Of a stretch of DNA of 54,587 nt, positions 1-54,587 are shown one piece after another; the first letter of the stretch is position 1, and every line of letters begins with the position of its first letter. The notes under the pieces are model-generated. The model was not told the DNA's origin and made no database searches. It saw only the letters and a program-made list of their open reading frames with translations. Both the position numbers and the translations under genes were made by a program. Location of the stretch: assembly GCA_019247775.1 (NCBI GenBank), contig JAFBAN010000073.1:1-54587 (forward strand). The letters are read 5' to 3'. This stretch comes from Chitinophagaceae bacterium. GTDB lineage: Bacteria; Bacteroidota; Bacteroidia; Chitinophagales; Chitinophagaceae.

Positions 1-92
1 ACGCAAAGACGCAAAGACGCAATGACACGCAAGGATTTTATCGGCGGATCTTCGCGCGCCTTTGCGCCCTGGCGCCTTGGCGGTAAAACATT
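1..92. repeat. Octad-class intergenic repeat, cut by the window edge
   Basis: Tandem 8-nt words (ACGCAAAG twice, then ACGCAATG) are followed by a facing arm with TTTGCGCC and GGCGGTAAAA. The two halves form an imperfect inverted repeat whose outer part lies outside the window. It ends about 18 bases from the stop codon of the minus-strand GH5-like gene. It belongs to the same family as the elements near 5.8, 11.2, 29.1, 40.6, 45.1, 50.1 and 52.3 kb. Confidence 0.6.
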
Positions 93-109
93 TTATTCCC
101 GAAAAATAC

Positions 110-1201
110 TCATTTCTTCTCCCGCTGCTGCATTGTTATCTTCCGGATCAGGTCTACTTCATCCTTCAAATACGGCGATCCATCCTTCCGGAAAATATCA
201 TGGAACCAGACCTTCGGTTCACTGCCATCGGGCATCGGCGTATCCCAGGCATAGATCGTATTGGTCTTGCCGCTTACAAAACCCCAGTTGATCGCACCCA
301 CATTTTCTTTCGCCAGCAAAGGCATGATATTATCGAAGCGGCTGTTCCTGATCCTCGCCATATATTCCGTGCAGATCACCGGCCGCCCAAAAGCTTTCAG
401 GAGCTGGATGATGCGCAGGTGCGCCGCCGGCTCATCGTAACAATGATATGTGATCACATCCGAATTGGTGGCCTGGAATGCATTCAGGTTTTCATAATCC
501 CATGCCCATAATCCGGCAGAGATCGGCTGATCGGGATTCACCGCCCGCGCCCACTCGAAAGTTTTGCGGAGCAAGGCCATCGACGAATCGCGCTTGCCGC
601 TGTTGCCGGGTTCATTGTACAGGTCCCAGAGCAGGATGCGTTTGTCGTGCGCGAAATGTTTCATCACATCCGTTACATACCGCCCGAGTTCGGGAAAGCG
701 ATTGGGATCTGCAGAAGCTGGCTGACCAGGATCCTGCATCCATCCTGAATTGTGTATGCCCGGTTTGGGATCGGGCTGTTTACCGGGCTTCGGTACTTTA
801 TTCCACACATCATCGAAAAATACAAACATGGGTTCAATGCCGTGCTTACTGGCGATGGAAAGGAACTGATCTACGCGTTTCTTAAACCCTTCCGGGTCCT
901 GTTTCCAGGCAACACTGTGCAGGAATACACGCATGGTATTGAAACCGATCTGCTGGGCCCAGCCTAGCTCCTTATCGATCGTTGCGGGATCGAAGGTCTC
1001 GGCCTGCCACATCTCGAGCTGGTTGATAGCGGTTGAAGGAATATAATCCGCGCCAGCCAGCCATGCATGCTGGCGATACCAGGCATTGGCCTTTTCGATA
1101 GACCAGGGCTGGCCAACGATCGATTGCGCCGTTACAGCAAAGTTCAGGCAAACGGAAAGGATCAGGATGACAAAAGATCTCAGGTGCTTGTTTGTTTTCA
1201 T
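110..1201 (-). CDS. Exported GH5-like (clan GH-A) glycoside hydrolase
   Basis: A 363-residue protein with a Sec signal peptide ending near AVTAQ (about residue 26). The body reads as a (beta/alpha)8 cellulase-type barrel: the acid/base motif LYNEPG places Glu197 after strand 4, and ICTEY places the nucleophile Glu279 after strand 7, the usual retaining clan GH-A arrangement. It probably cleaves beta-linked oligosaccharides in the periplasm; the exact family (GH5 or a relative annotated as cellulase or 1,4-beta-xylanase) cannot be fixed by eye. It is last in a four-gene minus-strand unit, 15 bases after the lyase gene. The stop lies next to a repeat at the window edge. Confidence 0.75.
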   Translation of the reverse strand: MKTNKHLRSFVILILSVCLNFAVTAQSIVGQPWSIEKANAWYRQHAWLAGADYIPSTAINQLEMWQAETFDPATIDKELGWAQQIGFNTMRVFLHSVAWKQDPEGFKKRVDQFLSIASKHGIEPMFVFFDDVWNKVPKPGKQPDPKPGIHNSGWMQDPGQPASADPNRFPELGRYVTDVMKHFAHDKRILLWDLYNEPGNSGKRDSSMALLRKTFEWARAVNPDQPISAGLWAWDYENLNAFQATNSDVITYHCYDEPAAHLRIIQLLKAFGRPVICTEYMARIRNSRFDNIMPLLAKENVGAINWGFVSGKTNTIYAWDTPMPDGSEPKVWFHDIFRKDGSPYLKDEVDLIRKITMQQREKK

Positions 1202-1216
1202 GTGTTCCTGTTGGTT

Positions 1217-3091
1217 TTATTTGGGCCAGTTGGCCAGTGGCAAAGATTTTTGTTTTATGGTACTCATCGCTTTCCCCGGCACCAGCAGCACTTCTATGGC
1301 AGCGGATGCATGTGCAGGAAGATGGAATTCAAAACCGACCAGGCTAGTGCCGGGGTTCGGTGCATCATAGTCATGTACCGGTGTAGTAGGCCAGTTCTTT
1401 ATCGTGACGGAAACCGGTGAACGCACCTCCAGCTGCATCGTTTTTCCATTCTTGCTGAAATTGATCGTATGATCGTCGATAACCGTAACAACCGCCGCAG
1501 TGGCCATGGTCCACCTGATAGTAGCTTCCGTTGCGGTTTCCAGCTCGTCGCGAACGATCACATAAGAATGGTCAACAAGTGCAATACCGCGCTTCGCCGC
1601 ACTGAGCTGGTCTTTATACAGCTCCGGCATTTCAACTATCGCATTCATGAACGCAGGCGTTTTTGAAAAAGAACTGATCCGGCCCTTTCCATCTACCCGT
1701 TGCAGGCTATCGTTTACAGTAAGTGTATTGTGCGCAAAATTATTGTACCTGAATACCTGCCAGCGCTGCGAATTCTGCTTCATATTCCAGAGATCAACAC
1801 CCTTCGATTCCAGGCTTTCATAGTTCTGCATACCAAAGTCCATCGCCCACCGAACGCCCTCCGCATCCATCACAAAGGAACCCACATCCATATGCGCATG
1901 ATTGGTGGAAGGTGAACCGCCCTTGAAACCAATAAAAGTTGCAGTATCCGTCCAGGAACTGCGCATCAGGGCTACAGGGTTCTTTCCCGCGCCTACCCAG
2001 ATCGTTTCCTTCGGAGCAGTGATCGCTTTCAAGGGGATTCCCTTGCCCCAGATCATGATCGCCGGCAATAAGGTATTGCCGAGATAGTGACGCGACTCCG
2101 CCGCACTCATTCTGCCGCGTTCCATCCAGAGCAGGCTGGGATCATTCTCCCTTGCCGCAAACCAGAACATGGCCGGATGCAATTCCTCACCGCCGCCGGC
2201 ATCAAAAAAATTAAAGGCATTGTGCGAAGGGCCAGCCATATTCTCGAGGAACCTGGCAGTCTTCAAAAAATTATCCATCCCTTTCAGACCAAGATCCCTG
2301 CCCAATGCTTTTTCAAGTGCGCTCAACATCATTACATTGTAGCTGGTGCCATAGCCCCAGTAATTATATCCTTCGGGATAGCCGCCATCGGGACCATATT
2401 CCTGCATCGGCAGCTCAACGGATTGAACGGCGCGGTTGATGATATTCCTGGCCAGTTCCGGCTCATCCTCATACACCGCCAGAGCGCCATAACTCATGCC
2501 GCCATTGCAGACCTGGTTCCAGTTATGAGACGCCTTCAGCCAGCTGTTGTACTGCGGCTCGAGCGAAGGCTTCAATCCTTTTTCAACGATCGCCTGCCGG
2601 ATCCCCGCCCGCGAAAACGGATTCAATGCATCATACAACCAATCATACCCGATCGAAACAGCAAGCGTCATCTCCGCCACATCGAGAAAATGCGTCGGGT
2701 TCCAGTCGCTGAAAGCGCACACTGCGAGCAGTTCTTTTTCGGCGCGCGCCAAATATTTTGGGTCATGCTCCATCCGCCAGGCATAAGAAAGGAAAAACAC
2801 CCTGCGCAGGCATTCCCTTGATTTGTCCAGCAATCGCCTGCCGATCTTCACATGCTCTACCGGCGGCCGGTTCAGCATCGAATCGCATTCGCGCAGAATA
2901 GAGCGATGCATCGAAAGCCAGGTCTCATCCGAAGCGATCGTTGCAGTTATCTGGCTTTCTTCGCCACGCAATAACAAGATCCTCGGATGCGAAGGCAGCC
3001 TGGTATCCGGCTTCAGGATCTCCTGCGCCCTCAGCTGCTGTAAGCCGCCGAGCGCAATCAACAATGTGAACTTTATAAGAATCCTATGCAT
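1217..3091 (-). CDS. Heparinase II/III-family polysaccharide lyase
   Basis: A 624-residue exported protein with a signal peptide ending at LRAQ. An alpha-toroid first half (about 50-350) carries SHNWNQVCNGG near 188-198 and GGYPEGYNYWGYG near 236-248, where the family places its Asn/His and Tyr catalytic residues. The second half (about 370-600) is the heparinase II/III-like beta-sandwich, with NHAHMDVGSF at 397-406, a metal or catalytic His motif. Such lyases cut uronic-acid-containing polymers by beta-elimination and leave a 4,5-unsaturated uronosyl end, the substrate of the GH88 enzyme encoded at 26.8 kb. It starts 3 bases after the GH78 gene, so the two are coupled. The substrate is inferred, not seen. 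Confidence 0.75.
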   Translation of the reverse strand: MHRILIKFTLLIALGGLQQLRAQEILKPDTRLPSHPRILLLRGEESQITATIASDETWLSMHRSILRECDSMLNRPPVEHVKIGRRLLDKSRECLRRVFFLSYAWRMEHDPKYLARAEKELLAVCAFSDWNPTHFLDVAEMTLAVSIGYDWLYDALNPFSRAGIRQAIVEKGLKPSLEPQYNSWLKASHNWNQVCNGGMSYGALAVYEDEPELARNIINRAVQSVELPMQEYGPDGGYPEGYNYWGYGTSYNVMMLSALEKALGRDLGLKGMDNFLKTARFLENMAGPSHNAFNFFDAGGGEELHPAMFWFAARENDPSLLWMERGRMSAAESRHYLGNTLLPAIMIWGKGIPLKAITAPKETIWVGAGKNPVALMRSSWTDTATFIGFKGGSPSTNHAHMDVGSFVMDAEGVRWAMDFGMQNYESLESKGVDLWNMKQNSQRWQVFRYNNFAHNTLTVNDSLQRVDGKGRISSFSKTPAFMNAIVEMPELYKDQLSAAKRGIALVDHSYVIVRDELETATEATIRWTMATAAVVTVIDDHTINFSKNGKTMQLEVRSPVSVTIKNWPTTPVHDYDAPNPGTSLVGFEFHLPAHASAAIEVLLVPGKAMSTIKQKSLPLANWPK

Positions 3092-3094
3092 CCA

Positions 3095-5794
3095 TTATTT
3101 ATTGATGATAAAATGATAGTCGCCCGAGCCTTTTGAAAATACGATGTACTCTCCTTCTTTAAATGTCTTATCCGTCTCCAGTGCGCGACCAGACTCCGTG
3201 ATCGAGTCCTTTGACTTTGCGGGGAGGTAAATTGTAGCGCTGGTATTTGAAGGGATCGAAATCTCAACCAATATCCTGTTGTCTTCTACTTTCCACGAGC
3301 TGCTCAATGCGCCGTAATAAGTCTGCAGTGTGGCCGACGCGCTCGTAAATCCGCCGCCGATATGGGGCTGTATGCGGATATGCTTATATCCAGGTCCATC
3401 TTCATAAGTGTCGAGCCCAACCATTACCCGGTACATCCAGTCGCCGATAGCGCCATAGGAATAGTGATTGTACGAATTCATAGACGGCACCTGGAATGAA
3501 CCGTCGGGCTTGATGCCATCCCAACGCTCCCAGATGGTGGTGGCGCCCATTTTTACCGGGTATAACCACGATGGATATTTTTCCTGCAGCAATAAATTAT
3601 AAGCGATATCGGTATAGCCGAACCGGGTAAGCACATGACAGAGATAAGGCGTGCCGAGAAAACCGGTGGTGAGGTGATTGCCATAACTTTTGATATTATC
3701 CGCCAGCCTCGCCGCAGCCTGGTCGCGCAAAGCCAGTGGCAGCATATCGAAATTGAGCGCGAGCACATAGGCGGTTTGCGTGCCCGATACCAGCCTGCCG
3801 TTTGGCGTCATGTACTCACGTAAAAAAGCGCCTTTGATATTTTCCAGCAGGGTTTCATACATAGCAGCTTCTTCCGTTTTGCCCAATACTTTGGCCGCAT
3901 TGATGACCAGCTGCGTAGACTGCGCATAAAAGCATTGTGCGATCAGGTATTTATCGGTAACCGCCGCCCTGCCATCATTATCATCATCCGGACGATAAAA
4001 TAACCAGTCGCCGAAATGAAACCCTTTGTTCCAGAGATCGTTCGTACTGTTGGCCTGCATATAACCCACCCAGGCTTTCATACTGGGATACTGGTTCTCC
4101 AGTATTTTCTTATCGCCGTAAGCCAGGTACATATTCCATGGAATGATCGTGGCCACATCAGCCCAGCCCGCCGAACCACCCGCATTCGGCCCCAGCACAT
4201 TGGGCACAACAAAGGGCACGCTTCCATTCGGCTGCTGATCGGCTGCCACGTCCTGCAGCCATTTGAAAAAGAAATTATGCACGTTCATGTTGAAAGCCGC
4301 GGTGCGCGAGAACACCTGCGCATCGCCTGTCCAGCCAAGCCGCTCATCGCGTTGCGGACAATCGGTAGGTACATCCAGGAAATTGCCTTTCTGCCCCCAT
4401 TGGATATTATGCTGCAGTTGGTTCACGAGCGGATTGGACGAACTAAAGCTGCCGCTCTGCGGCATATCCGAATAGAGGGCAATGGCCGTGAAATTCTCAG
4501 GCTTCAATTCACCCGGATAGCCCTGCAATCTGATGTATTGAAATCCATGCCAGGTAAAATGAGGCTCGAATACCTCTTCTTCTCCTCCCTTGAGCACATA
4601 TACATCCTGCGCTTTGGCGGCGCGCAGATTGGTGGTGTAAAAGTTTCCGGTCTTATCCAGTACTTCCGAATGCGATACCACGATACTGTCGCCGGCATTG
4701 CCCCTTACTTTGATCCGCACCCAACCCACCAGATTCTGGCCGAAATCGATTACCTGTTCGCCTTTCGGGGTTTTGATGATCCGCACCGGCTTGAATGTTT
4801 CGTGCTTTTTTACCGGTTCATTGTACGTGGCGATCAGGGTATTGAAGGGATGAACAGTTTCTTTAACGCCGCTCCACGCGGAATCGTTGTAACCGGGCAA
4901 TAGCCAATCCTTTTTTTCTTCGCGGGCATCGATGGTCTCGCCATTGTATATTTCCGAATAACGGATAGGACCGGTGGAAGACTTCCAGTACTCATTGCTA
5001 ATGATCGATTCGCTGCTGCCGTCGGTGTAACTGATATCCACCTGCATCAGCAACGCAATATCTTTCCCGTACACATCATGATTATTCGAAAACCCGATGA
5101 TGCCGCGGTACCAGCCATTTCCCAGCGCCACACCTATCGCATTCTTTCCCGCGCCGATCAAGCCCGTTACATCGTACACCTGGTATTGAAGGCGTTTTTG
5201 GTATGCGGTCCAGCCCGGGGTCAGGTAATCATCGCCAACCCGTTTGCCATTGATCCATGCCTCGTACAAGCCATGCGCAGTAATGTAAGCTGTAGCCGAT
5301 TGCACCTTCTTATCTACCGTAAACAATTTCCGGAACAGAGGGCTCGGACGCATCACACTGTCTTCTGTATACCCTGGCTCTATCCATTTCGCTTTCCAGT
5401 CGGTCGAATTCAGCAGCGCCATCTGGAAAAATGCGGTATCGCTTTTAAGCTGCTGCCCATGGTTATCCCAGACTTGTACCTGCCAACGGTATTTTCTTCC
5501 GCTCTGTAATGCTGGGCCGGCATACGTAACATACACCGATTGATCAGAGACCTGACGGCCGGAATTCCAGACCGGTTGCTGCGGCTTAGCAGCATCGAAT
5601 ACATGGACCTCGTAGGCCGTCTGCAAAGTGTTACGCTGATCGCTTTTCAACTGCCAGGAGAAGCGGGGATTGATCACGTCGAGCCCGATGGGATCGGGCT
5701 TATTTTCGGTGAGAAGGTGTTGCACACTGGTTTGTGCAGACGAATTATTTATCCATACTGTTCCTGTCAATAGCAAGACATAGATTTTCTTCAT
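3095..5794 (-). CDS. GH78 alpha-L-rhamnosidase
   Basis: 899 residues from the ATG at 5794, which opens a clean signal peptide (MKKIYVLLLTG...SSAQ). A longer reading from 5854 would translate the repeat at 5807-5853 and is rejected. The order is an Ig-like N domain (about 25-120), a carbohydrate-binding Bac_rhamnosid_N region (about 150-320), a linker beta-sandwich, then the (alpha/alpha)6 catalytic domain with DCPQRDERLGWTGD (the conserved acidic cluster containing the general acid) and TTIWERWDG near its end, and a C-terminal beta-sandwich. It releases terminal alpha-L-rhamnose in the periplasm and would feed the rhaT-rhaD-rhaM-rhaI-kinase operon at 34-40 kb. Second gene of the operon starting at 6779. 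Confidence 0.92.
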   Translation of the reverse strand: MKKIYVLLLTGTVWINNSSAQTSVQHLLTENKPDPIGLDVINPRFSWQLKSDQRNTLQTAYEVHVFDAAKPQQPVWNSGRQVSDQSVYVTYAGPALQSGRKYRWQVQVWDNHGQQLKSDTAFFQMALLNSTDWKAKWIEPGYTEDSVMRPSPLFRKLFTVDKKVQSATAYITAHGLYEAWINGKRVGDDYLTPGWTAYQKRLQYQVYDVTGLIGAGKNAIGVALGNGWYRGIIGFSNNHDVYGKDIALLMQVDISYTDGSSESIISNEYWKSSTGPIRYSEIYNGETIDAREEKKDWLLPGYNDSAWSGVKETVHPFNTLIATYNEPVKKHETFKPVRIIKTPKGEQVIDFGQNLVGWVRIKVRGNAGDSIVVSHSEVLDKTGNFYTTNLRAAKAQDVYVLKGGEEEVFEPHFTWHGFQYIRLQGYPGELKPENFTAIALYSDMPQSGSFSSSNPLVNQLQHNIQWGQKGNFLDVPTDCPQRDERLGWTGDAQVFSRTAAFNMNVHNFFFKWLQDVAADQQPNGSVPFVVPNVLGPNAGGSAGWADVATIIPWNMYLAYGDKKILENQYPSMKAWVGYMQANSTNDLWNKGFHFGDWLFYRPDDDNDGRAAVTDKYLIAQCFYAQSTQLVINAAKVLGKTEEAAMYETLLENIKGAFLREYMTPNGRLVSGTQTAYVLALNFDMLPLALRDQAAARLADNIKSYGNHLTTGFLGTPYLCHVLTRFGYTDIAYNLLLQEKYPSWLYPVKMGATTIWERWDGIKPDGSFQVPSMNSYNHYSYGAIGDWMYRVMVGLDTYEDGPGYKHIRIQPHIGGGFTSASATLQTYYGALSSSWKVEDNRILVEISIPSNTSATIYLPAKSKDSITESGRALETDKTFKEGEYIVFSKGSGDYHFIINK

Positions 5795-5806
5795 GGCAGT
5801 AGTTTT

Positions 5807-5853
5807 CCTCCGCGTCTCTGCGCCTCTGCGGTAAAAAAAAGCGCAGAGGCGCA
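5807..5853. repeat. Octad-class repeat forming a strong hairpin
   Basis: Octads CCTCCGCG, TCTCTGCG, CCTCTGCG lead to GGTAAA. TGCGCCTCTGCG (5819-5830) and its exact complement (5842-5853) make a 12-bp stem around an 11-nt A-rich loop. It lies in the 64-base gap between the TIM-barrel gene stop and the GH78 start, so it would be transcribed within the operon and could act as an attenuator or an mRNA processing/stability element. Confidence 0.6.
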
Positions 5854-5858
5854 TAGAT

Positions 5859-6779
5859 TTAGAAATTGTCGGCGTCGCGATAAGCCTGGATCAAGGCGAG
5901 TTCTCCTTCTTTGCCGGGCTTTGCGTTCCCATGCTCCATGCCCAATACACCGGTATAGCCTTTGGCATGGATATGTTTGAAAATATTATGGTAATTCATC
6001 TCACCCGTTCCAGGTTCTTTGCGCCCGGGGTTATCACCGATCTGGAAATAGCCGATCTCATCCCAAGCCTTGTCGATATTCGCGATCATATTGCCCTCAT
6101 TGCGCTGCATATGGTACATATCGAACAATATTTTGCAGGACGGACTATTCACCGCTTTGCAGATGGCATAGGTCTGCGAAGAGAGCCGCAGAAAAAGTTC
6201 GGGCGTATCACTCAATGGTTCCATTACCATCACCAGTCCATGCGGTTCGAATATCTCCGCGCCGCGGCGCATGAATTCGATCACATTGGCGGTCTGGAAT
6301 CCGTCGGGTAAAGTACGATCATAGTTTCCCGGCACCACGGTCATCCATTTGGCATTGCAGCGTTTGGCCACTTCAACAGCGGTCTTACAATACTGGATGA
6401 ATTTATCCTTCCATTCCTGCTTGCCGCTGGTCATGGAGATCTGCAGCGGCCATTTATCGAATTCCACCACGAATACCCCCATGGTCATCCCCAGTTTGGC
6501 GAGCGCATCACCTATGCGCTGCTGTTCTGCCGGTGTGCGGCTCATCATGCCATTGTCTTCGATGGCGCGAAAGCCCATGCTGTGCGCAAATTTGATCTGC
6601 TCTACAAAATCATCGCCCGCATGGTTTTTGAACATCCCTGCATGAATGCCGTAATTACACTGGAAAGGTTTGGCATCTTCGGGCCGGAATGTTTTTGCCT
6701 GACTGGCAAAACCGCCGGTTGCGGCCACCAGTGAACCGCCTGCGAGTAAACCCTGTTGCATAAATTTTCTCCGTTGCAT
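5859..6779 (-). CDS. Tat-exported TIM-barrel sugar isomerase/hydratase (hydroxypyruvate isomerase-like)
   Basis: 306 residues with an N-terminal Tat-type signal (RRKFMQQG followed by a hydrophobic run to about residue 28). The body is an AP_endonuc_2-type xylose-isomerase-like barrel: MGFRAIEDNGMM, VMEPLSD, FDMYHMQRNEGN, FQIGDNPGRKEPGTGE and LGMEHG supply the conserved Glu/Asp/His metal ligands typical of Hyi-type enzymes. Members of this superfamily isomerise or epimerise sugars, and related proteins hydrate 3-keto-2-hydroxyglucal intermediates in the oxidative glycan pathway. Given export and nearby DUF1080 and Gfo/Idh/MocA genes, the latter is an attractive but unproven role. First gene of the minus-strand unit, divergent from apbE. 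Confidence 0.72.
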   Translation of the reverse strand: MQRRKFMQQGLLAGGSLVAATGGFASQAKTFRPEDAKPFQCNYGIHAGMFKNHAGDDFVEQIKFAHSMGFRAIEDNGMMSRTPAEQQRIGDALAKLGMTMGVFVVEFDKWPLQISMTSGKQEWKDKFIQYCKTAVEVAKRCNAKWMTVVPGNYDRTLPDGFQTANVIEFMRRGAEIFEPHGLVMVMEPLSDTPELFLRLSSQTYAICKAVNSPSCKILFDMYHMQRNEGNMIANIDKAWDEIGYFQIGDNPGRKEPGTGEMNYHNIFKHIHAKGYTGVLGMEHGNAKPGKEGELALIQAYRDADNF

Positions 6780-6831
6780 CTGAAGTGGTATTTGTCGTTA
6801 AATTTACTGATATCAATGTATAAAAAAACAA
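6774..6831. promoter_or_regulatory. Candidate bidirectional promoter with a shared palindromic -7 element
   Basis: TAAATTTA at 6799-6806 is its own complement and fits the Bacteroidota -7 pattern TAnnTTT(G) on both strands. A TTG at 6774-6776 on the plus strand and one at 6831-6829 on the minus strand each lie 22 nt away, so both divergent genes (TIM-barrel and apbE) could share it. The apbE leader would be only a few bases. A pattern match only. Confidence 0.35.
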
Positions 6832-7835
6832 GTTTATACCGCTGCCTGCCAATCATTGCCGGGTTTCTTCTGTATAATGGAACGATCAATGCGCAACCCA
6901 GGAAATTCCACTTTTCTCAACAGAAAATGGGTTCTCCGTTCAACCTGGTGCTGGTGGCGGAGGATTCTGTGTTTGCGGAGCGCATAGCCGGTAAGTGTTT
7001 CAGGTTGGTCGACGAGCTGAACGCTCTTTTCAGCGACTACGATTCCAGCAGTCAACTTACGCATGTCAACGGCACAGCAGGTCTGAACACGTTGGTTTCT
7101 GTTTCGAAACCGCTCTGGGATATTATTGTTCGCAGCCAGATTGCATACCGGGAAAGCCACGGTGCTTTTGATATTACAGTCGGGGCACTGAGCAGGATCT
7201 GGCGTGAGGCCCGCAAACAAAAGCTGTTCCCTGCCGATAGTATCATCTCCCGGAGCCTTCGGCAATCCGGTTTCGCCAAACTTGTTCTCGATACGGCGTA
7301 TCATGCCCTGCATCTTCCGGCAGGCATGCAACTCGATCTGGGTGGCATCGCCAAAGGTTATGCGGCACAGGCGGTGATCGATTACCTGCGGCAGCAGGGC
7401 ATCAAGAGTGCACTTGCCGATGCCGGAGGCGATATGGCAATGAGTGACCCACCGCCAGGCGCAAAGGGCTGGACCATCGGGATCAATGTTCCCGAAACCA
7501 CCGATGAACTGCTCAATAAAAGGCTGTTATTGCAGAATATGGCCGTAGCTACTTCGGGCGATGCATACCAGTATATGGAACACGCCGGTAAAAAATACTC
7601 TCATATCATCGATCCGCGAACGGGTTACGGTATCACATCACAGCGCAACGTGACCGTTATCGCCAAAGACGGCGCCACTGCCGATTGGCTCGCCACCGCC
7701 TGCAGTATCCTCCCCATCGACCAGGCAAAAGCGCTTGCCGCTCATGAGCATGCCGAGGTACTGATCGCTGAAATGGTTAATAACCGCATTGTATTCCATA
7801 TGACGGAACGATTCGATTCCTTCTGGAAAAAATAG
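6816..7835 (+). CDS. apbE: FAD:protein FMN transferase (ApbE)
   Basis: 339 residues from the ATG at 6816, which directly opens a signal peptide (MYKKTSLYRC...INAQ). An ATG 60 bases upstream would overlap the divergent gene and hide the signal. Family motifs are present: LDLGGIAKGYAAQ, LADAGGDM, HIIDPRTGYG and the metal-binding ATADWLATA. ApbE moves FMN from FAD onto Thr/Ser of periplasmic or membrane flavoproteins. No FMN_bind target is encoded in this window, so its client is elsewhere or unrecognised. It heads a plus-strand series of exported genes up to 12 kb, but a 61-base gap separates it from the next gene. Confidence 0.9.
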   Translation: MYKKTSLYRCLPIIAGFLLYNGTINAQPRKFHFSQQKMGSPFNLVLVAEDSVFAERIAGKCFRLVDELNALFSDYDSSSQLTHVNGTAGLNTLVSVSKPLWDIIVRSQIAYRESHGAFDITVGALSRIWREARKQKLFPADSIISRSLRQSGFAKLVLDTAYHALHLPAGMQLDLGGIAKGYAAQAVIDYLRQQGIKSALADAGGDMAMSDPPPGAKGWTIGINVPETTDELLNKRLLLQNMAVATSGDAYQYMEHAGKKYSHIIDPRTGYGITSQRNVTVIAKDGATADWLATACSILPIDQAKALAAHEHAEVLIAEMVNNRIVFHMTERFDSFWKK

Positions 7836-7896
7836 TGTTGATCCGGCCAAAAAATCGGTTAAAATCCCCCGTGTCTATCGCAAAAAAACGCCTATC

Positions 7897-8871
7897 TTGA
7901 AACACGCTAAACAGCTTTCCGTGATCCGATCTGCTTTCCCTTTTCTTTGCTGCCTGATCAGCCTGTCCGGTCTCGCGCAATCGAAATATTTTGATCCTTA
8001 TGAACAGTCGGTCCCGGGAAGTCCGTTCCGTTTTAAAATGGTTCCGGTGCATGCGGGCAGTTTTATCATCGGCAGTCCTGCCGGTGAAAAAGGCCGCAGC
8101 GCCGATGAAGGTCCGCAGCAGAAATTAAGCGTTGCCGCATTCTGGATGGGCGCTTACGAAGTAACCCGCGACGAATTCGATGTGTTCCTCAAAGACGAGA
8201 GCACCAGTCAGAACTCAGATGTTGATGCCATCACGCGGCCCAGTCCGCAGTATATCGATTTCAGCTGGGGCATGGGCAAGGAGGGAGGTTATCCCGCAAA
8301 CAGCATGTCGCAATACGGCGCACTGATGTATTGTCGCTGGCTCTATAAAAAGACCGGTGTATTCTTCCGGCTGCCTACGGAAGCAGAGTGGGAATACGCC
8401 TGCAGGGCCGGCAGCAGCAGCGCTTATTTTTTTGGCAATGATGCTTCGAAGCTGGAGCAATACGCCTGGTATGAAAAGAACAGCGATGATAAATTCCATA
8501 AGGTAGGGCAGAAATCGGCGAACGCCTGGGGGCTATACGATATGCTGGGCAATGTAATGGAATGGACACTCGATCACTATGAAGCCAACCGGTATGCTTC
8601 GATGAGCAATGCATCACCCGCAACGGTGGCGAATCAGGAGCAGTATCCGAAGGCGCTGCGTGGCGGCGGATTTACCGAAACCGCGGAAGAGCTGCGCAGT
8701 GCACGGCGCTTCAGCTCAGATCCGTCGTGGAACAGGCGCGATCCGCAGATCCCGAAAAGCAAATGGTGGCTCACGGATGCAAGGCAGGTAGGGTTCAGAG
8801 TGGTGCGGCCCTTGGATCCTCCGCCGGCAGCAGAGATCGAAAAATTCTTCAACAATTACCTGGGTTTATAA
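7897..8871 (+). CDS. SUMF1/FGE-fold exported protein lacking the formylglycine-generating cysteines
   Basis: 324 residues if the TTG at 7897 is used; the in-frame GTG at 7921 also keeps the signal peptide (ends GLAQ) and may be the true start, because TATCTTG at 7894-7900 looks like a -7 element overlapping the TTG. The FGE-sulfatase domain is clear: AGSFIIGSP, GAYEVTRDEF, YCRWLY, FRLPTEAEWEYACRAG, GLYDMLGNVMEWT, LRGGGFTE and GFRVVRP. The region that holds the two active-site Cys in true FGE (after RGG) reads GFTETAEELRSARR here, without Cys. Sulfatase activation is therefore unlikely, and no sulfatase is encoded nearby. Its actual role is unknown; a structural or ligand-binding periplasmic function is possible. 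Confidence 0.8.
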   Translation: MKHAKQLSVIRSAFPFLCCLISLSGLAQSKYFDPYEQSVPGSPFRFKMVPVHAGSFIIGSPAGEKGRSADEGPQQKLSVAAFWMGAYEVTRDEFDVFLKDESTSQNSDVDAITRPSPQYIDFSWGMGKEGGYPANSMSQYGALMYCRWLYKKTGVFFRLPTEAEWEYACRAGSSSAYFFGNDASKLEQYAWYEKNSDDKFHKVGQKSANAWGLYDMLGNVMEWTLDHYEANRYASMSNASPATVANQEQYPKALRGGGFTETAEELRSARRFSSDPSWNRRDPQIPKSKWWLTDARQVGFRVVRPLDPPPAAEIEKFFNNYLGL

Positions 8872-8890
8872 ACTTTTTAAACATACCGTT

Positions 8891-10234
8891 ATGAACAAAG
8901 ATGCTTCCGGCAAATCCCGCAGGGAATTTGTAAAACAATCTTCTCTACTGGCCGGCGGACTGATCGCCGCTCCCCTGCTTTCAAGGGCCAATTATTTTTC
9001 CGGCGCAAGTGATGAGATCAAAATAGCGCTGATCGGCTGCGGCGGACGCGGCACCGGCGCAGCCATGCAGGCGCTTCAAAGCAAACAGAACGTAAAGCTG
9101 GTAGCCATGGCCGATGCATTCATGGACAATGCGGAGAAATGCCATAAATCGCTGACTGCAGAAGCTACGAAAAACGGCCTGCAGTCGAAAATCGATGTGC
9201 CGGCAGAACGCATGTTCGCAGGTTTCGATGCGTACCTTAAAGTGATACCGCTGGCAGACGTGGTAGTGATCGCCACACCGCCCGGTTTCAGGCCCATCCA
9301 TTTCGATGAAGCCATCAAACAGAACAAGCATGTGTTCATGGAGAAACCGGTAGCTACCGATCCGGCCGGTGTACAAAAAGTACTGGCCACGGCAGCCATT
9401 GCCCGGCAGAAAAAATTGAACGTGGTGGTGGGACTGCAGCGCCACTACCAGAACTCCTACCGCGAACTGTTTTCACGCAAAGACATGATCGGCGATATCA
9501 CTTCTGCACAGGCCTGGTGGAACAATGATGGTGTATGGGTAAGACCGCGTAAAGAAGGGCAGACAGAAATGGAATACCAGATGCGCAACTGGTATTATTT
9601 TGTATGGCTCTGCGGCGATCATATCACCGAACAGCATATCCACAATCTGGATGCCATCAACTGGTTCAAAGGCGGCTATCCGGTAAAAGCACAGGGCATG
9701 GGTGGAAGACAGGTGCGCAAAGGCAAGGACCATGGCGAGATCTTTGATCATCACTTTGTAGAATTCGAATATGCCGACGGCTCCATTCTCAATAGCCAGT
9801 GCCGGCATATTCCGGGCACGATGAGCAGGGTGGATGAATTGCTGGTCGGCACCAAAGGAAAGATCCAGGCCGGAAAAGCGAATATCGTGGATACCCGGGG
9901 CAATGTGTTGTACCAGTTCGATAAGAAAACGGAGAACAATGCTTACCAGACAGAGCATGACGAATTGTTTGCTGCCATCGCCAAAGGCGAATACAAATTT
10001 GCAGACGCAGAAAATGGCGCCAAAAGCACCATGACATCTATACTGGGAAGGATGGCCACATACAGCGGGCAGCTGATCACCTGGGATAGCGCCATCAATT
10101 CCGGCATCGATATCCAACCGAAAGTGTATGCCTGGGATGCCGTACCGCCAACAGTACCTAACCCCGACGGGTTTTATACGGTAGCGGTGCCTGGCGTTAC
10201 ACGGTATATCAATAATTCCACCGCCAAATCCTGA
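8891..10234 (+). CDS. Tat-exported Gfo/Idh/MocA-family oxidoreductase
   Basis: 447 residues. The N terminus has a Tat motif (SRREFVKQS) and a hydrophobic segment to about residue 34, then a Rossmann fold with IALIGCGGRGTG (about 46-57) and the catalytic EKPVATDP typical of the family, followed by the C-terminal alpha/beta dimerisation domain. Such enzymes oxidise or reduce sugar hydroxyls with tightly bound NAD(P). Export with cofactor in place is known for glucose-fructose oxidoreductase. Probably oxidises a glycoside at C3 before DUF1080-type cleavage. It starts 19 bases after the FGE-fold gene and ends 5 bases before the GH43-like gene. Confidence 0.85.
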   Translation: MNKDASGKSRREFVKQSSLLAGGLIAAPLLSRANYFSGASDEIKIALIGCGGRGTGAAMQALQSKQNVKLVAMADAFMDNAEKCHKSLTAEATKNGLQSKIDVPAERMFAGFDAYLKVIPLADVVVIATPPGFRPIHFDEAIKQNKHVFMEKPVATDPAGVQKVLATAAIARQKKLNVVVGLQRHYQNSYRELFSRKDMIGDITSAQAWWNNDGVWVRPRKEGQTEMEYQMRNWYYFVWLCGDHITEQHIHNLDAINWFKGGYPVKAQGMGGRQVRKGKDHGEIFDHHFVEFEYADGSILNSQCRHIPGTMSRVDELLVGTKGKIQAGKANIVDTRGNVLYQFDKKTENNAYQTEHDELFAAIAKGEYKFADAENGAKSTMTSILGRMATYSGQLITWDSAINSGIDIQPKVYAWDAVPPTVPNPDGFYTVAVPGVTRYINNSTAKS

Positions 10235-10239
10235 TCCGC

Positions 10240-11262
10240 ATGAACCGGTGTTTAGCAACACTCCTTCTTATTTTCACAACCTGTGCCCTTAAAGCACAGG
10301 TTGTTGATTTTTCAAAACTCCCATTGCTGCAGGGCGAAACCCTAAAAGACAATAAAGGCGCCGCCATCAATGCACATGGAGCGGGCATACTGTTCCATAA
10401 CGGGGTTTATTATCTGTATGGTGAGATCAAAAAAGGAAAGACCTGGCTGGTGCCCGGACAGAGTTGGGAAGACTACCGGGTTCCTGCCGGCGGCATCTCC
10501 TGCTATTCTTCCCGCGACCTTGTTTCCTGGAAATACGAGGGTATTGCTTTGGCGCCGTCAACAGGCAATGGCAGCAGCGATATCGATACGGGACGGGTGA
10601 TAGAGCGTCCGAAAGTGATCTATAACGCAGTTACAAAACAGTTCGTGATGTGGATGCATATAGATACCAGGGACTATGCATTTGCGCGCGCCGGCGTTGC
10701 AGTCAGCAATTCGCCCACCGGCCCTTTTGTATACCGGGGCAGTATAAGACCAAACGGGCAGATGGCGCGGGATATGACCGTGTTCAAAGATGATGACGGG
10801 AAAGCTTATCTCATTTATTCTTCCGAAAACAATGCTACCATGCAGGTATGCCTGCTGTCCACGGATTATCTTTCGCCCACCACCAGGTATTCGCGCATCC
10901 TGGTTAACAGAAGCCGTGAAGCGCCGGCAATGTTCAAATATGGCAAAAAATATTTCCTGATTACATCTGCCTGCACGGGCTGGTCGCCCAACCAGGCAAC
11001 TTACGCAGTGGCGGAGCGCCCGCTGGGCCCATGGAAGGAATTTGGAAACCCCTGCCGCGGAACGGATGCAGACAAAACATTTTACGCTCAGAGTACTTAT
11101 GTACTACCGGTCGATGCAGCCAAAGGCCAATACCTTTTCCTCGCAGACAAATGGAACAAACTCGATCTCGAACGATCCACCTATACCTGGCTGCCCCTCC
11201 AAATGACCGCCGATGGCCCCGTAATCCCCGCCAAACTCCGCGCCTCCGCGCCTCTGCGGTAA
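10240..11262 (+). CDS. GH43-like five-bladed beta-propeller glycosidase
   Basis: 340 residues with a signal peptide ending at LKAQ. AHGAGILFHNGVYYLYGE, ISCYSSRDLVSW, ERPKVIYN, ARDMTVFKDDDGKAYLIY and REAPAMFKYGKKYFLIT are the repeated blade motifs of GH43-type propellers (GH43_24/34 style, which includes galactan-active enzymes); the acidic residues in ERPK, the RDMTVF region and REAP are candidate catalytic or pKa-modulating groups. The linkage cannot be assigned by eye. The last eight residues and the TAA stop are encoded by an octad repeat (11236-11262), so the original C terminus may have been replaced. Five bases downstream of the oxidoreductase gene, probably co-transcribed. Confidence 0.75.
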   Translation: MNRCLATLLLIFTTCALKAQVVDFSKLPLLQGETLKDNKGAAINAHGAGILFHNGVYYLYGEIKKGKTWLVPGQSWEDYRVPAGGISCYSSRDLVSWKYEGIALAPSTGNGSSDIDTGRVIERPKVIYNAVTKQFVMWMHIDTRDYAFARAGVAVSNSPTGPFVYRGSIRPNGQMARDMTVFKDDDGKAYLIYSSENNATMQVCLLSTDYLSPTTRYSRILVNRSREAPAMFKYGKKYFLITSACTGWSPNQATYAVAERPLGPWKEFGNPCRGTDADKTFYAQSTYVLPVDAAKGQYLFLADKWNKLDLERSTYTWLPLQMTADGPVIPAKLRASAPLR

Positions 11263-11264
11263 AA
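11236..11264. repeat. Octad-class half element overlapping a stop codon
   Basis: Two copies of CTCCGCGC and one CTCTGCGG followed by TAAA. The TAA of the GH43-like gene (11260-11262) is the TAA of the family's GGTAAA core. No facing arm is seen, unlike most members. Confidence 0.6.
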
Positions 11265-11351
11265 AAATTGCTGAACTATAAGCCTGCCAGATATACCCAA
11301 CGATCCCCTCCAAAAAATTCATAGCTTCATAGCAGACAAATCAATCACGCC

Positions 11352-11975
11352 ATGAGAAAATTCCTCCTCGTCCTCGCCGGCTTGCTATTCGCAACCTGTA
11401 TTTTTTCCCAGAGCGGCCAATGGATACCGCTATTCAATGGCAGATCCCTCGAGGGCTGGCGGGTAGGCGATAACGCCGAAACTTTCCGCGCCGACAGCGG
11501 CATGATCATCGTACACGGCAAAACGGCGCACCTGTTCTATGACGGGCCGGTGATGAACCACAACTTCACCGATTTCGAATTCAGGGCGGATGTGCTCACC
11601 AAGCCCAAAGCCAATTCAGGCATCTATTTCCATACCGCCTTCCAGCAAAAAAGCTGGCCAGAGAAAGGATATGAAGTGCAGGTAAACAACTCGCACACCG
11701 ACTGGCGCCGCACCGGCAGTCTTTATGGCATCAACGATGTACCCGACCTGCTGGTGCCCGATGATACCTGGTTCACCGAAACCATCATCGTGCAGGGAAA
11801 GCATGTTATCATCAAGGTGAACGATAAAACTGTTGTGGATTATACCGAACCCGAGAATGTGTATCGCGGCAAGGGCAGCGAAAAGCGGGTCATCTCCAAC
11901 GGAACATTCGCTTTACAGGGTCATGATCCAAATAGCGTGGTGTATTTCAAGAATATTATGGTAAGGCCTTTGTAA
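11352..11975 (+). CDS. DUF1080 (3-keto-glycoside cleaving) family protein, single domain
   Basis: 207 residues: signal peptide (MRKFLLVLAG...FSQS) and one DUF1080 / PF06439 concanavalin-like beta-sandwich. Typical motifs are WIPLFNGRSLEGW, DFEFRADVLTKPKANSGIYFHT, GYEVQVNNSH and GTFALQGHDP. Pfam now describes this family as 3-keto-disaccharide hydrolase; characterised members act on glycosides already oxidised at C3. The size is normal for a one-domain member. It follows the GH43-like gene by 89 bases and is the last gene of the plus-strand series; a REP-like element starts 25 bases after its stop. Confidence 0.82.
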   Translation: MRKFLLVLAGLLFATCIFSQSGQWIPLFNGRSLEGWRVGDNAETFRADSGMIIVHGKTAHLFYDGPVMNHNFTDFEFRADVLTKPKANSGIYFHTAFQQKSWPEKGYEVQVNNSHTDWRRTGSLYGINDVPDLLVPDDTWFTETIIVQGKHVIIKVNDKTVVDYTEPENVYRGKGSEKRVISNGTFALQGHDPNSVVYFKNIMVRPL

Positions 11976-12000
11976 TCATAAGAAGCATAAAGATTTTTTT

Positions 12001-12220
12001 GCCGCGGCCTTCAGGCCGTGGATACAAAAATCAGTAATCAAAAGGGCTTTAGCCCTGACATCGGAGGTCTTACATTGCCTACAGATAAAATCAATTTCAC
12101 AACTTAGTTTGAGAACCCGGATCAGGGCTAAAGCCCTTCTCCAATTATGTCATTGCCATCCACGGCCTGAACGCCGCGGCAACGTAAATCAGGATAACTT
12201 AGCCTGAAGGCCGCGGCAAC
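12001..12220. repeat. REP/REPIN-like nested inverted repeat
   Basis: Outer arms at 12001-12022 and 12159-12180 are complementary over 22 bases with one mismatch (GCCGCGGCCTTCAGG type). Inner arms at 12042-12058 and 12122-12138 are perfect 17-base complements (AAGGGCTTTAGCCCTGA). Each arm is itself palindromic (GGCCTTCAGGCC, GGGCTTTAGCCC), and a third copy of the outer word lies at 12201-12219. The layout of palindromes within an inverted pair resembles REPIN elements moved by RAYT transposases. It fills the gap between two convergent genes; no transposase is present. Confidence 0.65.
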
Positions 12221-12230
12221 ACACACCTGA

Positions 12231-13151
12231 TCAGGGCTCCGGCGTATCTGAAACCGGCTCCGGGAATTTCTTTTTATAATTTGTGAGGAAGACGCCGCAC
12301 ATGATCAAAAATGCAGCTGCAATTTTCGTCCAGTTCAAAGATTCATGCAGGATCAGCATGGATGCTGTTGTTGCAAAGAACGGTTGCGTGTACATGAATG
12401 ATCCGGTTACGCTGGCGCCCAATTTGGCAATGCCATAATTCATGAACTGGTACGCAAAAAAAGTAGCGCCCAGTACTACATACACCAGGCAGAACCAGCT
12501 AACCCCATCGAGCGCAGACCACTGCACATTGCTGATAGCAGTCCAGCCCAAAGGCAGGCTGAAAAAACTGCCGAAAAGAAATACCCACTGCAGGATATGC
12601 ATTGCATTGTACTTTCCGACGATGGGGCGTATAGACACCATATAGGTGGAATAACTCAAAGCGCCGAGGATCACGAACAGGTCGCCGAGAGTTTGGTCGC
12701 CAGCGGCGGCAGCAGACAGATCGCGTGAAAAAACCAGCAGCGCTCCGCCTGAAATTCCGAGCGCCAGCCCCAGTATCTTCTGCGAATTCAGCGATTCTTT
12801 CAGCACCCAGGCCGCCAACAGCGTAACGACAATAGGTGTGGTCAGGATCAGCAGCGCTGCATGGATCGGACTGGCTAGCGACATGCCGCGAATAGCGAAA
12901 GTCTGATTAAGTGTGATCCCGAAAATAGCGCAGAAAAATAAACGTCTATAATCTTTCGCCGCAATACCCATCTTCACCGGCCTGAATGCGAACATGAGCC
13001 ATAACAGGATCGTAGTACATACTACGCGGATCGCGGTGAGGCCGATGGCCGGTACCAGTGAAGGTGTAATATGCTTTACCGCAATAACACTGGTGCCGAA
13101 AAAAAAGTTGGCGAGGATAACGGCGAGACGGGCTTTTTGTTTGTCGGTCAT
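12231..13151 (-). CDS. EamA/DMT-superfamily transporter
   Basis: 306 residues with about ten hydrophobic helices arranged as two EamA repeats (about 8-140 and 155-295). Characteristic segments include ANFFFGTSVIAVKHI in the first helix, PVVG/TTPIVVTLLAAWVLKES ending repeat one, and a matching GSFMYTQPFFATTASMLILHESLNW in repeat two. It exports or imports small metabolites across the inner membrane; its substrate cannot be read from sequence. It lies downstream of the Tat oxidoreductase gene on the same strand, separated by a heptad-repeat hairpin, so it may or may not belong to the catabolic operon. A uronate- or sugar-related role is only a guess from position. Confidence 0.85.
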   Translation of the reverse strand: MTDKQKARLAVILANFFFGTSVIAVKHITPSLVPAIGLTAIRVVCTTILLWLMFAFRPVKMGIAAKDYRRLFFCAIFGITLNQTFAIRGMSLASPIHAALLILTTPIVVTLLAAWVLKESLNSQKILGLALGISGGALLVFSRDLSAAAAGDQTLGDLFVILGALSYSTYMVSIRPIVGKYNAMHILQWVFLFGSFFSLPLGWTAISNVQWSALDGVSWFCLVYVVLGATFFAYQFMNYGIAKLGASVTGSFMYTQPFFATTASMLILHESLNWTKIAAAFLIMCGVFLTNYKKKFPEPVSDTPEP

Positions 13152-13160
13152 CGTAGTCGA

Positions 13161-13260
13161 TTAGCTATTAGCCGTTAGCTGTTAGCTTAGTCGTTCTCTC
13201 CTGATGAGATTAATTTCAAGGGACAAGTAACTATAAGCTAAGAGCTAACAGCTAATGGCA
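13161..13260. repeat. Heptad-class inverted repeat (TTAGCNN word)
   Basis: Left arm: TTAGCTA, TTAGCCG, TTAGCTG, TTAGCTT in strict 7-nt register (13161-13188). Right arm from 13234: complementary NAGCTAA heptads that match 22 of 25 positions of the left arm. The loop is about 40 nt. It lies just past the stop of the Tat oxidoreductase gene (TAG at 13268-13266) and before the EamA start. Confidence 0.75.
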
Positions 13261-13265
13261 GGCTG

Positions 13266-14624
13266 CTAGTATTTAAACGGTTTCCCGTTCGCCATCACTT
13301 CCTGTGTTTTCTCGTCGAAAGTAACCTTGGCACCTGTGCGCGCCGCGGCATTGGCCATGATGGTTGCGGTTGAATGCGAATAACCCGCCTCCACCGGCGC
13401 ATTGGGCTGTTTGCGGCTGCGGACACATTCCATCCAGTTTTTTACGTGATTTGTCGTGAGCACATCGCCACCGGTATTGGCGCCCGTTTCTACCTTTTCT
13501 TCAATCTGGCTAAGGCTCATTTCAGGCAACAGGTTTGGTTGCATTTTCATTGCGGAAGCGGCATTCGCCCTCATACCGCCTTTCGGTGAGATCATGTTGG
13601 TAACAAGGTTCAACTCGCCGCCATTGGAATAGTACAGTTCACCTGGCTTGTCATCTCCGTTATGCATGCGCGACATAAACACCACCTGGAACCCGGTAGA
13701 AGGATCATTGGTGGGGCCATAATCAAATACCGCCGTAATGGTATCCCAGTTGCGACGACCATCTTTCCACCAGTAAATGCCGCCATTGGCAGTAACGCTT
13801 CTCGGATGTTGCAGACCCGAAAACCAATGCACGGTATCTATCTGGTGGCTCATCCATTGGCCAGGCAGGCCGGATGAATAAGGCCAGAACAACCGATACT
13901 CGAGGTATTTGCGCGGATCGAATGTGTCTGCGGGGCGGTTGAGCAGAAAGCGATTCCAGTCAAGGTCTTCCTGTTTACACTGGGCAACCAGGTCAGGTCT
14001 TCTCCAGCGCCCGGGCTGGTTCACATTCCAGGTAAGTTCTACCATGGTGATGGGACCAAACTTTCCCGACTGGATAAAGTTGGCAGCAGCCTTGTAGTTA
14101 ACACCGCTTCTCCGTTGCGAGCCGATCTGCACAATCTTACCGCTTTCCTTCACCGCTTTCAGGGCAGCACGGTTATCGGCCATGGTTTCAGCAAAAGGCT
14201 TTTCGCAGTACACATCACAGCCTGCTTTTACGGCTTCAATGGTGTGCAGTGCGTGAGCGAAATCAGGTGTGCTGATAAATACCGCATCCACGGTTTTGGA
14301 GTTGTAGAGTTCATCGTTATTGCGGTAGGCGTTAATATCATGTCCCATCTTATCCTTCAGGAAAGCCTGCCCTTCCTCCCTTCTTTTTTTCCAGAGATCG
14401 GATACCGACACGATATCGAAATTCATCTCCTTGTAAAACTTCATGAACGGCGGGATATGTGAGCTGCGGTGCCGGTCAGAAAAACCCACTACGCCTACCC
14501 GTACGCGATCGTTCGCGCCGATGATTCGTGCATAGCTTTGCGCACTGAAACCAGCCGAAGCGATATAGGTGCCGGCGGCGGCTTTGACAGATTTCTTCAG
14601 GAAATCTCTTCTTGTATTTGACAT
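13266..14624 (-). CDS. Tat-exported Gfo/Idh/MocA-family oxidoreductase
   Basis: 452 residues. Tat signal TRRDFLKKS with a hydrophobic stretch to about residue 30, Rossmann motif VRVGVVGFSDRH (about 40-51; the glycine pattern is less classical than in the paralogue at 8.9 kb), catalytic CEKPFAET, and the C-terminal GFO_IDH_MocA domain with HQIDTVHWFSG. Proteins of this type are secreted sugar-glycoside oxidoreductases in Bacteroidota. It is encoded directly after the double-DUF1080 gene (31-base gap) and shares its operon with uxaC and an SDR, so it is probably linked to uronate or 3-keto-glycoside metabolism. The substrate is not known. Confidence 0.85.
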   Translation of the reverse strand: MSNTRRDFLKKSVKAAAGTYIASAGFSAQSYARIIGANDRVRVGVVGFSDRHRSSHIPPFMKFYKEMNFDIVSVSDLWKKRREEGQAFLKDKMGHDINAYRNNDELYNSKTVDAVFISTPDFAHALHTIEAVKAGCDVYCEKPFAETMADNRAALKAVKESGKIVQIGSQRRSGVNYKAAANFIQSGKFGPITMVELTWNVNQPGRWRRPDLVAQCKQEDLDWNRFLLNRPADTFDPRKYLEYRLFWPYSSGLPGQWMSHQIDTVHWFSGLQHPRSVTANGGIYWWKDGRRNWDTITAVFDYGPTNDPSTGFQVVFMSRMHNGDDKPGELYYSNGGELNLVTNMISPKGGMRANAASAMKMQPNLLPEMSLSQIEEKVETGANTGGDVLTTNHVKNWMECVRSRKQPNAPVEAGYSHSTATIMANAAARTGAKVTFDEKTQEVMANGKPFKY

Positions 14625-14655
14625 AGCATGATCGTTTTTAAAATGATGAATATGT

Positions 14656-16023
14656 TTATTTCAGTTCGCGGATCTTGATGCTTCTGAATGCTACATGTTC
14701 CTGGTGATACTGCAGCAGGATAGGGCCCTTCGGTACCATCCCGAAGCCCGGGATCTTCGCGTATTTACTATGCGCCACCAATGCATAAAAATATTGCGTG
14801 CCCCGCTGGTATTCCAGCACTTTCCAGCCATTCAGCCAGTGCTCGATCCTTCCGTCGGGGAAGGCTACAATGCGGCCGCGGTTCCATTCGCCGATCGGGA
14901 GTTTCTCACGGCCGTTCTTGTAAGCGGGAATGAGGTCGTACAACGAAGCCAGTGTCCGGTCTCCCAGAACGCCTGCTTTGGCATCGGGATGTTTGTCATC
15001 ATCGAGCACCTGATACTCAAGTCCGACCGGGCCTGCCGGACTCTTTTCCATCACAAAATATTTTACACCCGAGTTGGCCGTATCTGTCATCTGGAATTCA
15101 AACTGCAGATCAAATGCGCTGAATGCTTCAGTGGTTACGATATCAGCACCACCCGCCTCGCGCATCACATGCAATTCGCCATTCATGATATGCCAGCCTT
15201 TGTCGGGAAAAACATCCTTGCCTGCAGCACGCCACCCATTGGTGGTTTTACCATCCCATAACAGTCTTACACCCATACGCTGCTCATCTTTTGAAATATT
15301 GTTGATCAGTGTATTTACTACAAACACATTATCATCCGGTGAAGGCTTGAGGCTTTTGGTCTGGATCCGTATATTTTTCCAGCGGATCTGTTCACCAACA
15401 TTTTTTTCATCCTTTATGGCATGTACCTGGAAGGCGATAAACCCTTTCGGGGTCATATCATCGATCAGATGCGCACAGGCGATCCCATTCACCCAGGTGC
15501 GGATGCTGTTGCCGATGCATTCAACGCGGTAGTGATTCCAATCGTTATGCTTGAACGCGACTTTCGCAGCAGGATTATTTTCCATCGAATACAACCAACC
15601 GCGACGCGCTTCATCGTAAATGCCGCCAGTCCAGGCGCGATCAGAAGGATCGATCTCGAGCTGGTACCCATGCACACGCTCCGGTGTTTTCTTGTCGGTC
15701 ACATTGCATTTATCATTGGCGTCTTTGATCTCGCTCCTGAACTGGATGCCGGAATTCATACTGTCGTTCACCTTGAAATCCACCTCCAGAATAAAATCAC
15801 CATACTCTTTTTCTGTAGCGAGGAATGAATTGGGTGTATTGAGCACCGTGGTGCCCACGATCTCGCCGTTCTGGACCGTATACCTGGCCTTGCCATTCAG
15901 TTGTTTGAAACCGGTCAGGTCTTTGCCGTTGAACAGGTATTCCCACTGGCCGGCAGCCGGTTTTTGTGCATGCACAATATGGCTGGCGGCAACGATCGGC
16001 AGCAGCAGTATCAGTTTTCTCAT
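14656..16023 (-). CDS. Tandem DUF1080 (3-keto-glycoside cleaving) protein
   Basis: 455 residues from the ATG at 16023, which gives a signal peptide (MRKLILLLPI...HAQ) and an 11-base gap to uxaC; longer starts overlap uxaC and are rejected. Two complete DUF1080 beta-sandwiches follow: about 25-220 (YLFNGKDLTGFKQL, FILEVDFKVNDSMNSGIQFRSE, GYQLEIDPSD) and about 250-453 (LLWDGKTTNGWRAA, DLQFEFQMTDTANSGVKYFV, EYQVLDDDKH). Both carry the NSGI/V-F strand and the E-Q/E-D motifs of the family. Two fused domains could handle two linkages or bind a longer chain. Acts in the periplasm downstream of a Gfo/Idh/MocA oxidation step (inference). Confidence 0.85.
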   Translation of the reverse strand: MRKLILLLPIVAASHIVHAQKPAAGQWEYLFNGKDLTGFKQLNGKARYTVQNGEIVGTTVLNTPNSFLATEKEYGDFILEVDFKVNDSMNSGIQFRSEIKDANDKCNVTDKKTPERVHGYQLEIDPSDRAWTGGIYDEARRGWLYSMENNPAAKVAFKHNDWNHYRVECIGNSIRTWVNGIACAHLIDDMTPKGFIAFQVHAIKDEKNVGEQIRWKNIRIQTKSLKPSPDDNVFVVNTLINNISKDEQRMGVRLLWDGKTTNGWRAAGKDVFPDKGWHIMNGELHVMREAGGADIVTTEAFSAFDLQFEFQMTDTANSGVKYFVMEKSPAGPVGLEYQVLDDDKHPDAKAGVLGDRTLASLYDLIPAYKNGREKLPIGEWNRGRIVAFPDGRIEHWLNGWKVLEYQRGTQYFYALVAHSKYAKIPGFGMVPKGPILLQYHQEHVAFRSIKIRELK

Positions 16024-16033
16024 GTGTATCATC

Positions 16034-17437
16034 CTATATATTGAAATATTCTTTCGCGTTATAATAGCAGACATTTTTTACAATGCCGCCCATCCAGTCA
16101 AGATCATTCGGCAGCAGTCCTTTTTCCATTTCTTCCCCGATCATATTGCAGAGGATACGCCTGAAGTATTCATGGCGCGGAAAGGAAAGAAAGCTGCGGC
16201 TGTCGGTGATCATACCGATGAACGTACTCAGCAATCCCATATTCGATAATGCATTCAGCTGCTTCTCCATTCCATCCTTCTGGTCGAGGAACCACCAGCC
16301 CGATCCGAACTGCATTTTTCCTTTTACACTTCCGTCGTTGAAATTACCCAGCATGCTGGCGAACACTTCGTTATCTGAAGGGTTGATATTATAGATCACG
16401 GTCTTCGCGAGCTGATCGGTCTGATCCAGGTGGTCCAGGAAACGCGCCAGCTGCTGCGCCTGCGGGAAATCGCCCACCGAATCGAATCCGCTGTCGGCGC
16501 CCAGTTTAGTGTTGAGCCGGCTATTGTTATTGCGGATCGGTCCGAGATGGAATTGCTGCACCCAGTTGCGTTCATTGTACATGCGGCAGAGCTCGATCAG
16601 CACATAGCCCGTAAAAGCTTCGGGGTCGGAGAAACTGCCTTTCTTATCGGCGATAAACCCTGCCAGTTCTATCTCCAGTTGTTTGGAAAACTGGAATTTG
16701 CCCGGCATCTGCGTTAATCCATGATCGGATACGCGACAACCATTTGCATGGAAAAAATTAACCCGGTTCTGCAGGGCTTCCAGCAGGGAGGTCAGGTCTT
16801 TTATCTCCATGCCGCTGGCATCCTGCAGCGATTGCAGGTGACGGAAAAAATCCGGCTTATCGATGAACAGAACTTTGTCTGGTCTGAAAGAAGGCGCTAC
16901 CCTGATACCGTTGTTTTCAGCTGCCAGTTTCTGGTGATGGGCAAGGCTGTCCCAGGGCTCATCCGTTGTGCCCACATATTCCACTTTGAAACGACGCAAC
17001 AGCGATTGCGTGGTATGAGTGCTTTGCTTAAGTTGCCTGTTGCAGGCCTGGTAAATATCGCTTGCAGTTTTCTCGCTGAGGTATTGTTCTATCCCGAACA
17101 CATTCTTCAGTTCGAGATGCGTCCAGTGAAAAAGCGGGTTGCGAACGGTATGCGGTACCATTTTGGCCCAGGCCATAAATTTTTTTTCATCATCCGCCGT
17201 ACCGGTGATCAATTCTTCGCAAACCCCCAGGGTGCGCAGGGCCCGCCATTTATAGTGATCGCCTTTGAGCCAGATCTCGGTAAGATTGGCGAACTGCTTA
17301 TTGGATGCGATTTCGTCGGGCGGAAGATGGCAATGGTAATCGATAACAGGAAGTTCTTTTGCATACTCATGGTAGAGCCGGGTAGCGGCTTTTCTCTGCA
17401 GCAGAAAGTTCTCGTTAAAAATATAATCTTGCATCAT
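16034..17437 (-). CDS. uxaC: Glucuronate isomerase (UxaC)
   Basis: 467 residues from the first of two adjacent ATGs at 17437, the length usual for UxaC; a longer reading to 17485 runs into the SDR gene. Cytoplasmic amidohydrolase-fold enzyme that converts D-glucuronate to D-fructuronate, or D-galacturonate to D-tagaturonate. Visible signatures: IDYHCHLPP with the paired metal-binding His, FHWTHLELKNVFGI, and GMITDSRSFLSFPRHEYFRRILCN near the C terminus. It shows that free uronic acid is an end product of the locus. It follows the SDR gene by 10 bases. Mannonate dehydratase (uxuA) and KDG-processing genes are not in the window. Confidence 0.95.
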   Translation of the reverse strand: MMQDYIFNENFLLQRKAATRLYHEYAKELPVIDYHCHLPPDEIASNKQFANLTEIWLKGDHYKWRALRTLGVCEELITGTADDEKKFMAWAKMVPHTVRNPLFHWTHLELKNVFGIEQYLSEKTASDIYQACNRQLKQSTHTTQSLLRRFKVEYVGTTDEPWDSLAHHQKLAAENNGIRVAPSFRPDKVLFIDKPDFFRHLQSLQDASGMEIKDLTSLLEALQNRVNFFHANGCRVSDHGLTQMPGKFQFSKQLEIELAGFIADKKGSFSDPEAFTGYVLIELCRMYNERNWVQQFHLGPIRNNNSRLNTKLGADSGFDSVGDFPQAQQLARFLDHLDQTDQLAKTVIYNINPSDNEVFASMLGNFNDGSVKGKMQFGSGWWFLDQKDGMEKQLNALSNMGLLSTFIGMITDSRSFLSFPRHEYFRRILCNMIGEEMEKGLLPNDLDWMGGIVKNVCYYNAKEYFNI

Positions 17438-17447
17438 GATGGTTAAA

Positions 17448-18266
17448 TCAAACCCCGCTGAATATGGTGAACCCGCCATCCACACCCAACTGCATGCCCG
17501 TCACGAATTTGCTCGCATCGCTCAGCAGGTAGATCACTGCACCGGCCAGCTCTTCGGGCTTACCGAATCTTTTATACGGCGTATGTTGTACAACAAGATC
17601 TCCGCGCGGCGTAAGGCTTCCATCCGGCTGGGTAAGTAAGGTCCGGTTCTGTTCTGTGAGAAAAAACCCCGGCATGATCGAATTCATCCGGATAGCATCG
17701 CCGAAGCGGTTGGCTACTTCAACGGCAAACCATTTTGTATAACAGTCAACAGCCGCTTTACCCATGCTGTATCCGAGTACCTTGGTAACAGCTTGCACCG
17801 AACTCACGGAAGAGATATTTACGATACTGCCGCCATTCTTTGTCATGGCCGTCCCGAATACCTGTGTAGGTATGATCGTGCCCCACAGGTTCAGCTCCAT
17901 CGCCTTGCGCATCCCGTACAGGTTCATCGAAAAGATATCGGCATCGGGTTGCAATACGCCTTCCGGCATATTTCCGCCGGCACAATTGACGAGGCCGTGA
18001 ATGGCGCCATATTTTTCGAGTACAAGCTCTCTTGCCTTGTTCAGGTCGGCCTCGTTCAGTACATCGGCGCTTACAGAAAATGCCTTGCCGCCGGATGCGC
18101 TGATCTCTTCTGCGCGCTTTTTACCCACTTCCGCATTACGCCCCAGTATTACCGCGGTGCCGCCTGCTTCGGCAATGGCTTTTACGAAACCGCCGCCCAG
18201 TATGCCCGTGCCGCCGGTAATAACGATCACTTTACCATCAAGAGAAAACAGATTCGTAGCGCCCAT
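17448..18266 (-). CDS. SDR oxidoreductase, probable fructuronate reductase / D-mannonate oxidoreductase
   Basis: 272 residues, classical SDR: TGGTGILGGG cofactor loop (about 18-27), NCAGG, Ser in VNISSVSS, catalytic YSMGK (Tyr/Lys), and a C-terminal FVTGMQLGVDGG. The length and position directly before uxaC match the SDR-type UxuB of Bacillus (YjmF), which reduces D-fructuronate to D-mannonate. 2-Keto-3-deoxygluconate dehydrogenase (KduD) is the main alternative. Cytoplasmic. The 96-base upstream gap contains a half operator-like word (18342-18356), so the uxaC unit may have its own promoter as well as read-through from the plug gene. Confidence 0.8.
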   Translation of the reverse strand: MGATNLFSLDGKVIVITGGTGILGGGFVKAIAEAGGTAVILGRNAEVGKKRAEEISASGGKAFSVSADVLNEADLNKARELVLEKYGAIHGLVNCAGGNMPEGVLQPDADIFSMNLYGMRKAMELNLWGTIIPTQVFGTAMTKNGGSIVNISSVSSVQAVTKVLGYSMGKAAVDCYTKWFAVEVANRFGDAIRMNSIMPGFFLTEQNRTLLTQPDGSLTPRGDLVVQHTPYKRFGKPEELAGAVIYLLSDASKFVTGMQLGVDGGFTIFSGV

Positions 18267-18341
18267 TGCAGTCAGTTATCAGTTTGCCGCGTGAATTTGA
18301 CTTTTTTTATCAAGTCATGCTCCGATTCACCGGTAATAATT

Positions 18342-18356
18342 TACGAAAACGATGTA
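18342..18356. promoter_or_regulatory. Possible half operator upstream of the SDR-uxaC genes
   Basis: TACGAAAACGATGTA has the left half of the operator words found at 21447-21470 and 28061-28076 (CGAAAAC) but a degenerate right half. It lies 76-90 bases upstream of the SDR start. A weak match. Confidence 0.25.
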
Positions 18357-18362
18357 GCAACA

Positions 18363-18962
18363 TCAGTCGTCCGCGGGCATCATTTCCACGCGTTTGATAT
18401 TTTTGATCGGCACCAGCAGGTCGTTCTTTCTTTTTTTGAACACCAATACACTATCGCCCTGCTGTTTCTGGATAACGCCTTCGATGATCACCGCATCATC
18501 CAGACCGAAGACCCGCAGCTTCGTTTTATGGTCGATGAAATAAGTGTAGGCAGACTCTGTATGGGTGGTGGCGCTGGCGCCTCTGTTCAGGTTTGCTCCC
18601 TTCTTCATCGTTATCAGGATCACGCCGGCAGAACCCTGGGCTCCATAAGCCGATGTGGAAGCTGCATCTTTCAGCACCACGATATTGTCTACATCCTGCG
18701 GACTGATAGACATGATATCACCACCATAAATGCTGCCGTCCACTACGAACAACGGGCCTGTCGCCCTGGTAAGGCTGCTTACTCCACGTACTGTAACCGT
18801 GCCGCCTTTAGGACCTGACTTCACCTCCAGCCCCGGCACATTCTGCAGCATTTCGTAGATATTTTTGTAAGTGCCCTGAGTGAGGGTCTGTGCTGTTGCA
18901 TGCTGAACAAAGAGTATGCAGCAACCCAGCAGTACCGATTGTATTAAACGATAGGTTTTCAT
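18363..18962 (-). CDS. Small exported protein with an orphan TonB-receptor plug domain
   Basis: 199 residues. Signal peptide to about residue 25, then a plug domain (about 28-122: YEMLQNVPGLEV, VTVRGVSSL, PLFVVDGSIYGGDIMSI, VLKDAASTSAYGAQGSAGVILITMKKG) exactly like the plug of SusC proteins, but no beta-barrel follows. Instead there is a short strand-rich C-terminal module (about 145-195, ending VPIKNIKRVEMM) resembling a small SH3-like barrel. It could bind an outer-membrane partner or a glycan, or be a barrel-less relic. It starts 4 bases after the oxidoreductase gene stop, so it is part of the ThuA unit. Confidence 0.7.
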   Translation of the reverse strand: MKTYRLIQSVLLGCCILFVQHATAQTLTQGTYKNIYEMLQNVPGLEVKSGPKGGTVTVRGVSSLTRATGPLFVVDGSIYGGDIMSISPQDVDNIVVLKDAASTSAYGAQGSAGVILITMKKGANLNRGASATTHTESAYTYFIDHKTKLRVFGLDDAVIIEGVIQKQQGDSVLVFKKRKNDLLVPIKNIKRVEMMPADD

Positions 18963-18966
18963 ATGC

Positions 18967-20322
18967 TTATTTTTTGGTAGCTAATTGTTGGGCTTTGGTG
19001 GTGGTATAATACTTGGCGATCATATTCGGCACTTCCCAGGACGGCATATTGTGTTTTGAAAGATACTCCAGGTATTTTTCGGTTACGCGCGCAAAATGCG
19101 ATTCATGTCCTTCTTTGAATTGCTCGGGAATGATCACTTCCCAGCCTTTGGCATTTTTTTTCAGGCTCACGCCTTTGTATTGTTTGTTGATCTTATCCAC
19201 GATCTCCTGCACCGATCTTTCATAGGCTGCGCCCGGCGCCAGGGGCTCAATGTACAGTGTGGGTTTGTATTGCTGTTCCGCGGCCTGCCTGATCACCAGG
19301 TTGGCCTTGCTGCCGCGCATGATGGAATAATGCGTATCTCCGGTGCCTTCCGGCGCCTTGTAATTCCAGATCACCGAAACTTTGGCGTGCACGCCCTTGA
19401 TCGTGTAGTTGATCTCTCCGTTCGACAGCACGCTGATATTGCCTTTCGCATCCGATCTCTTTTTCAGGTAGGCCGGCAGCGCTTCGTTTTTCGTCACTTC
19501 CGTGAACTGTGCTTTGGAAATGATAGTGGGCCAGCTCTTCGCATTATCGATATGGATATCTTTCAGGTAATCCAGCGTTACATCGGGGAAACATTCCCAT
19601 TGCACAAGGTCCACCAGATGCGTGGTCACGTCCACGATGCCCTCGCCTTCCTGCGACACATCGAAGAACCAGGCCGGACGGGTAAGCACCGCACCCGATA
19701 CATACTTATAAAAATGGTGCACACTCTCTTTGGTTACCGCGGGCTGCTCCGCCGTTCCTTTCTGCAGCGTGCCGAATACGGACGGCTCCATGGAAAAAGC
19801 GCGCTGCAGAATGGTGGTGATCTCATAACGTTCGGTCATGATATCATATAACAACACTTTATTCCGCTCTGCGGTTATAAAAGCCTGTTTCAGTTTTTCA
19901 AAACCTGTCTGGTCTATCGCCATCGGCTTATCGGCGAACACATTGAAGCCCGCTTTTACCGACGAAAGGATATAGTCTGTCTTGAGCCGGTTATTGCCTG
20001 CCAGCACCACCACATTGCCTTTTTTTTCCTGCAGCATTCTCTGCAGGTAATCATTTCCGGTATAAACGATCTCCTTCCAACGGGTGGGATTGGTGGCCGC
20101 GCTGTTATATCCGTTGATCTTATCGAGATGCATTTGCAGGTCGGGCCCGGCAGGCGCGTATACGTGCACCTCCGGGTCTACCTGCGGGTACATCGATTTC
20201 TGCACCAGCGCCGCATGAAAATGCCCGGGATCCAGGGTGATCAGCTTTACAGGTTGCTGTCCCAAAGCAGCAACGCCCGAGAGTATTAGGGCTGTACTCA
20301 TTATTATAGGTCTGTTCATCAT
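18967..20322 (-). CDS. Exported Gfo/Idh/MocA-like oxidoreductase with the 'putative oxidoreductase C-terminal' domain
   Basis: 451 residues with a Sec-like signal peptide (ILSGVAALGQQ). The N-terminal half is a diverged Rossmann-type domain (VKLITLDPGHFHAAL; VVLAGNNRLK; FADKPMAI, where the family normally has EKP), and the C-terminal half fits the Oxidoreduct_C domain common in Bacteroidota (VDVTTHLVDLVQWECFP; HYSIMRGSKANLVIRQ). The change of EKP to DKP keeps the lysine. Probably a secreted dehydrogenase acting on sugars. It lies 6 bases downstream of the ThuA gene and 4 bases upstream of the plug gene, a tight three-gene unit. Confidence 0.75.
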   Translation of the reverse strand: MMNRPIIMSTALILSGVAALGQQPVKLITLDPGHFHAALVQKSMYPQVDPEVHVYAPAGPDLQMHLDKINGYNSAATNPTRWKEIVYTGNDYLQRMLQEKKGNVVVLAGNNRLKTDYILSSVKAGFNVFADKPMAIDQTGFEKLKQAFITAERNKVLLYDIMTERYEITTILQRAFSMEPSVFGTLQKGTAEQPAVTKESVHHFYKYVSGAVLTRPAWFFDVSQEGEGIVDVTTHLVDLVQWECFPDVTLDYLKDIHIDNAKSWPTIISKAQFTEVTKNEALPAYLKKRSDAKGNISVLSNGEINYTIKGVHAKVSVIWNYKAPEGTGDTHYSIMRGSKANLVIRQAAEQQYKPTLYIEPLAPGAAYERSVQEIVDKINKQYKGVSLKKNAKGWEVIIPEQFKEGHESHFARVTEKYLEYLSKHNMPSWEVPNMIAKYYTTTKAQQLATKK

Positions 20323-20328
20323 TCTATT

Positions 20329-21165
20329 TTATTGCAGTGGATCATCTTTTGTGGTGGCGTGCGCATTGGTATAGTTCAGACCCTTGTACTGCATTGCTAT
20401 GTATTTTATTCCCTGCAGCAGATGGTTGCGGTACACAGGGTCCTGGTAGCTCTCTTTTGCATGGCCCAGTGTAGTTACCCAGATATTGCCGCCCTGGAAT
20501 TGCTGGTACCACACGGCCGGATAATAATCTGCATAAGAACCCAGGTTTTTGTGCAGCAGACTGTCCTGGCTTTTATCGGTCATATTGAGGCTATGCACAT
20601 CGTGCGCCATCAATACCTTGATACCGGGATAAAGTTCCTTTCCGAAATAGCATTCATCTTCTCTTTCCCAGCTGGCCGGAACGTTCGCCATGGATGGATG
20701 CGCTGCATCTATTTTTTTCACCGTGAACTTCTGGAATTTGGCATGCCAGCTGAATGTTTCACCCAGCATCTGTTTAAACCATCTCCAGTTACGCTCGGTA
20801 CCGGTTACCGAATGAACGCCCACAAAACCGCCGCCGGCCTCTATGTAACGGCGGAATGCCACACGCTGCTCATCGGTATCGAACACATCGTTGTTGGTGC
20901 TGGTGAAGATCAGCATCTGGTATTTCTGGAGATTAGCCTGCGTAAACACCGCGGGATCATCGGATACATCTACCGTAAATGAATTGGCCGTCCCCAGCTC
21001 TTTGATCGCGGCTACGGCCGATGGGATATTATCGTGCACATAGCCTTTCCCGTTTTTGGTATAGACCAGCACCCGGCTGTTCTTTAACTGGCCGTCGGCA
21101 GCCACTACACTGGCGGACAGCATCGATATAAAACAAAACAACAGACCGGAGAACAGGTATTTCAT
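20329..21165 (-). CDS. ThuA-like trehalose-utilisation domain protein, exported
   Basis: 278 residues from the ATG at 21165 (MKYLFSGLLF...VVAA signal peptide); an ATG two codons upstream is equally possible. It has the glutamine-amidotransferase-like ThuA fold: VLVYTKNGKGYVHDNIPSA, QMLIFTSTNNDVF, FRRYIEAGGGFVGVHS, YFGKELYPGIKVLM and PAVWYQQFQGGNIWVTTLGH. ThuA of rhizobia works in the 3-keto-trehalose pathway with ThuB, a Gfo/Idh/MocA enzyme, which supports the oxidative-pathway reading of this locus. First gene of the minus-strand operon that diverges from susC. Confidence 0.85.
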   Translation of the reverse strand: MKYLFSGLLFCFISMLSASVVAADGQLKNSRVLVYTKNGKGYVHDNIPSAVAAIKELGTANSFTVDVSDDPAVFTQANLQKYQMLIFTSTNNDVFDTDEQRVAFRRYIEAGGGFVGVHSVTGTERNWRWFKQMLGETFSWHAKFQKFTVKKIDAAHPSMANVPASWEREDECYFGKELYPGIKVLMAHDVHSLNMTDKSQDSLLHKNLGSYADYYPAVWYQQFQGGNIWVTTLGHAKESYQDPVYRNHLLQGIKYIAMQYKGLNYTNAHATTKDDPLQ

Positions 21166-21446
21166 GTACATATTAGTAATTGATATTCTGAAAATAGGGA
21201 TTTAAACCAGTTGTGTGTGAGATATCGGTAAACCGGCCAAAACAGACTGCCGTAGAGCCGGTACAGCCATTACCGGATGGGCCGGATGGTAAGGGAGCCG
21301 GATGGTTGCCGGCTGAAAAGAATGTTTTCATATAGCAATGCTTCGAAGACCGGCTGGCTCTGTCAACGGCAGGTGCCGCAGACCGGACTCCGGACAATGG
21401 ATAAGCAATATCTAATTTACTGCCGCTGCTTCAGTTATGGCCTATA

Positions 21447-21470
21447 TTCTACGAAAACCTTTTCGTAGAA
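21447..21470. promoter_or_regulatory. LacI-family operator candidate upstream of susC
   Basis: A perfect palindrome: arms TTCTACGAAAA (21447-21457) and its complement (21460-21470) around CC. Its core CGAAAACCTTTTCG differs by one base from the core at 28061-28076 in front of the LacI gene, so the regulator encoded at 28119 probably binds both. It lies about 25 bases upstream of the candidate -33 box. Confidence 0.7.
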
Positions 21471-21494
21471 AATCGAAAGGATTGACCGGCCAGA

Positions 21495-21527
21495 TTTGGC
21501 CGTATTTCAAAAACTGGTTTAATTTAA
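21495..21527 (+). promoter_or_regulatory. Candidate susC promoter
   Basis: TTTG at 21495-21498, a 21-base spacer, and TAATTTAA at 21520-21527 fit the Bacteroidota consensus (TTG, 19-21 nt, TAnnTTTG) with one mismatch in the -7 box. It would give a leader of about 77 nt for susC. Confidence 0.5.
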
Positions 21528-21610
21528 CAAACCATTAATGTAGTTGGATTAACAAGGACAACATTCTGACCGTGTTGGCAACTATTTAATTCTAAACCAA
21601 TTCTTGCTGT

Positions 21611-24600
21611 ATGAAAAAAAACACCCGTGCGTGTATCCACGCCCTCACGGGGAATATGCACCGATTGGCATATTTCCTGATGTTGTTCGGATTCCTGGCG
21701 CTATCGGCCCCCGCCAGTGCAGCCTATCCCCCCCCTGCTACTATTACCGGTAAAGTGACAGACGCCAAGAACGCTCCCCTCGAAGGTGTTAGCGTATTGG
21801 TGAAGGGAACAAAAAAAGGCGTTACTACCAATGCAGCCGGCGCTTTTACCATTACCAATGTTCCTGACAATGCGGTGCTCGTATTCAGTTATACGGGCTT
21901 CGAGACCAGGGAAATGGCGGTAAAAGGTCAGACCACCATGAATGTTTCGCTTACCGAGCAGGTGAACGGACTTAATGATGTGGTTGTGGTAGGTTATGGT
22001 ACCGCCACCAAGAAAGACCTGACCGGTTCTGTGAGCCAGGTTAAGGCAACCACTTTTGAAAATGAGAACCCGCGTTCTGTGGGCGATCTGCTTCGGGGAA
22101 ACGCGCCCGGTCTGGATGTCGGCTTCGACGCCAGTACAAAGGGTTCCAACTCCAGTTTGCAGATCAGGGGTAAAGGAACGCTTACTGCGAGCTCATCTCC
22201 CTTGATCGTACTGGATGGCGTGATCTATACAGGTGGTATCGAAGATATCAATCCGAACGATATCGGCACCATCGACATCCTTAAAGATGCCAGCTCAGCA
22301 GCTGTATTCGGCGCCAGATCGGCCAATGGTGTGATCCTGATCACCACGAAGAAAGGTAAAGTGGGTAAACCTACCATCACTTTCAACGACAACATAGGGT
22401 GGAATAAAGTAGAAAGAAAGCCACACCTGCTCACAGGCCCCGAGTTCCTCGATTTCCGCGGACAGGCAGTATGGGCGATGAACGGTTTTGACTCCACCTC
22501 CAAACCAGGTGTGCAGTACAAGTTCACGAATCCGGCTAACCTGCCATCCAGCATCAGCGTAGCACAATGGCAGGCGCTGGATAACTCCACCGGCGACCCG
22601 GTAGTGACCTGGCTTTCCCGTCTCAAACTGAAAGCGATCGAGGTTACCAACTACCAGGCCGGTAAAGTACTGAACTGGGAAGACCTGCTGTACGCACAGA
22701 ACGCAATGCAGCACGACCATACCATCAGCATCTCGCAGCGCCGGGAAGATTACAACTATTATTTCTCTGTGGGCTACCTCGAGAACCAGGGTATTACCGT
22801 GGGTGATAAATACAAGACCATCCGCACCCGTCTGAACCTGGAAGCCAATATAGCTAAGTACCTGCAGGTAGGTGCTAATTTCCAGTTTGCAGAAAGGGAC
22901 GAGAGCACTATTCCTGTCAGCTTTTCCGACGTACAGCAGACCACTCCGTATGGTTCTATCTACCAGGATGACGGTGTTACGCTTCGCGTAAGCCCTAACG
23001 ATGACCCGGGTAATAATACCAACCCGTTCGTAGGCCAGTATTACACCCGCCGTTTGTATAAATACGATAACCTGTTCAGCCAGTTCACCGTAAAAGGAAA
23101 ACTGCCTTACGGTTTCTCCTATTCTGTAGCATTCTCACCGCGTTTCGATGTTCTGCGTGAGTACAACCATGTATCGTCCAAGAACCCGGTACAGGCTGCA
23201 TTGAACGGCATCATCGACCGCCGCAACCAGACCGTGTACTCATGGAACCTGGATAATATCCTGCGCTATAACGGCAAGTTCGGCAAACACACTGTGGAAG
23301 CTACCTTCCTGTTCAACGCGGAAAAATTCCAGTCGTACAACCAGACATCACACGGCGAGAACATCCTGCCAAATGATAACCTCGGTTATGACGCCATCGG
23401 TTCAGCCACTTCAGCTGTTCGTACCTCGAGCGACGATCAGTATGAGACCGGCGATGCCCTTATGGGCAGGATAGCCTATAATTACAACCAGCGTTATTTC
23501 CTTACCGCTACTATGCGTCGTGACGGTTATTCCGCATTCGGTCAGCAAAACCCGAGGGCGAATTTCCCTTCTATCGGCGGCGCCTGGGCTATCAGTGAAG
23601 AGCGGTTCATGAAGAACACTGCCAAATGGCTGGATTATGCCAAGATCAGGCTGTCTTATGGTGAGAACGGTAACCGTTCTATCGGCAGATATGCGGCGCT
23701 TTCCAACCTGGGCTCCAGCACCTATGTTTTTGTAACAAGCGGCGGTGCGGCGTATAACACTGCACAGGTATTCTCCAATAACCTTTCCAATCCCGAGTTG
23801 AAATGGGAAAGGAACAGTTCAGTAGATCTCGGCCTCGACTTCTCCCTGTTCAAAGGGAAAGTATCGGGTTCTGTGGAGTACTATACCCGCAGCACCAAAG
23901 ACCTGCTGGTTAACCGCTCACTGCCTAGCGTTACCGGGTTCACCAGTATCCTCGCCAATCTCGGCCAGGTAGACAATAAAGGTTTTGAACTGAGCCTGAG
24001 TACCCAGAATATGAAGACTGCCAATTTTGAGTGGACTTCTACTTTCGCCTACTGGATGAACCGGAACAAGATCGTTCACCTGTATGGCGCTACGCCAGAC
24101 TTCGATGCAACCGGCAAACAGATCGGCGTGTCTGAAAAGAATGACCTGAGCAATGGCTGGTTCATCGGCCAGGACATCAGCACCATCTACGACTACAAAG
24201 TGGTAGGTGTATGGGGCACTGCCGAAGCGGCCCAGGCCAAAGCCTATGGCTACAAGCCCGGTGACATGAAACTCGAAGACCTGAACGGCGACGGCCAGTA
24301 TACGATCGCCGATAAGCAATTCCTCGGTACAAGAACGCCTAAGTTCTCGATCAATCTGCGCAACGAGTTCAAGTATAAGAATTGGGATTTCTCTATCACC
24401 CTGTATGGGAAGTTCGGCGGACAATGGGTATTAAATGAAGCCAAGAACGTAGACAAGTTCTATGACCGTTCCAACTTCTACGTGCGTCCTTTCTGGACCC
24501 CGAGCAACCAGATCCAGGACTATGCGGCGATCAATTCCAATGCGGGCGGTCCGGTTTCATGGAATGTATTCAGGTCATCTTCTTTCCTCAGGGTGAGTAA

Positions 24601-24808
24601 CGTGAGCCTGGCATACAGTGTACCGGCTTCAATGACCAAAAGGTGGAAGATCCAGGGACTGAAATTATACTTCAACGTGGTGAATGCTTATGTATTCTCC
24701 AGCTGGAAATTTTTCGATCCTGAATACAAAGGAACGGATCCGAATAACCCGCGCAACGATGCTCCGGTACCTCTGACCCTGAACTTCGGACTTAACCTGA
24801 CATTATAA
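21611..24808 (+). CDS. SusC/RagA-type TonB-linked outer-membrane transporter
   Basis: 1065 residues, full size for the family. A long signal region (to about 38), a CarboxypepD_reg-like domain (about 46-120, ITGKVTDAKNAPLEGVSVLVKGT), a TonB-box-like DVVVVGYG (about 126), the plug (NPRSVGDLLRGNAPGLDV; PLIVLDGVIY; DILKDASSAAVFGARSANGVILITTKKG) and a 22-strand barrel to a C-terminal aromatic-rich end (LTLNFGLNLTL). It imports oligosaccharides captured by the SusD partner encoded 24 bases downstream. Probably controlled by the LacI-type regulator through the palindrome at 21447-21470. Long open frames on its reverse strand are artefacts. Confidence 0.97.
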   Translation: MKKNTRACIHALTGNMHRLAYFLMLFGFLALSAPASAAYPPPATITGKVTDAKNAPLEGVSVLVKGTKKGVTTNAAGAFTITNVPDNAVLVFSYTGFETREMAVKGQTTMNVSLTEQVNGLNDVVVVGYGTATKKDLTGSVSQVKATTFENENPRSVGDLLRGNAPGLDVGFDASTKGSNSSLQIRGKGTLTASSSPLIVLDGVIYTGGIEDINPNDIGTIDILKDASSAAVFGARSANGVILITTKKGKVGKPTITFNDNIGWNKVERKPHLLTGPEFLDFRGQAVWAMNGFDSTSKPGVQYKFTNPANLPSSISVAQWQALDNSTGDPVVTWLSRLKLKAIEVTNYQAGKVLNWEDLLYAQNAMQHDHTISISQRREDYNYYFSVGYLENQGITVGDKYKTIRTRLNLEANIAKYLQVGANFQFAERDESTIPVSFSDVQQTTPYGSIYQDDGVTLRVSPNDDPGNNTNPFVGQYYTRRLYKYDNLFSQFTVKGKLPYGFSYSVAFSPRFDVLREYNHVSSKNPVQAALNGIIDRRNQTVYSWNLDNILRYNGKFGKHTVEATFLFNAEKFQSYNQTSHGENILPNDNLGYDAIGSATSAVRTSSDDQYETGDALMGRIAYNYNQRYFLTATMRRDGYSAFGQQNPRANFPSIGGAWAISEERFMKNTAKWLDYAKIRLSYGENGNRSIGRYAALSNLGSSTYVFVTSGGAAYNTAQVFSNNLSNPELKWERNSSVDLGLDFSLFKGKVSGSVEYYTRSTKDLLVNRSLPSVTGFTSILANLGQVDNKGFELSLSTQNMKTANFEWTSTFAYWMNRNKIVHLYGATPDFDATGKQIGVSEKNDLSNGWFIGQDISTIYDYKVVGVWGTAEAAQAKAYGYKPGDMKLEDLNGDGQYTIADKQFLGTRTPKFSINLRNEFKYKNWDFSITLYGKFGGQWVLNEAKNVDKFYDRSNFYVRPFWTPSNQIQDYAAINSNAGGPVSWNVFRSSSFLRVSNVSLAYSVPASMTKRWKIQGLKLYFNVVNAYVFSSWKFFDPEYKGTDPNNPRNDAPVPLTLNFGLNLTL

Positions 24809-24832
24809 GATAACCAACCCAAAACAGAAGAC

Positions 24833-26677
24833 ATGAACAAGAATATAAAAACGGCTTTTCTGCTATCGGTTATCGGTTTCGGTACGATGGCTTTAAATGG
24901 CTGTAAAAAAGACTGGCTTACGCCTAAGCCGCTCTCGATATACTCACCTGAAAATACGCTGGTGGACGTGGCCGGCTTTAATGCCGCGCTGGTAGCCTGC
25001 TCCGGTAACCTCCGCAATGAGTGGTACGGTGATGGTTCCCCGAATATTTCCGAGGAGATCTTCTCGGAGGTGGCCGTGGAAGGTACGGATGATAAAACGG
25101 GCCCGGCACAGAATATGGACCAGCTGATCAGGCCCGATGCCAATCTGAACAGTGTTGACTTTAACAAGATCGGCTGGTACTGGACCCAGGAATATGTAGG
25201 CATACGCGAGGCCAATGTGATCATTTCGCGCCTCGCTGCTGCCACGGCCATCTCAGATGCGAACAAGAACATCATTCTGGGCAAAGCGTACTTCTTCCGC
25301 GCTTATGATTACTATCGCCTTACACAACAGTTCGGCGATGTGCCCTGCCCTACCAAGGAATATCTTTCAGCAAAAACCGATTTCGCTACGGTTAAACGCG
25401 AGGTGATATTGGCCAAAATGAAAGCTGACCTAGAGTTTGCGGTACAGAACGTACCATGGACAGCCGATAAAGGCGATGTGAACAGGGGCGCTGTCTATCA
25501 TCTGCTCGCCAAAGTTAACCTGGCCCTTGGCCTGTTCGATGATGCGATAGCTGCGGCCTCGGCGGTTATCAATCAAGGTACTTATAAACTGATGAATGCG
25601 CGTTTTGGCGTTGATGCCAACAAGGCTAACAAGAATGTGATCTGGGATCTGCACAGACCGGACAATAAGGCTGCAGCTGCTAACACGGAAGTATTATACC
25701 TGGTAACAGACCGTCAGGGTACCCAGGGTGCGTTCGGCGGCGGTTGCCAGTGGATGAGGAACGCTATTCCGTTCGCCTCTGTTGGCTTGCCTAATATCAA
25801 GACACCAACCGGTAAACTGGGCATGCCGGCAACACAGGGTGGAGCGCTGGAATTCGATAACCTGGGTCTATACGGCCGCGGTATCGGCCGATGCCGTGCC
25901 ACCCCCTACGCATACTCGTGGATCTGGGATGATGCCAATGACCTGCGTCATGATACCGTTTCAGGCAACTGGATGTATATGGAGAACCTGGTGTACAACG
26001 ACCTCGGCCTGAAAACATCCGGCGATACCTGCTATGGCAAACGTTTCCGTCTGTTTGATAAAGGCAACCTGCTTTGTGCAGATACACTGCGCGACTGGTT
26101 CCCCTGGCCGCATTACAAGCTGTTTATTCCCGATACTGAAAACAACCCGCAGCGCGGTGGTCATACCGATCACTATGTATTCCGCCTGGCTGAAACTTAC
26201 CTGCTGCGCGCAGAAGCCTATGTATGGAAAGGAGATATGGCCAGCGCCGCCGCAGACGTGAATGCAGTTCGTACCCGTGCCAAATGCGCGCCGTACACCG
26301 CTGCCCAGATGAGCATCGGTACCATCCTCGACGAAAGGCAGCGTGAACTGTACTGGGAGGAGCCGCGTAAAACAGAGCTGACCAGGATGGCGTATATTTT
26401 CGCAAAAACCGGCCAGCCATACAATGGTAAAACCTATACACTGGCTAATTTCTCTACTTCAAATTTCTTCATCGATCGTGTTCTTGAAAAGAATACTTTC
26501 TATGCAAAAAATTTCGTGACGCTGCACGGCGACATGATGAAGATCAGTCCTTACCATGTATTGTGGCCTATACCGCAGGATGCGATACTGGCTAATACCG
26601 ACGGACATATTAACCAGAATGCCGGATATTCCGGAGCTGCGAATAATGTAGCCGCTTCCGATAAGATCGTTGACTAA
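24833..26677 (+). CDS. SusD/RagB-family surface glycan-binding lipoprotein
   Basis: 614 residues. The N terminus ends in a lipobox (MALNGCKK; Cys near residue 24), so it is lipidated and surface-exposed. SusD signatures: N-terminal FNAALVACSGNLRNEWYG, TPR helices around GKAYFFRAYDYYRLTQQFGDVP, and the C-terminal RLAETYLLRAEAYVWKGDMASAAADVNAVRTRA and ILDERQRELYWEEPRKTELTRM. It forms the lid of the SusC pore and binds the oligosaccharide. It is followed by a stem-loop at 26712-26741. Confidence 0.97.
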   Translation: MNKNIKTAFLLSVIGFGTMALNGCKKDWLTPKPLSIYSPENTLVDVAGFNAALVACSGNLRNEWYGDGSPNISEEIFSEVAVEGTDDKTGPAQNMDQLIRPDANLNSVDFNKIGWYWTQEYVGIREANVIISRLAAATAISDANKNIILGKAYFFRAYDYYRLTQQFGDVPCPTKEYLSAKTDFATVKREVILAKMKADLEFAVQNVPWTADKGDVNRGAVYHLLAKVNLALGLFDDAIAAASAVINQGTYKLMNARFGVDANKANKNVIWDLHRPDNKAAAANTEVLYLVTDRQGTQGAFGGGCQWMRNAIPFASVGLPNIKTPTGKLGMPATQGGALEFDNLGLYGRGIGRCRATPYAYSWIWDDANDLRHDTVSGNWMYMENLVYNDLGLKTSGDTCYGKRFRLFDKGNLLCADTLRDWFPWPHYKLFIPDTENNPQRGGHTDHYVFRLAETYLLRAEAYVWKGDMASAAADVNAVRTRAKCAPYTAAQMSIGTILDERQRELYWEEPRKTELTRMAYIFAKTGQPYNGKTYTLANFSTSNFFIDRVLEKNTFYAKNFVTLHGDMMKISPYHVLWPIPQDAILANTDGHINQNAGYSGAANNVAASDKIVD

Positions 26678-26711
26678 CAGTTTTTGTTGTTCTTTTTTAT
26701 TAAGCAAGAAT

Positions 26712-26741
26712 GAATGCCATCCTGAAATATGGATGGCATTC
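26712..26741 (+). terminator. Stem-loop between susD and the GH88 gene (terminator or attenuator)
   Basis: GAATGCCATCC and its exact complement form an 11-bp stem around an 8-nt loop, followed by GCTTTT. The U-run is short, so termination may be partial, giving more susC-susD than GH88 transcript. TAACTTTA (26747-26754), a -7-like word, lies between it and the GH88 start. Confidence 0.65.
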
Positions 26742-26758
26742 GCTTTTAACTTTACATC

Positions 26759-27958
26759 ATGAGATACAGAATTCAAGCCAGACAACTGCTGCTGCCGGTC
26801 TTATTATGGATCGCCGGCCTTGCATCTGCCCAGCAGCAACAGCCACTTAGCAAAGCGATAGATGCAGCTCTTAACAATGCGGTGAACCAGTACAAATATT
26901 TACGCGATCACCTGCCGCCCGGCGTGATGCCCAAAACTTTCCTGGCCACCAAAAAACTGGAGACCAGCGGTTCGAGCTGGTGGACCAGCGGCTTCTATCC
27001 CGGCTCGCTGTTATACCTCTATGAATATTCGAAGGATACGGCAATGCTGAACGAGGCCAACCGCAGGCTTGTGCTGCTTGAAAAAGAGCAGTTCAACAAA
27101 GGCACGCATGATCTCGGCTTCATGATGTTCTGCAGTTTCGGCAATGCCAACCGGCTCAATCCCTCCAAAGCATACACGGATATCCTGGTGAACAGCGCCA
27201 GATCCCTGTCTACGCGTTTTAATCCAACCGTTGGTTGCATCCAGTCGTGGAATGCAAGGAACGGCTGGAAGTTTCCCGTGATCATCGATAACATGATGAA
27301 CCTGGAACTCCTGTTCTGGGCTACAAAGTTTACGGGCGATTCATCGTTCTATAAAATTGCGGTAACACATGCGAACACCACGATAAAAAATCATTACCGC
27401 GCCGATCATAGTTCCTGGCATGTGGTGGATTACGATCCGGAAACAGGAGCCGTGCGGGCCAAGCAGACCGCACAGGGTTTTGCAGATTCATCTGCCTGGG
27501 CGCGCGGCCAGGCCTGGGGGCTGTATGGTTTTACCGTGATGTACCGTTCTACAAAAGATAAAAAGTACCTGGTGCAGGCCGATGCGATCGCGCAGTTCCT
27601 GCTCCACCATCCAAATCTCCCGGCCGATAAGATCCCTTACTGGGATTACAATTCGATCGATATCCCCGCCACCTACCGCGATGCATCGGCTGCCGCGATT
27701 ACCGCATCTGCATTGCTGGAACTTAGCCGCTATACGGATGCCAAAAAAAGTGCACAGTACATAAGCACCGCAGAACAGATCATCCGCGCCCTGTCGTCCA
27801 GGGTGTATACTGCTGCCCCGGGCGAAAATGGCGGCTTTCTGCTGAAGCATTCAACAGGGAACCTGCCCGGGAATTCGGAAGTAGACGTTCCGCTCACTTA
27901 TGCCGACTACTACTACATAGAAGCGATGCTGCGTTATAAGCAGTTGAAAAATAAATAG
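26759..27958 (+). CDS. GH88 unsaturated uronyl hydrolase
   Basis: 399 residues; signal peptide ends at ASAQQ. An (alpha/alpha)6 barrel with THDLGFMMF (Asp118) and IIDNMMNLELLFWA (Asp177), matching the paired catalytic aspartates of GH88. The end has PLTYADYYYIEAMLRYK, common to the family. It hydrates the enol-ether double bond of 4,5-unsaturated uronosyl residues left by polysaccharide lyases, releasing the unsaturated uronate; the heparinase-type protein at 1.2-3.1 kb is the obvious upstream lyase. Periplasmic. The ATG lies 4 bases after a -7-like TAACTTTA, so a leaderless transcript is possible besides read-through from susD. Confidence 0.92.
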   Translation: MRYRIQARQLLLPVLLWIAGLASAQQQQPLSKAIDAALNNAVNQYKYLRDHLPPGVMPKTFLATKKLETSGSSWWTSGFYPGSLLYLYEYSKDTAMLNEANRRLVLLEKEQFNKGTHDLGFMMFCSFGNANRLNPSKAYTDILVNSARSLSTRFNPTVGCIQSWNARNGWKFPVIIDNMMNLELLFWATKFTGDSSFYKIAVTHANTTIKNHYRADHSSWHVVDYDPETGAVRAKQTAQGFADSSAWARGQAWGLYGFTVMYRSTKDKKYLVQADAIAQFLLHHPNLPADKIPYWDYNSIDIPATYRDASAAAITASALLELSRYTDAKKSAQYISTAEQIIRALSSRVYTAAPGENGGFLLKHSTGNLPGNSEVDVPLTYADYYYIEAMLRYKQLKNK

Positions 27959-27977
27959 TTGTATCTTTCTCCAGGTG

Positions 27978-28003
27978 AAAGGACAGGCCAGTGCCTGTCC
28001 TTT
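27978..28003 (+). terminator. Rho-independent terminator after the GH88 gene
   Basis: AAAGGACAGGC and its exact complement GCCTGTCCTTT (11-bp stem, loop CAGT), running into TTTTG, 19 bases after the GH88 stop. Confidence 0.8.
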
Positions 28004-28060
28004 TGTGTATAAAAACCCCGGTCCCCAATGCAGCTTTTCCGCAACCGGTTGTGTCCTTTC

Positions 28061-28076
28061 GCGAAAACGTTTTCGC
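28061..28076. promoter_or_regulatory. LacI-family operator in front of its own regulator gene
   Basis: GCGAAAACGTTTTCGC is a perfect 16-bp palindrome with the central CG typical of LacI-family operators. It lies where the -33 box would be, relative to a -7-like TAGTTTG at 28085-28091, so binding should repress the regulator gene (autorepression). It shares CGAAAAC(C/G)TTTTCG with the susC site. Confidence 0.75.
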
Positions 28077-28118
28077 TTTTTTCGTAGTTTGGCGAGACGT
28101 TTCTAAAAGCACCGAGAT

Positions 28119-29135
28119 ATGAGTGGCGTTAATCTGAAAAAGTTATCCGAGGAACTGGGGCTTTCGATCTCATCGGTTTCGAAAGCACTGCGCGACAGTT
28201 ATGAGATCAGCGCCGAGACCAAGAAGCGCGTGCTGGAAATGGCGGAGAAACTGAATTACCAGCCCAACCCCTTCGCCCGGGGACTTCGCAAACGCAAGAG
28301 CATTACCATTGCTGTGGTGATACCCGAAATTGCCAACAACTTTTTTTCGGTAGCGATCGATGGCATCCAGCTCATCGCGCAGCAGAAAGGCTACCATGTA
28401 CTCACCTATCTTACCCATGAAGATGCCCAGAGCGAAGAGTCTACCGTTAAACACCTGCAGGGCGGCCGCGTTGACGGGGTACTCATCTCACTTTGCGGCG
28501 ACTCGGCCAGCGTTGGTCATCTGCTTTCCCTCAACGAATCAGGCGTGCCCATTGTTTTTTTCGACCGCGTGCCCGAAACGCGGGAATGCCCTACTGTAAC
28601 CACCGACGATTTCGAAAGCGGTTTTAAAGCCACCGAACATCTGCTGCACGCAGGCTGTAAGCGTATCGCTTACCTGCGGGTGCGGGGACATCTGTCCACT
28701 TCACAGAAAAGAATGGATGGTTACCTGGCAGCCCTGAAAAAAAACAAGCTCCACGCCGATCCGAAAATGATCGTGGATTGCACCAACGAGAATATGTCGA
28801 ACGTGGAACTGCTGAAAAAGCTGCTGAAACTGAAGAACAGGCCCGATGGAATTTTTGCTTCGGTAGAAAAACTGGCGATCTCTACCTATTATGCCTGCAA
28901 TGAGATCAAACTCAAGATACCGGAGCAGTTGAAGATCATCAGCTTTTCCAACCTGCGGACTGCTTCGTTGTTGTCGCCTTCGCTGTCGACCATAACGCAG
29001 CCAGCATTCGAGATTGGCAAGGAATCGGCTACACTGCTGTTCCAGATGATAGAGAAAAAGAATTTCAATAACCGGATCGAGCAGGTGGTGCTCAAGAGCG
29101 ATCTGATAGAGCGGAACAGCTCCAAACGAAAATAA
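28119..29135 (+). CDS. LacI-family transcriptional regulator
   Basis: 338 residues. An N-terminal helix-turn-helix (VNLKKLSEELGLSISSVSKALRD) with the hinge helix region NYQPNPFARGLRKRKS, then a periplasmic-binding-protein-like effector domain (ITIAVVIPEIANNFFSVAIDGI, GVPIVFFDRVPE, CKRIAYLRV, PDGIFASVEKLAIS, SLSTITQPAFEIGKESATLLFQMI). It probably binds a sugar or sugar acid released by the locus and controls susC and itself through the two matched palindromes. A free-standing gene behind a terminator and followed by an octad repeat 2-120 bases past its stop. Confidence 0.93.
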   Translation: MSGVNLKKLSEELGLSISSVSKALRDSYEISAETKKRVLEMAEKLNYQPNPFARGLRKRKSITIAVVIPEIANNFFSVAIDGIQLIAQQKGYHVLTYLTHEDAQSEESTVKHLQGGRVDGVLISLCGDSASVGHLLSLNESGVPIVFFDRVPETRECPTVTTDDFESGFKATEHLLHAGCKRIAYLRVRGHLSTSQKRMDGYLAALKKNKLHADPKMIVDCTNENMSNVELLKKLLKLKNRPDGIFASVEKLAISTYYACNEIKLKIPEQLKIISFSNLRTASLLSPSLSTITQPAFEIGKESATLLFQMIEKKNFNNRIEQVVLKSDLIERNSSKRK

Positions 29136-29136
29136 C

Positions 29137-29250
29137 CTCTTTGGAACTCTGTGTATTCCGTGCCTCTGTGGTGAAGCCTTAGAGGCTTTGAGGTAACAGA
29201 GGGCGCGAAGGTTTTACCACAGAGGCACAGAATGCACAGAGGTTCACAGA
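29137..29250. repeat. Octad-class inverted repeat after the LacI gene
   Basis: The left arm (CTCTGTG, TCCGTGCC, TCTGTGGT) ends at GGTGAA, and the right arm starts TTTTACCACAGAGGCACAG. The inner part contains GAGGTAACAGAGGGC. It is about 70% identical by eye to the element at 45134-45252, so the two are copies of one family. It runs up to 15 bases before the amidase start. Confidence 0.7.
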
Positions 29251-29264
29251 TACAAATCAACAGT

Positions 29265-29975
29265 ATGAAATATTTTTTGGCCGGATTGCTGACCATAGTT
29301 ACCGGGTTTGCACCAATAAAGAAGAAGACGGTCGTAGTCTGGCAACCCTCACACCAGACGGATACCGGCGTAGATTTCAGCGAAGCGGCCACCTGCGGGG
29401 CAATTGTGGATGCGGCAATGGCTGCTGCGCCGCATTTTAAAGAGTACAAGGTCTGGAGCCTGGGGCGAACCGATGTGCACCATGCGAATATGGGAAGCAA
29501 TACTGTTGTGGAACATACCACCGCAGTGATCAACGGACAGATCTCGGGCTATGCCTGGGAACTGCAGCAGTCGAATAAGCAACATCCTGGAGTGTTTATC
29601 GCCGTGCACAACAATGGCGGCAGCAAACGCAATGCGATCTGGGGCTATATTCATTATGGAGATGCATTTGAGAGCGAGAACAGGATACTGGCCGGAAGAC
29701 TGATCAAAGCAGTATCGGCAGTAACCGATCTCGAGAACCGCGGCGTATTACTCGACAGCACCACCGGCAGGAACGACTACCGTTGCGCCAGCACAGGCAA
29801 GCTCTCTTTTTACAGCCTGGATGAACATGTGAATACCGCAGGGTACCGGGTGCTGCTTGAAATTGGGGATAATGCGGAGAGCCGGGCGCTGCTGACGGAT
29901 CCTGCGAAGCAGAAACTTATTGGCGAGGCACTTAAAAAGGAATTGGCAGCCTGGTTAGCAGATAGAGAAAATTAA
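29265..29975 (+). CDS. Exported N-acetylmuramoyl-L-alanine amidase-like protein
   Basis: 236 residues from the ATG at 29265 (MKYFLAGLLT signal); a start at 29232 would lie inside the repeat. It has the Amidase_3 layout: WQPSHQTDTG (first zinc His), SEAATCG (Glu), FIAVHNNGG (second His) and YRVLLEIGDNAESRALL (catalytic Glu). This family cuts the bond between muramic acid and the stem peptide. The motifs are diverged (PSHQT instead of the usual DPGHGG), so activity is likely but not certain. A single gene, convergent with the GHL10 gene. Confidence 0.7.
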   Translation: MKYFLAGLLTIVTGFAPIKKKTVVVWQPSHQTDTGVDFSEAATCGAIVDAAMAAAPHFKEYKVWSLGRTDVHHANMGSNTVVEHTTAVINGQISGYAWELQQSNKQHPGVFIAVHNNGGSKRNAIWGYIHYGDAFESENRILAGRLIKAVSAVTDLENRGVLLDSTTGRNDYRCASTGKLSFYSLDEHVNTAGYRVLLEIGDNAESRALLTDPAKQKLIGEALKKELAAWLADREN

Positions 29976-30060
29976 ACACACAGGAACATAGGTTCAATAG
30001 CACACACAGGCTATTGTGTCTTTAAATACCTATTGTACCTATGTGTTTCCCTGGCCTGCA
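29976..30060. repeat. Octad-class inverted repeat between convergent stops
   Basis: CACACAGG, AACATAGG, TTCAATAG in 8-nt register follow the amidase stop directly. The facing arm (CTATTG, TACCTATG, TGTTTCC) reaches the stop of the GHL10 gene. The words ACATAGG and TACATAG recur in the element at 47266-47377. The symmetrical position suits a bidirectional terminator. Confidence 0.6.
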
Positions 30061-31566
30061 CTATTGTACAGCTATTTCATATTTAGCACTCTCATTCCCC
30101 ACCCTATCCACAGCCGTCACCGCAATTTTTTTTAACGCCTGCTTATTTTCCAAAAGTTTCAGCTCGAACGAGCGGTCATTGCGGTTGAGGATCGTATAGC
30201 TCCATGCATTGCCGTATTGGTAGTACACCACCCACCTGAATACATCCTTCATGTCTGGATGCGTCCATCGAACAGTGAGTTGATCAGCCTGCTTATCGCT
30301 TGTAACAACGGGCATGGCAGGCGGCGTATTGTCTAACCAGGGACTTGCCGGCACGAGTGCATCCTGCTTGTAAGGCCCGTCCAGCAATCCTTTCATCATA
30401 TTGGGATTGCCGGTGAGTGAGGAGATGCTCCAATGGATCACGCCTTTGCTTTGCGGCAGCATGCCGCGGGAGATCATTACCTGGCTGAGTATCTCATTTA
30501 CATTTTTGGCGCTGGTATCCCGTCCGTCGCTGATGCCGGGCCAGAGATGGCGCTGCATGGTATTCTCGCCCTGCCACCAGCCCAGCAATACCGGAAAGCT
30601 TTGCGGAATGCGGTTGATCGGCCAGTACAACTGCGGCGCGAAATAATCGATCCAGCCCTTATTCAGCCAGAGTTTGGCATCTGCATACAACTGATCGTAT
30701 TGATCGAAGCCTGCGATGGACTCAGGATTACCCGGCCTCCAGATGCCGAAAGGACTGAGGCCAAACTTCACATGCTTTTTCTCGGCCTTGATCTCTTTGT
30801 ACAATCTTTCGATGAGCTTATTCACGCTTTCGCGACGCCAGTCGCCACGTGATAATGTACCGCCAGCTTTCTGGTATGCGGCCCAGCTTGCATCGTCGGG
30901 AAAATCTTCATTGTTGTTGTAAGACGGATAGGGATAAAAATAATCATCGAAATGAACTCCGTCGATATCATACCGTTTTACCAGGTCTTTCACCACTGCA
31001 GCAGTATGATCCTGGACTTGCTGGCGTGATGGATCCATCCACCAGTACCCTTCTTTCAGTTTCACCACCAGTTCGGGATGAGTCTTAACGATGGATTGAT
31101 CGCTGATCTCTTTACCAGCCGTGTGATGGGCGCGGTACGGATTCAGCCATACATGCAGTTCGAGTCCGCGGTCGTGCGCCGCTTCCACCCAGAACTCCAG
31201 CGGATCGTAAAACGGTTCGGGTGCTTTGCCCTGGGTACCCGTGAGGTAGTACGACCATGGCTCGAGCGAACTTTTATAGAGTGCATCTGCCTGCGGCCTT
31301 ACCTGGAAGATGACTGCATTAAAATGATTGGCTTTCAAAAAATCTAGCAGCGCAATGGCTTCCTGCTGTTGCTGCGCTACAGGAAGTCCGGGTTTACTGG
31401 GCCAGTTGATATTCGCAACCGTTGCCACCCAGGCCGCGCGAAATTCTGCAGCGGCTGCAGGCACGGCATTCGAAACCGGGGCCGGCGACTGGGTTATCTG
31501 CTTCGAGGAATGACAGGCAGCGAGCAGTGCCGCTGCAGATAAAACAAGAATGGATCGTCTGAACAT
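30061..31566 (-). CDS. GHL10 (DUF187) glycosyl-hydrolase-like lipoprotein
   Basis: 501 residues. The lipobox LLAACHS places Cys18 as the lipidation site. The GHL10 TIM barrel follows (about 45-360): FRAAWVATVANINWPSKPGLP, FNAVIFQVRPQADALY, LELHVWLNPYRAH, YDIDGVHFDDYFYPYP and WIDYFAPQLYWPI, with the conserved Asp pair in HFDDYF. A fibronectin III-like domain (about 405-500) ends the protein. Related proteins act on cell-wall or surface glycans; the substrate is not established. A 22-base hairpin sequence (31582-31603) lies in its leader. Confidence 0.85.
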   Translation of the reverse strand: MFRRSILVLSAAALLAACHSSKQITQSPAPVSNAVPAAAAEFRAAWVATVANINWPSKPGLPVAQQQQEAIALLDFLKANHFNAVIFQVRPQADALYKSSLEPWSYYLTGTQGKAPEPFYDPLEFWVEAAHDRGLELHVWLNPYRAHHTAGKEISDQSIVKTHPELVVKLKEGYWWMDPSRQQVQDHTAAVVKDLVKRYDIDGVHFDDYFYPYPSYNNNEDFPDDASWAAYQKAGGTLSRGDWRRESVNKLIERLYKEIKAEKKHVKFGLSPFGIWRPGNPESIAGFDQYDQLYADAKLWLNKGWIDYFAPQLYWPINRIPQSFPVLLGWWQGENTMQRHLWPGISDGRDTSAKNVNEILSQVMISRGMLPQSKGVIHWSISSLTGNPNMMKGLLDGPYKQDALVPASPWLDNTPPAMPVVTSDKQADQLTVRWTHPDMKDVFRWVVYYQYGNAWSYTILNRNDRSFELKLLENKQALKKIAVTAVDRVGNESAKYEIAVQ

Positions 31567-31581
31567 AGCAGTATCGTTATT

Positions 31582-31603
31582 CCGTAAGGCAACGCCGTTA
31601 CGG
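31582..31603 (-). other. Hairpin in the leader of the GHL10 gene
   Basis: CCGTAA and TTACGG pair, with GGC/GCC continuing the stem after one bulged base and a GTT loop. A -7-like TATCTTTA lies just upstream on the minus strand. It may influence translation or be chance. Confidence 0.35.
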
Positions 31604-31644
31604 TTTAAAGATAGAGCGTTTCCTGAAAGTTGCGATGGATAAAA

Positions 31645-34062
31645 CTACTCGAGCAGTCTTACAACTCTCGCCATTTTACCTTCGCTGTTCGTGCCTTCCA
31701 GCACTATCTGTAGTTTCTTGCTGATATCGTTATTGTAAAACTGAATGCGTGCCCGCTGACTCTTTTTATCTGTGAGGACATAGGGATTCCAGTAAAGTGT
31801 GGTACGCACATCCATTTCCGGATTTTCATTCGGCTTCTCATAGGTAGGACTATAAAATTCCTTGAAGCGTGAATAGCCGCCAAGTATGGTATTCTCAAGT
31901 CCGCGCGCATCAGGCGGCGCTTTGCGGCCGTCGGTCCCTTTCTTGGTATATACGGCAATGGCCCCACCGGCGCCGCCTCCGATAGAACCGAAGAAAGGCG
32001 GGCGGAATACTTTGATATAGGCAATATCTGTTACATTGACCGACTGTATCTGTTCAACGCTGGAGTGCATTTCATTGATATAGAGATCGGGCGTGCTTCC
32101 CCGCCAGCTTAGATTGGCCTGTGTACCGGAGCCGTTGATCATTAATCCTGCCACCCTGCTTTGCAGATAGCCAAGCACATCGATGGAGGCTTTGGCAAAC
32201 GGATCTTCGAGAAGATCGAAGGAGTAACCATCGCCCCCGCTGAACATACCCGATGTATAACGTTTATCGAGCTCCTGCAATCCTACATCTTTCTTGGCCC
32301 TGGTCTTCACGATCACTTCCTGCAGGGTAGCGGCGGCGAGAGCTTTTTTCAGCGCCTCCTGCTGCGTGAGGAAAAAGTTCATACGAACTCTGGCGAGACT
32401 GTCCGTCCACGCAGTCCAGGGATCCCGCGGAGCGTAACGCGTCGTCTTGTATTGCTGGGGCAATAATCCATTGGTGAACTGCACCTGGGTTACATCGGTA
32501 AGTTTATTATTTCCGTTGAAACTGTAGAACAGGCGTGCAGTATCATAAAAGAACACTGTATTATCTTCAAAGCTCCCGTCGCGCTGGATGGGGATGAACA
32601 TAAAGTGCTTGCTGCTATCCTTGCCCACCATGATCACGTTAAGTAAAGAAGGAGGCGCCGCGCCTGCCGTTTTTAATCCCAGCACCTTTCCTGCTATCTT
32701 CATCATTCCGGTTTCTGCAGGATACTGGAGCTTGGGCAGTTCGCCCGCTTTGATCTTTTCCCAGTCGAACCTGCGCCAGCCATTCGTCATCATCACAAGA
32801 TCCAGGTGCGCGCTGATGGTATCGGCATCGCTTTTCAGGTAGTAAGCAGGATTGTAGATCTTCCCGCGCAGTTCATCACTAAGCAGCATATCGGAAAAGA
32901 TCGTATTGGCCTCAGGGATCGGCACCGCTGCATCGGTGATGGCGATAGACATATTGGCCATTGCAGTATCAGATACTGTTATGTCGAGCACGTTCTTACC
33001 CCGCTTGTCGAGGTTTACCAGTTGGGGAACGATCTTCGCGTTGAATTCGTGCAGGTGATTATTTATGAAAATGATCCGTTCTGCAACCGGTATCCAGTCT
33101 GAAGTGAACAGCGATAATTGCAGAATTCCTGTAGGCAGCTCCTCGATGGGGATATTGGCCACCTGTGTTGTTTTATCAGCAAGTTTAACAGCGGCAGTGA
33201 AATAGAGCTTCTGGTTCATATGCACCAGCAGGTGCAGCTGTTTGAAATTATCGTCGGCATCCGCTGTCCTGTCAACCCGCACCTGTGCTTTATCGTTGGT
33301 AGTGCTAACGCGCATGCTTACCCCCTTTGTCTTGCTGATCTCCACTGGCACCGTACCGGTTTTACCGGATTCATCCGTCCAGTTCAGTTTATAGTTCTCG
33401 CCTTCTTTGGATGACAGGTTAAATAGTCCCATACCATCGTGCTGTACTTTGAGTGTATCCAGCACTTTGTTCTTATCATTCAAGAGGAAAGCTTTGATCA
33501 TTACCGGGTTGCCGAACTGGTTCGTTGCTTTGAATGCGACCCTGCCCGGAATACCCCGAACGATAAATCCTCCCTCGGGAAAAAGTTCGACACGGGTCTG
33601 TGACGGTATGGGAGCGCGTTTAGCCGGCATGGACGCAACCGTGTTCACAGGGATATCGCGCTCATAGGAAAACGCCGGGTCATCGTTCAGCATCCAGCGG
33701 GTAAAAGCTTTTATGTGGATGAAATTGCCGGTATAATCGGGCGGCAGCTCAAATGCGCCTTTTGCAGATGCCTGGTAAAGCGGGGCCACGGTCTGTTTGA
33801 TGATCCTGCCTGTAGTATCGTACCATTCTACATATACGTTCTTGCTGATACCGCTGAGTTCACTGCCCGATAGCAGGTATATTTTGTACCAGATCGTCTC
33901 TTCCTTATTGTATGCAGCTTTATCGAAGTGGATATGCAATTTTTCGTGCGGGAACTGCTCCTCGTAAACCGACATGATCGAATCGATCTGCTGGCCAAAA
34001 CAGCTCTGGAAAATAAAAACAGCGAGAACCGCGGCGGTAAAACGTAAAAACATCCTTCTCAT
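31645..34062 (-). CDS. Large exported protein with MG-like N domain and a barrel-less plug domain
   Basis: 805 residues from the ATG at 34062 (a second ATG at 34053 is possible). The signal ends near SCFGQQ. The first part (about 25-140) resembles a macroglobulin-type beta-sandwich (EKLHIHFDKAAYNKEETIWYKIYLL, then AFELPPDYTGNFIHIKAFT). Middle beta-domains follow. A plug-like segment lies at about 605-720 (VIVKTRAKK; YLQSRVAGLMINGSG; DLYINEMHSS; AIAVYTKKGT), but only about 85 residues follow, too few for a barrel. Such proteins are common in Bacteroidota, with unknown function; they may assist surface transport or envelope assembly. A TATATTG -7-like word lies upstream. Confidence 0.65.
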   Translation of the reverse strand: MRRMFLRFTAAVLAVFIFQSCFGQQIDSIMSVYEEQFPHEKLHIHFDKAAYNKEETIWYKIYLLSGSELSGISKNVYVEWYDTTGRIIKQTVAPLYQASAKGAFELPPDYTGNFIHIKAFTRWMLNDDPAFSYERDIPVNTVASMPAKRAPIPSQTRVELFPEGGFIVRGIPGRVAFKATNQFGNPVMIKAFLLNDKNKVLDTLKVQHDGMGLFNLSSKEGENYKLNWTDESGKTGTVPVEISKTKGVSMRVSTTNDKAQVRVDRTADADDNFKQLHLLVHMNQKLYFTAAVKLADKTTQVANIPIEELPTGILQLSLFTSDWIPVAERIIFINNHLHEFNAKIVPQLVNLDKRGKNVLDITVSDTAMANMSIAITDAAVPIPEANTIFSDMLLSDELRGKIYNPAYYLKSDADTISAHLDLVMMTNGWRRFDWEKIKAGELPKLQYPAETGMMKIAGKVLGLKTAGAAPPSLLNVIMVGKDSSKHFMFIPIQRDGSFEDNTVFFYDTARLFYSFNGNNKLTDVTQVQFTNGLLPQQYKTTRYAPRDPWTAWTDSLARVRMNFFLTQQEALKKALAAATLQEVIVKTRAKKDVGLQELDKRYTSGMFSGGDGYSFDLLEDPFAKASIDVLGYLQSRVAGLMINGSGTQANLSWRGSTPDLYINEMHSSVEQIQSVNVTDIAYIKVFRPPFFGSIGGGAGGAIAVYTKKGTDGRKAPPDARGLENTILGGYSRFKEFYSPTYEKPNENPEMDVRTTLYWNPYVLTDKKSQRARIQFYNNDISKKLQIVLEGTNSEGKMARVVRLLE

Positions 34063-34130
34063 TCCAGTGGGATTGGAATGCAATATAAAAGTTAACTGGA
34101 TAATAAGGGCGGAGGGTGGGCATTTTAACA

Positions 34131-34282
34131 GAGTCTGGCGTTAGGAGTCTGGAGTCTGGAGTAAATATGGGCTGGTTATTCTTTTTTCCTTCGTTCTTCT
34201 TCTATCGAAACCTGCAGTCCAACCATACATAACGTTCCACCCTCCTACTCCAGACTCCTAACTCCAGACTCCTAACTCCTAC
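34131..34282. repeat. Heptad-class inverted repeat (AGTCTGG / TTAGGAG words)
   Basis: Left arm: AGTCTGG, CGTTAGG, AGTCTGG, AGTCTGG, AGTAAAT in 7-nt register. Right arm from 34244: complementary heptads ending at the kinase stop codon (TAG, 34285-34283). A GGAGGGTGGG / CCACCCTCC pair also flanks it. The loop is about 80 nt. Confidence 0.75.
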
Positions 34283-35599
34283 CTAGTAGTACTTCAGCGA
34301 AACCAAATCACCGGGCACAGGCCGCGCATTCCAGTGGGAATGGATGGCGAGCGCAGCGCCGATAGCCGTAGCCTGTGATACCGAAGCGGCAAAAACCTCA
34401 TAGCCCGCGAAGGCTTTTGCAAGCAGATGCATGTACACCGGATTATTTGCGAAGCCTCCGTCAACAAAGATCCGTGTAACACCGCTGCCGGACAAGATCA
34501 GCGAGGTACACTGGTACTGCAATTGAACCAGCCATTGCATCAGCGCATGGTAGGCCTGACTGTAATTGCTATGCATATCCAGATCAGCCTGATCGAATGC
34601 AGTTGTATTGGCATCCACATTATCTGCATCATAGCCGATATTTTTATAATGATCGACCGATACCTGGAAATGCGCGGCAAGTCGCTTCACCTGGTCGTCA
34701 TGCATTCGTCCGGCAAATAACCGCGAAGCTTTTACCGGCAGGCCGTCGTAAGAAAGATAGCAAAGACAATCCTGCTGCAGTTCTGCGCCGGTAAGTGGTT
34801 CATGATTGAATGGGTTGAGGCTGATACACCAGGTTCCTGTTGAGATCAGCACAAAGGGACCAGTAAAAGCGGCGAGATATGGGATAAGTGCGGCTGAACT
34901 ATCGTGCAGTCCGCCGCCGCACAGGATCATCTGTCTTTCAATGTCCGCCTGCACTGTGGCATTGCAAGCCATGAGGGGAGGGAATTTCATATCCACACCC
35001 TCGCGCTGCACCCAGGAATGGTAATCGTTCCTCGTAAAATCCCACAAACCGCTATGGCATCCAAGACTGGTGATATCCGCAGAAGCGCGTTTGCTGAAAA
35101 GATAGCTGATATATTGCGGCAGGTGAAGTGAATACCGGATCCGCCTGTAGAGATCGGGGCGCTCATATTTTATCCGGTATAACTGCAGACCTGAATTGAG
35201 ACTGCCCAATACAGGCGATGCAGTGGTGATGGCGAATCGCTTTTCATCCCCATAGGTTTCATAAAATCTTTCCTGTAGGGAACGTGGAAAAGGTTTCAGA
35301 TAATTATACAAAGGGCAAACCGGATAACCGGCAGCATCGATATGAACAAAACTGGCTCCGTAGGTAGTACAGTTAACAGCCCGGAAATGGAACCCCGGCA
35401 TCCGGAGGGCTGTACGGAAAGTTGCCTGCACCCAGGCCGTAAGCTTCTGAAGATCTTCGCAGGGCTCGCCTTCATCGTCCGCTATTTCTGCAAATTGTTC
35501 TGTCTGTTCGTATACAATTTTATATTGCTCATCGATCAGAAAGAATTTTTTATTGGTCTTGCCGATGTCGAACACTGCTATGACGGGCACCCGGCTCAT
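34283..35599 (-). CDS. FGGY-family carbohydrate kinase, probable rhamnulokinase
   Basis: 438 residues of the hexokinase/actin fold: N-terminal phosphate loop IAVFDIGKTNKKFFL, a middle FVLISTGTWCISLNPF, and the C-terminal RIFVDGGFANNPVYMHLL and SQATAIGAALA. It is the only kinase in the rhamnose operon, so it should phosphorylate L-rhamnulose to L-rhamnulose-1-phosphate, which the aldolase fusion cleaves. The sequence is not a close match to E. coli RhaB by eye; L-fuculokinase-type specificity is the alternative. Its start overlaps the rhaI stop by 4 bases, so the two are translationally coupled. Last gene of the operon. Confidence 0.85.
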   Translation of the reverse strand: MSRVPVIAVFDIGKTNKKFFLIDEQYKIVYEQTEQFAEIADDEGEPCEDLQKLTAWVQATFRTALRMPGFHFRAVNCTTYGASFVHIDAAGYPVCPLYNYLKPFPRSLQERFYETYGDEKRFAITTASPVLGSLNSGLQLYRIKYERPDLYRRIRYSLHLPQYISYLFSKRASADITSLGCHSGLWDFTRNDYHSWVQREGVDMKFPPLMACNATVQADIERQMILCGGGLHDSSAALIPYLAAFTGPFVLISTGTWCISLNPFNHEPLTGAELQQDCLCYLSYDGLPVKASRLFAGRMHDDQVKRLAAHFQVSVDHYKNIGYDADNVDANTTAFDQADLDMHSNYSQAYHALMQWLVQLQYQCTSLILSGSGVTRIFVDGGFANNPVYMHLLAKAFAGYEVFAASVSQATAIGAALAIHSHWNARPVPGDLVSLKYY

Positions 35600-36870
35600 A
35601 AACCTGTGGCCGCTGTTTTACTGCCACGGCGGGCGGTCAGCGCTGCCCTTAGTTCCGCATTCCTGAACAACTGTACAGGACGCAATGCCCCGCCATTACG
35701 CAATCTCGACTCCGCCACGATCGGCCGGGTATCGGTGCGGAATGCATTCTGCAATATTTCCTGTGCGGTAACTACATCGTTGCTTTCCTGGGCAGCCTGC
35801 AATGCTTTGGTGTCAACCAGCAAAGCCTGGGTATAAGCGATCTGTATGGCTTCCACACTCTGCAACAGATCCTCGAGCGGATCTTTCACATTATGCGATG
35901 CATCGATCATCCAGCCCAGTCCGCTGGCATGGTTCATTCCCCGTGCATCCATCCCCTCTACCAGTTCATTGAAGATGAGGAAAAGCTGGTACGGATCGAT
36001 ACTGCCCACTGTGAGGTCATCATCACCGTATTTACTGTCGTTAAAATGAAAGCCGCCGAGTTTTCCCTCGGCCAACAGCAGCGCCACGATCTGCTGGATA
36101 TTGGCATTGGGAAGATGATGCCCCAGGTCTACCAGGCTATACGCTTTGGGGCCGAGTTTGTTCGCATACAGCAGTGACTGTCCCCAGTCGCCAACTGTCA
36201 TCGAATAAAAATTGGGTTCATAAGCTTTGTATTCAATAAACATTTTCCAGTCGTCCGGCAGCGCCGCATAGATCTCGCGCAAACCTTCCAGTGTACGTTG
36301 AAATGCTTTACGGAAATTCAGTTGACCGGGAAAACAGGAGCCATCGGAAAGCCATACCGTCAATGATTTTGATCCAAGGGCCACGCCATGTCTGATCACT
36401 TCAATATTGTGTGCAATGGCCTGTTGCCTTACAGCTTTGTCCACATGCTGCAAAGAGCCGAACTTATAACTTTGTTGCTGGGCGGGCTGGTCCTGGAATG
36501 TGTTGGAGTTAACCGCATCGAACTGCAGCCCATAAGCGGCAGCCAGGGCTTTGATGCGGGCCGCATCTTCCGGGATATCCCAGGGGATATGCAGGGAGAT
36601 AGTGCCGCTGGCCCGGTTCAGCTGATGCAGCAGGCCTACATCTTCGATCTTTTCTTCGAGCGAACGCGGCTCACCGCCGCCGCCGAAACGACCGAAGCGC
36701 GTACCGCCTGTGCCGAGGGCCCAGGACGGGATCGCAACCTGGAACTCTTTCAGCTTTTGCAGGATGGTATCCATACCGTTCACCATACTGGCGGCGGCAG
36801 CAAAACGCTGCTGGTGTTCTTTTAGCAGGCTGTTATTGTGTGCTTCTATTGTTGCGCTCGAAACGGGCAT
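35596..36870 (-). CDS. rhaI: L-rhamnose isomerase (RhaI type)
   Basis: 424 residues from the ATG at 36870; the longer frame to 36972 overlaps rhaM and is rejected. A TIM-barrel isomerase of the Pseudomonas stutzeri type: metal ligands in FIEYKAYEP, SLVDLGHHLPNANI and FHFNDSKYGDDDL. Converts L-rhamnose to L-rhamnulose in the cytoplasm. Members are about 420-430 residues, as here. Its substrate form is supplied by RhaM, whose gene ends 11 bases upstream, and its product goes to the kinase, whose gene overlaps its stop. Confidence 0.92.
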   Translation of the reverse strand: MPVSSATIEAHNNSLLKEHQQRFAAAASMVNGMDTILQKLKEFQVAIPSWALGTGGTRFGRFGGGGEPRSLEEKIEDVGLLHQLNRASGTISLHIPWDIPEDAARIKALAAAYGLQFDAVNSNTFQDQPAQQQSYKFGSLQHVDKAVRQQAIAHNIEVIRHGVALGSKSLTVWLSDGSCFPGQLNFRKAFQRTLEGLREIYAALPDDWKMFIEYKAYEPNFYSMTVGDWGQSLLYANKLGPKAYSLVDLGHHLPNANIQQIVALLLAEGKLGGFHFNDSKYGDDDLTVGSIDPYQLFLIFNELVEGMDARGMNHASGLGWMIDASHNVKDPLEDLLQSVEAIQIAYTQALLVDTKALQAAQESNDVVTAQEILQNAFRTDTRPIVAESRLRNGGALRPVQLFRNAELRAALTARRGSKTAATGL

Positions 36871-36881
36871 GCGACAGGCAT

Positions 36882-37196
36882 TTAGGGTAAATAAAAAACT
36901 TCTTTTAAAGCCATGCTTACGGGTGAATGATCGGGATGAGTTTCCATGATGTCTTTCATATAAGTCCACCACTCCTGCATCATCGCCTGCTTTGGCAGCT
37001 CATCCAGTTTTGTTGCATCATCGATCTTTAAAACACCAAAAAGGTCATCGGTAGCGGGGTCAAGGAAAATAGAGTATTCCGAAATGCCTGTTCCTTTCAG
37101 CAACTGCTCCAGCGCCGGCCATAATGCATCATGCCTTTTCCTGTATTCCTCCTGGAAACCGGGAAGCAATTTCATCTTAAAAGCTATCCGCTGCAT
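36882..37196 (-). CDS. rhaM: L-rhamnose mutarotase
   Basis: 104 residues, the standard RhaM length. EEYRKRHDALWPALEQLLK, YSIFLDP, WWTYMKDIMETHPDHSPV and the C-terminal LKEVFYLP match E. coli RhaM closely, including the active-site His in KRHD. It interconverts alpha- and beta-L-rhamnopyranose so that the isomerase is not limited by anomer. Between the aldolase fusion gene (77-base gap) and rhaI. Confidence 0.95.
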   Translation of the reverse strand: MQRIAFKMKLLPGFQEEYRKRHDALWPALEQLLKGTGISEYSIFLDPATDDLFGVLKIDDATKLDELPKQAMMQEWWTYMKDIMETHPDHSPVSMALKEVFYLP

Positions 37197-37273
37197 GTTC
37201 GCTCATTCGGGTTTACAAAAAGCGGGTTGAACAATTGAAAATCATCAACTCGTCGCCTGTCGTGCATAACAGC

Positions 37274-39388
37274 TTACCGCAGAAAAGCGGCAGCCACGCC
37301 GCCATCTACGTTCAATACATTACCCGTTGATTTATTCAGCAGCCCGCTCACAAAAGCGAAGCAGGCATCTGCAATATCCCCGGGGTTGATTATTTCGTTG
37401 AGTAAGGTCCGCTTTGCATAGAACTGCGGCAGTTCCTCCACCGTTACACCATACGCTTTTGCGCGACCCGCCGCCCAGGCGCCTTCCCAGATCTTGCTGT
37501 CGCTGATCACGGCATCCGGGTTTACAACATTCACTCTTATTTTGTCTTTGCCCAGTTCGGCGGCATTCAGCCGGCTGAGATGCAGCTGTGCGGCTTTGGC
37601 GGAACCATAGCCTGCATTGTTGGGGCCGCTCACCAGTGCATTTTTGCTTACGATATTAAGTATATCTCCTCCCATCTCCTGCTTGCGCATGATATTGACG
37701 CCTTCCTGTGTTACAGCGAACTGGCCTTTTACCAGCACATCGTACAACAGATCCCATTCCTGTTCTGTATGCTCTTCAAGCGGCTTGGAAATGGAAAGCC
37801 CTGCGCAGTTCACCAGGATATCCACGCCGCCGAAGGCCAGCGCAGTTTCATGAAAAGCGCGCCGGATATCCTCATGGTTCGTTACGTCCAACACCGTGCT
37901 GATGAATGCATCCGATCCATACTGCATCTGAAATTCCTGTTGTGCCGATGCAAGCCGGCGCTCGTCATTGTCATTGACCACAATGCACGCGCCTTCGTCT
38001 GCAAATTTTTTTGCGATGGCTTTGCCGATACCGCCCGCGCTGCCTGTCACCAATGCGATCCTGCCCGATAGCGGCTTGGGTTTAGGCATGCGCTGCAACT
38101 TGGCCTCTTCCAGTAACCAGTATTCGATATTGAATGCTTCCTGCTTCGGCAGCGAGGTATAGGAAGAAATGGCTTCCGCTCCGCGCATTACATTGATCGC
38201 ATTCAGGTAAAACTCTGATGCAACCCTGGCGGTCTGTTTATTCGCCGCAAAACTGAACATCCCCACGCCGGGATATAAAACGATCACCGGGTTGGCGTCG
38301 CGCATGGCAGGACTATCCGGATGTTTGCACTTGTTGTAATAGGCAGCATACATCTCGCGGTAAGCGGTGAATTGAGGCGCCAGTATTTCTTTGATCGCGG
38401 TTGCGTCTGTCAGATCTGCCGCCGGCTCGAGGTCCAATACAAGGGGACTGATCTTTGTCCGCAGAAAATGATCCGGACAGGATGTACCCATCTGCGCCAG
38501 GCGCCTGAGATCGGCAGAGTTGATGAACTGCAATACCCGTTCGTCGTCGGTGAAATGGCCGATCATATTTTTTTCCCCGGAGCAGAAGCCCCTTAGCATG
38601 GGCGCAAGCGCGGCAGCCTGGCTCAGACGCTGTGCCGCCGGCAACGGTTCGATCGCGGCGCCGCTGAATACGGTTTTGCCTGCAGTATGATCTTCGATGA
38701 AAGCCGCGCAACGCTCCACTACTTCCAGGGTATTGATATAACTTTCGTGTGCAGTATCGCCCCAGGTAAATAATCCATGCGAACCCAGCATGATGCCTTT
38801 GATCCCGGGATTCCCATCGAGGCAGGCTTTCAGTTTCAGGCCCAGGTCGAAACCAGGACGCTGCCAGTCTACCCAGCCGATCGATCCGCTGAATAATTCC
38901 TGCGTGATCTTTTTACCATCGCGTGCCGCCGCAATTGCGATAGCAGCATCGGGATGGAGATGATCGATATGCCTGAAGGGCAATAATCCGTGCAGCGGTG
39001 TATCGATGGAAGGCGCTTTTGAATTCAGATCGAATATGCAATGATTGAACAGCGCTACCATTTCATCTTCGTGCCCGATGCCCCTGTATACTTTCGAGAG
39101 GTTTCGCAAACGGTCGGTATACAGGCCTGCAAGTCCCGATCTTTTTAATGTTCCGAGATCGCCGCCGCTCCCTTTCACCCACATCACTTCAGTATCCTGC
39201 CCGGTGAGCGGGTCTTTTTCGATCGTTTTGCATGAAGTATTTCCGCCGCCGTAATTCGTTAGCCTGAGATCAGCACCCAGGAGATTGGAACGATAGATCA
39301 GCAACGCCACTTCATCGCCCGCAAGCGATGCGGCATGGGCCTCATCCCAGAGATAACTCACATATTTAAACTGCGCCAATTTATTCAC
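37274..39388 (-). CDS. Bifunctional rhamnulose-1-phosphate aldolase / lactaldehyde dehydrogenase
   Basis: 704 residues from the GTG at 39388. This leaves 16 bases after rhaT and puts five residues before FKYVSYLW, as I recall for homologues; an ATG at 39427 is possible but overlaps rhaT by 23 bases. N-terminal class II aldolase domain (about 10-400: YGGGNTSCK, HIDHLHPDAAIA, SHGLFTWGDT zinc ligands) fused to an SDR (about 450-704: VTGSAGGIGKAIA, NCAGLS, YGSAKAA, NVDGG). It splits L-rhamnulose-1-phosphate into DHAP and L-lactaldehyde and passes the aldehyde to the NAD-dependent domain, which is expected to give L-lactate. The fusion is the known RhaD_aldol-ADH type. Confidence 0.93.
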   Translation of the reverse strand: MNKLAQFKYVSYLWDEAHAASLAGDEVALLIYRSNLLGADLRLTNYGGGNTSCKTIEKDPLTGQDTEVMWVKGSGGDLGTLKRSGLAGLYTDRLRNLSKVYRGIGHEDEMVALFNHCIFDLNSKAPSIDTPLHGLLPFRHIDHLHPDAAIAIAAARDGKKITQELFSGSIGWVDWQRPGFDLGLKLKACLDGNPGIKGIMLGSHGLFTWGDTAHESYINTLEVVERCAAFIEDHTAGKTVFSGAAIEPLPAAQRLSQAAALAPMLRGFCSGEKNMIGHFTDDERVLQFINSADLRRLAQMGTSCPDHFLRTKISPLVLDLEPAADLTDATAIKEILAPQFTAYREMYAAYYNKCKHPDSPAMRDANPVIVLYPGVGMFSFAANKQTARVASEFYLNAINVMRGAEAISSYTSLPKQEAFNIEYWLLEEAKLQRMPKPKPLSGRIALVTGSAGGIGKAIAKKFADEGACIVVNDNDERRLASAQQEFQMQYGSDAFISTVLDVTNHEDIRRAFHETALAFGGVDILVNCAGLSISKPLEEHTEQEWDLLYDVLVKGQFAVTQEGVNIMRKQEMGGDILNIVSKNALVSGPNNAGYGSAKAAQLHLSRLNAAELGKDKIRVNVVNPDAVISDSKIWEGAWAAGRAKAYGVTVEELPQFYAKRTLLNEIINPGDIADACFAFVSGLLNKSTGNVLNVDGGVAAAFLR

Positions 39389-39404
39389 TGTAATAAGATT
39401 AATA

Positions 39405-40484
39405 TCATTTAGGCAATGAGTTGCCATACCCGACGATCACAACCGATGCAATGATGGTGATAATGCCTATTGTTATCGTTGTTTTGGTTTTTTTGCTTAC
39501 TCCCTGCCATTCCTTCAATACCATTCCCCACATATTCGATACCAGGATGATAAATGCCATGTGCAGGATCCATGAGCTGGCGCCATTGCCCATTTTGCTT
39601 TCGCCCATCCCGTAAAAAAAGAACTGCAGGAACCAGGTTGTTCCGGCAATAGCAGCAAACAGATAATTATTGAACAGCGGTGTGCGCCTATTCGTATAAT
39701 CCCCAAAACTTTTATTCCTTGCATTCAGGATCATGCACCAGATAAAATTAGTGGTCAGCCCGCCCCACAGCAGCACGATATAAGTTACATTATTACTGAA
39801 CAGGAAATTTCCCTGTCCCGGATGGTTTGCCTGCCAGGCCTGGTTGGCAACTTCAGCCATAGGCTTTCCGGCTTCGATACCAAAATTGAAACAGGCGCTC
39901 AGGATGCCCGATATCGTGGCTACGATCAGTCCTTTCACCAGGCTGAACTCCTGCACGCTCGCTTTTTTCTGGGCCTCGGGCAGTTCTTTTTCTTTCAGCA
40001 TGCCTGCGCGCCCGCAGATGAAGATCCCGAGCAGGCAGACAGCTACCCCCAGCAATACCATTCGTCCCCCGTCGCTGGCAAGCATAGCGCTGAATGTGGT
40101 CTTGCCGGGATGCGGAGAAAAATTATAATAGATCGAAGGGATCAGCGCGCCAAATGCAGCGCAATACCCGAGGATCACCGAATTGCCGAGCGACATACCG
40201 AGGTAACGCACCCCGAGCCCGTAAGTCAATCCGCCGATGCCCCATAACAAACCCATCAGGAAGGTCCAGCGCAGCACATGACCGTCTGTATGTTTGATAA
40301 TATCTGCAAAACCGGGTACGGTAAGCCAGGCGGCCAGTGGCGGAACGATCAGCCAGGAGAACAGGCCGCCGATCAACCAGTAACTTTCCCAGCGCCATCG
40401 CTTCACTTTTTTAAATGGCATGTAAAAGCTTCCGGAAGCGAAACCGCCTATGAAATGGAAAATAACGCCAAGGATAATACCCAT
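39405..40484 (-). CDS. rhaT: L-rhamnose/proton symporter RhaT
   Basis: 359 residues, ten hydrophobic helices, RhaT family: GVIFHFIGGFASGSFYMPFKKVKRWRWESYW at the N terminus, MGLLWGIGGLTYGLGVRYLGMSLGNSV, and GTTWFLQFFFYGMGESKMG with WILHMAFIILVSNMWG near the end. It imports L-rhamnose across the inner membrane, completing the path from periplasmic GH78 to the cytoplasmic isomerase. First gene of the rhamnose operon. Its upstream gap holds a large nested inverted repeat and no strong promoter match; TAACTTG about 40 bases upstream is the best -7 candidate. Confidence 0.95.
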   Translation of the reverse strand: MGIILGVIFHFIGGFASGSFYMPFKKVKRWRWESYWLIGGLFSWLIVPPLAAWLTVPGFADIIKHTDGHVLRWTFLMGLLWGIGGLTYGLGVRYLGMSLGNSVILGYCAAFGALIPSIYYNFSPHPGKTTFSAMLASDGGRMVLLGVAVCLLGIFICGRAGMLKEKELPEAQKKASVQEFSLVKGLIVATISGILSACFNFGIEAGKPMAEVANQAWQANHPGQGNFLFSNNVTYIVLLWGGLTTNFIWCMILNARNKSFGDYTNRRTPLFNNYLFAAIAGTTWFLQFFFYGMGESKMGNGASSWILHMAFIILVSNMWGMVLKEWQGVSKKTKTTITIGIITIIASVVIVGYGNSLPK

Positions 40485-40565
40485 GAGCAGCGAATTTCAG
40501 TATGACAATGCAGTAAACAAGTTAGTGAATCCTGGAGAAATCCCTGCAGCATTTGAAAATTCGGT

Positions 40566-40707
40566 AATGGTACAGTTTGAATTTAACCGCGAAGACGCTG
40601 AGGTGCAAAGCAACGCGAAGAAAACCCGCGGTGATAGCCTCCTTGCGTATCATTGCGTCTCAGCGCCTTTGCGGTCAAGCTGCTCTCGATATTCAAACTG
40701 TACCATT
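40566..40707. repeat. Nested inverted repeat with octad core
   Basis: The outer arms are perfect 17-base complements (AATGGTACAGTTTGAAT at 40566-40582 and its complement at 40691-40707). Inside them lie octad arms: CCGCGAAG, ACGCTGAG, GTGCAAAG on the left; ATTGCGTC, TCAGCGCC, TTTGCGGT on the right. The octads point outward here, unlike in other members, and are enclosed by a unique pair of arms. Confidence 0.75.
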
Positions 40708-40747
40708 ATTGAAAATTAGGTTCACAGTCATTTTAAGAGCGTCTTTG

Positions 40748-40824
40748 AAAGGCAAAAATAAAAAGGCAAAAGGCAAAAAAGAAACATTCCATTTTGCCTT
40801 TTGCCTTTTGATTTTTTGATCTTT
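40748..40824. repeat. Heptad-class inverted repeat (AAAGGCA word)
   Basis: Eleven consecutive heptads in one register: AAAGGCA, AAAATAA, AAAGGCA, AAAGGCA, AAAAAGA, AACATTC, CATTTTG, CCTTTTG, CCTTTTG, ATTTTTT, GATCTTT. The two halves pair (AAAAGGCAAAAGGCAAAA type) to make a long A/T-rich hairpin. It ends 3 bases from the stop of the minus-strand 73-residue gene and could terminate its transcript. Confidence 0.8.
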
Positions 40825-40827
40825 GAC

Positions 40828-41049
40828 TTATTCCTCCGTCACCGTCAGCGGATTCCTCCTGGTAGGGATGATCATTTCCTCATCATCGCTGAGGTATACC
40901 CAGAAATCATACAGCGCAAAAATATCGCCGGGGGTTTTGGGACCGTTGTGTTCACTATTACGTTCATATGAGCCCAGCAGCTCGCCGCTGAACCTGAGTT
41001 CTTTCAGTTTCGCTTCTGCACTTAACGCCTTGAATTGTTCGATGGTCAT
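40828..41049 (-). CDS. Small protein of unknown function, 73 residues
   Basis: I do not recognise this family. The product is acidic and mostly helical in its first half (MTIEQFKALSAEAKLKELR), with no signal peptide or membrane helix and an aromatic stretch (IFALYDFWVYLSDDEE) in the second half, ending in a charged tail. A -7-like TATTTTG lies about 15 bases before the ATG, so it may have its own promoter. Codon use resembles its neighbours. Located between the S41 peptidase gene and the rhamnose operon on the same strand. Confidence 0.65.
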   Translation of the reverse strand: MTIEQFKALSAEAKLKELRFSGELLGSYERNSEHNGPKTPGDIFALYDFWVYLSDDEEMIIPTRRNPLTVTEE

Positions 41050-41117
41050 ACCTGTGATTTGGCCGCAAAATAAGAAAGGTTTTGAAATAGGCCTTTCCGG
41101 CGGCGATTATTTCGTTT

Positions 41118-42728
41118 TTATTTGTTCACAGCCGTATCTACTCCGTTCAGACTGGCCAGCGCCTTCAGTACGGTGGAGTCGGCCCGGTTGGCCACTTCAA
41201 AATAACCCTGACTTCTCCAGATCTGACGGGCCATCATCACCTGTATCCTTTTCAGCAGGTCGGCCTTGTCGCGTGCATTGATCTTATCGAGCTGAACAGA
41301 ATCCTTCGCCGCAAAATCCACCAGGCTCTGCCATTCCTTTTCCCCGGGAATGAATTTCCCGGTCAGATCGGCCGGCGACTTGAAGCTGTTGAACCAGCTC
41401 TGGTTGCGTATATAATATTTGTAAACGAAGGCCGCGATGGTATTGCGGTAGTACAGCCTTGCCAATCCCGGCGCCAGCCGCGTAGTGTCGAAAGGAACAA
41501 AAATATCCGGCGTAATACCGCCGCCGCCATACACGATCTTGCCGCCCGGCGTTTTATAAGGTTTACCCATGGGTTTGGACGTATCGCCGATCACCACTTC
41601 CCCATTATGGAAACGGGTGGCGAGCTCAGCCTCATAGGCTTCCTTGCCTTTTGTATAAGGTTTCTGGATATTACGTCCGAGCGGGCTGTAATACCTGGCG
41701 ATCGTCAGTCTCACCGCGCTGCCATCACTGAGGCGGAATGGTTGCTGCACAAGTCCTTTCCCGAATGAACGGCGGCCGATAAGCGTGGCACGGTCCCAGT
41801 CCTGCAAGGCTCCGGCCAGCACTTCACTGGCGGAAGCGGAAGTCTCATCGATCAGCACTTCCAGCCGGCCATTCTCGAAAATGCCGTCGCGTTTGCAATG
41901 GTATTCGAAACGGGGAACATGGGCTCCTTCCGTATAAACGATCAGTTTATCTCCTCCGAGGAATTCGTCCGCAATATCGGTGGCCTCTTTCATGAGTCCG
42001 CCCCCATTGCCACGCAGGTCCAGGATGAGTTGCTGCATGCCCTGGGCCTTGAGCTTCTCCATCGACTGCATGAATTCTTCATAAGTGCGTTCGCCAAAAC
42101 GATTGATATGGAGATAGCCGGTTTGCGGCGCCACCAGGTAAGAAGCGTCAACAGATGATACGGGGATATTGCCCCGGGTGATCACCAGTTCTTTTGGCGT
42201 GGCGTTCCGGGCCATTTTCAGTTTTACCTGGGTACCTGCTTCGCCGCGCAGTCTGCGGCGGATATCCTCCGTGCCAAGTTTTTTGCCCGAGAGGGGAATA
42301 CTGTCATCCACCGAGATCAGTTTATCACCCACCAGTATACCGGCCTGTTCCGAGGGGCCGCCTTTGATCACGTTGGTCACATTCACCGTATCGTCGAGCA
42401 GCTGAAATTCGATGCCGATACCCTGGAAATGGCCTGCTAGTTCCTCGTTCACTTCTTTCAATCTGTCTGCCGGGATATATACGGAATGCGGATCGAGATG
42501 CGAAAGCACTTCATTGGCCGCAATTTCGTTAATGCTGTCTGTGGGAACATTGTCGACATATTTCCCCTTCACCAGTTCGAGCAGTTCCTGCAGAGATGTG
42601 CGTTTTGAAAAGCTGAAAAAAGAACTTCCGGGGGTCTTGTCCCTCAATTGATAGCCTATCGCCATACCCGCCACCATGATAACAGCAAAGAGCAGGGGCA
42701 GCCAGACCTGCATTTTTTTCTTGACCAT
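41118..42728 (-). CDS. S41-family C-terminal processing peptidase with PDZ domain
   Basis: 536 residues from the ATG at 42728; a TTG three codons upstream is unlikely. An N-terminal membrane anchor (about 5-25) puts the enzyme in the periplasm. An N-terminal helical region with LDPHSVYIP, a PDZ domain (about 90-175: GIGIEFQLLDD, GPSEQAGILVGDKLISVDD), and a protease core with LRGNGGG, IDETSASASEVLAGAL (catalytic Ser) and GRRSFGKGLVQ (catalytic Lys) are visible. It trims or degrades envelope proteins from their C termini. A perfect -7 word (TACATTTG, 42742-42735) ends 6 bases before the ATG, which implies a nearly leaderless mRNA. Confidence 0.93.
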   Translation of the reverse strand: MVKKKMQVWLPLLFAVIMVAGMAIGYQLRDKTPGSSFFSFSKRTSLQELLELVKGKYVDNVPTDSINEIAANEVLSHLDPHSVYIPADRLKEVNEELAGHFQGIGIEFQLLDDTVNVTNVIKGGPSEQAGILVGDKLISVDDSIPLSGKKLGTEDIRRRLRGEAGTQVKLKMARNATPKELVITRGNIPVSSVDASYLVAPQTGYLHINRFGERTYEEFMQSMEKLKAQGMQQLILDLRGNGGGLMKEATDIADEFLGGDKLIVYTEGAHVPRFEYHCKRDGIFENGRLEVLIDETSASASEVLAGALQDWDRATLIGRRSFGKGLVQQPFRLSDGSAVRLTIARYYSPLGRNIQKPYTKGKEAYEAELATRFHNGEVVIGDTSKPMGKPYKTPGGKIVYGGGGITPDIFVPFDTTRLAPGLARLYYRNTIAAFVYKYYIRNQSWFNSFKSPADLTGKFIPGEKEWQSLVDFAAKDSVQLDKINARDKADLLKRIQVMMARQIWRSQGYFEVANRADSTVLKALASLNGVDTAVNK

Positions 42729-42734
42729 AGGCTG

Positions 42735-42742
42735 CAAATGTA
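42735..42742 (-). promoter_or_regulatory. Candidate -7 element of the S41 peptidase gene
   Basis: TACATTTG matches TAnnTTTG at every fixed position. It lies 6 bases upstream of the ATG, so transcription would begin at or within a few bases of the start codon. No TTG was found at the -33 distance. Confidence 0.4.
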
Positions 42743-42800
42743 AGTATGAAGGAGGAAGCGAATGCCAGGAAATGGGATGACAGGCAGCCGAAGCTGTAAT

Positions 42801-42830
42801 TTGGGGCTTTTATAACGTATCCGTACTTTG
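42801..42830 (+). promoter_or_regulatory. Candidate promoter of the kinase-murQ unit
   Basis: TTG at 42801-42803 and TACTTTG at 42824-42830, separated by 20 bases, fit the Bacteroidota consensus apart from a one-base-shorter -7 box. The ATG follows 60 bases later. Confidence 0.5.
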
Positions 42831-42890
42831 TGCCGGATATCATTATTTCAATTACTTCGACGCTTAGGAAGCGCAGGTTTTGCTCCAATT

Positions 42891-43727
42891 ATGGCCATAC
42901 TGATTGCAGATAGCGGGGCCACCAAATGCGAATGGCGGCTGGTGGGCAGGGATAAAAAAAAGACCATTATCACCCAGGGGATCAGCCCGTATTTCCTGGA
43001 CGAATTGCAGGTAACTGTAATACTCACCAAAGAACTGCTGCCAAAACTGGGAAAGGCCCAGGTGAAGGAACTGTTCTTTTATGGCACCGGACTGGCCAAT
43101 GCAACCAATGTGACCATTATCCGCAAAGCCCTCAAAAACCTGTTCCCAAAAGCTAAAACAGAAGTACAGACAGACCTGATGGGCGCCGCCCGGGCACTCT
43201 GCGGCCGCAAAAAAGGGATCGCCTGTATCCTGGGCACAGGATCCAATTCCTGTTATTTCAACGGCAAAACCATTGTTAAGAACAGTCCCGGCATCGGTTA
43301 TGTGCTGGGCGATGAAGGCAGCGGCGCCTATCTCGGCAAAAAAGTAGTGCAGTATTACCTGTACAATACATTCGATGAAGAACTGAAAAGCCGCTTTGAA
43401 AAACGCTTCCAGGTTTCACCTGTGGAAATACTGGACCATGTGTACAAGCAGCCGCTGGCCAACAGGTACCTCGCTTCTTACGCCATTTTCCTCGCAGAGA
43501 ACCGGGGTCACTATATGATCGAGAACATCATCGAGGACGGCCTGAACGATTTTTTCTTTACCCACTTGCACAAATACCGTGAAAGCTGGATATTACCGAT
43601 ACATTTTATCGGCAGTATTGCATTTGGTTTTAGGGATGTATTGAAGGAACTTTGCCAGTCGTACGAACTGGAACTGGGCAAAGTGCTGAAAGCACCCATG
43701 CAGGGATTAATAGAATATCACCGATAA
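42891..43727 (+). CDS. BadF/BcrA-family ATPase, probable N-acetylglucosamine/N-acetylmuramic acid kinase
   Basis: 278 residues from the ATG at 42891; a TTG at 42828 lies on the -7 box and is rejected. An actin-fold kinase: ILIADSGATKCEWRLV (phosphate 1), FYGTGLAN, IACILGTGSNSCYFNG (phosphate 2) and GYVLGDEGSGAYLGKKVVQYYL. Its gene ends 9 bases before murQ, so it probably phosphorylates a recovered cell-wall amino sugar; MurK of clostridia, which phosphorylates MurNAc and GlcNAc, belongs to this family. The exact substrate is inferred from the neighbour. Confidence 0.82.
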   Translation: MAILIADSGATKCEWRLVGRDKKKTIITQGISPYFLDELQVTVILTKELLPKLGKAQVKELFFYGTGLANATNVTIIRKALKNLFPKAKTEVQTDLMGAARALCGRKKGIACILGTGSNSCYFNGKTIVKNSPGIGYVLGDEGSGAYLGKKVVQYYLYNTFDEELKSRFEKRFQVSPVEILDHVYKQPLANRYLASYAIFLAENRGHYMIENIIEDGLNDFFFTHLHKYRESWILPIHFIGSIAFGFRDVLKELCQSYELELGKVLKAPMQGLIEYHR

Positions 43728-43736
43728 CGAACTGAT

Positions 43737-44558
43737 ATGGCAGAATTCATTAAAGTAACAGAGCAGACTTCCACTTACCGTCACCTGGAGAATATGTCGG
43801 TGACAGATGTTCTGGTCAACATCAACAAAGAAGACAAAACCGTACCCGATGCAGTAGAGTCGGCTATTCCGCAGATAGAAAAGCTGGTATCGGCTTTCGC
43901 CGATAAAATGCTGGCCGGGGGCAGGATGTTCTATATCGGAGCAGGCACCAGCGGCCGTTTGGGTATCGTAGACGCCAGCGAATGTCCGCCCTCTTTCGGT
44001 GTGCCGTATGGGCTGGTTATAGGCATCATTGCCGGAGGCGAAAAAGCCATTACCCAGGCCGTTGAATTTGCGGAAGACAGTACCGAGAACGGCTGGGCCG
44101 ATCTGCAGCGGCATTTTATAAGCGACAAGGATGTGGTACTCGGTCTGGCGGCAAGCGGCACCACGCCTTATGTGATAGGAGCGTTGAAAGAATGCCGCAA
44201 AAGAGGTATCACCACCGGCAGCCTCTGCTGCAATCCCAACTCACCGGTATCCCGCGAAGCGGATTATCCGATAGAAGTGGTGGTGGGCCCGGAATTTGTT
44301 ACGGGCAGCACCCGCATGAAAAGCGGCACGGCACAAAAACTGGTGCTGAACATGATCTCCACCGCCATCATGATCCAGCTGGGCCGGGTTGAGGATAATA
44401 AAATGGTGAATATGCAGTTAAGTAATGTTAAACTGGTGGATCGTGGCGTGAAAATGGTAATGGATAAGTTATCACTGGCCGACTATGAGAAGGCCAAGGA
44501 TCTCCTGTTAAAACATGGCAGTGTAAAGAAAGCTGTTCAGGCCGCCACTGCCTCTTAG
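43737..44558 (+). CDS. murQ: N-acetylmuramic acid 6-phosphate etherase
   Basis: 273 residues, SIS fold. YIGAGTSGRLGIVDASECPPSFGVPYG, IIAGGEKAITQAVEFAEDS, GLAASGTTPYVIGAL, PEFVTGSTRMKSGTAQKLVLNMIST and NMVNMQLSN are diagnostic. It removes D-lactate from MurNAc-6-phosphate to give GlcNAc-6-phosphate in peptidoglycan recycling. Co-transcribed with the upstream kinase. Slightly shorter than the E. coli enzyme at its C terminus, which is common in Bacteroidota. Confidence 0.96.
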   Translation: MAEFIKVTEQTSTYRHLENMSVTDVLVNINKEDKTVPDAVESAIPQIEKLVSAFADKMLAGGRMFYIGAGTSGRLGIVDASECPPSFGVPYGLVIGIIAGGEKAITQAVEFAEDSTENGWADLQRHFISDKDVVLGLAASGTTPYVIGALKECRKRGITTGSLCCNPNSPVSREADYPIEVVVGPEFVTGSTRMKSGTAQKLVLNMISTAIMIQLGRVEDNKMVNMQLSNVKLVDRGVKMVMDKLSLADYEKAKDLLLKHGSVKKAVQAATAS

Positions 44559-44569
44559 AGGGATAGTGT

Positions 44570-45133
44570 ATGCACGATATTGAACCATTCTACAACTGGC
44601 GCCATATTTATGTGGCGGAAGAAGATCCGAAATCCCCATTCTTCGGCAGGAAATACAGCGAGTTCGAGTTTTCGCAGACCGTTTACAACTATTATATCCA
44701 TCCCCAATGGGATGAATTCGGCAGCCGTACGCTGTACCTGAAGATCATTTATGTGGATTATGAACTCCATTTCGCCATCATCGAACTCATCGGCGAATGG
44801 AATGATGCCATCGAGAACGATATCATGGAGCTGAAACGCGAAGTGATGGACCTGCTATACAAACAGGGTATTTACAAATACATACTTGTTACCGAGAACG
44901 TACTCAATTTTCACAGCAGCGATAAGGAATATTACCAGGAATGGTATGATGAGGTAAGCGAAGAGAACGGCTGGATCGTGTCGCTGAATATGCCCGAATC
45001 TACCCAGCAGGATTTCAAAAAGAAAAAACTCCACTACTTCATCGAGCTGATGGCATTGCCGGAATGGAGGGTCTACAAACCCTACCATCTCTTCCGCAAG
45101 ATCGATGACGAACTGATGAAGCGCCTCGAGTGA
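44570..45133 (+). CDS. Conserved-looking hypothetical cytoplasmic protein, 187 residues
   Basis: Not assigned to a family with confidence. The protein is acidic and aromatic-rich (FYNWRHIYVAEEDPKSPFFG, YNYYIHPQWDEFGSRTLYLKIIYVDYE, PEWRVYKPYHLFRKIDDEL), has no signal peptide or membrane helix, and seems to alternate beta-strands and helices. The start lies 11 bases after murQ, so it probably belongs to that unit, but nothing in the sequence connects it to cell-wall recycling. The stop is followed directly by an octad repeat (45134). Confidence 0.75.
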   Translation: MHDIEPFYNWRHIYVAEEDPKSPFFGRKYSEFEFSQTVYNYYIHPQWDEFGSRTLYLKIIYVDYELHFAIIELIGEWNDAIENDIMELKREVMDLLYKQGIYKYILVTENVLNFHSSDKEYYQEWYDEVSEENGWIVSLNMPESTQQDFKKKKLHYFIELMALPEWRVYKPYHLFRKIDDELMKRLE

Positions 45134-45252
45134 TCTCTCTCTGTGCAGCTCCGGGTATTCCGTGCCTCTGTGGTGAAATTGAGTTCTGAGGTAACAGAGG
45201 GCTCAGAAGCTTTACCACAGAGACACAAAGCACACAGAATTTCACAGAGAGG
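45134..45252. repeat. Octad-class inverted repeat abutting a stop codon
   Basis: The left arm begins at the first base after the TGA and ends CCTCTGTGGTGAA. The right arm is TTTACCACAGAGACACAAAG followed by further CACAGAG-type words. The inner GAGGTAACAGAGGGC is shared with the element at 29137-29250. It fills most of the gap before the 51-residue gene. Confidence 0.7.
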
Positions 45253-45290
45253 ATAAAAATATTTATCTTGACACCTGAAAACCGTAAGCT

Positions 45291-45446
45291 ATGTCATTAC
45301 CAGTCAACAACAAGAATAACGGCAAAGGCGGCAAAGCCAATAAAGGCGGGATGATGGGCAATTCAAAGTTCATCGCCAAGCCGGGCACGAAAGCTGCCGG
45401 ACCTTCCAAGAAACCTATCAAGACGGGCGGCTCACGAGGAAGCTGA
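45291..45446 (+). CDS. Small basic Gly/Lys/Asn-rich protein, 51 residues
   Basis: An intact short frame (MSLPVNNKNNGKGGKANKGG to GGSRGS) with about 12 Lys/Arg, 12 Gly and no acidic residues, and no hydrophobic segment. It reads as an intrinsically disordered nucleic-acid-binding type of peptide. A -7-like TATCTTG (45264-45270) lies 20 bases before the ATG, which supports expression. The frame stops 4 bases before a hairpin shared with the convergent hutU gene. The function is unknown; conservation of the frame in relatives would settle whether it is a gene. Confidence 0.6.
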   Translation: MSLPVNNKNNGKGGKANKGGMMGNSKFIAKPGTKAAGPSKKPIKTGGSRGS

Positions 45447-45450
45447 CCTT

Positions 45451-45535
45451 GAGAACAGATGAACAGGGAACGGATGAACCAGTCACAAATCTTTCTTCTG
45501 ATCACCCGTTCCTTGTTCCTTACTCATCTGTTCTC
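45451..45535. repeat. Convergent-gene inverted repeat of GAAC words; supplies the hutU stop
   Basis: GAGAACAGATGA (45451-45462) is an exact complement of 45524-45535, and AACAGGGAACGG faces CCGTTCCTTGTT. GAAC recurs every 7-8 bases. The right arm encodes the last three residues (ENR) and the TGA of hutU; the left arm begins 4 bases after the stop of the 51-residue gene. It is well placed as a bidirectional terminator. The word GAACAGGGAAC also occurs in the array before the cupin gene. Confidence 0.7.
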
Positions 45536-47206
45536 CAGCCTGTCTTCAATTCCCAGACCATTCTTTCGCATAGTGTCTTTGGCAATATCGTAACCGGCAT
45601 CTGCATGGCGGATCACGCCGAGACCCGGGTCGTTCCGTAATACGCGCGCCAGTCTTTTTGCTGCATCTTCCGTACCGTCGGCTACGATCACCATTCCGGC
45701 ATGGATACTGTATCCCATTCCCACACCACCACCATGATGCAGGCTTACCCAGCTTGCGCCGCCGGCCGTACTTAGTAAGGCATTCAGCACCGGCCAGTCG
45801 GCCACAGCATCGGAACCATCCAGCATCGCTTCCGTTTCGCGGTTGGGCGAAGCCACGGAACCTGTATCCAGGTGATCGCGGCCGATCACTATCGGGGCCT
45901 TTACCTTTCCTGTTCTGACCAGCTCGTTGAATGCCAGACCTGCTTTTTCCCTTTCACCCTGACCCAGCCAGCAGATCCGGGCCGGCAATCCCTGGAATGC
46001 GATCCGCTCTTTGGCCATCCGCATCCAGCGCTGCATACTTTTGTTACCGGGAAATAATTGCATGATCAATTCATCAGTCACCGCGATATCTGCAGGGTCG
46101 CCGCTCAGTGCGGCCCAGCGGAAAGGCCCCTTGCCTTCACAGAATAACGGCCTGATATAGGCCGGCACGAACCCGGGAAAATCGAAAGCATTTTTCAATC
46201 CCCGTTCCTGCGCGCGGGCGCGAAGATTGTTGCCATAGTCGAATGTAATAGCGCCGCGATCCTGCAACTGCAGCATCAGTTCCACATGCAGTTTCATGCT
46301 GTCGTAGGCAAGTGCGATATAGCGCTCGGGGTCCTGTGTGCGCAACACATTTGCTTCTGCGTTGGAAAGCGTATGCGGAACATAACCGATCAGGGGATCA
46401 TGCGCAGAAGTCTGATCGGTCAGAATATCCACCTGGATCTTTCTTTCTAGCAGGCGCCGCAGCAGGTCAACCGCGTTGCAGAGCACGCCGATGCTGAGCC
46501 GCTCCCCGGTCTGCCTTGCTTGAACAGAGCGGTCTATTGCTTCATCGATATCGATGAATTTCTGATCGAGGTATTTTGTCTCGAGGCGTTTGTCGATACG
46601 CCATTCCTCTACTTCAGCTACCAGGCACACGCCGTCGTTCATGGTAACGGCCAAAGGCTGCGCGCCTCCCATACCGCCTAATCCTGCGGTAACGCTCAGC
46701 GTACTTTTTAATGAGCCGCCGAAATGTTTATCTGCCACTGCGGCAAATGTTTCATAGGTACCCTGCACAATCCCCTGCGAGCCGATATAGATCCAGCTTC
46801 CGGCCGTCATCTGGCCATACATCATCAGCCCTTTTTTTTCCAGCTCGGTAAAATGCTCCCAGTTCGCCCATTTGGGTACCAGCTGTGAATTGGAAAGAAG
46901 TACCCGGGGCGCATCCTTATGCGTTTTCAGCATAGCCACCGGTTTGCCGCTCTGGATCAATAATGTCTCATCATTTTCCAGTGCTTTCAGCGCCTTGATG
47001 ATCAGGTCCAGGCTCTCAAAATTGCGGGCCGCTTTCCCCCGCCCGCCATAAACGATCAGGTCGTCGGGCCGCTCAGCCACTTCAGGATCCAGATTATTCA
47101 GCAGCATCCGCAACGCCGCTTCCTGGATCCAGCCCTTGCAGTTAAGGGTTGTGCCGGTTGGGGTTTTGTATTTCTTCGTATCGTATCGGGACGTAGTGAC
47201 TTCCAT
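45524..47206 (-). CDS. hutU: Urocanate hydratase
   Basis: 560 residues from the ATG at 47206; a longer frame to 47242 has no support. Typical HutU: N-terminal [60 protein letters not shown], the NAD-binding [26 protein letters not shown], and [17 protein letters not shown] near the end. It hydrates urocanate to imidazolonepropionate in histidine degradation. hutH, hutI and hutG are not adjacent, so the pathway genes are dispersed or incomplete. TATTTTG at 47246-47240 may be its -7 box. The final residues come from a repeat arm. Confidence 0.96.
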
Positions 47207-47265
47207 AAACTGAAAATTGAGATCGGAAAATTTATTGCACAAAATAAAGGTCCGTTCGCTTCCAA

Positions 47266-47377
47266 CCTATGTGGCCTTCATTATCTATGTTTCTATGTGT
47301 TAAACATTCGGGGCGCTGTGGCGGTCACGCGCAGTTCTACCACATAGGAACATAGGTACATAGATTCACATAGGTTC
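47266..47377. repeat. Octad-class inverted repeat (CATAGGNA word)
   Basis: Left: CTATGTG and TCTATGTT, TCTATGTG. Right: CACATAGG, AACATAGG, TACATAGA, TTCACATAGG, mostly in 8-nt register, ending at the stop codon of the TPR gene (47380-47378). The words match those at 29976-30060. Confidence 0.65.
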
Positions 47378-47689
47378 TTAATAAACAAGGTCCTCGTAGG
47401 CTCCTTGCAATTCATTATGCGAGTGATTATCGCCCGCTTTCTTCGCAGCCTCCATTCCTTTCTCATACCACTCAATAGCGAGTTCCCGCAATTCCATTTT
47501 CTCCAGCAGTTTTGCCAGGTGGTAGTAAGAACCCACATAATCGGGCGATTCGGCCAGTATCGTTTCAAATAGCTCCCGGGCTTTAGCGTCCTCCCCCAGT
47601 TTCAGATACTCCAGCGCCAGCGCATGACGAAGAAAATTATCCTTCGGGCTGGCCTGCAAAAACTCATTGATCCTGGCAATCCGGTCCAT
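47378..47689 (-). CDS. Small TPR-repeat protein, 103 residues
   Basis: Starts at the ATG at 47689 (MDRIARINEFLQ); the longer frame to 47818 translates a heptad repeat. Two to three TPR units are visible: DNFLRHALALEYLKLGEDAKARELFETILAESP, then DYVGSYYHLAKLLEKMELRELAIEWYEKGMEAAKKAGD. TPRs mediate protein-protein contacts. No signal peptide. Divergent from etfB and downstream of no obvious partner, so its client is unknown. Confidence 0.85.
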   Translation of the reverse strand: MDRIARINEFLQASPKDNFLRHALALEYLKLGEDAKARELFETILAESPDYVGSYYHLAKLLEKMELRELAIEWYEKGMEAAKKAGDNHSHNELQGAYEDLVY

Positions 47690-47698
47690 ACGCAAAAA

Positions 47699-47806
47699 TA
47701 GTCTATAGTCTCTAGTCTGTGGTCTGTAGTTAAGCAGAATAGCCACAAACCAATCACATGCCACAAATAACAACCACAGACCACAGACTACAAACCACAG
47801 ACTAAA
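47699..47806. repeat. Heptad-class inverted repeat (TAGTCTN word)
   Basis: Left: TAGTCTA, TAGTCTC, TAGTCTG, TGGTCTG, TAGTTAA in strict register from 47699. Right: CACAGAC, CACAGAC, TACAAAC, CACAGAC, TAAAGC. The arms pair. Unlike other members, it lies between two divergent genes (TPR and etfB), 10 bases from the TPR start. Confidence 0.75.
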
Positions 47807-47826
47807 GCGTTTTCCCAAATCCTTCC

Positions 47827-47834
47827 TATATTTG
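47827..47834 (+). promoter_or_regulatory. Candidate -7 element of etfB
   Basis: TATATTTG is a perfect TAnnTTTG match, 38 bases before the etfB ATG. The -33 position falls in the end of the heptad repeat, with no TTG. Confidence 0.45.
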
Positions 47835-47872
47835 CTGATGGTTGTTTATGCAACCAATTTAAATATCCCTTT

Positions 47873-48616
47873 ATGAAGATCTTAGTTTGTATAAGCAAGA
47901 CGCCGGATACCACTTCCAAAATTGCGTTTGTCAATGGCAACACCAAATTCGACGAAGCAGGTGTGCAGTGGATCATCAATCCCTATGATGAATGGTATGC
48001 GCTGGTGCGCGCCATTGAACTCAAGGAGAAGGACGCTTCCATTGTACTGCACCTGGTTACCGTGGGCGGCGCCGACTGTGATCCCATCATCCGCAAAGCG
48101 CTGGCGCTGGGTGGTGATGAAGCCATCCGGGTCAACGCCGATAATGCCGACAGTTTTTATATCGCTTCGCAGATCGCTGAAATAGCAAAGCAGGGAGGCT
48201 ATGATCTGGTCCTTACAGGAAAGGAAACGATCGACTACAATGGTTCGGCCATTGGCGCCATGGTAGCGGAATTGCTGGATGCGCCTTATATTTCCCTCGC
48301 TACCAAATTCGACCTGGCCGGAAATACCGCCACTGTGGCCCGCGAAATTGAAGGCGGTGAAGAGATCGCAGAAGTACAGTTACCATTAGTAGTGAGTTGC
48401 CAGAAAGGCGTCGCCGAACAGCGCATCCCGAACATGCGCGGCATCATGGCAGCACGCACCAAACCGCTGAAAGTAGCAGAGCCTGCAGCTGTTGATGCAC
48501 TCACCAGCATCGTCAGCTATGAATTGCCGCCACCGAAAGCAGGCGTAAAGCTGGTAAGTCCTGATAACGTAGCCGAGCTCGTTCGCCTTCTCCACGAAGA
48601 GGCCAAAGCGATCTGA
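47873..48616 (+). CDS. etfB: Electron transfer flavoprotein, beta subunit
   Basis: 247 residues, normal length. MKILVCISKTPDTTSKI at the start, PYDEWYALVRAIELKE, GGADCDPIIRKALALGGDEAIRV, LTGKETIDYNGSAIGAMVAELL and LPLVVSCQKGVAEQRIPNMRGIMAARTKPLKV are the hallmark stretches, including the AMP-binding region. It pairs with EtfA to carry electrons from acyl-CoA and other dehydrogenases to the membrane ETF dehydrogenase. Co-transcribed with etfA (38-base gap made of heptads). Confidence 0.97.
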   Translation: MKILVCISKTPDTTSKIAFVNGNTKFDEAGVQWIINPYDEWYALVRAIELKEKDASIVLHLVTVGGADCDPIIRKALALGGDEAIRVNADNADSFYIASQIAEIAKQGGYDLVLTGKETIDYNGSAIGAMVAELLDAPYISLATKFDLAGNTATVAREIEGGEEIAEVQLPLVVSCQKGVAEQRIPNMRGIMAARTKPLKVAEPAAVDALTSIVSYELPPPKAGVKLVSPDNVAELVRLLHEEAKAI

Positions 48617-48621
48617 CCAAT

Positions 48622-48649
48622 TTCAAAATCTAACATTCAAAATTCAAAA
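48622..48649. repeat. Short heptad array inside the etfB-etfA operon
   Basis: TTCAAAA, TCTAACA, TTCAAAA, TTCAAAA: four heptads in strict register, starting 5 bases after the etfB stop and ending 5 bases before the etfA ATG. No facing arm, so no hairpin here. Confidence 0.65.
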
Positions 48650-48654
48650 TAATT

Positions 48655-49617
48655 ATGGTTCTTGTATTTATAGATCAGACCGAAGGGCATATCAAGAAAT
48701 CTTCTTTTGAAGTGCTCACCTACGGCGCCAAACTGGCCGCACAGCTGGGCACTACCGCAGAAGGCTTATTGCTTGGCACCGTTAACGACGAGCTGCCCGC
48801 GCTCGGAAAATATGGGATCAAAAAAGTACATCAGGTAAGCAGTGACACCCTGAACCACCTCGACGCGCAGGTATTTGCGAAAGTGATCGCTGAGGCAGTT
48901 ACCAGTACGGGCGCCGATACGGTCGTGTTTTCGCATAACCAGACCGGCAAGGCGGTAGCCCCTAGAGTAGCTGCCAGACTGAAAGCAGGTATCGTTACGG
49001 GCGCCTCTGCTCTGCCCGATACTGCCAACGGTTTCGTGGTGCGCAAGACAGTATTTTCCGGTAAGGCTTTCGCCAATGTGAAGATCGATAGTCCAATCAA
49101 GATCATCTCGCTCAATCCCAACAGCTATCATACCGCCGCCGGCGAAGGAACTGCAGAAGTTGTGGCCCTGAACATCGCCGTAGACGCGCCGAAAGTGAAG
49201 ATCACGGCCGTAAATAAAGTAAGCGGAGAAGTGCCGTTGACCGAAGCGGATATTGTAGTGAGCGGCGGCCGCGGTTTGAAAGGCCCCGAGAACTGGAATA
49301 TCCTGCTCGATCTCGCAAAGGAACTGCATGCCGCTACTGCCTGCAGCCGCCCTGTTGCCGATGCACACTGGCGCCCGCATCATGAGCATGTGGGACAAAC
49401 CGGCATCCAGATCGCCCCAAATCTTTATATCGCCATCGGTATTTCAGGCGCCATTCAGCACCTGGCCGGCGTAAACCGCAGCAAGACCATCGTGGTCATC
49501 AACAAAGACCCCGAATCCCCGTTCTTCAAAGCGGCGGACTACGGAATTGTAGGTGATGCATTTGAAGTAGTGCCGAAGCTGACGGAAGAGATCAGGAAAA
49601 TGCGAGCAGGCGGGTAG
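48655..49617 (+). CDS. etfA: Electron transfer flavoprotein, alpha subunit
   Basis: 320 residues. The N-terminal ETF domain (LVFIDQTEGHIKKSSFEVLTYGAKLA) is followed by the C-terminal FAD-binding domain: VSGGRGLKGPENW, CSRPVADAHWRPHHEHVGQTG, APNLYIAIGISGAIQHLAGVN and INKDPESPFFKAADYGIVGDAFEVVP. It holds FAD and forms the heterodimer with EtfB. Normal length. Its stop lies 9 bases before a long heptad array. Confidence 0.97.
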   Translation: MVLVFIDQTEGHIKKSSFEVLTYGAKLAAQLGTTAEGLLLGTVNDELPALGKYGIKKVHQVSSDTLNHLDAQVFAKVIAEAVTSTGADTVVFSHNQTGKAVAPRVAARLKAGIVTGASALPDTANGFVVRKTVFSGKAFANVKIDSPIKIISLNPNSYHTAAGEGTAEVVALNIAVDAPKVKITAVNKVSGEVPLTEADIVVSGGRGLKGPENWNILLDLAKELHAATACSRPVADAHWRPHHEHVGQTGIQIAPNLYIAIGISGAIQHLAGVNRSKTIVVINKDPESPFFKAADYGIVGDAFEVVPKLTEEIRKMRAGG

Positions 49618-49626
49618 AAGGAGAAG

Positions 49627-49759
49627 GTTTGGGGTTTGGCGTTTCGCGTTTGGCGTTTGGCGTTTCGCGCTGGCCTTCACGATTCACATCTCACGTCTCA
49701 CGCCTCACGCCTCACGATCATCATTCAACATTCCTTGTTCCCTGTTCAATATTCACAAC
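49627..49759. repeat. Nineteen uninterrupted heptads between etfA and the cupin gene
   Basis: From 49627 the sequence can be cut into 19 consecutive 7-mers without any shift. Seven are of GTTTGGC type (GTTTGGG, GTTTGGC, GTTTCGC and so on), six of CTCACGC type (TTCACGA, TTCACAT, CTCACGT, CTCACGC twice, CTCACGA), and six are degenerate TCNNNNT words (TCATCAT, TCAACAT, TCCTTGT, TCCCTGT, TCAATAT, TCACAAC). The last heptad contains the cupin stop codon (49755-49753). The CTCACGC block is the complement of the array at 52165-52213. Confidence 0.85.
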
Positions 49760-50079
49760 GCCCTGTAATCTTCGCGCACCGGGTTAAATACATCCAGCAC
49801 TTTACAATCCGTTATTGCCAGCCCTGAATGTGGAACATTGGAGGGGATGACCACTACGGTGCCCGGACCGAAACGGATCGGCTTGCCTGCAAGTGTTAAT
49901 TCAAACTCGCCTTCGAGCACCTGCATCACCTGTTCATGCACATGTGAATGTTCTTTCAGCGGCGCTCCTGCTTTAATATCCACGAATGAGCAGGTGATAT
50001 TGTCAGTGTGTATGAAACGCGCCGCATAACCCGGAGCGATCTCTTTCGGTTCGATGCTGGAAAGTTCGATGGTAGGCAT
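49753..50079 (-). CDS. Single-domain cupin protein
   Basis: 108 residues with one cupin_2 barrel: motif 1 around PLKEHSHVHEQVMQVLEGEFEL (His-x-His with a later Glu, metal ligands) and motif 2 around GTVVVIPSNVPHSGLAI (second His). No signal peptide. Proteins of this size bind metals and small molecules and range from isomerases to sensors; no function can be assigned. Its stop codon lies in the final heptad of the neighbouring array, and an octad repeat lies between its start and the YceI gene. Confidence 0.85.
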   Translation of the reverse strand: MPTIELSSIEPKEIAPGYAARFIHTDNITCSFVDIKAGAPLKEHSHVHEQVMQVLEGEFELTLAGKPIRFGPGTVVVIPSNVPHSGLAITDCKVLDVFNPVREDYRAL

Positions 50080-50110
50080 GGTGATTGTTTAGCGGAAGAT
50101 AGAATTATTT

Positions 50111-50184
50111 TTTTACCGCAAAGGCGCTATGCCGCCATGGAGCGCTAAGATGCCCTCGCGTTCCATTGCGTCCTTGCGGTAAAA
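50111..50184. repeat. Octad-class inverted repeat between the cupin and YceI genes
   Basis: TTTTTTACCGCAAAGG, CGCTATGC, CGCCATGG, AGCGCTAAG on the left; GCGTTCC, ATTGCGTC, CTTGCGGTAAAA on the right. The TTTACCGCA / TGCGGTAAA ends are outward here. It sits next to the YceI terminator. Confidence 0.65.
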
Positions 50185-50202
50185 GATTGCAGTCGCGATC
50201 AT

Positions 50203-50230
50203 AAAAAAGCCCCCGTAAGAAACGGGGGCT
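50203..50230 (-). terminator. Rho-independent terminator of the YceI gene
   Basis: On the minus strand, AGCCCCCGT, a 4-nt loop and ACGGGGGCT form a 9-bp GC stem followed by TTTTTT. It starts 19 bases after the YceI stop. Confidence 0.88.
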
Positions 50231-50248
50231 CCAAAACTCAACTAAAAA

Positions 50249-50821
50249 TTATTTCGCAAAAAGATGGATCGCCAATTGCACATCTTTCGCCACATTGCCC
50301 ACACCATAAGTAATACCAATCAAAGTGCGGTCGAGGTTAACGAATGACTGCGCGAACAGGCCCTGCGCACCCGCACCGCGTACCTGCGCCGCGATCTTCA
50401 CCGGAAAGCTTACGCCTTTCAAAGTAAGATTACCGGAAATGTCGGCGGTTGCATCGCTGGTATAATTAACAGAACTGATCTCGTACACCGCTTCATTGAA
50501 TTTCTCAACATCGAAGAAATCCGCTCTTTTCAGGTGCCCGGTAAGACCGTCACCGCCGCCCGGGTCGGTTACTTTCAGGTTGGCCAGGTCGATCACGAAC
50601 TTTCCGCCGGTGATCTTCCCATCCTCAACATTCACCGTACCGCTTTTGATGGGGAAATAACCGGTATGGAAATCCGTTTTCTTCGCAGCCACCCAGTCGA
50701 TCCGGCTTTTTTCAGCATTGACAGTAAGGGTAGTTGCCGGCTTCTTTGTTTTAATGGGCATGAAGGATGACATACCAAGGATCAGGGCTGCACCTGAAAG
50801 CATGAGGAGCGCTTTTTTCAT
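50249..50821 (-). CDS. YceI-family periplasmic protein
   Basis: 190 residues: signal peptide (MKKALLMLSG...GMSSFMP) and the YceI lipocalin-like barrel (LTVNAEKSRIDWVAAKK, GYFPIKSGTVNVEDGKITGGKFVIDLANLKV, HLKRADFFDVEKFNEAVYEIS, DISGNLTLKGVSFPVKI). Family members bind isoprenoid or other lipophilic ligands; the natural ligand is not known. A single gene with its own promoter and terminator. Confidence 0.93.
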   Translation of the reverse strand: MKKALLMLSGAALILGMSSFMPIKTKKPATTLTVNAEKSRIDWVAAKKTDFHTGYFPIKSGTVNVEDGKITGGKFVIDLANLKVTDPGGGDGLTGHLKRADFFDVEKFNEAVYEISSVNYTSDATADISGNLTLKGVSFPVKIAAQVRGAGAQGLFAQSFVNLDRTLIGITYGVGNVAKDVQLAIHLFAK

Positions 50822-50867
50822 ATTTGATTTTTTGTTTATAAAATGTGTAGTCTGGTAAATTGGTGGA

Positions 50868-50896
50868 CAAATATAGGATAATTAAAGTTCAAACAA
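50868..50896 (-). promoter_or_regulatory. Promoter of the YceI gene
   Basis: On the minus strand, TTG (50896-50894), an 18-base spacer and TATATTTG (50875-50868) match the Bacteroidota consensus at every fixed position. The ATG follows about 47 bases later. Confidence 0.65.
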
Positions 50897-50956
50897 TAAA
50901 ATCGGGAAAGCATGTGAATAACAGTTCACTTATCTTCGCGGAAAATTATCCCACTC

Positions 50957-52168
50957 ATGAATTTGCATGAATACCAGGCTAAGGAACTGCTTAAAAAATA
51001 CAATGTACTGGTGCAGGAAGGCATTGCGGTAGATACGGTGATGGCGGCTGAAGAAGCGTACCGTCAGCTGAAGACCCAGACCGGGAACAATTTTGCAGTG
51101 ATCAAGGCCCAGATCCATGCGGGCGGACGGGGTAAAGGCAAGATCGCAGGCACCGAACAGCGCGGAGTTGCGGTGGGCAAGAGCCTCGAGGATGTGACCA
51201 CCATCGCTAAAAATATCCTGGGCGGCACCCTGGTAACCATCCAGACCGGCGCCGCAGGCAAAAAAGTGAACAAAATATTGCTGGCGCAGGATGTCTACTA
51301 TCCCGGCCCCAATCCCGTAAAAGAATTCTACCTCTCTATCCTGCTTGATCGCTCCAAAGGCATGAACGTGGTAATGTACAGCACCGAGGGCGGCATGGAT
51401 ATCGAAGAGGTAGCCCATAATACTCCCGATAAGATCTACAAGGAATGGGTGCATCCCGGCGGCGGGTTACAGGGTTTCCAGGCACGGAAGATCGCTTTCA
51501 ACCTGGGCCTCAGCGGTGAAGCGTTCAAGAACTGCGTGAAGTTCGTGACCAATCTCTACAATGCCTATGTGGGGCTCGACTGCAGCATGCTCGAGATCAA
51601 CCCGCTGTTCAAGACCAGCGATGAGAAGATCATTGCTGTGGATTGCAAAATGAACATTGACGATAATTCGCTGATGCGTCATCCCGATATCGCCACCCTG
51701 CGCGATGTTACCGAAGAGGATCCCACCGAAGTGGAAGCGGGACAATACAACCTCAATTTTGTAAAACTCGACGGTAATGTAGGCTGCATGGTGAACGGGG
51801 CCGGTCTGGCAATGGCTACCATGGACATGATCAAACTCAGCGGCGGCGAGCCCGCCAACTTCCTGGATGTAGGCGGTTCTGCCAATGCCCAGACCGTGGA
51901 AGCGGGTTTCCGGATCATCCTGAAAGACCCGAATGTAAAAGCCATCCTGATCAATATCTTCGGCGGCATCGTGCGCTGCGACCGTGTTGCGGCAGGTGTG
52001 ATCGAAGCATTCAATAAACTCGGGAATATCAATATCCCCATCATCGTTCGCTTACAGGGTACCAATGCGGAGGAAGCGAAAAAACTCATCGACGAAAGCG
52101 GGCTGAAAGTGCAGTCGGCCATACTGCTTAGCGAGGCGGCGGACCTGGTGAAGAAAGCGGTGGCGTGA
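50957..52168 (+). CDS. sucC: Succinate-CoA ligase (ADP-forming), beta subunit
   Basis: 403 residues. An ATP-grasp N domain (MNLHEYQAKELLKKYNVLVQEGI; VIKAQIHAGGRGKGKIA; LDCSMLEINPLFKT; KMNIDDNSLMRHPD) and a CoA-ligase C domain (GNVGCMVNGAGLAMATMDMIKLSGGEPANFLDVGG; ILINIFGGIVRCDRVA; VRLQGTNAEEAKKLI). Makes succinate and ATP from succinyl-CoA in the TCA cycle with SucD, whose gene is not adjacent. The TGA stop lies inside the first heptad of the repeat that follows. TATCTTCG (50931-50938) is a near-match -7 box. Confidence 0.97.
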   Translation: MNLHEYQAKELLKKYNVLVQEGIAVDTVMAAEEAYRQLKTQTGNNFAVIKAQIHAGGRGKGKIAGTEQRGVAVGKSLEDVTTIAKNILGGTLVTIQTGAAGKKVNKILLAQDVYYPGPNPVKEFYLSILLDRSKGMNVVMYSTEGGMDIEEVAHNTPDKIYKEWVHPGGGLQGFQARKIAFNLGLSGEAFKNCVKFVTNLYNAYVGLDCSMLEINPLFKTSDEKIIAVDCKMNIDDNSLMRHPDIATLRDVTEEDPTEVEAGQYNLNFVKLDGNVGCMVNGAGLAMATMDMIKLSGGEPANFLDVGGSANAQTVEAGFRIILKDPNVKAILINIFGGIVRCDRVAAGVIEAFNKLGNINIPIIVRLQGTNAEEAKKLIDESGLKVQSAILLSEAADLVKKAVA

Positions 52169-52213
52169 GGCGTGAGGCGTGAGGCGTGAGACGTGAATGG
52201 TGAATGGTGAATC
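52165..52213. repeat. Seven-copy heptad array beginning in the sucC stop codon
   Basis: GTGAGGC three times, GTGAGAC, GTGAATG twice, GTGAATC, in strict register. The stop codon of sucC is the TGA of the first copy. It is the complement of the CTCACGC block at 49676-49717, with the same order of variants. It is followed by a true terminator. Confidence 0.85.
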
Positions 52214-52228
52214 AAATGTACTTAATGG

Positions 52229-52255
52229 AAGCCCCTGCAATGGCGGGGGCTTTTC
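52229..52255 (+). terminator. Rho-independent terminator of sucC
   Basis: GCCCCTGC, loop AATG, GCGGGGGC (8-bp stem with one G-T pair) followed by TTTTC, 62 bases after the sucC stop. Confidence 0.82.
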
Positions 52256-52260
52256 TATTT

Positions 52261-52382
52261 CTCTCTGCGCAGACTCTGCCCCTCATGTTCTCTGCGGTGA
52301 AAAAAGCTTAACATGTGGTCAGGCTTAAAATCGTAGAGGAGTTTTACCGCAGAGAACATGAGGGGCGGAGGTTACGCGGAGT
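52261..52382. repeat. Octad-class inverted repeat overlapping the SprT-like stop codon
   Basis: Left: CTCTGCCC, CTCATGTT, CTCTGCGG, TGAAAA. Right: TTTTACCGCAGAG, AACATGAG, GGGCGGAG, GTTACGCGGAG. The arms pair over about 30 bases. The stop of the minus-strand SprT-like gene (52374-52372) is in the right arm. Confidence 0.75.
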
Positions 52383-53001
52383 TTACAAGACGGACTTCGG
52401 TGATGGGATTGAAAGTGTAGTGCAATCCTGTCTTCAGTTCCACGCAATCGAAACGTTTTCGTCTGCGGGGGCCCTTGCGGAAAACTTTTCCGTCTTCCAT
52501 TGCGAACAGCGCTCCTTCGGGAACATCATTCACGGGGATGAATCCTTCACGGCGTGAGACATCGTATTTGCGCAGCACCAGCAACAGGTCCGTTTCTCCG
52601 TTTGCGGTTGCTGCAGGATTCAATATCGATTTACGCAGGGCCCTTTCTATCTCGGCCGGAAAAACCTTGTGCTGCACGAAATCGACGAGCAGGATACTGT
52701 ATTGGTTTTTCCATTCCCGGCCATGCGCATCTACCCTGTTCCTGAATTGCTCGAAAGTGAGCAAATGCGCCAGTTCGTGCAACAGGGTGATCAGGAATTC
52801 GTATTTATTGAGATTGCCATTGATACTGATGCGGTGATTGGCGCCCCAGCCTGCGTGCCGGTAATCGCCCAACACCGATCTGCGTTCCTTGGTGATGGTA
52901 AGATGGACTTTGTAGTGATGGAGATAATTCACCACATGCTCAAAGCTGCCCTCGGGCAAAAACTTCGCAAGCGCCTGCATCGGATGCTCCGAAACCGCCA
53001 T
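52372..53001 (-). CDS. SprT-like zinc metalloprotease domain protein
   Basis: 209 residues. LITLLHELAHLLTFEQF holds the HExxH zinc motif, followed by DAHGREWKNQYSILL, the usual SprT-like third-ligand region. A basic C-terminal part (RKGPRRRKRFDC) follows. SprT-domain proteins include the DNA-protein-crosslink protease SPRTN, but bacterial members are mostly uncharacterised. The start and the upstream gene's stop share one base (TGATG type), which implies coupling. The last residues and stop are encoded by an octad repeat arm. Confidence 0.88.
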   Translation of the reverse strand: MAVSEHPMQALAKFLPEGSFEHVVNYLHHYKVHLTITKERRSVLGDYRHAGWGANHRISINGNLNKYEFLITLLHELAHLLTFEQFRNRVDAHGREWKNQYSILLVDFVQHKVFPAEIERALRKSILNPAATANGETDLLLVLRKYDVSRREGFIPVNDVPEGALFAMEDGKVFRKGPRRRKRFDCVELKTGLHYTFNPITEVRLVNSA

Positions 53002-53393
53002 CAGGCCTTGGGTTTCAGCTTTAAGGAAATGCGCACTTCCAGCCAGGTGTAGATCACATACAGGCCCATGCCTACAAACACCGCATTGATGCTGCGCTTC
53101 GCTCCTGCCGCCAGCAGGTAAATGATGACCGCGGCGGCCAGCATGAACAACTTGAGGAATGTACCGGCGATCACGCCGCGGATCACGGCATTTGGATTGG
53201 GGTTGGTGATGTTTTTATACTGGAAATACAGGTTGAGCATGGTTACTATGAACAGCAGGAGATTGGCGCTGATCACCACAATGCCATCGATGCCCTTGTT
53301 GTCCATCCTCGACCTGAAAATAATGAACAGCGCTGTTGTAATGATAAACAGGATCACCAGCGGACGGGTGAGGGTTCTGTAAGTCTGCGTCAT
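53001..53393 (-). CDS. Four-helix membrane protein, possible ATP synthase subunit I-like
   Basis: 130 residues with four predicted membrane helices: PLVILFIITTALFIIF (about 11-27), GIVVISANLLLFIVTMLNLYF (about 37-57), GTFLKLFMLAAAVIIYLLAAG (about 77-97) and INAVFVGMGLYVIYTWLEV (about 102-120). The layout resembles AtpI-type proteins, and its gene lies directly after atpZ (1-base gap), the position of the atpI-like gene in Bacteroidota. The sequence signal is weak. It is followed by the SprT-like gene rather than atpB. Confidence 0.6.
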   Translation of the reverse strand: MTQTYRTLTRPLVILFIITTALFIIFRSRMDNKGIDGIVVISANLLLFIVTMLNLYFQYKNITNPNPNAVIRGVIAGTFLKLFMLAAAVIIYLLAAGAKRSINAVFVGMGLYVIYTWLEVRISLKLKPKA

Positions 53394-53394
53394 G

Positions 53395-53613
53395 CTATTT
53401 TTTTGATGTATCCCTGATCGCCTTAACGATCATTCCGATGATCAGGAGTAAAGGTAATAACCAGATAAATACCGGGATGCCGAACCGCACCCATTTGTCT
53501 ATCCACATACCGAGATAAACCGTCAGCAGCAAACCTGCCGCCAGTTGCGCCGCCAGTCCGGCATACTGCATCAGCAGCTTATTAGAATTTTTATCCGGGT
53601 TACGATCAATCAT
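53395..53613 (-). CDS. AtpZ/AtpI-family protein
   Basis: 72 residues with two hydrophobic helices: YAGLAAQLAAGLLLTVYLGMWID and VFIWLLPLLLIIGMIVKAI, the AtpZ hairpin. These proteins help with ATP synthase assembly or with Mg transport beside the atp operon. Its start overlaps the stop of the upstream gene by 8 bases. No other ATP synthase genes are in the window. Confidence 0.82.
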   Translation of the reverse strand: MIDRNPDKNSNKLLMQYAGLAAQLAAGLLLTVYLGMWIDKWVRFGIPVFIWLLPLLLIIGMIVKAIRDTSKK

Positions 53614-54001
53614 TCGAAGCCTCGGTCTTAGGAACGGGAGCCGGTATCGTATCGAGTTGCGAAGGGGTATTGCCCGACAAAACTTTTTTCACGCTTTCCA
53701 GGTATTGCTCCTTGTATTTCAGCGCAGTCTCCAGCGAATCGGTGCGGATCTTCAGCACCTGCAGCGCAGTGCGGCTTTCGCGGGTACCATAACCGGGGAT
53801 ATAATATTTCAGCGGAGAAAACGCGATCAGGGCAATGGTAAGACCTACCAGCAATACGAACACCGTACTCAGGCCGATATACACGGTAAGCCTCGACAAC
53901 CGGAAAGTGACCACTTCCTCGTAGGTGTCGTCGTTCATCACCACCAGCCGGTAGTTGTTGCGCAGTCTGCGAAGCGTATTATTAAACTCCTGATTAGCCA
54001 T
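53606..54001 (-). CDS. Single-pass membrane protein with a coiled-coil tail
   Basis: 131 residues. A cytoplasmic N-terminal stretch (RRLRNNYRLVVMNDDTYEEVVTFRLSRL), one strong membrane helix (IGLSTVFVLLVGLTIALIAF, about 40-60), then a periplasmic coiled-coil-like segment (ALQVLKIRTDSLETALKYKEQYLESVKKVL) and a Pro-rich end. It resembles the N-terminal anchor of Bacteroidota M23 peptidases but has no peptidase domain. It has a good promoter (54016-54045) and is divergent from porW, so it may act in envelope assembly with PorW. Confidence 0.7.
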   Translation of the reverse strand: MANQEFNNTLRRLRNNYRLVVMNDDTYEEVVTFRLSRLTVYIGLSTVFVLLVGLTIALIAFSPLKYYIPGYGTRESRTALQVLKIRTDSLETALKYKEQYLESVKKVLSGNTPSQLDTIPAPVPKTEASND

Positions 54002-54015
54002 TTGTTAAAACGGGC

Positions 54016-54045
54016 TAAAGGTACCTGTTCAAACGGGTTTTCCAA
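54016..54045 (-). promoter_or_regulatory. Promoter of the membrane protein-atpZ unit
   Basis: On the minus strand, TTG (54045-54043), a 19-base spacer and TACCTTTA (54023-54016) match the consensus with one mismatch. The ATG follows 14 bases later. Confidence 0.55.
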
Positions 54046-54084
54046 CTCTCCCAATGGAAAATAACTGTATTTTTAGTCACTTTT

Positions 54085-54587
54085 ATGTACCTGATGAGAC
54101 CCCGACGATACAGGAGCGGAACGGTAACTGCCTGCAATGCTTTGTGTTTAATGCTGGTAGCCATTTCAGCCGCCGCACAGCCCCATCTTTCACTGGAGAT
54201 CAAGAAGCCGCAGAAATACGAATCGCGGACCCTCCCCTCAGAAAAATCTACCGACACGAAATTCGGTCTTACCAAAAAACTGTACTCCAATACGGTCAGC
54301 CGTTTCAACTACTATTTCAACGCCAACCGCATCCTGAACGATGTGCTCGCCACTGCCAAAGAGCAGCACCGTGACGATTATACCAGGTTGTTATCCTTCT
54401 ACAACTACGAGCTGGATACACTGTTCAAAGACAAGATGGATACCGTGATCTACAAAGCCACTGCGGGCATCGTACTGCATGATCTGCGCAGTGACTGGGT
54501 TGACAAGCTGTACCTGCTGATGGGCCGGGCCTATCTCTACCGCAAGGATTTCGATTCCGCTACCAATGTGTTCCAGTATATCAACTA
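54085..54587 (+). CDS. PorW/SprE-like type IX secretion TPR protein, N-terminal part
   Basis: 167 codons before the window ends. A signal peptide (to about residue 32, ISAAAQP) is followed by KKPQKYESRTLPSEKSTDTKF and SNTVSRFNYYFNANRILNDVLATAKEQ, the region I associate with PorW/SprE, and a TPR unit (YLLMGRAYLYRKDFDSATNVF). PorW is an outer-membrane-associated lipoprotein or periplasmic TPR protein needed for protein secretion through the Bacteroidota type IX system and for gliding. No clear lipobox is visible. A start at 54094 is also possible. Confidence 0.75.
   Translation, partial: MYLMRPRRYRSGTVTACNALCLMLVAISAAAQPHLSLEIKKPQKYESRTLPSEKSTDTKFGLTKKLYSNTVSRFNYYFNANRILNDVLATAKEQHRDDYTRLLSFYNYELDTLFKDKMDTVIYKATAGIVLHDLRSDWVDKLYLLMGRAYLYRKDFDSATNVFQYIN

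Follow-up and report, generated by a model that had tools for sequence, protein, structure and literature searches.

Intergenic arrays of seven-nucleotide words in a Chitinophagaceae bacterium probably, at about two chances in three, form the inverted ends of small mobile elements built around a PF05635 (IVP, four-helix bundle) gene. The window analysed is positions 1 to 54,587 of contig JAFBAN010000073.1 of assembly GCA_019247775.1. In its gene-bearing form such an element would consist of a left arm of about four to six heptads, the IVP gene and a complementary right arm. We read the arrays of the window as gene-less copies of IVP elements in a REPIN-like layout; its repeats look like end repeats, mostly stripped of the gene, and it would hold only gene-less or broken copies: hairpins around unrelated loops, and arms that stand alone.

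An earlier note on this DNA had listed eight heptad loci. Tandem Repeats Finder returned period-7 arrays at 13160/13236, 34131/34242, 40748/40792, 47698/47773, 48622, 49627/49690 and 52162/52193 and called an array at 45453 with period 8. Across 29 intergenic stretches (4.6 kb, boundaries picked manually from the ORF list) seven lag-7 arrays were observed against 0.02 in Markov-model shuffles, together with four at lag 14 and one each at lags 8 and 21, and none at the remaining lags between 3 and 24. The coding sequence of the window contained no lag-7 array, so in the window tandem heptads are intergenic only. The arrays listed are therefore real, although that at 48622 is weak and that at 45451 was called as period 8. 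Most had been described as folded into inverted repeats, and strong hairpins (RNA-fold z-scores) were confirmed at five of the eight loci (13161, 34131, 40748, 45451 and 47699); at each of these a second, complementary array was present where one had been given. Folding of 49625-49720, 52160-52215 and 48617-48655 was no better than that of shuffles (z -0.5, +0.1 and +0.2), and an inverted-arm search found no pairs in 48600-48670 or 49600-49780.

Recurrence of the arms was scored by 14-mers in a 605-kb sample of the genome, part of which was chosen for the word at 49675/52162. The first hairpin has a left arm at 13160..13189 (+; word TTAGCTA, or ATTAGCT in the register NTNAGNN) and a right arm at 13234..13259 (-) which pairs with 13164-13189 (88% complementary over 26 nt, fold z -7.4). 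The left arm had a 14-mer in common with four other loci (reversed control 0) while the right arm's own 14-mers were non-recurrent in this sample. At the second locus the left arm, 34131..34163 (+; AGTCTGG/AGTTAGG), faces a right arm at 34242..34281 (-) detected by both Tandem Repeats Finder and the inverted-arm search; 34131-34155 and 34247-34271 form the inverted arms, with a fold z of -3.3 for a piece ending at 34262. Its word recurred at 23-24 other sampled loci (reversed control 0). The arms at 40748..40783 (+; AAAGGCA) and 40787..40817 (-; TTTTGCC) are inverted over 40754-40783/40787-40816 (90% complementary, loop 3 nt, z -5.8), and in the sample recurrence of this word was not above control (1 locus versus 1). 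At 45448..45480 (+) the words GAACAGAT and GAACAGG are spaced by 7-8 nt; the right arm at 45502..45538 (-) came from the inverted-arm search, and 45448-45471 and 45515-45538 are inverted arms (z -6.6). The left arm had a 14-mer in four other loci of the 605 kb (reversed control 0), and the right arm scored 6 against a control of 9. The fifth hairpin joins 47699..47731 (+; TAGTCTG) to 47772..47804 (-) with 85% complementarity over 33 nt (z -6.5).

The remaining three loci are less regular. The TTCAAAA array in the etfB-etfA spacer (48622..48650, -) is doubtful, with 72% matches in Tandem Repeats Finder and no exact 14-mer elsewhere in the 605 kb, and by eye ATTCAAA occurs without an array in the etfB-etfA spacer of several relatives. 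The arm at 49626..49669 (+; GTTTGGC) is unpaired with the neighbouring array, and its recurrence in the sample was 9 against a control of 7. That neighbour, 49675..49717 (-), carries GCGTGAG (CTCACGC on the + strand) and is followed, within the same lag-7 segment 49675-49755, by a second right-arm-like array with a different, GAACAGG-type word (49724..49755, -). The last is an unpaired composite arm, GTGAGGC-GTGAGAC-GTGAATG (52162..52212, +), which appears to provide sucC with its stop codon.

The words had been taken to be all different. They are not: CTCACGC at 49690 and the word at 52162 are reverse complements, a single word on opposite strands, and AGTCTG is common to the arrays at 34131 and 47699. 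The words of 49675 and 52162 were found at 19-24 loci of the 605-kb sample with reversed controls of 0, and genome-wide GCGTGAG/CTCACGC gave 39 exact 14-mer matches in 22 clusters (control 0). The identity of 49690 and 52162 together with this recurrence rules out that all words are independent.

Six PF05635 genes in this genome scored above the family cut-off and all six were flanked by inverted arms (scores 13-32 versus a cross-element 99th percentile of 12.5; also by eye), heptad in five and of period 9 in the sixth (L033). Three of these IVP elements carry words of the window, sharing 14-20 7-mers with its arrays: L036 matched the 34131 arm (15), L035 the 47699 arm (20) and L034 both the 49675 arm (16) and the 52162 arm (14). 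The best of 109 foreign IVP elements shared 11. The strong matches thus cover four of the eight loci (34131, 47699, one arm of 49627, and 52165); that they are only four, and that recurrence of 40748 and 48622 in the sample was not above control, counts against a mobile IVP element.

The association extends beyond this genome. IVP loci were taken as the best-scoring matches (30 per search; the best 80 of at least 573 confirmed) and are not a random sample; one of the 80, L176, was excluded from arm and array counts for its short flank, and additional IVP loci retrieved later lie outside the counts. Lag-7 arrays were present in 126/229 IVP flanks, compared with 2 in shuffles and 6/221 distal stretches, and arrays flank the family across many phyla. 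Lag 8 was seen in 24/229 flanks. Counted by element, lag-7 or lag-8 arrays stood on both sides in 53/114, on one side in 41/114 and on neither at the threshold used in 20/114; of 108 further gaps at these loci, 18 had a lag-7 array. The elements with no array, the lag-8 flanks and the period-9 arms of L033 count against a mobile IVP element and make seven the usual period but no law. Within this phylum, inverted arms exceeded the 99th percentile of cross-element pairs at 24 of 35 IVP loci (direct-orientation control 3) and in 30 of 79 over all taxa (control 9), a harsh control because words are often common to different elements. Although the 126 arms comprised 95 distinct words, a shared register, NTNAGNN, was recovered from them (score 231 versus a control maximum of 165). 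Word and protein similarity covaried (Mantel r 0.228, permutation maximum 0.072, 94 elements), also among pairs of less than 0.7 similarity (r 0.15, maximum 0.068). Since a lag-7 score was required for entry into the periodic model (126/229 flanks) and the Mantel test (94/115 elements), both results describe array-bearing elements. Neighbouring arms were oriented +- in 32 cases by the periodic model, ++ in 16, -+ in 6 and -- in 4, and paired arms were +- in 25/39, with poor strand assignment by this model for some real arms. In seven of eight comparisons the dN/dS of IVP genes was 0.03-0.08 (dS often saturated; the eighth not estimable), and on these values the IVP genes are kept. Each element lineage would have its own word, which would travel with its protein.

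Gene-less copies connect these elements to the hairpins of the window. The 31-nt arms of two hairpins (L340, L346) are identical to those of IVP element L036; identical arms enclose the IVP gene in one place and short unrelated loops in others. No internal sequence was shared among 18 GCGTGAG loci (one gene-bearing, one in which no right arm was found), except for a nested hairpin in three, and a shared internal region in gene-less copies was rejected on this count. Unrelated loops between copies with the same arms are unlike ordinary deletion derivatives and count against a mobile IVP element. At L039, L058 and L062 a hairpin was nested within the loop of another.

Comparison of species that are about 90% identical showed whole elements gained, missing or swapped in orthologous gaps. 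One gap held three different self-complementary words in three species, with the period kept and both arms changed, bearing out the earlier proposal that the word changes while the period stays. A second gap contained an IVP element in four species and neither hairpin nor gene in the fifth. Different IVP genes (59%, and 53-54% identity) occupied the same gaps with different words between flanks of 92-94% identity. A 70-bp gene-less hairpin was missing from one species only and present in the outgroup, so it was probably lost where absent; in a fifth species another hairpin lay there. In one IVP element compared between two species the paired stretch differed at two positions that correspond between the arms, with an 8-nt shift in the left one. 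Such joint change of the arms would follow from copying of one onto the other. Unit number also varied by species (about 4 units in one right arm versus 8-9). Blocks of identical words that move with target duplications had been named as the result that would mean ordinary transposition: blocks were seen, but no clear target duplication was found in comparisons of related species, the one candidate being TACT (4 bp) on both sides of one occupied/empty pair, possibly microhomology with the word. This lack of a clear duplication also counts against a mobile IVP element.

For the window's own gaps the orthologous comparison covers those after etfA and sucC; the gene at 34283 had a match in only one of six relatives (49% identity), so its gap is not comparable. 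Of 29 relatives, 28 had no lag-7 array within up to 170 nt downstream of etfA (one was readable for 59 nt), and none was present downstream of sucC in 6/6 genus relatives. By eye, the next gene after etfA was as in the window in only 5/29 relatives, four of them without an array; the fifth, L007 (G013), had a heptad array with a different word at a locus where no IVP gene was found, a further point against a mobile IVP element.

The earlier note had favoured local expansion, in which slippage of the polymerase lengthens a chance 7-mer and a template switch transfers it to the opposite strand with no mobile element, and had dismissed copying of a transposable sequence as the explanation of the arrays; that dismissal is not supported. 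The variable unit number, the like change of both arms, the replacement of words in a fixed gap and the unrelated loops all suit local expansion, and a published proposal links seven nucleotides to the stretch contacted by the polymerase (PMC4679880). It does not account for the same words at about 20 unlinked loci with reversed controls of 0, identical 31-nt arms, arrays beside one protein family with no lag-7 array beside another (PF13366), the word-protein covariation, or presence and absence as blocks, and we consider it rather improbable. Unit slippage and copying between arms would account for the form of the arms but not for their spread. In the mobile-element reading, slippage within an element would change the unit number and arm-to-arm copying (quasipalindrome correction or template switching) would keep the arms complementary. 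Nesting and replacement show that new elements also insert into existing hairpins and that earlier elements disappear, which may be how a gap's word changes with its period kept. Gene-less hairpins with a lineage's word would spread through the genome, and the IVP protein, or host machinery recruited to the arms, would most likely act in trans; the mode of movement is our inference.

A sister class of arrays was found with GxxExxY (PF13366) genes, whose 70 flanks had no lag-7 array and had 2, 8 and 5 arrays at lags 8, 9 and 10, respectively. Inverted arms occurred in 17/35 PF13366 loci versus 9 in the direct-orientation control (above the 99th percentile of cross-element pairs). In the window, the octad pair ACGCAAAG / GCGCCTTG (1..82) shared three 10-mers with the flanks of GxxExxY gene L070. 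Flanks of L072 shared 11 with CCTCTGCG (5795..5840; reversed control 0), 12 with CTCCGCGC (11225..11345; reversed control 1) and 5 with the hairpin ACCGCAAAG... (50108..50187; fold z -4.9), while CACAGAGG (29210..29245) and ACATAGGA (47335..47380) each shared 12 with the flanks of L067 and L068, respectively (reversed controls 0). The octad hairpin CTCTGCG... at 52262..52382 (fold z -11.4) shared 16 with L072 (reversed control 1) and is, by these shared 10-mers, a gene-less relative of that element.

Some integrons and group IIC introns insert at stems, and the arrays could likewise be pre-existing hairpins into whose loops IVP and GxxExxY genes insert as passengers. The nesting at L039, L058 and L062, with loops as landing sites, and the occupation of one gap by different IVP genes would agree with this. 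Arm period, however, tracks the gene family, being 7 and occasionally 8 or 9 with IVP and 8-10 with GxxExxY, words covary with the protein, word and gene differ together after replacement, and the fifth species' second gap has neither gene nor hairpin; passenger insertion is unlikely.

Array density followed the IVP family. Lag-7 arrays numbered 8 per Mb in 20 genomes without IVP matches versus 41 in 20 IVP-rich genomes (p 0.022; Mann-Whitney test on the 37/40 regions of at least 4 kb, 4/40 comparison regions being short contigs of 1.2-4.0 kb), and counts at lags 6, 9 and 12 were alike in the two sets. Twelve of the 20 IVP-rich regions had no array and the rest held 15, several of them A+T-rich and perhaps of chance origin. 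This genome reached 188 per Mb on contigs picked by number; 20 of its regions had been selected for GCGTGAG, IVP or PF13366 loci and 20 others by contig number alone. A further alternative is that the hairpins serve the host, for example as terminators or stems that stabilise mRNA, and consist of short repeats by chance. Their intergenic position and the strong RNA folds at five window loci would fit, but the array is missing in nearly all relatives from the two comparable gaps, lag-7 density in this genome is over 20 times that of genomes without IVP, and the window and 80 IVP loci gave no Rfam match at gathering score, which rules out a known RNA family; a host role is very improbable.

A conventional transposase unlinked to the arrays (e.g. 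Y1/RAYT or another IS enzyme) might move both forms with IVP as cargo or regulator. IVP is not known to have a catalytic motif or any nuclease or transposase activity, the latter a point against a mobile IVP element too, and the genome has two Y1_Tnp genes. By eye, each of these lies between its own, different palindromes, on which RAYT ownership was rejected (the Y1_Tnp family being the one covered), and a single enzyme leaves unexplained that both period and word go with the small gene. We regard an unlinked transposase as improbable.

Among known systems, excerpts of PMC4990558 describe 23S rRNA intervening sequences (IVS) with an S23p/IVP gene in Leptospira, Coxiella and others as selfish and horizontally transferred. 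The present elements share with them, so far as those excerpts go, the PF05635 family (TIGR02436; PDB 2gsc, 2rld), a size of a few hundred bp and complementary stem-forming ends, the window hairpins themselves being gene-less. They differ in lying between protein genes and not in an rRNA gene, with no Rfam match in the window or at 80 IVP loci, perhaps in ending in heptad arrays, and in having many gene-less copies per genome. With REPIN-RAYT, as described in part of PMC3116915, they share many short extragenic hairpins of two inverted conserved arms and a variable spacer, compensatory stem changes, and a low-copy gene with matching repeats alongside. They differ from it in a four-helix-bundle gene in place of a Y1 transposase, the gene lying between the arms, in tandem-heptad arms with many word families per genome, and in that neither Y1_Tnp gene carries the same repeat. 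Unlike a MITE, an internally deleted derivative of a DNA transposon, the gene-less copies at the 18 GCGTGAG loci have no common internal sequence apart from the nested hairpin in three. Further hallmarks of these known classes are RNase III excision from the transcript for the rRNA IVS and, for REPINs, a conserved tetranucleotide tag at the stem foot.

Heptamer repeats are known from cyanobacteria, Xanthomonas and sulfur bacteria, and the portions of the papers available name no owner, nor an owner gene for the Xanthomonas GGGAATC and Nostoc GGGGAYT repeats (PMC4692102, PMC4679880). The latter are likewise intergenic heptads, often in convergent pairs, with 70 cases of close pairs in X. campestris (PMC4692102, in part). 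Arms of GGGAATA/GGGAACA at two cyanobacterial IVP loci (L169, Anabaena; L151, Microcoleaceae) suggest that these and the GGGAATC/GGGGAYT repeats are of the same class. The comparable heptamer repeats of cyanobacteria go by the name STRR. TAACTGA repeats of Beggiatoaceae, Cyanobacteria and Bacteroidetes share period 7 and a sporadic distribution; according to the excerpted text they differ in being nearly all direct, of one word and proposed for translational control, and the abstract suggests horizontal transfer by a mechanism not evident (PMC4679880). In our reading the reverse complement of TAACTGA fits NTNAGNN.

The best-ranked matches in open-licence PMC articles (subscription papers and preprints lie outside this set) contained no published statement linking heptamer repeats to PF05635. 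The link would give these repeats a likely owner, explain differing words with a constant period and make the odd rRNA IVS one instance of a more general element. It bears on what moves REPIN-like hairpins without a transposase, on whether a four-helix bundle reads the word and on how inverted arms co-evolve. A broader, tentative reading, which we hold as a possibility well short of even odds, joins these points: mobile hairpins of bacteria and archaea moved or licensed by IVP, a small non-enzymatic four-helix bundle reading heptads at seven nucleotides to the binding unit (about five units to an arm would suit a pentamer); a parallel class with a PDDEXK-like GxxExxY protein and 8-10-nt words; one of these classes as the source of most bacterial heptamer repeats (STRR, GGGAATC, TAACTGA), which would be its relics; and the word as an evolving protein-DNA recognition code. 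Avd of diversity-generating retroelements resembles PF05635 according to part of PMC10053308, and the Avd model NF033474 matched one IVP protein of this genome weakly, at 38.8 bits against a cut-off of 80.

Arrays of period 7 were confined to the intergenic gaps of the window (contig C174 of an assembly of 4.04 Mb in 248 contigs), where the lag count gave seven against 0.02 expected and none in coding DNA; no other lag gave a comparable signal in these gaps, except multiples of 7 and one octad. The heptad arrays reported in eight gaps by the earlier note were largely borne out, although the array at 48622 is doubtful. Their folding into inverted repeats was confirmed at five of the reported loci, which have complementary arms (arrays of tandem short words at either side of a hairpin) and RNA-fold z-scores of -3.3 to -7.4, but the 49627 locus consists of two different arms joined, GTTTGGC and, on the opposite strand, GCGTGAG, and 52165 is a lone arm. 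By eye, it is the purine-rich strand, with its AG or GG, that leads into the hairpin from both sides wherever arms are paired.

The words had been described as different at every locus, which proved not to be so. Recurrence was followed in 605 kb of the same genome outside the window, a sample partly selected for the word GCGTGAGGCGTGAG, which itself had 39 exact matches genome-wide on both strands in 22 clusters (two being the arms of one hairpin) while its reversed control had none. In this sample 14-mers of the arms at 34131, 34242, 49675 and 52162 were found at 19-24 loci each, those of 47699 and 47772 at 5-6 and those of two left arms, 13160 and 45448, at 4, all with reversed controls of 0. 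No clear excess was seen there for 40748 (1 locus, control 1), 49626 (9, control 7), the right arm 45502 (6, control 9) or 40787, 48622 and 13234 (0 loci). A right arm could be located by pattern in 15 of 18 listed loci of the AGTCTGG family, and by eye most copies open with AGTCTGG and close with CCAGACT, several with 31-nt arms; the loops are seemingly unrelated. Likewise, 18 GCGTGAG loci proved unrelated to one another between their arms, except for a nested hairpin in three (L039, L058, L062), where a GGTCCATAG/GGTCCATGG hairpin sits in the loop of the outer GCGTGAG hairpin, giving nested elements with two different words. Terminator-like stems were seen by eye within two other GCGTGAG loops (L055, L066), so that an arm may sit between a gene and its terminator.

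Four-helix-bundle genes of Bacteroidota are often located among short repeats, the lead that prompted a test of PF05635 (IVP) genes. The genome holding the window has six, each between inverted arms. Five of these IVP elements are heptad, every one with a separate word, while the sixth, L033, has period 9 (lag-9 scores of 9 and 20, lag-7 scores of 5 and 4 in its arms), so unit length can change inside the class. Three of the six carry words of the window, with 14-20 shared 7-mers: L036 matches 34131, L035 matches 47699 and L034 matches 49690 and 52162. Among 109 foreign IVP elements, 20 shared at least three 7-mers with some window array, the best sharing 11. Two gene-less hairpins (L340, L346) have 31-nt arms that are exactly those of L036. 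An element of arms and gene exists, and its words recur through the genome. The inner GGTCCATAG/GGTCCATGG word of the nested hairpins is borne by IVP element L032. The stop codon of sucC is apparently supplied by an array (GCGTGA, window 52158-52170), and TCGTGA before L034 likewise reads as the stop codon of the preceding gene.

Of 118 genomes sampled in the phylum, 90 had PF05635 genes, and scanning a single genome for each species yielded at least 573 confirmed relatives. The best 80 of these come from numerous phyla of bacteria and, in two cases, from Methanophagales contigs, of which the one that could be scored (L184) had lag-7 scores of 16 and 9. Strict lag-7 arrays were present in 126 of 229 IVP flanks (115 loci), compared with 2 in shuffles and 6 of 221 stretches 700-900 nt distant. 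Of 114 elements, 53 had a lag-7 or lag-8 array at each side, 41 at a single side and 20 at neither at the threshold used; the comparison figure was a lag-7 array in 18 of 108 other gaps of these loci. The family matches PDB entries 2gsc and 2rld, with five chains per entry, and the NCBIfam name for the one IVP tested was 'four helix bundle protein'.

Genomes without IVP hits had 8 lag-7 arrays per Mb and IVP-rich genomes 41 (p 0.022). Contigs of the window's genome picked by number had 188 per Mb (40 in 213 kb), from which several hundred arrays would be expected genome-wide against six IVP genes. Within the window's own genus, a PF05635 match was obtained in just 2 of 18 further genomes sampled; both matches were weak, though above the cut-off. 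The array after etfA was absent in 28 of 29 relatives (by eye, the next gene was kept in just 5 of 29) and that after sucC in all six compared; after etfA G013 had another heptad array, though no IVP was found in that genome.

Copying of a transposable sequence had been set aside as an explanation in the earlier note, a view that was not supported. A syntenic 20-kb segment was compared in five species from a different genus, of which four are about 90% identical and the fifth (G104) 77%; the gaps compared comprised four with IVP genes and two without. Elements were present, absent or swapped as units between close species. At the first gap four species shared one IVP, and G139 had a different one (59% identity); at the second there was an IVP element in four, with merely a few nucleotides in G104 and, in G077, a different gene (53-54%) with other words. 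By ORF search the third gap had an IVP in three species, none in G139 and in G077 a shortened copy with no open frame passing the search. At the fourth, three species had an IVP and the remaining two had little or a short, different heptad array. A 70-bp gene-less hairpin shared by G093, G077 and the outgroup G104 was gone from G139, with one TACT remaining; at its position G065 had a hairpin with a different word. The expectation that the word changes while the period stays was upheld at another gap, where three species had three self-complementary words (GAATTTT, GAATTAA and GAGTTTT types), G077 and G104 being unreadable there; one of the three hairpins had an additional palindromic repeat in its loop. 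The arms evolve in concert: in one element, whose protein is 98% identical, the species differences in the paired region fell on two positions, the same two in each arm (GAGATTAAG, GTGATTTAG), with the left-arm changes displaced by 8 nt. Unit number in one right arm elsewhere was about 4 in G093 and 8-9 in G104. The proteins are conserved, with dN/dS of 0.03-0.08 in seven of eight pairs, dS often being saturated, and the eighth not estimable. In G139 a 106-nt palindromic repeat starting TGTTTTGTCATTTCGAA lies in a heptad hairpin loop (L214, near aligned coordinate 390); it was not in G093 or G065.

Phase alignment of 126 IVP arms (median length 4.9 heptads, interquartile range 4.3-6.1), with 95 distinct words, gave a common register N-T-N-A-G-N-N (G 0.88, A 0.67, T 0.58, remaining positions nearly free), scoring 231 against at most 165 after column scrambling. 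Word similarity went with protein similarity (Mantel r 0.228 against at most 0.072 in 999 permutations; r 0.15 versus 0.068 without pairs above 0.7), which makes the word a property of the element. This apparently extends across phyla, a contig labelled Limnohabitans (L147) having words in common with Flavobacteriales loci L139 and L148, although it is a metagenome contig and may be misbinned. Such covariation may reflect a protein that reads the word or mere joint inheritance.

An internal control came from a second class in the same genomes, the PF13366 (GxxExxY, PDDEXK_3) genes: inverted arms passed at 17 of 35, with words like CACAGAG, CGCAGA and ACATAGG, and in the window's genome four of six such genes had arms at both sides. 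Strict arrays were rarer beside these genes than beside IVP genes: among 70 flanks lag 8 occurred in two, lag 9 in eight, lag 10 in five and lag 7 in none. Octad arrays or hairpins lie at window positions 1-82, 5795-5840, 11225-11345, 29210-29245, 47335-47380, 50108-50187 and 52262-52382, and all seven, when checked, had 3-16 10-mers in common with flanks of one of four of the genome's own GxxExxY genes (reversed controls 0-1). The octads are a sister class to the heptads. Since no PF13366 flank had a lag-7 array and the octads matched GxxExxY genes, the period goes largely with the gene family.

We suggest that the IVP protein binds the arrays and that gene-less copies would depend on it in trans; arm-to-arm copying could hold the arms complementary, and words might be replaced when one hairpin nests in another and the outer one is then lost. 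The IVP gene was oriented like both neighbours in 5 of 5 scorable cases in the window's genome, 25 of 29 in the phylum and 53 of 74 over all taxa, and the PF13366 gene in 28 of 33, as counts given without a random expectation; for IVP genes this fits read-through expression. By analogy with rRNA IVS, an RNA-level step is possible. Those sequences (PMC4990558) share the protein and differ in setting; no Rfam match was obtained in 80 IVP loci scanned. REPINs with RAYT (PMC3116915) resemble IVP elements in layout, but the IVP gene is not a Y1 transposase. The heptamer repeats described in PMC4692102 and PMC4679880 may be the same thing minus the owner, as Anabaena and Microcoleaceae loci point that way. 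A bolder reading, which we keep, is that these hairpin elements would form a new class licensed by a protein.

A Y1 transposase was rejected as owner of the heptads because both Y1_Tnp genes of the window's genome (L211, L212) have palindromes of their own, being flanked by tandem units of the GGCCGCGGCAACAGAA type and by GCCCGCCTCCAGGCGGG palindromes; this is an ordinary RAYT/REP-like neighbourhood and a third gene-plus-palindrome pair of that genome. A motif like GTATAAATACG or GGCAAATACG was observed 48-76 nt upstream of the matched gene in L033, L034, L067, L068 and L211, with variants in L036, L069 and L072, and so precedes three unrelated small families, IVP, GxxExxY and Y1_Tnp. The motif may serve these genes as a common promoter or processing site; AAATACG or TAATACG occurred at 5 of 13 such genes versus 13 of 623 ORF starts, and a stricter form at 3 of 13 versus 8 of 623.
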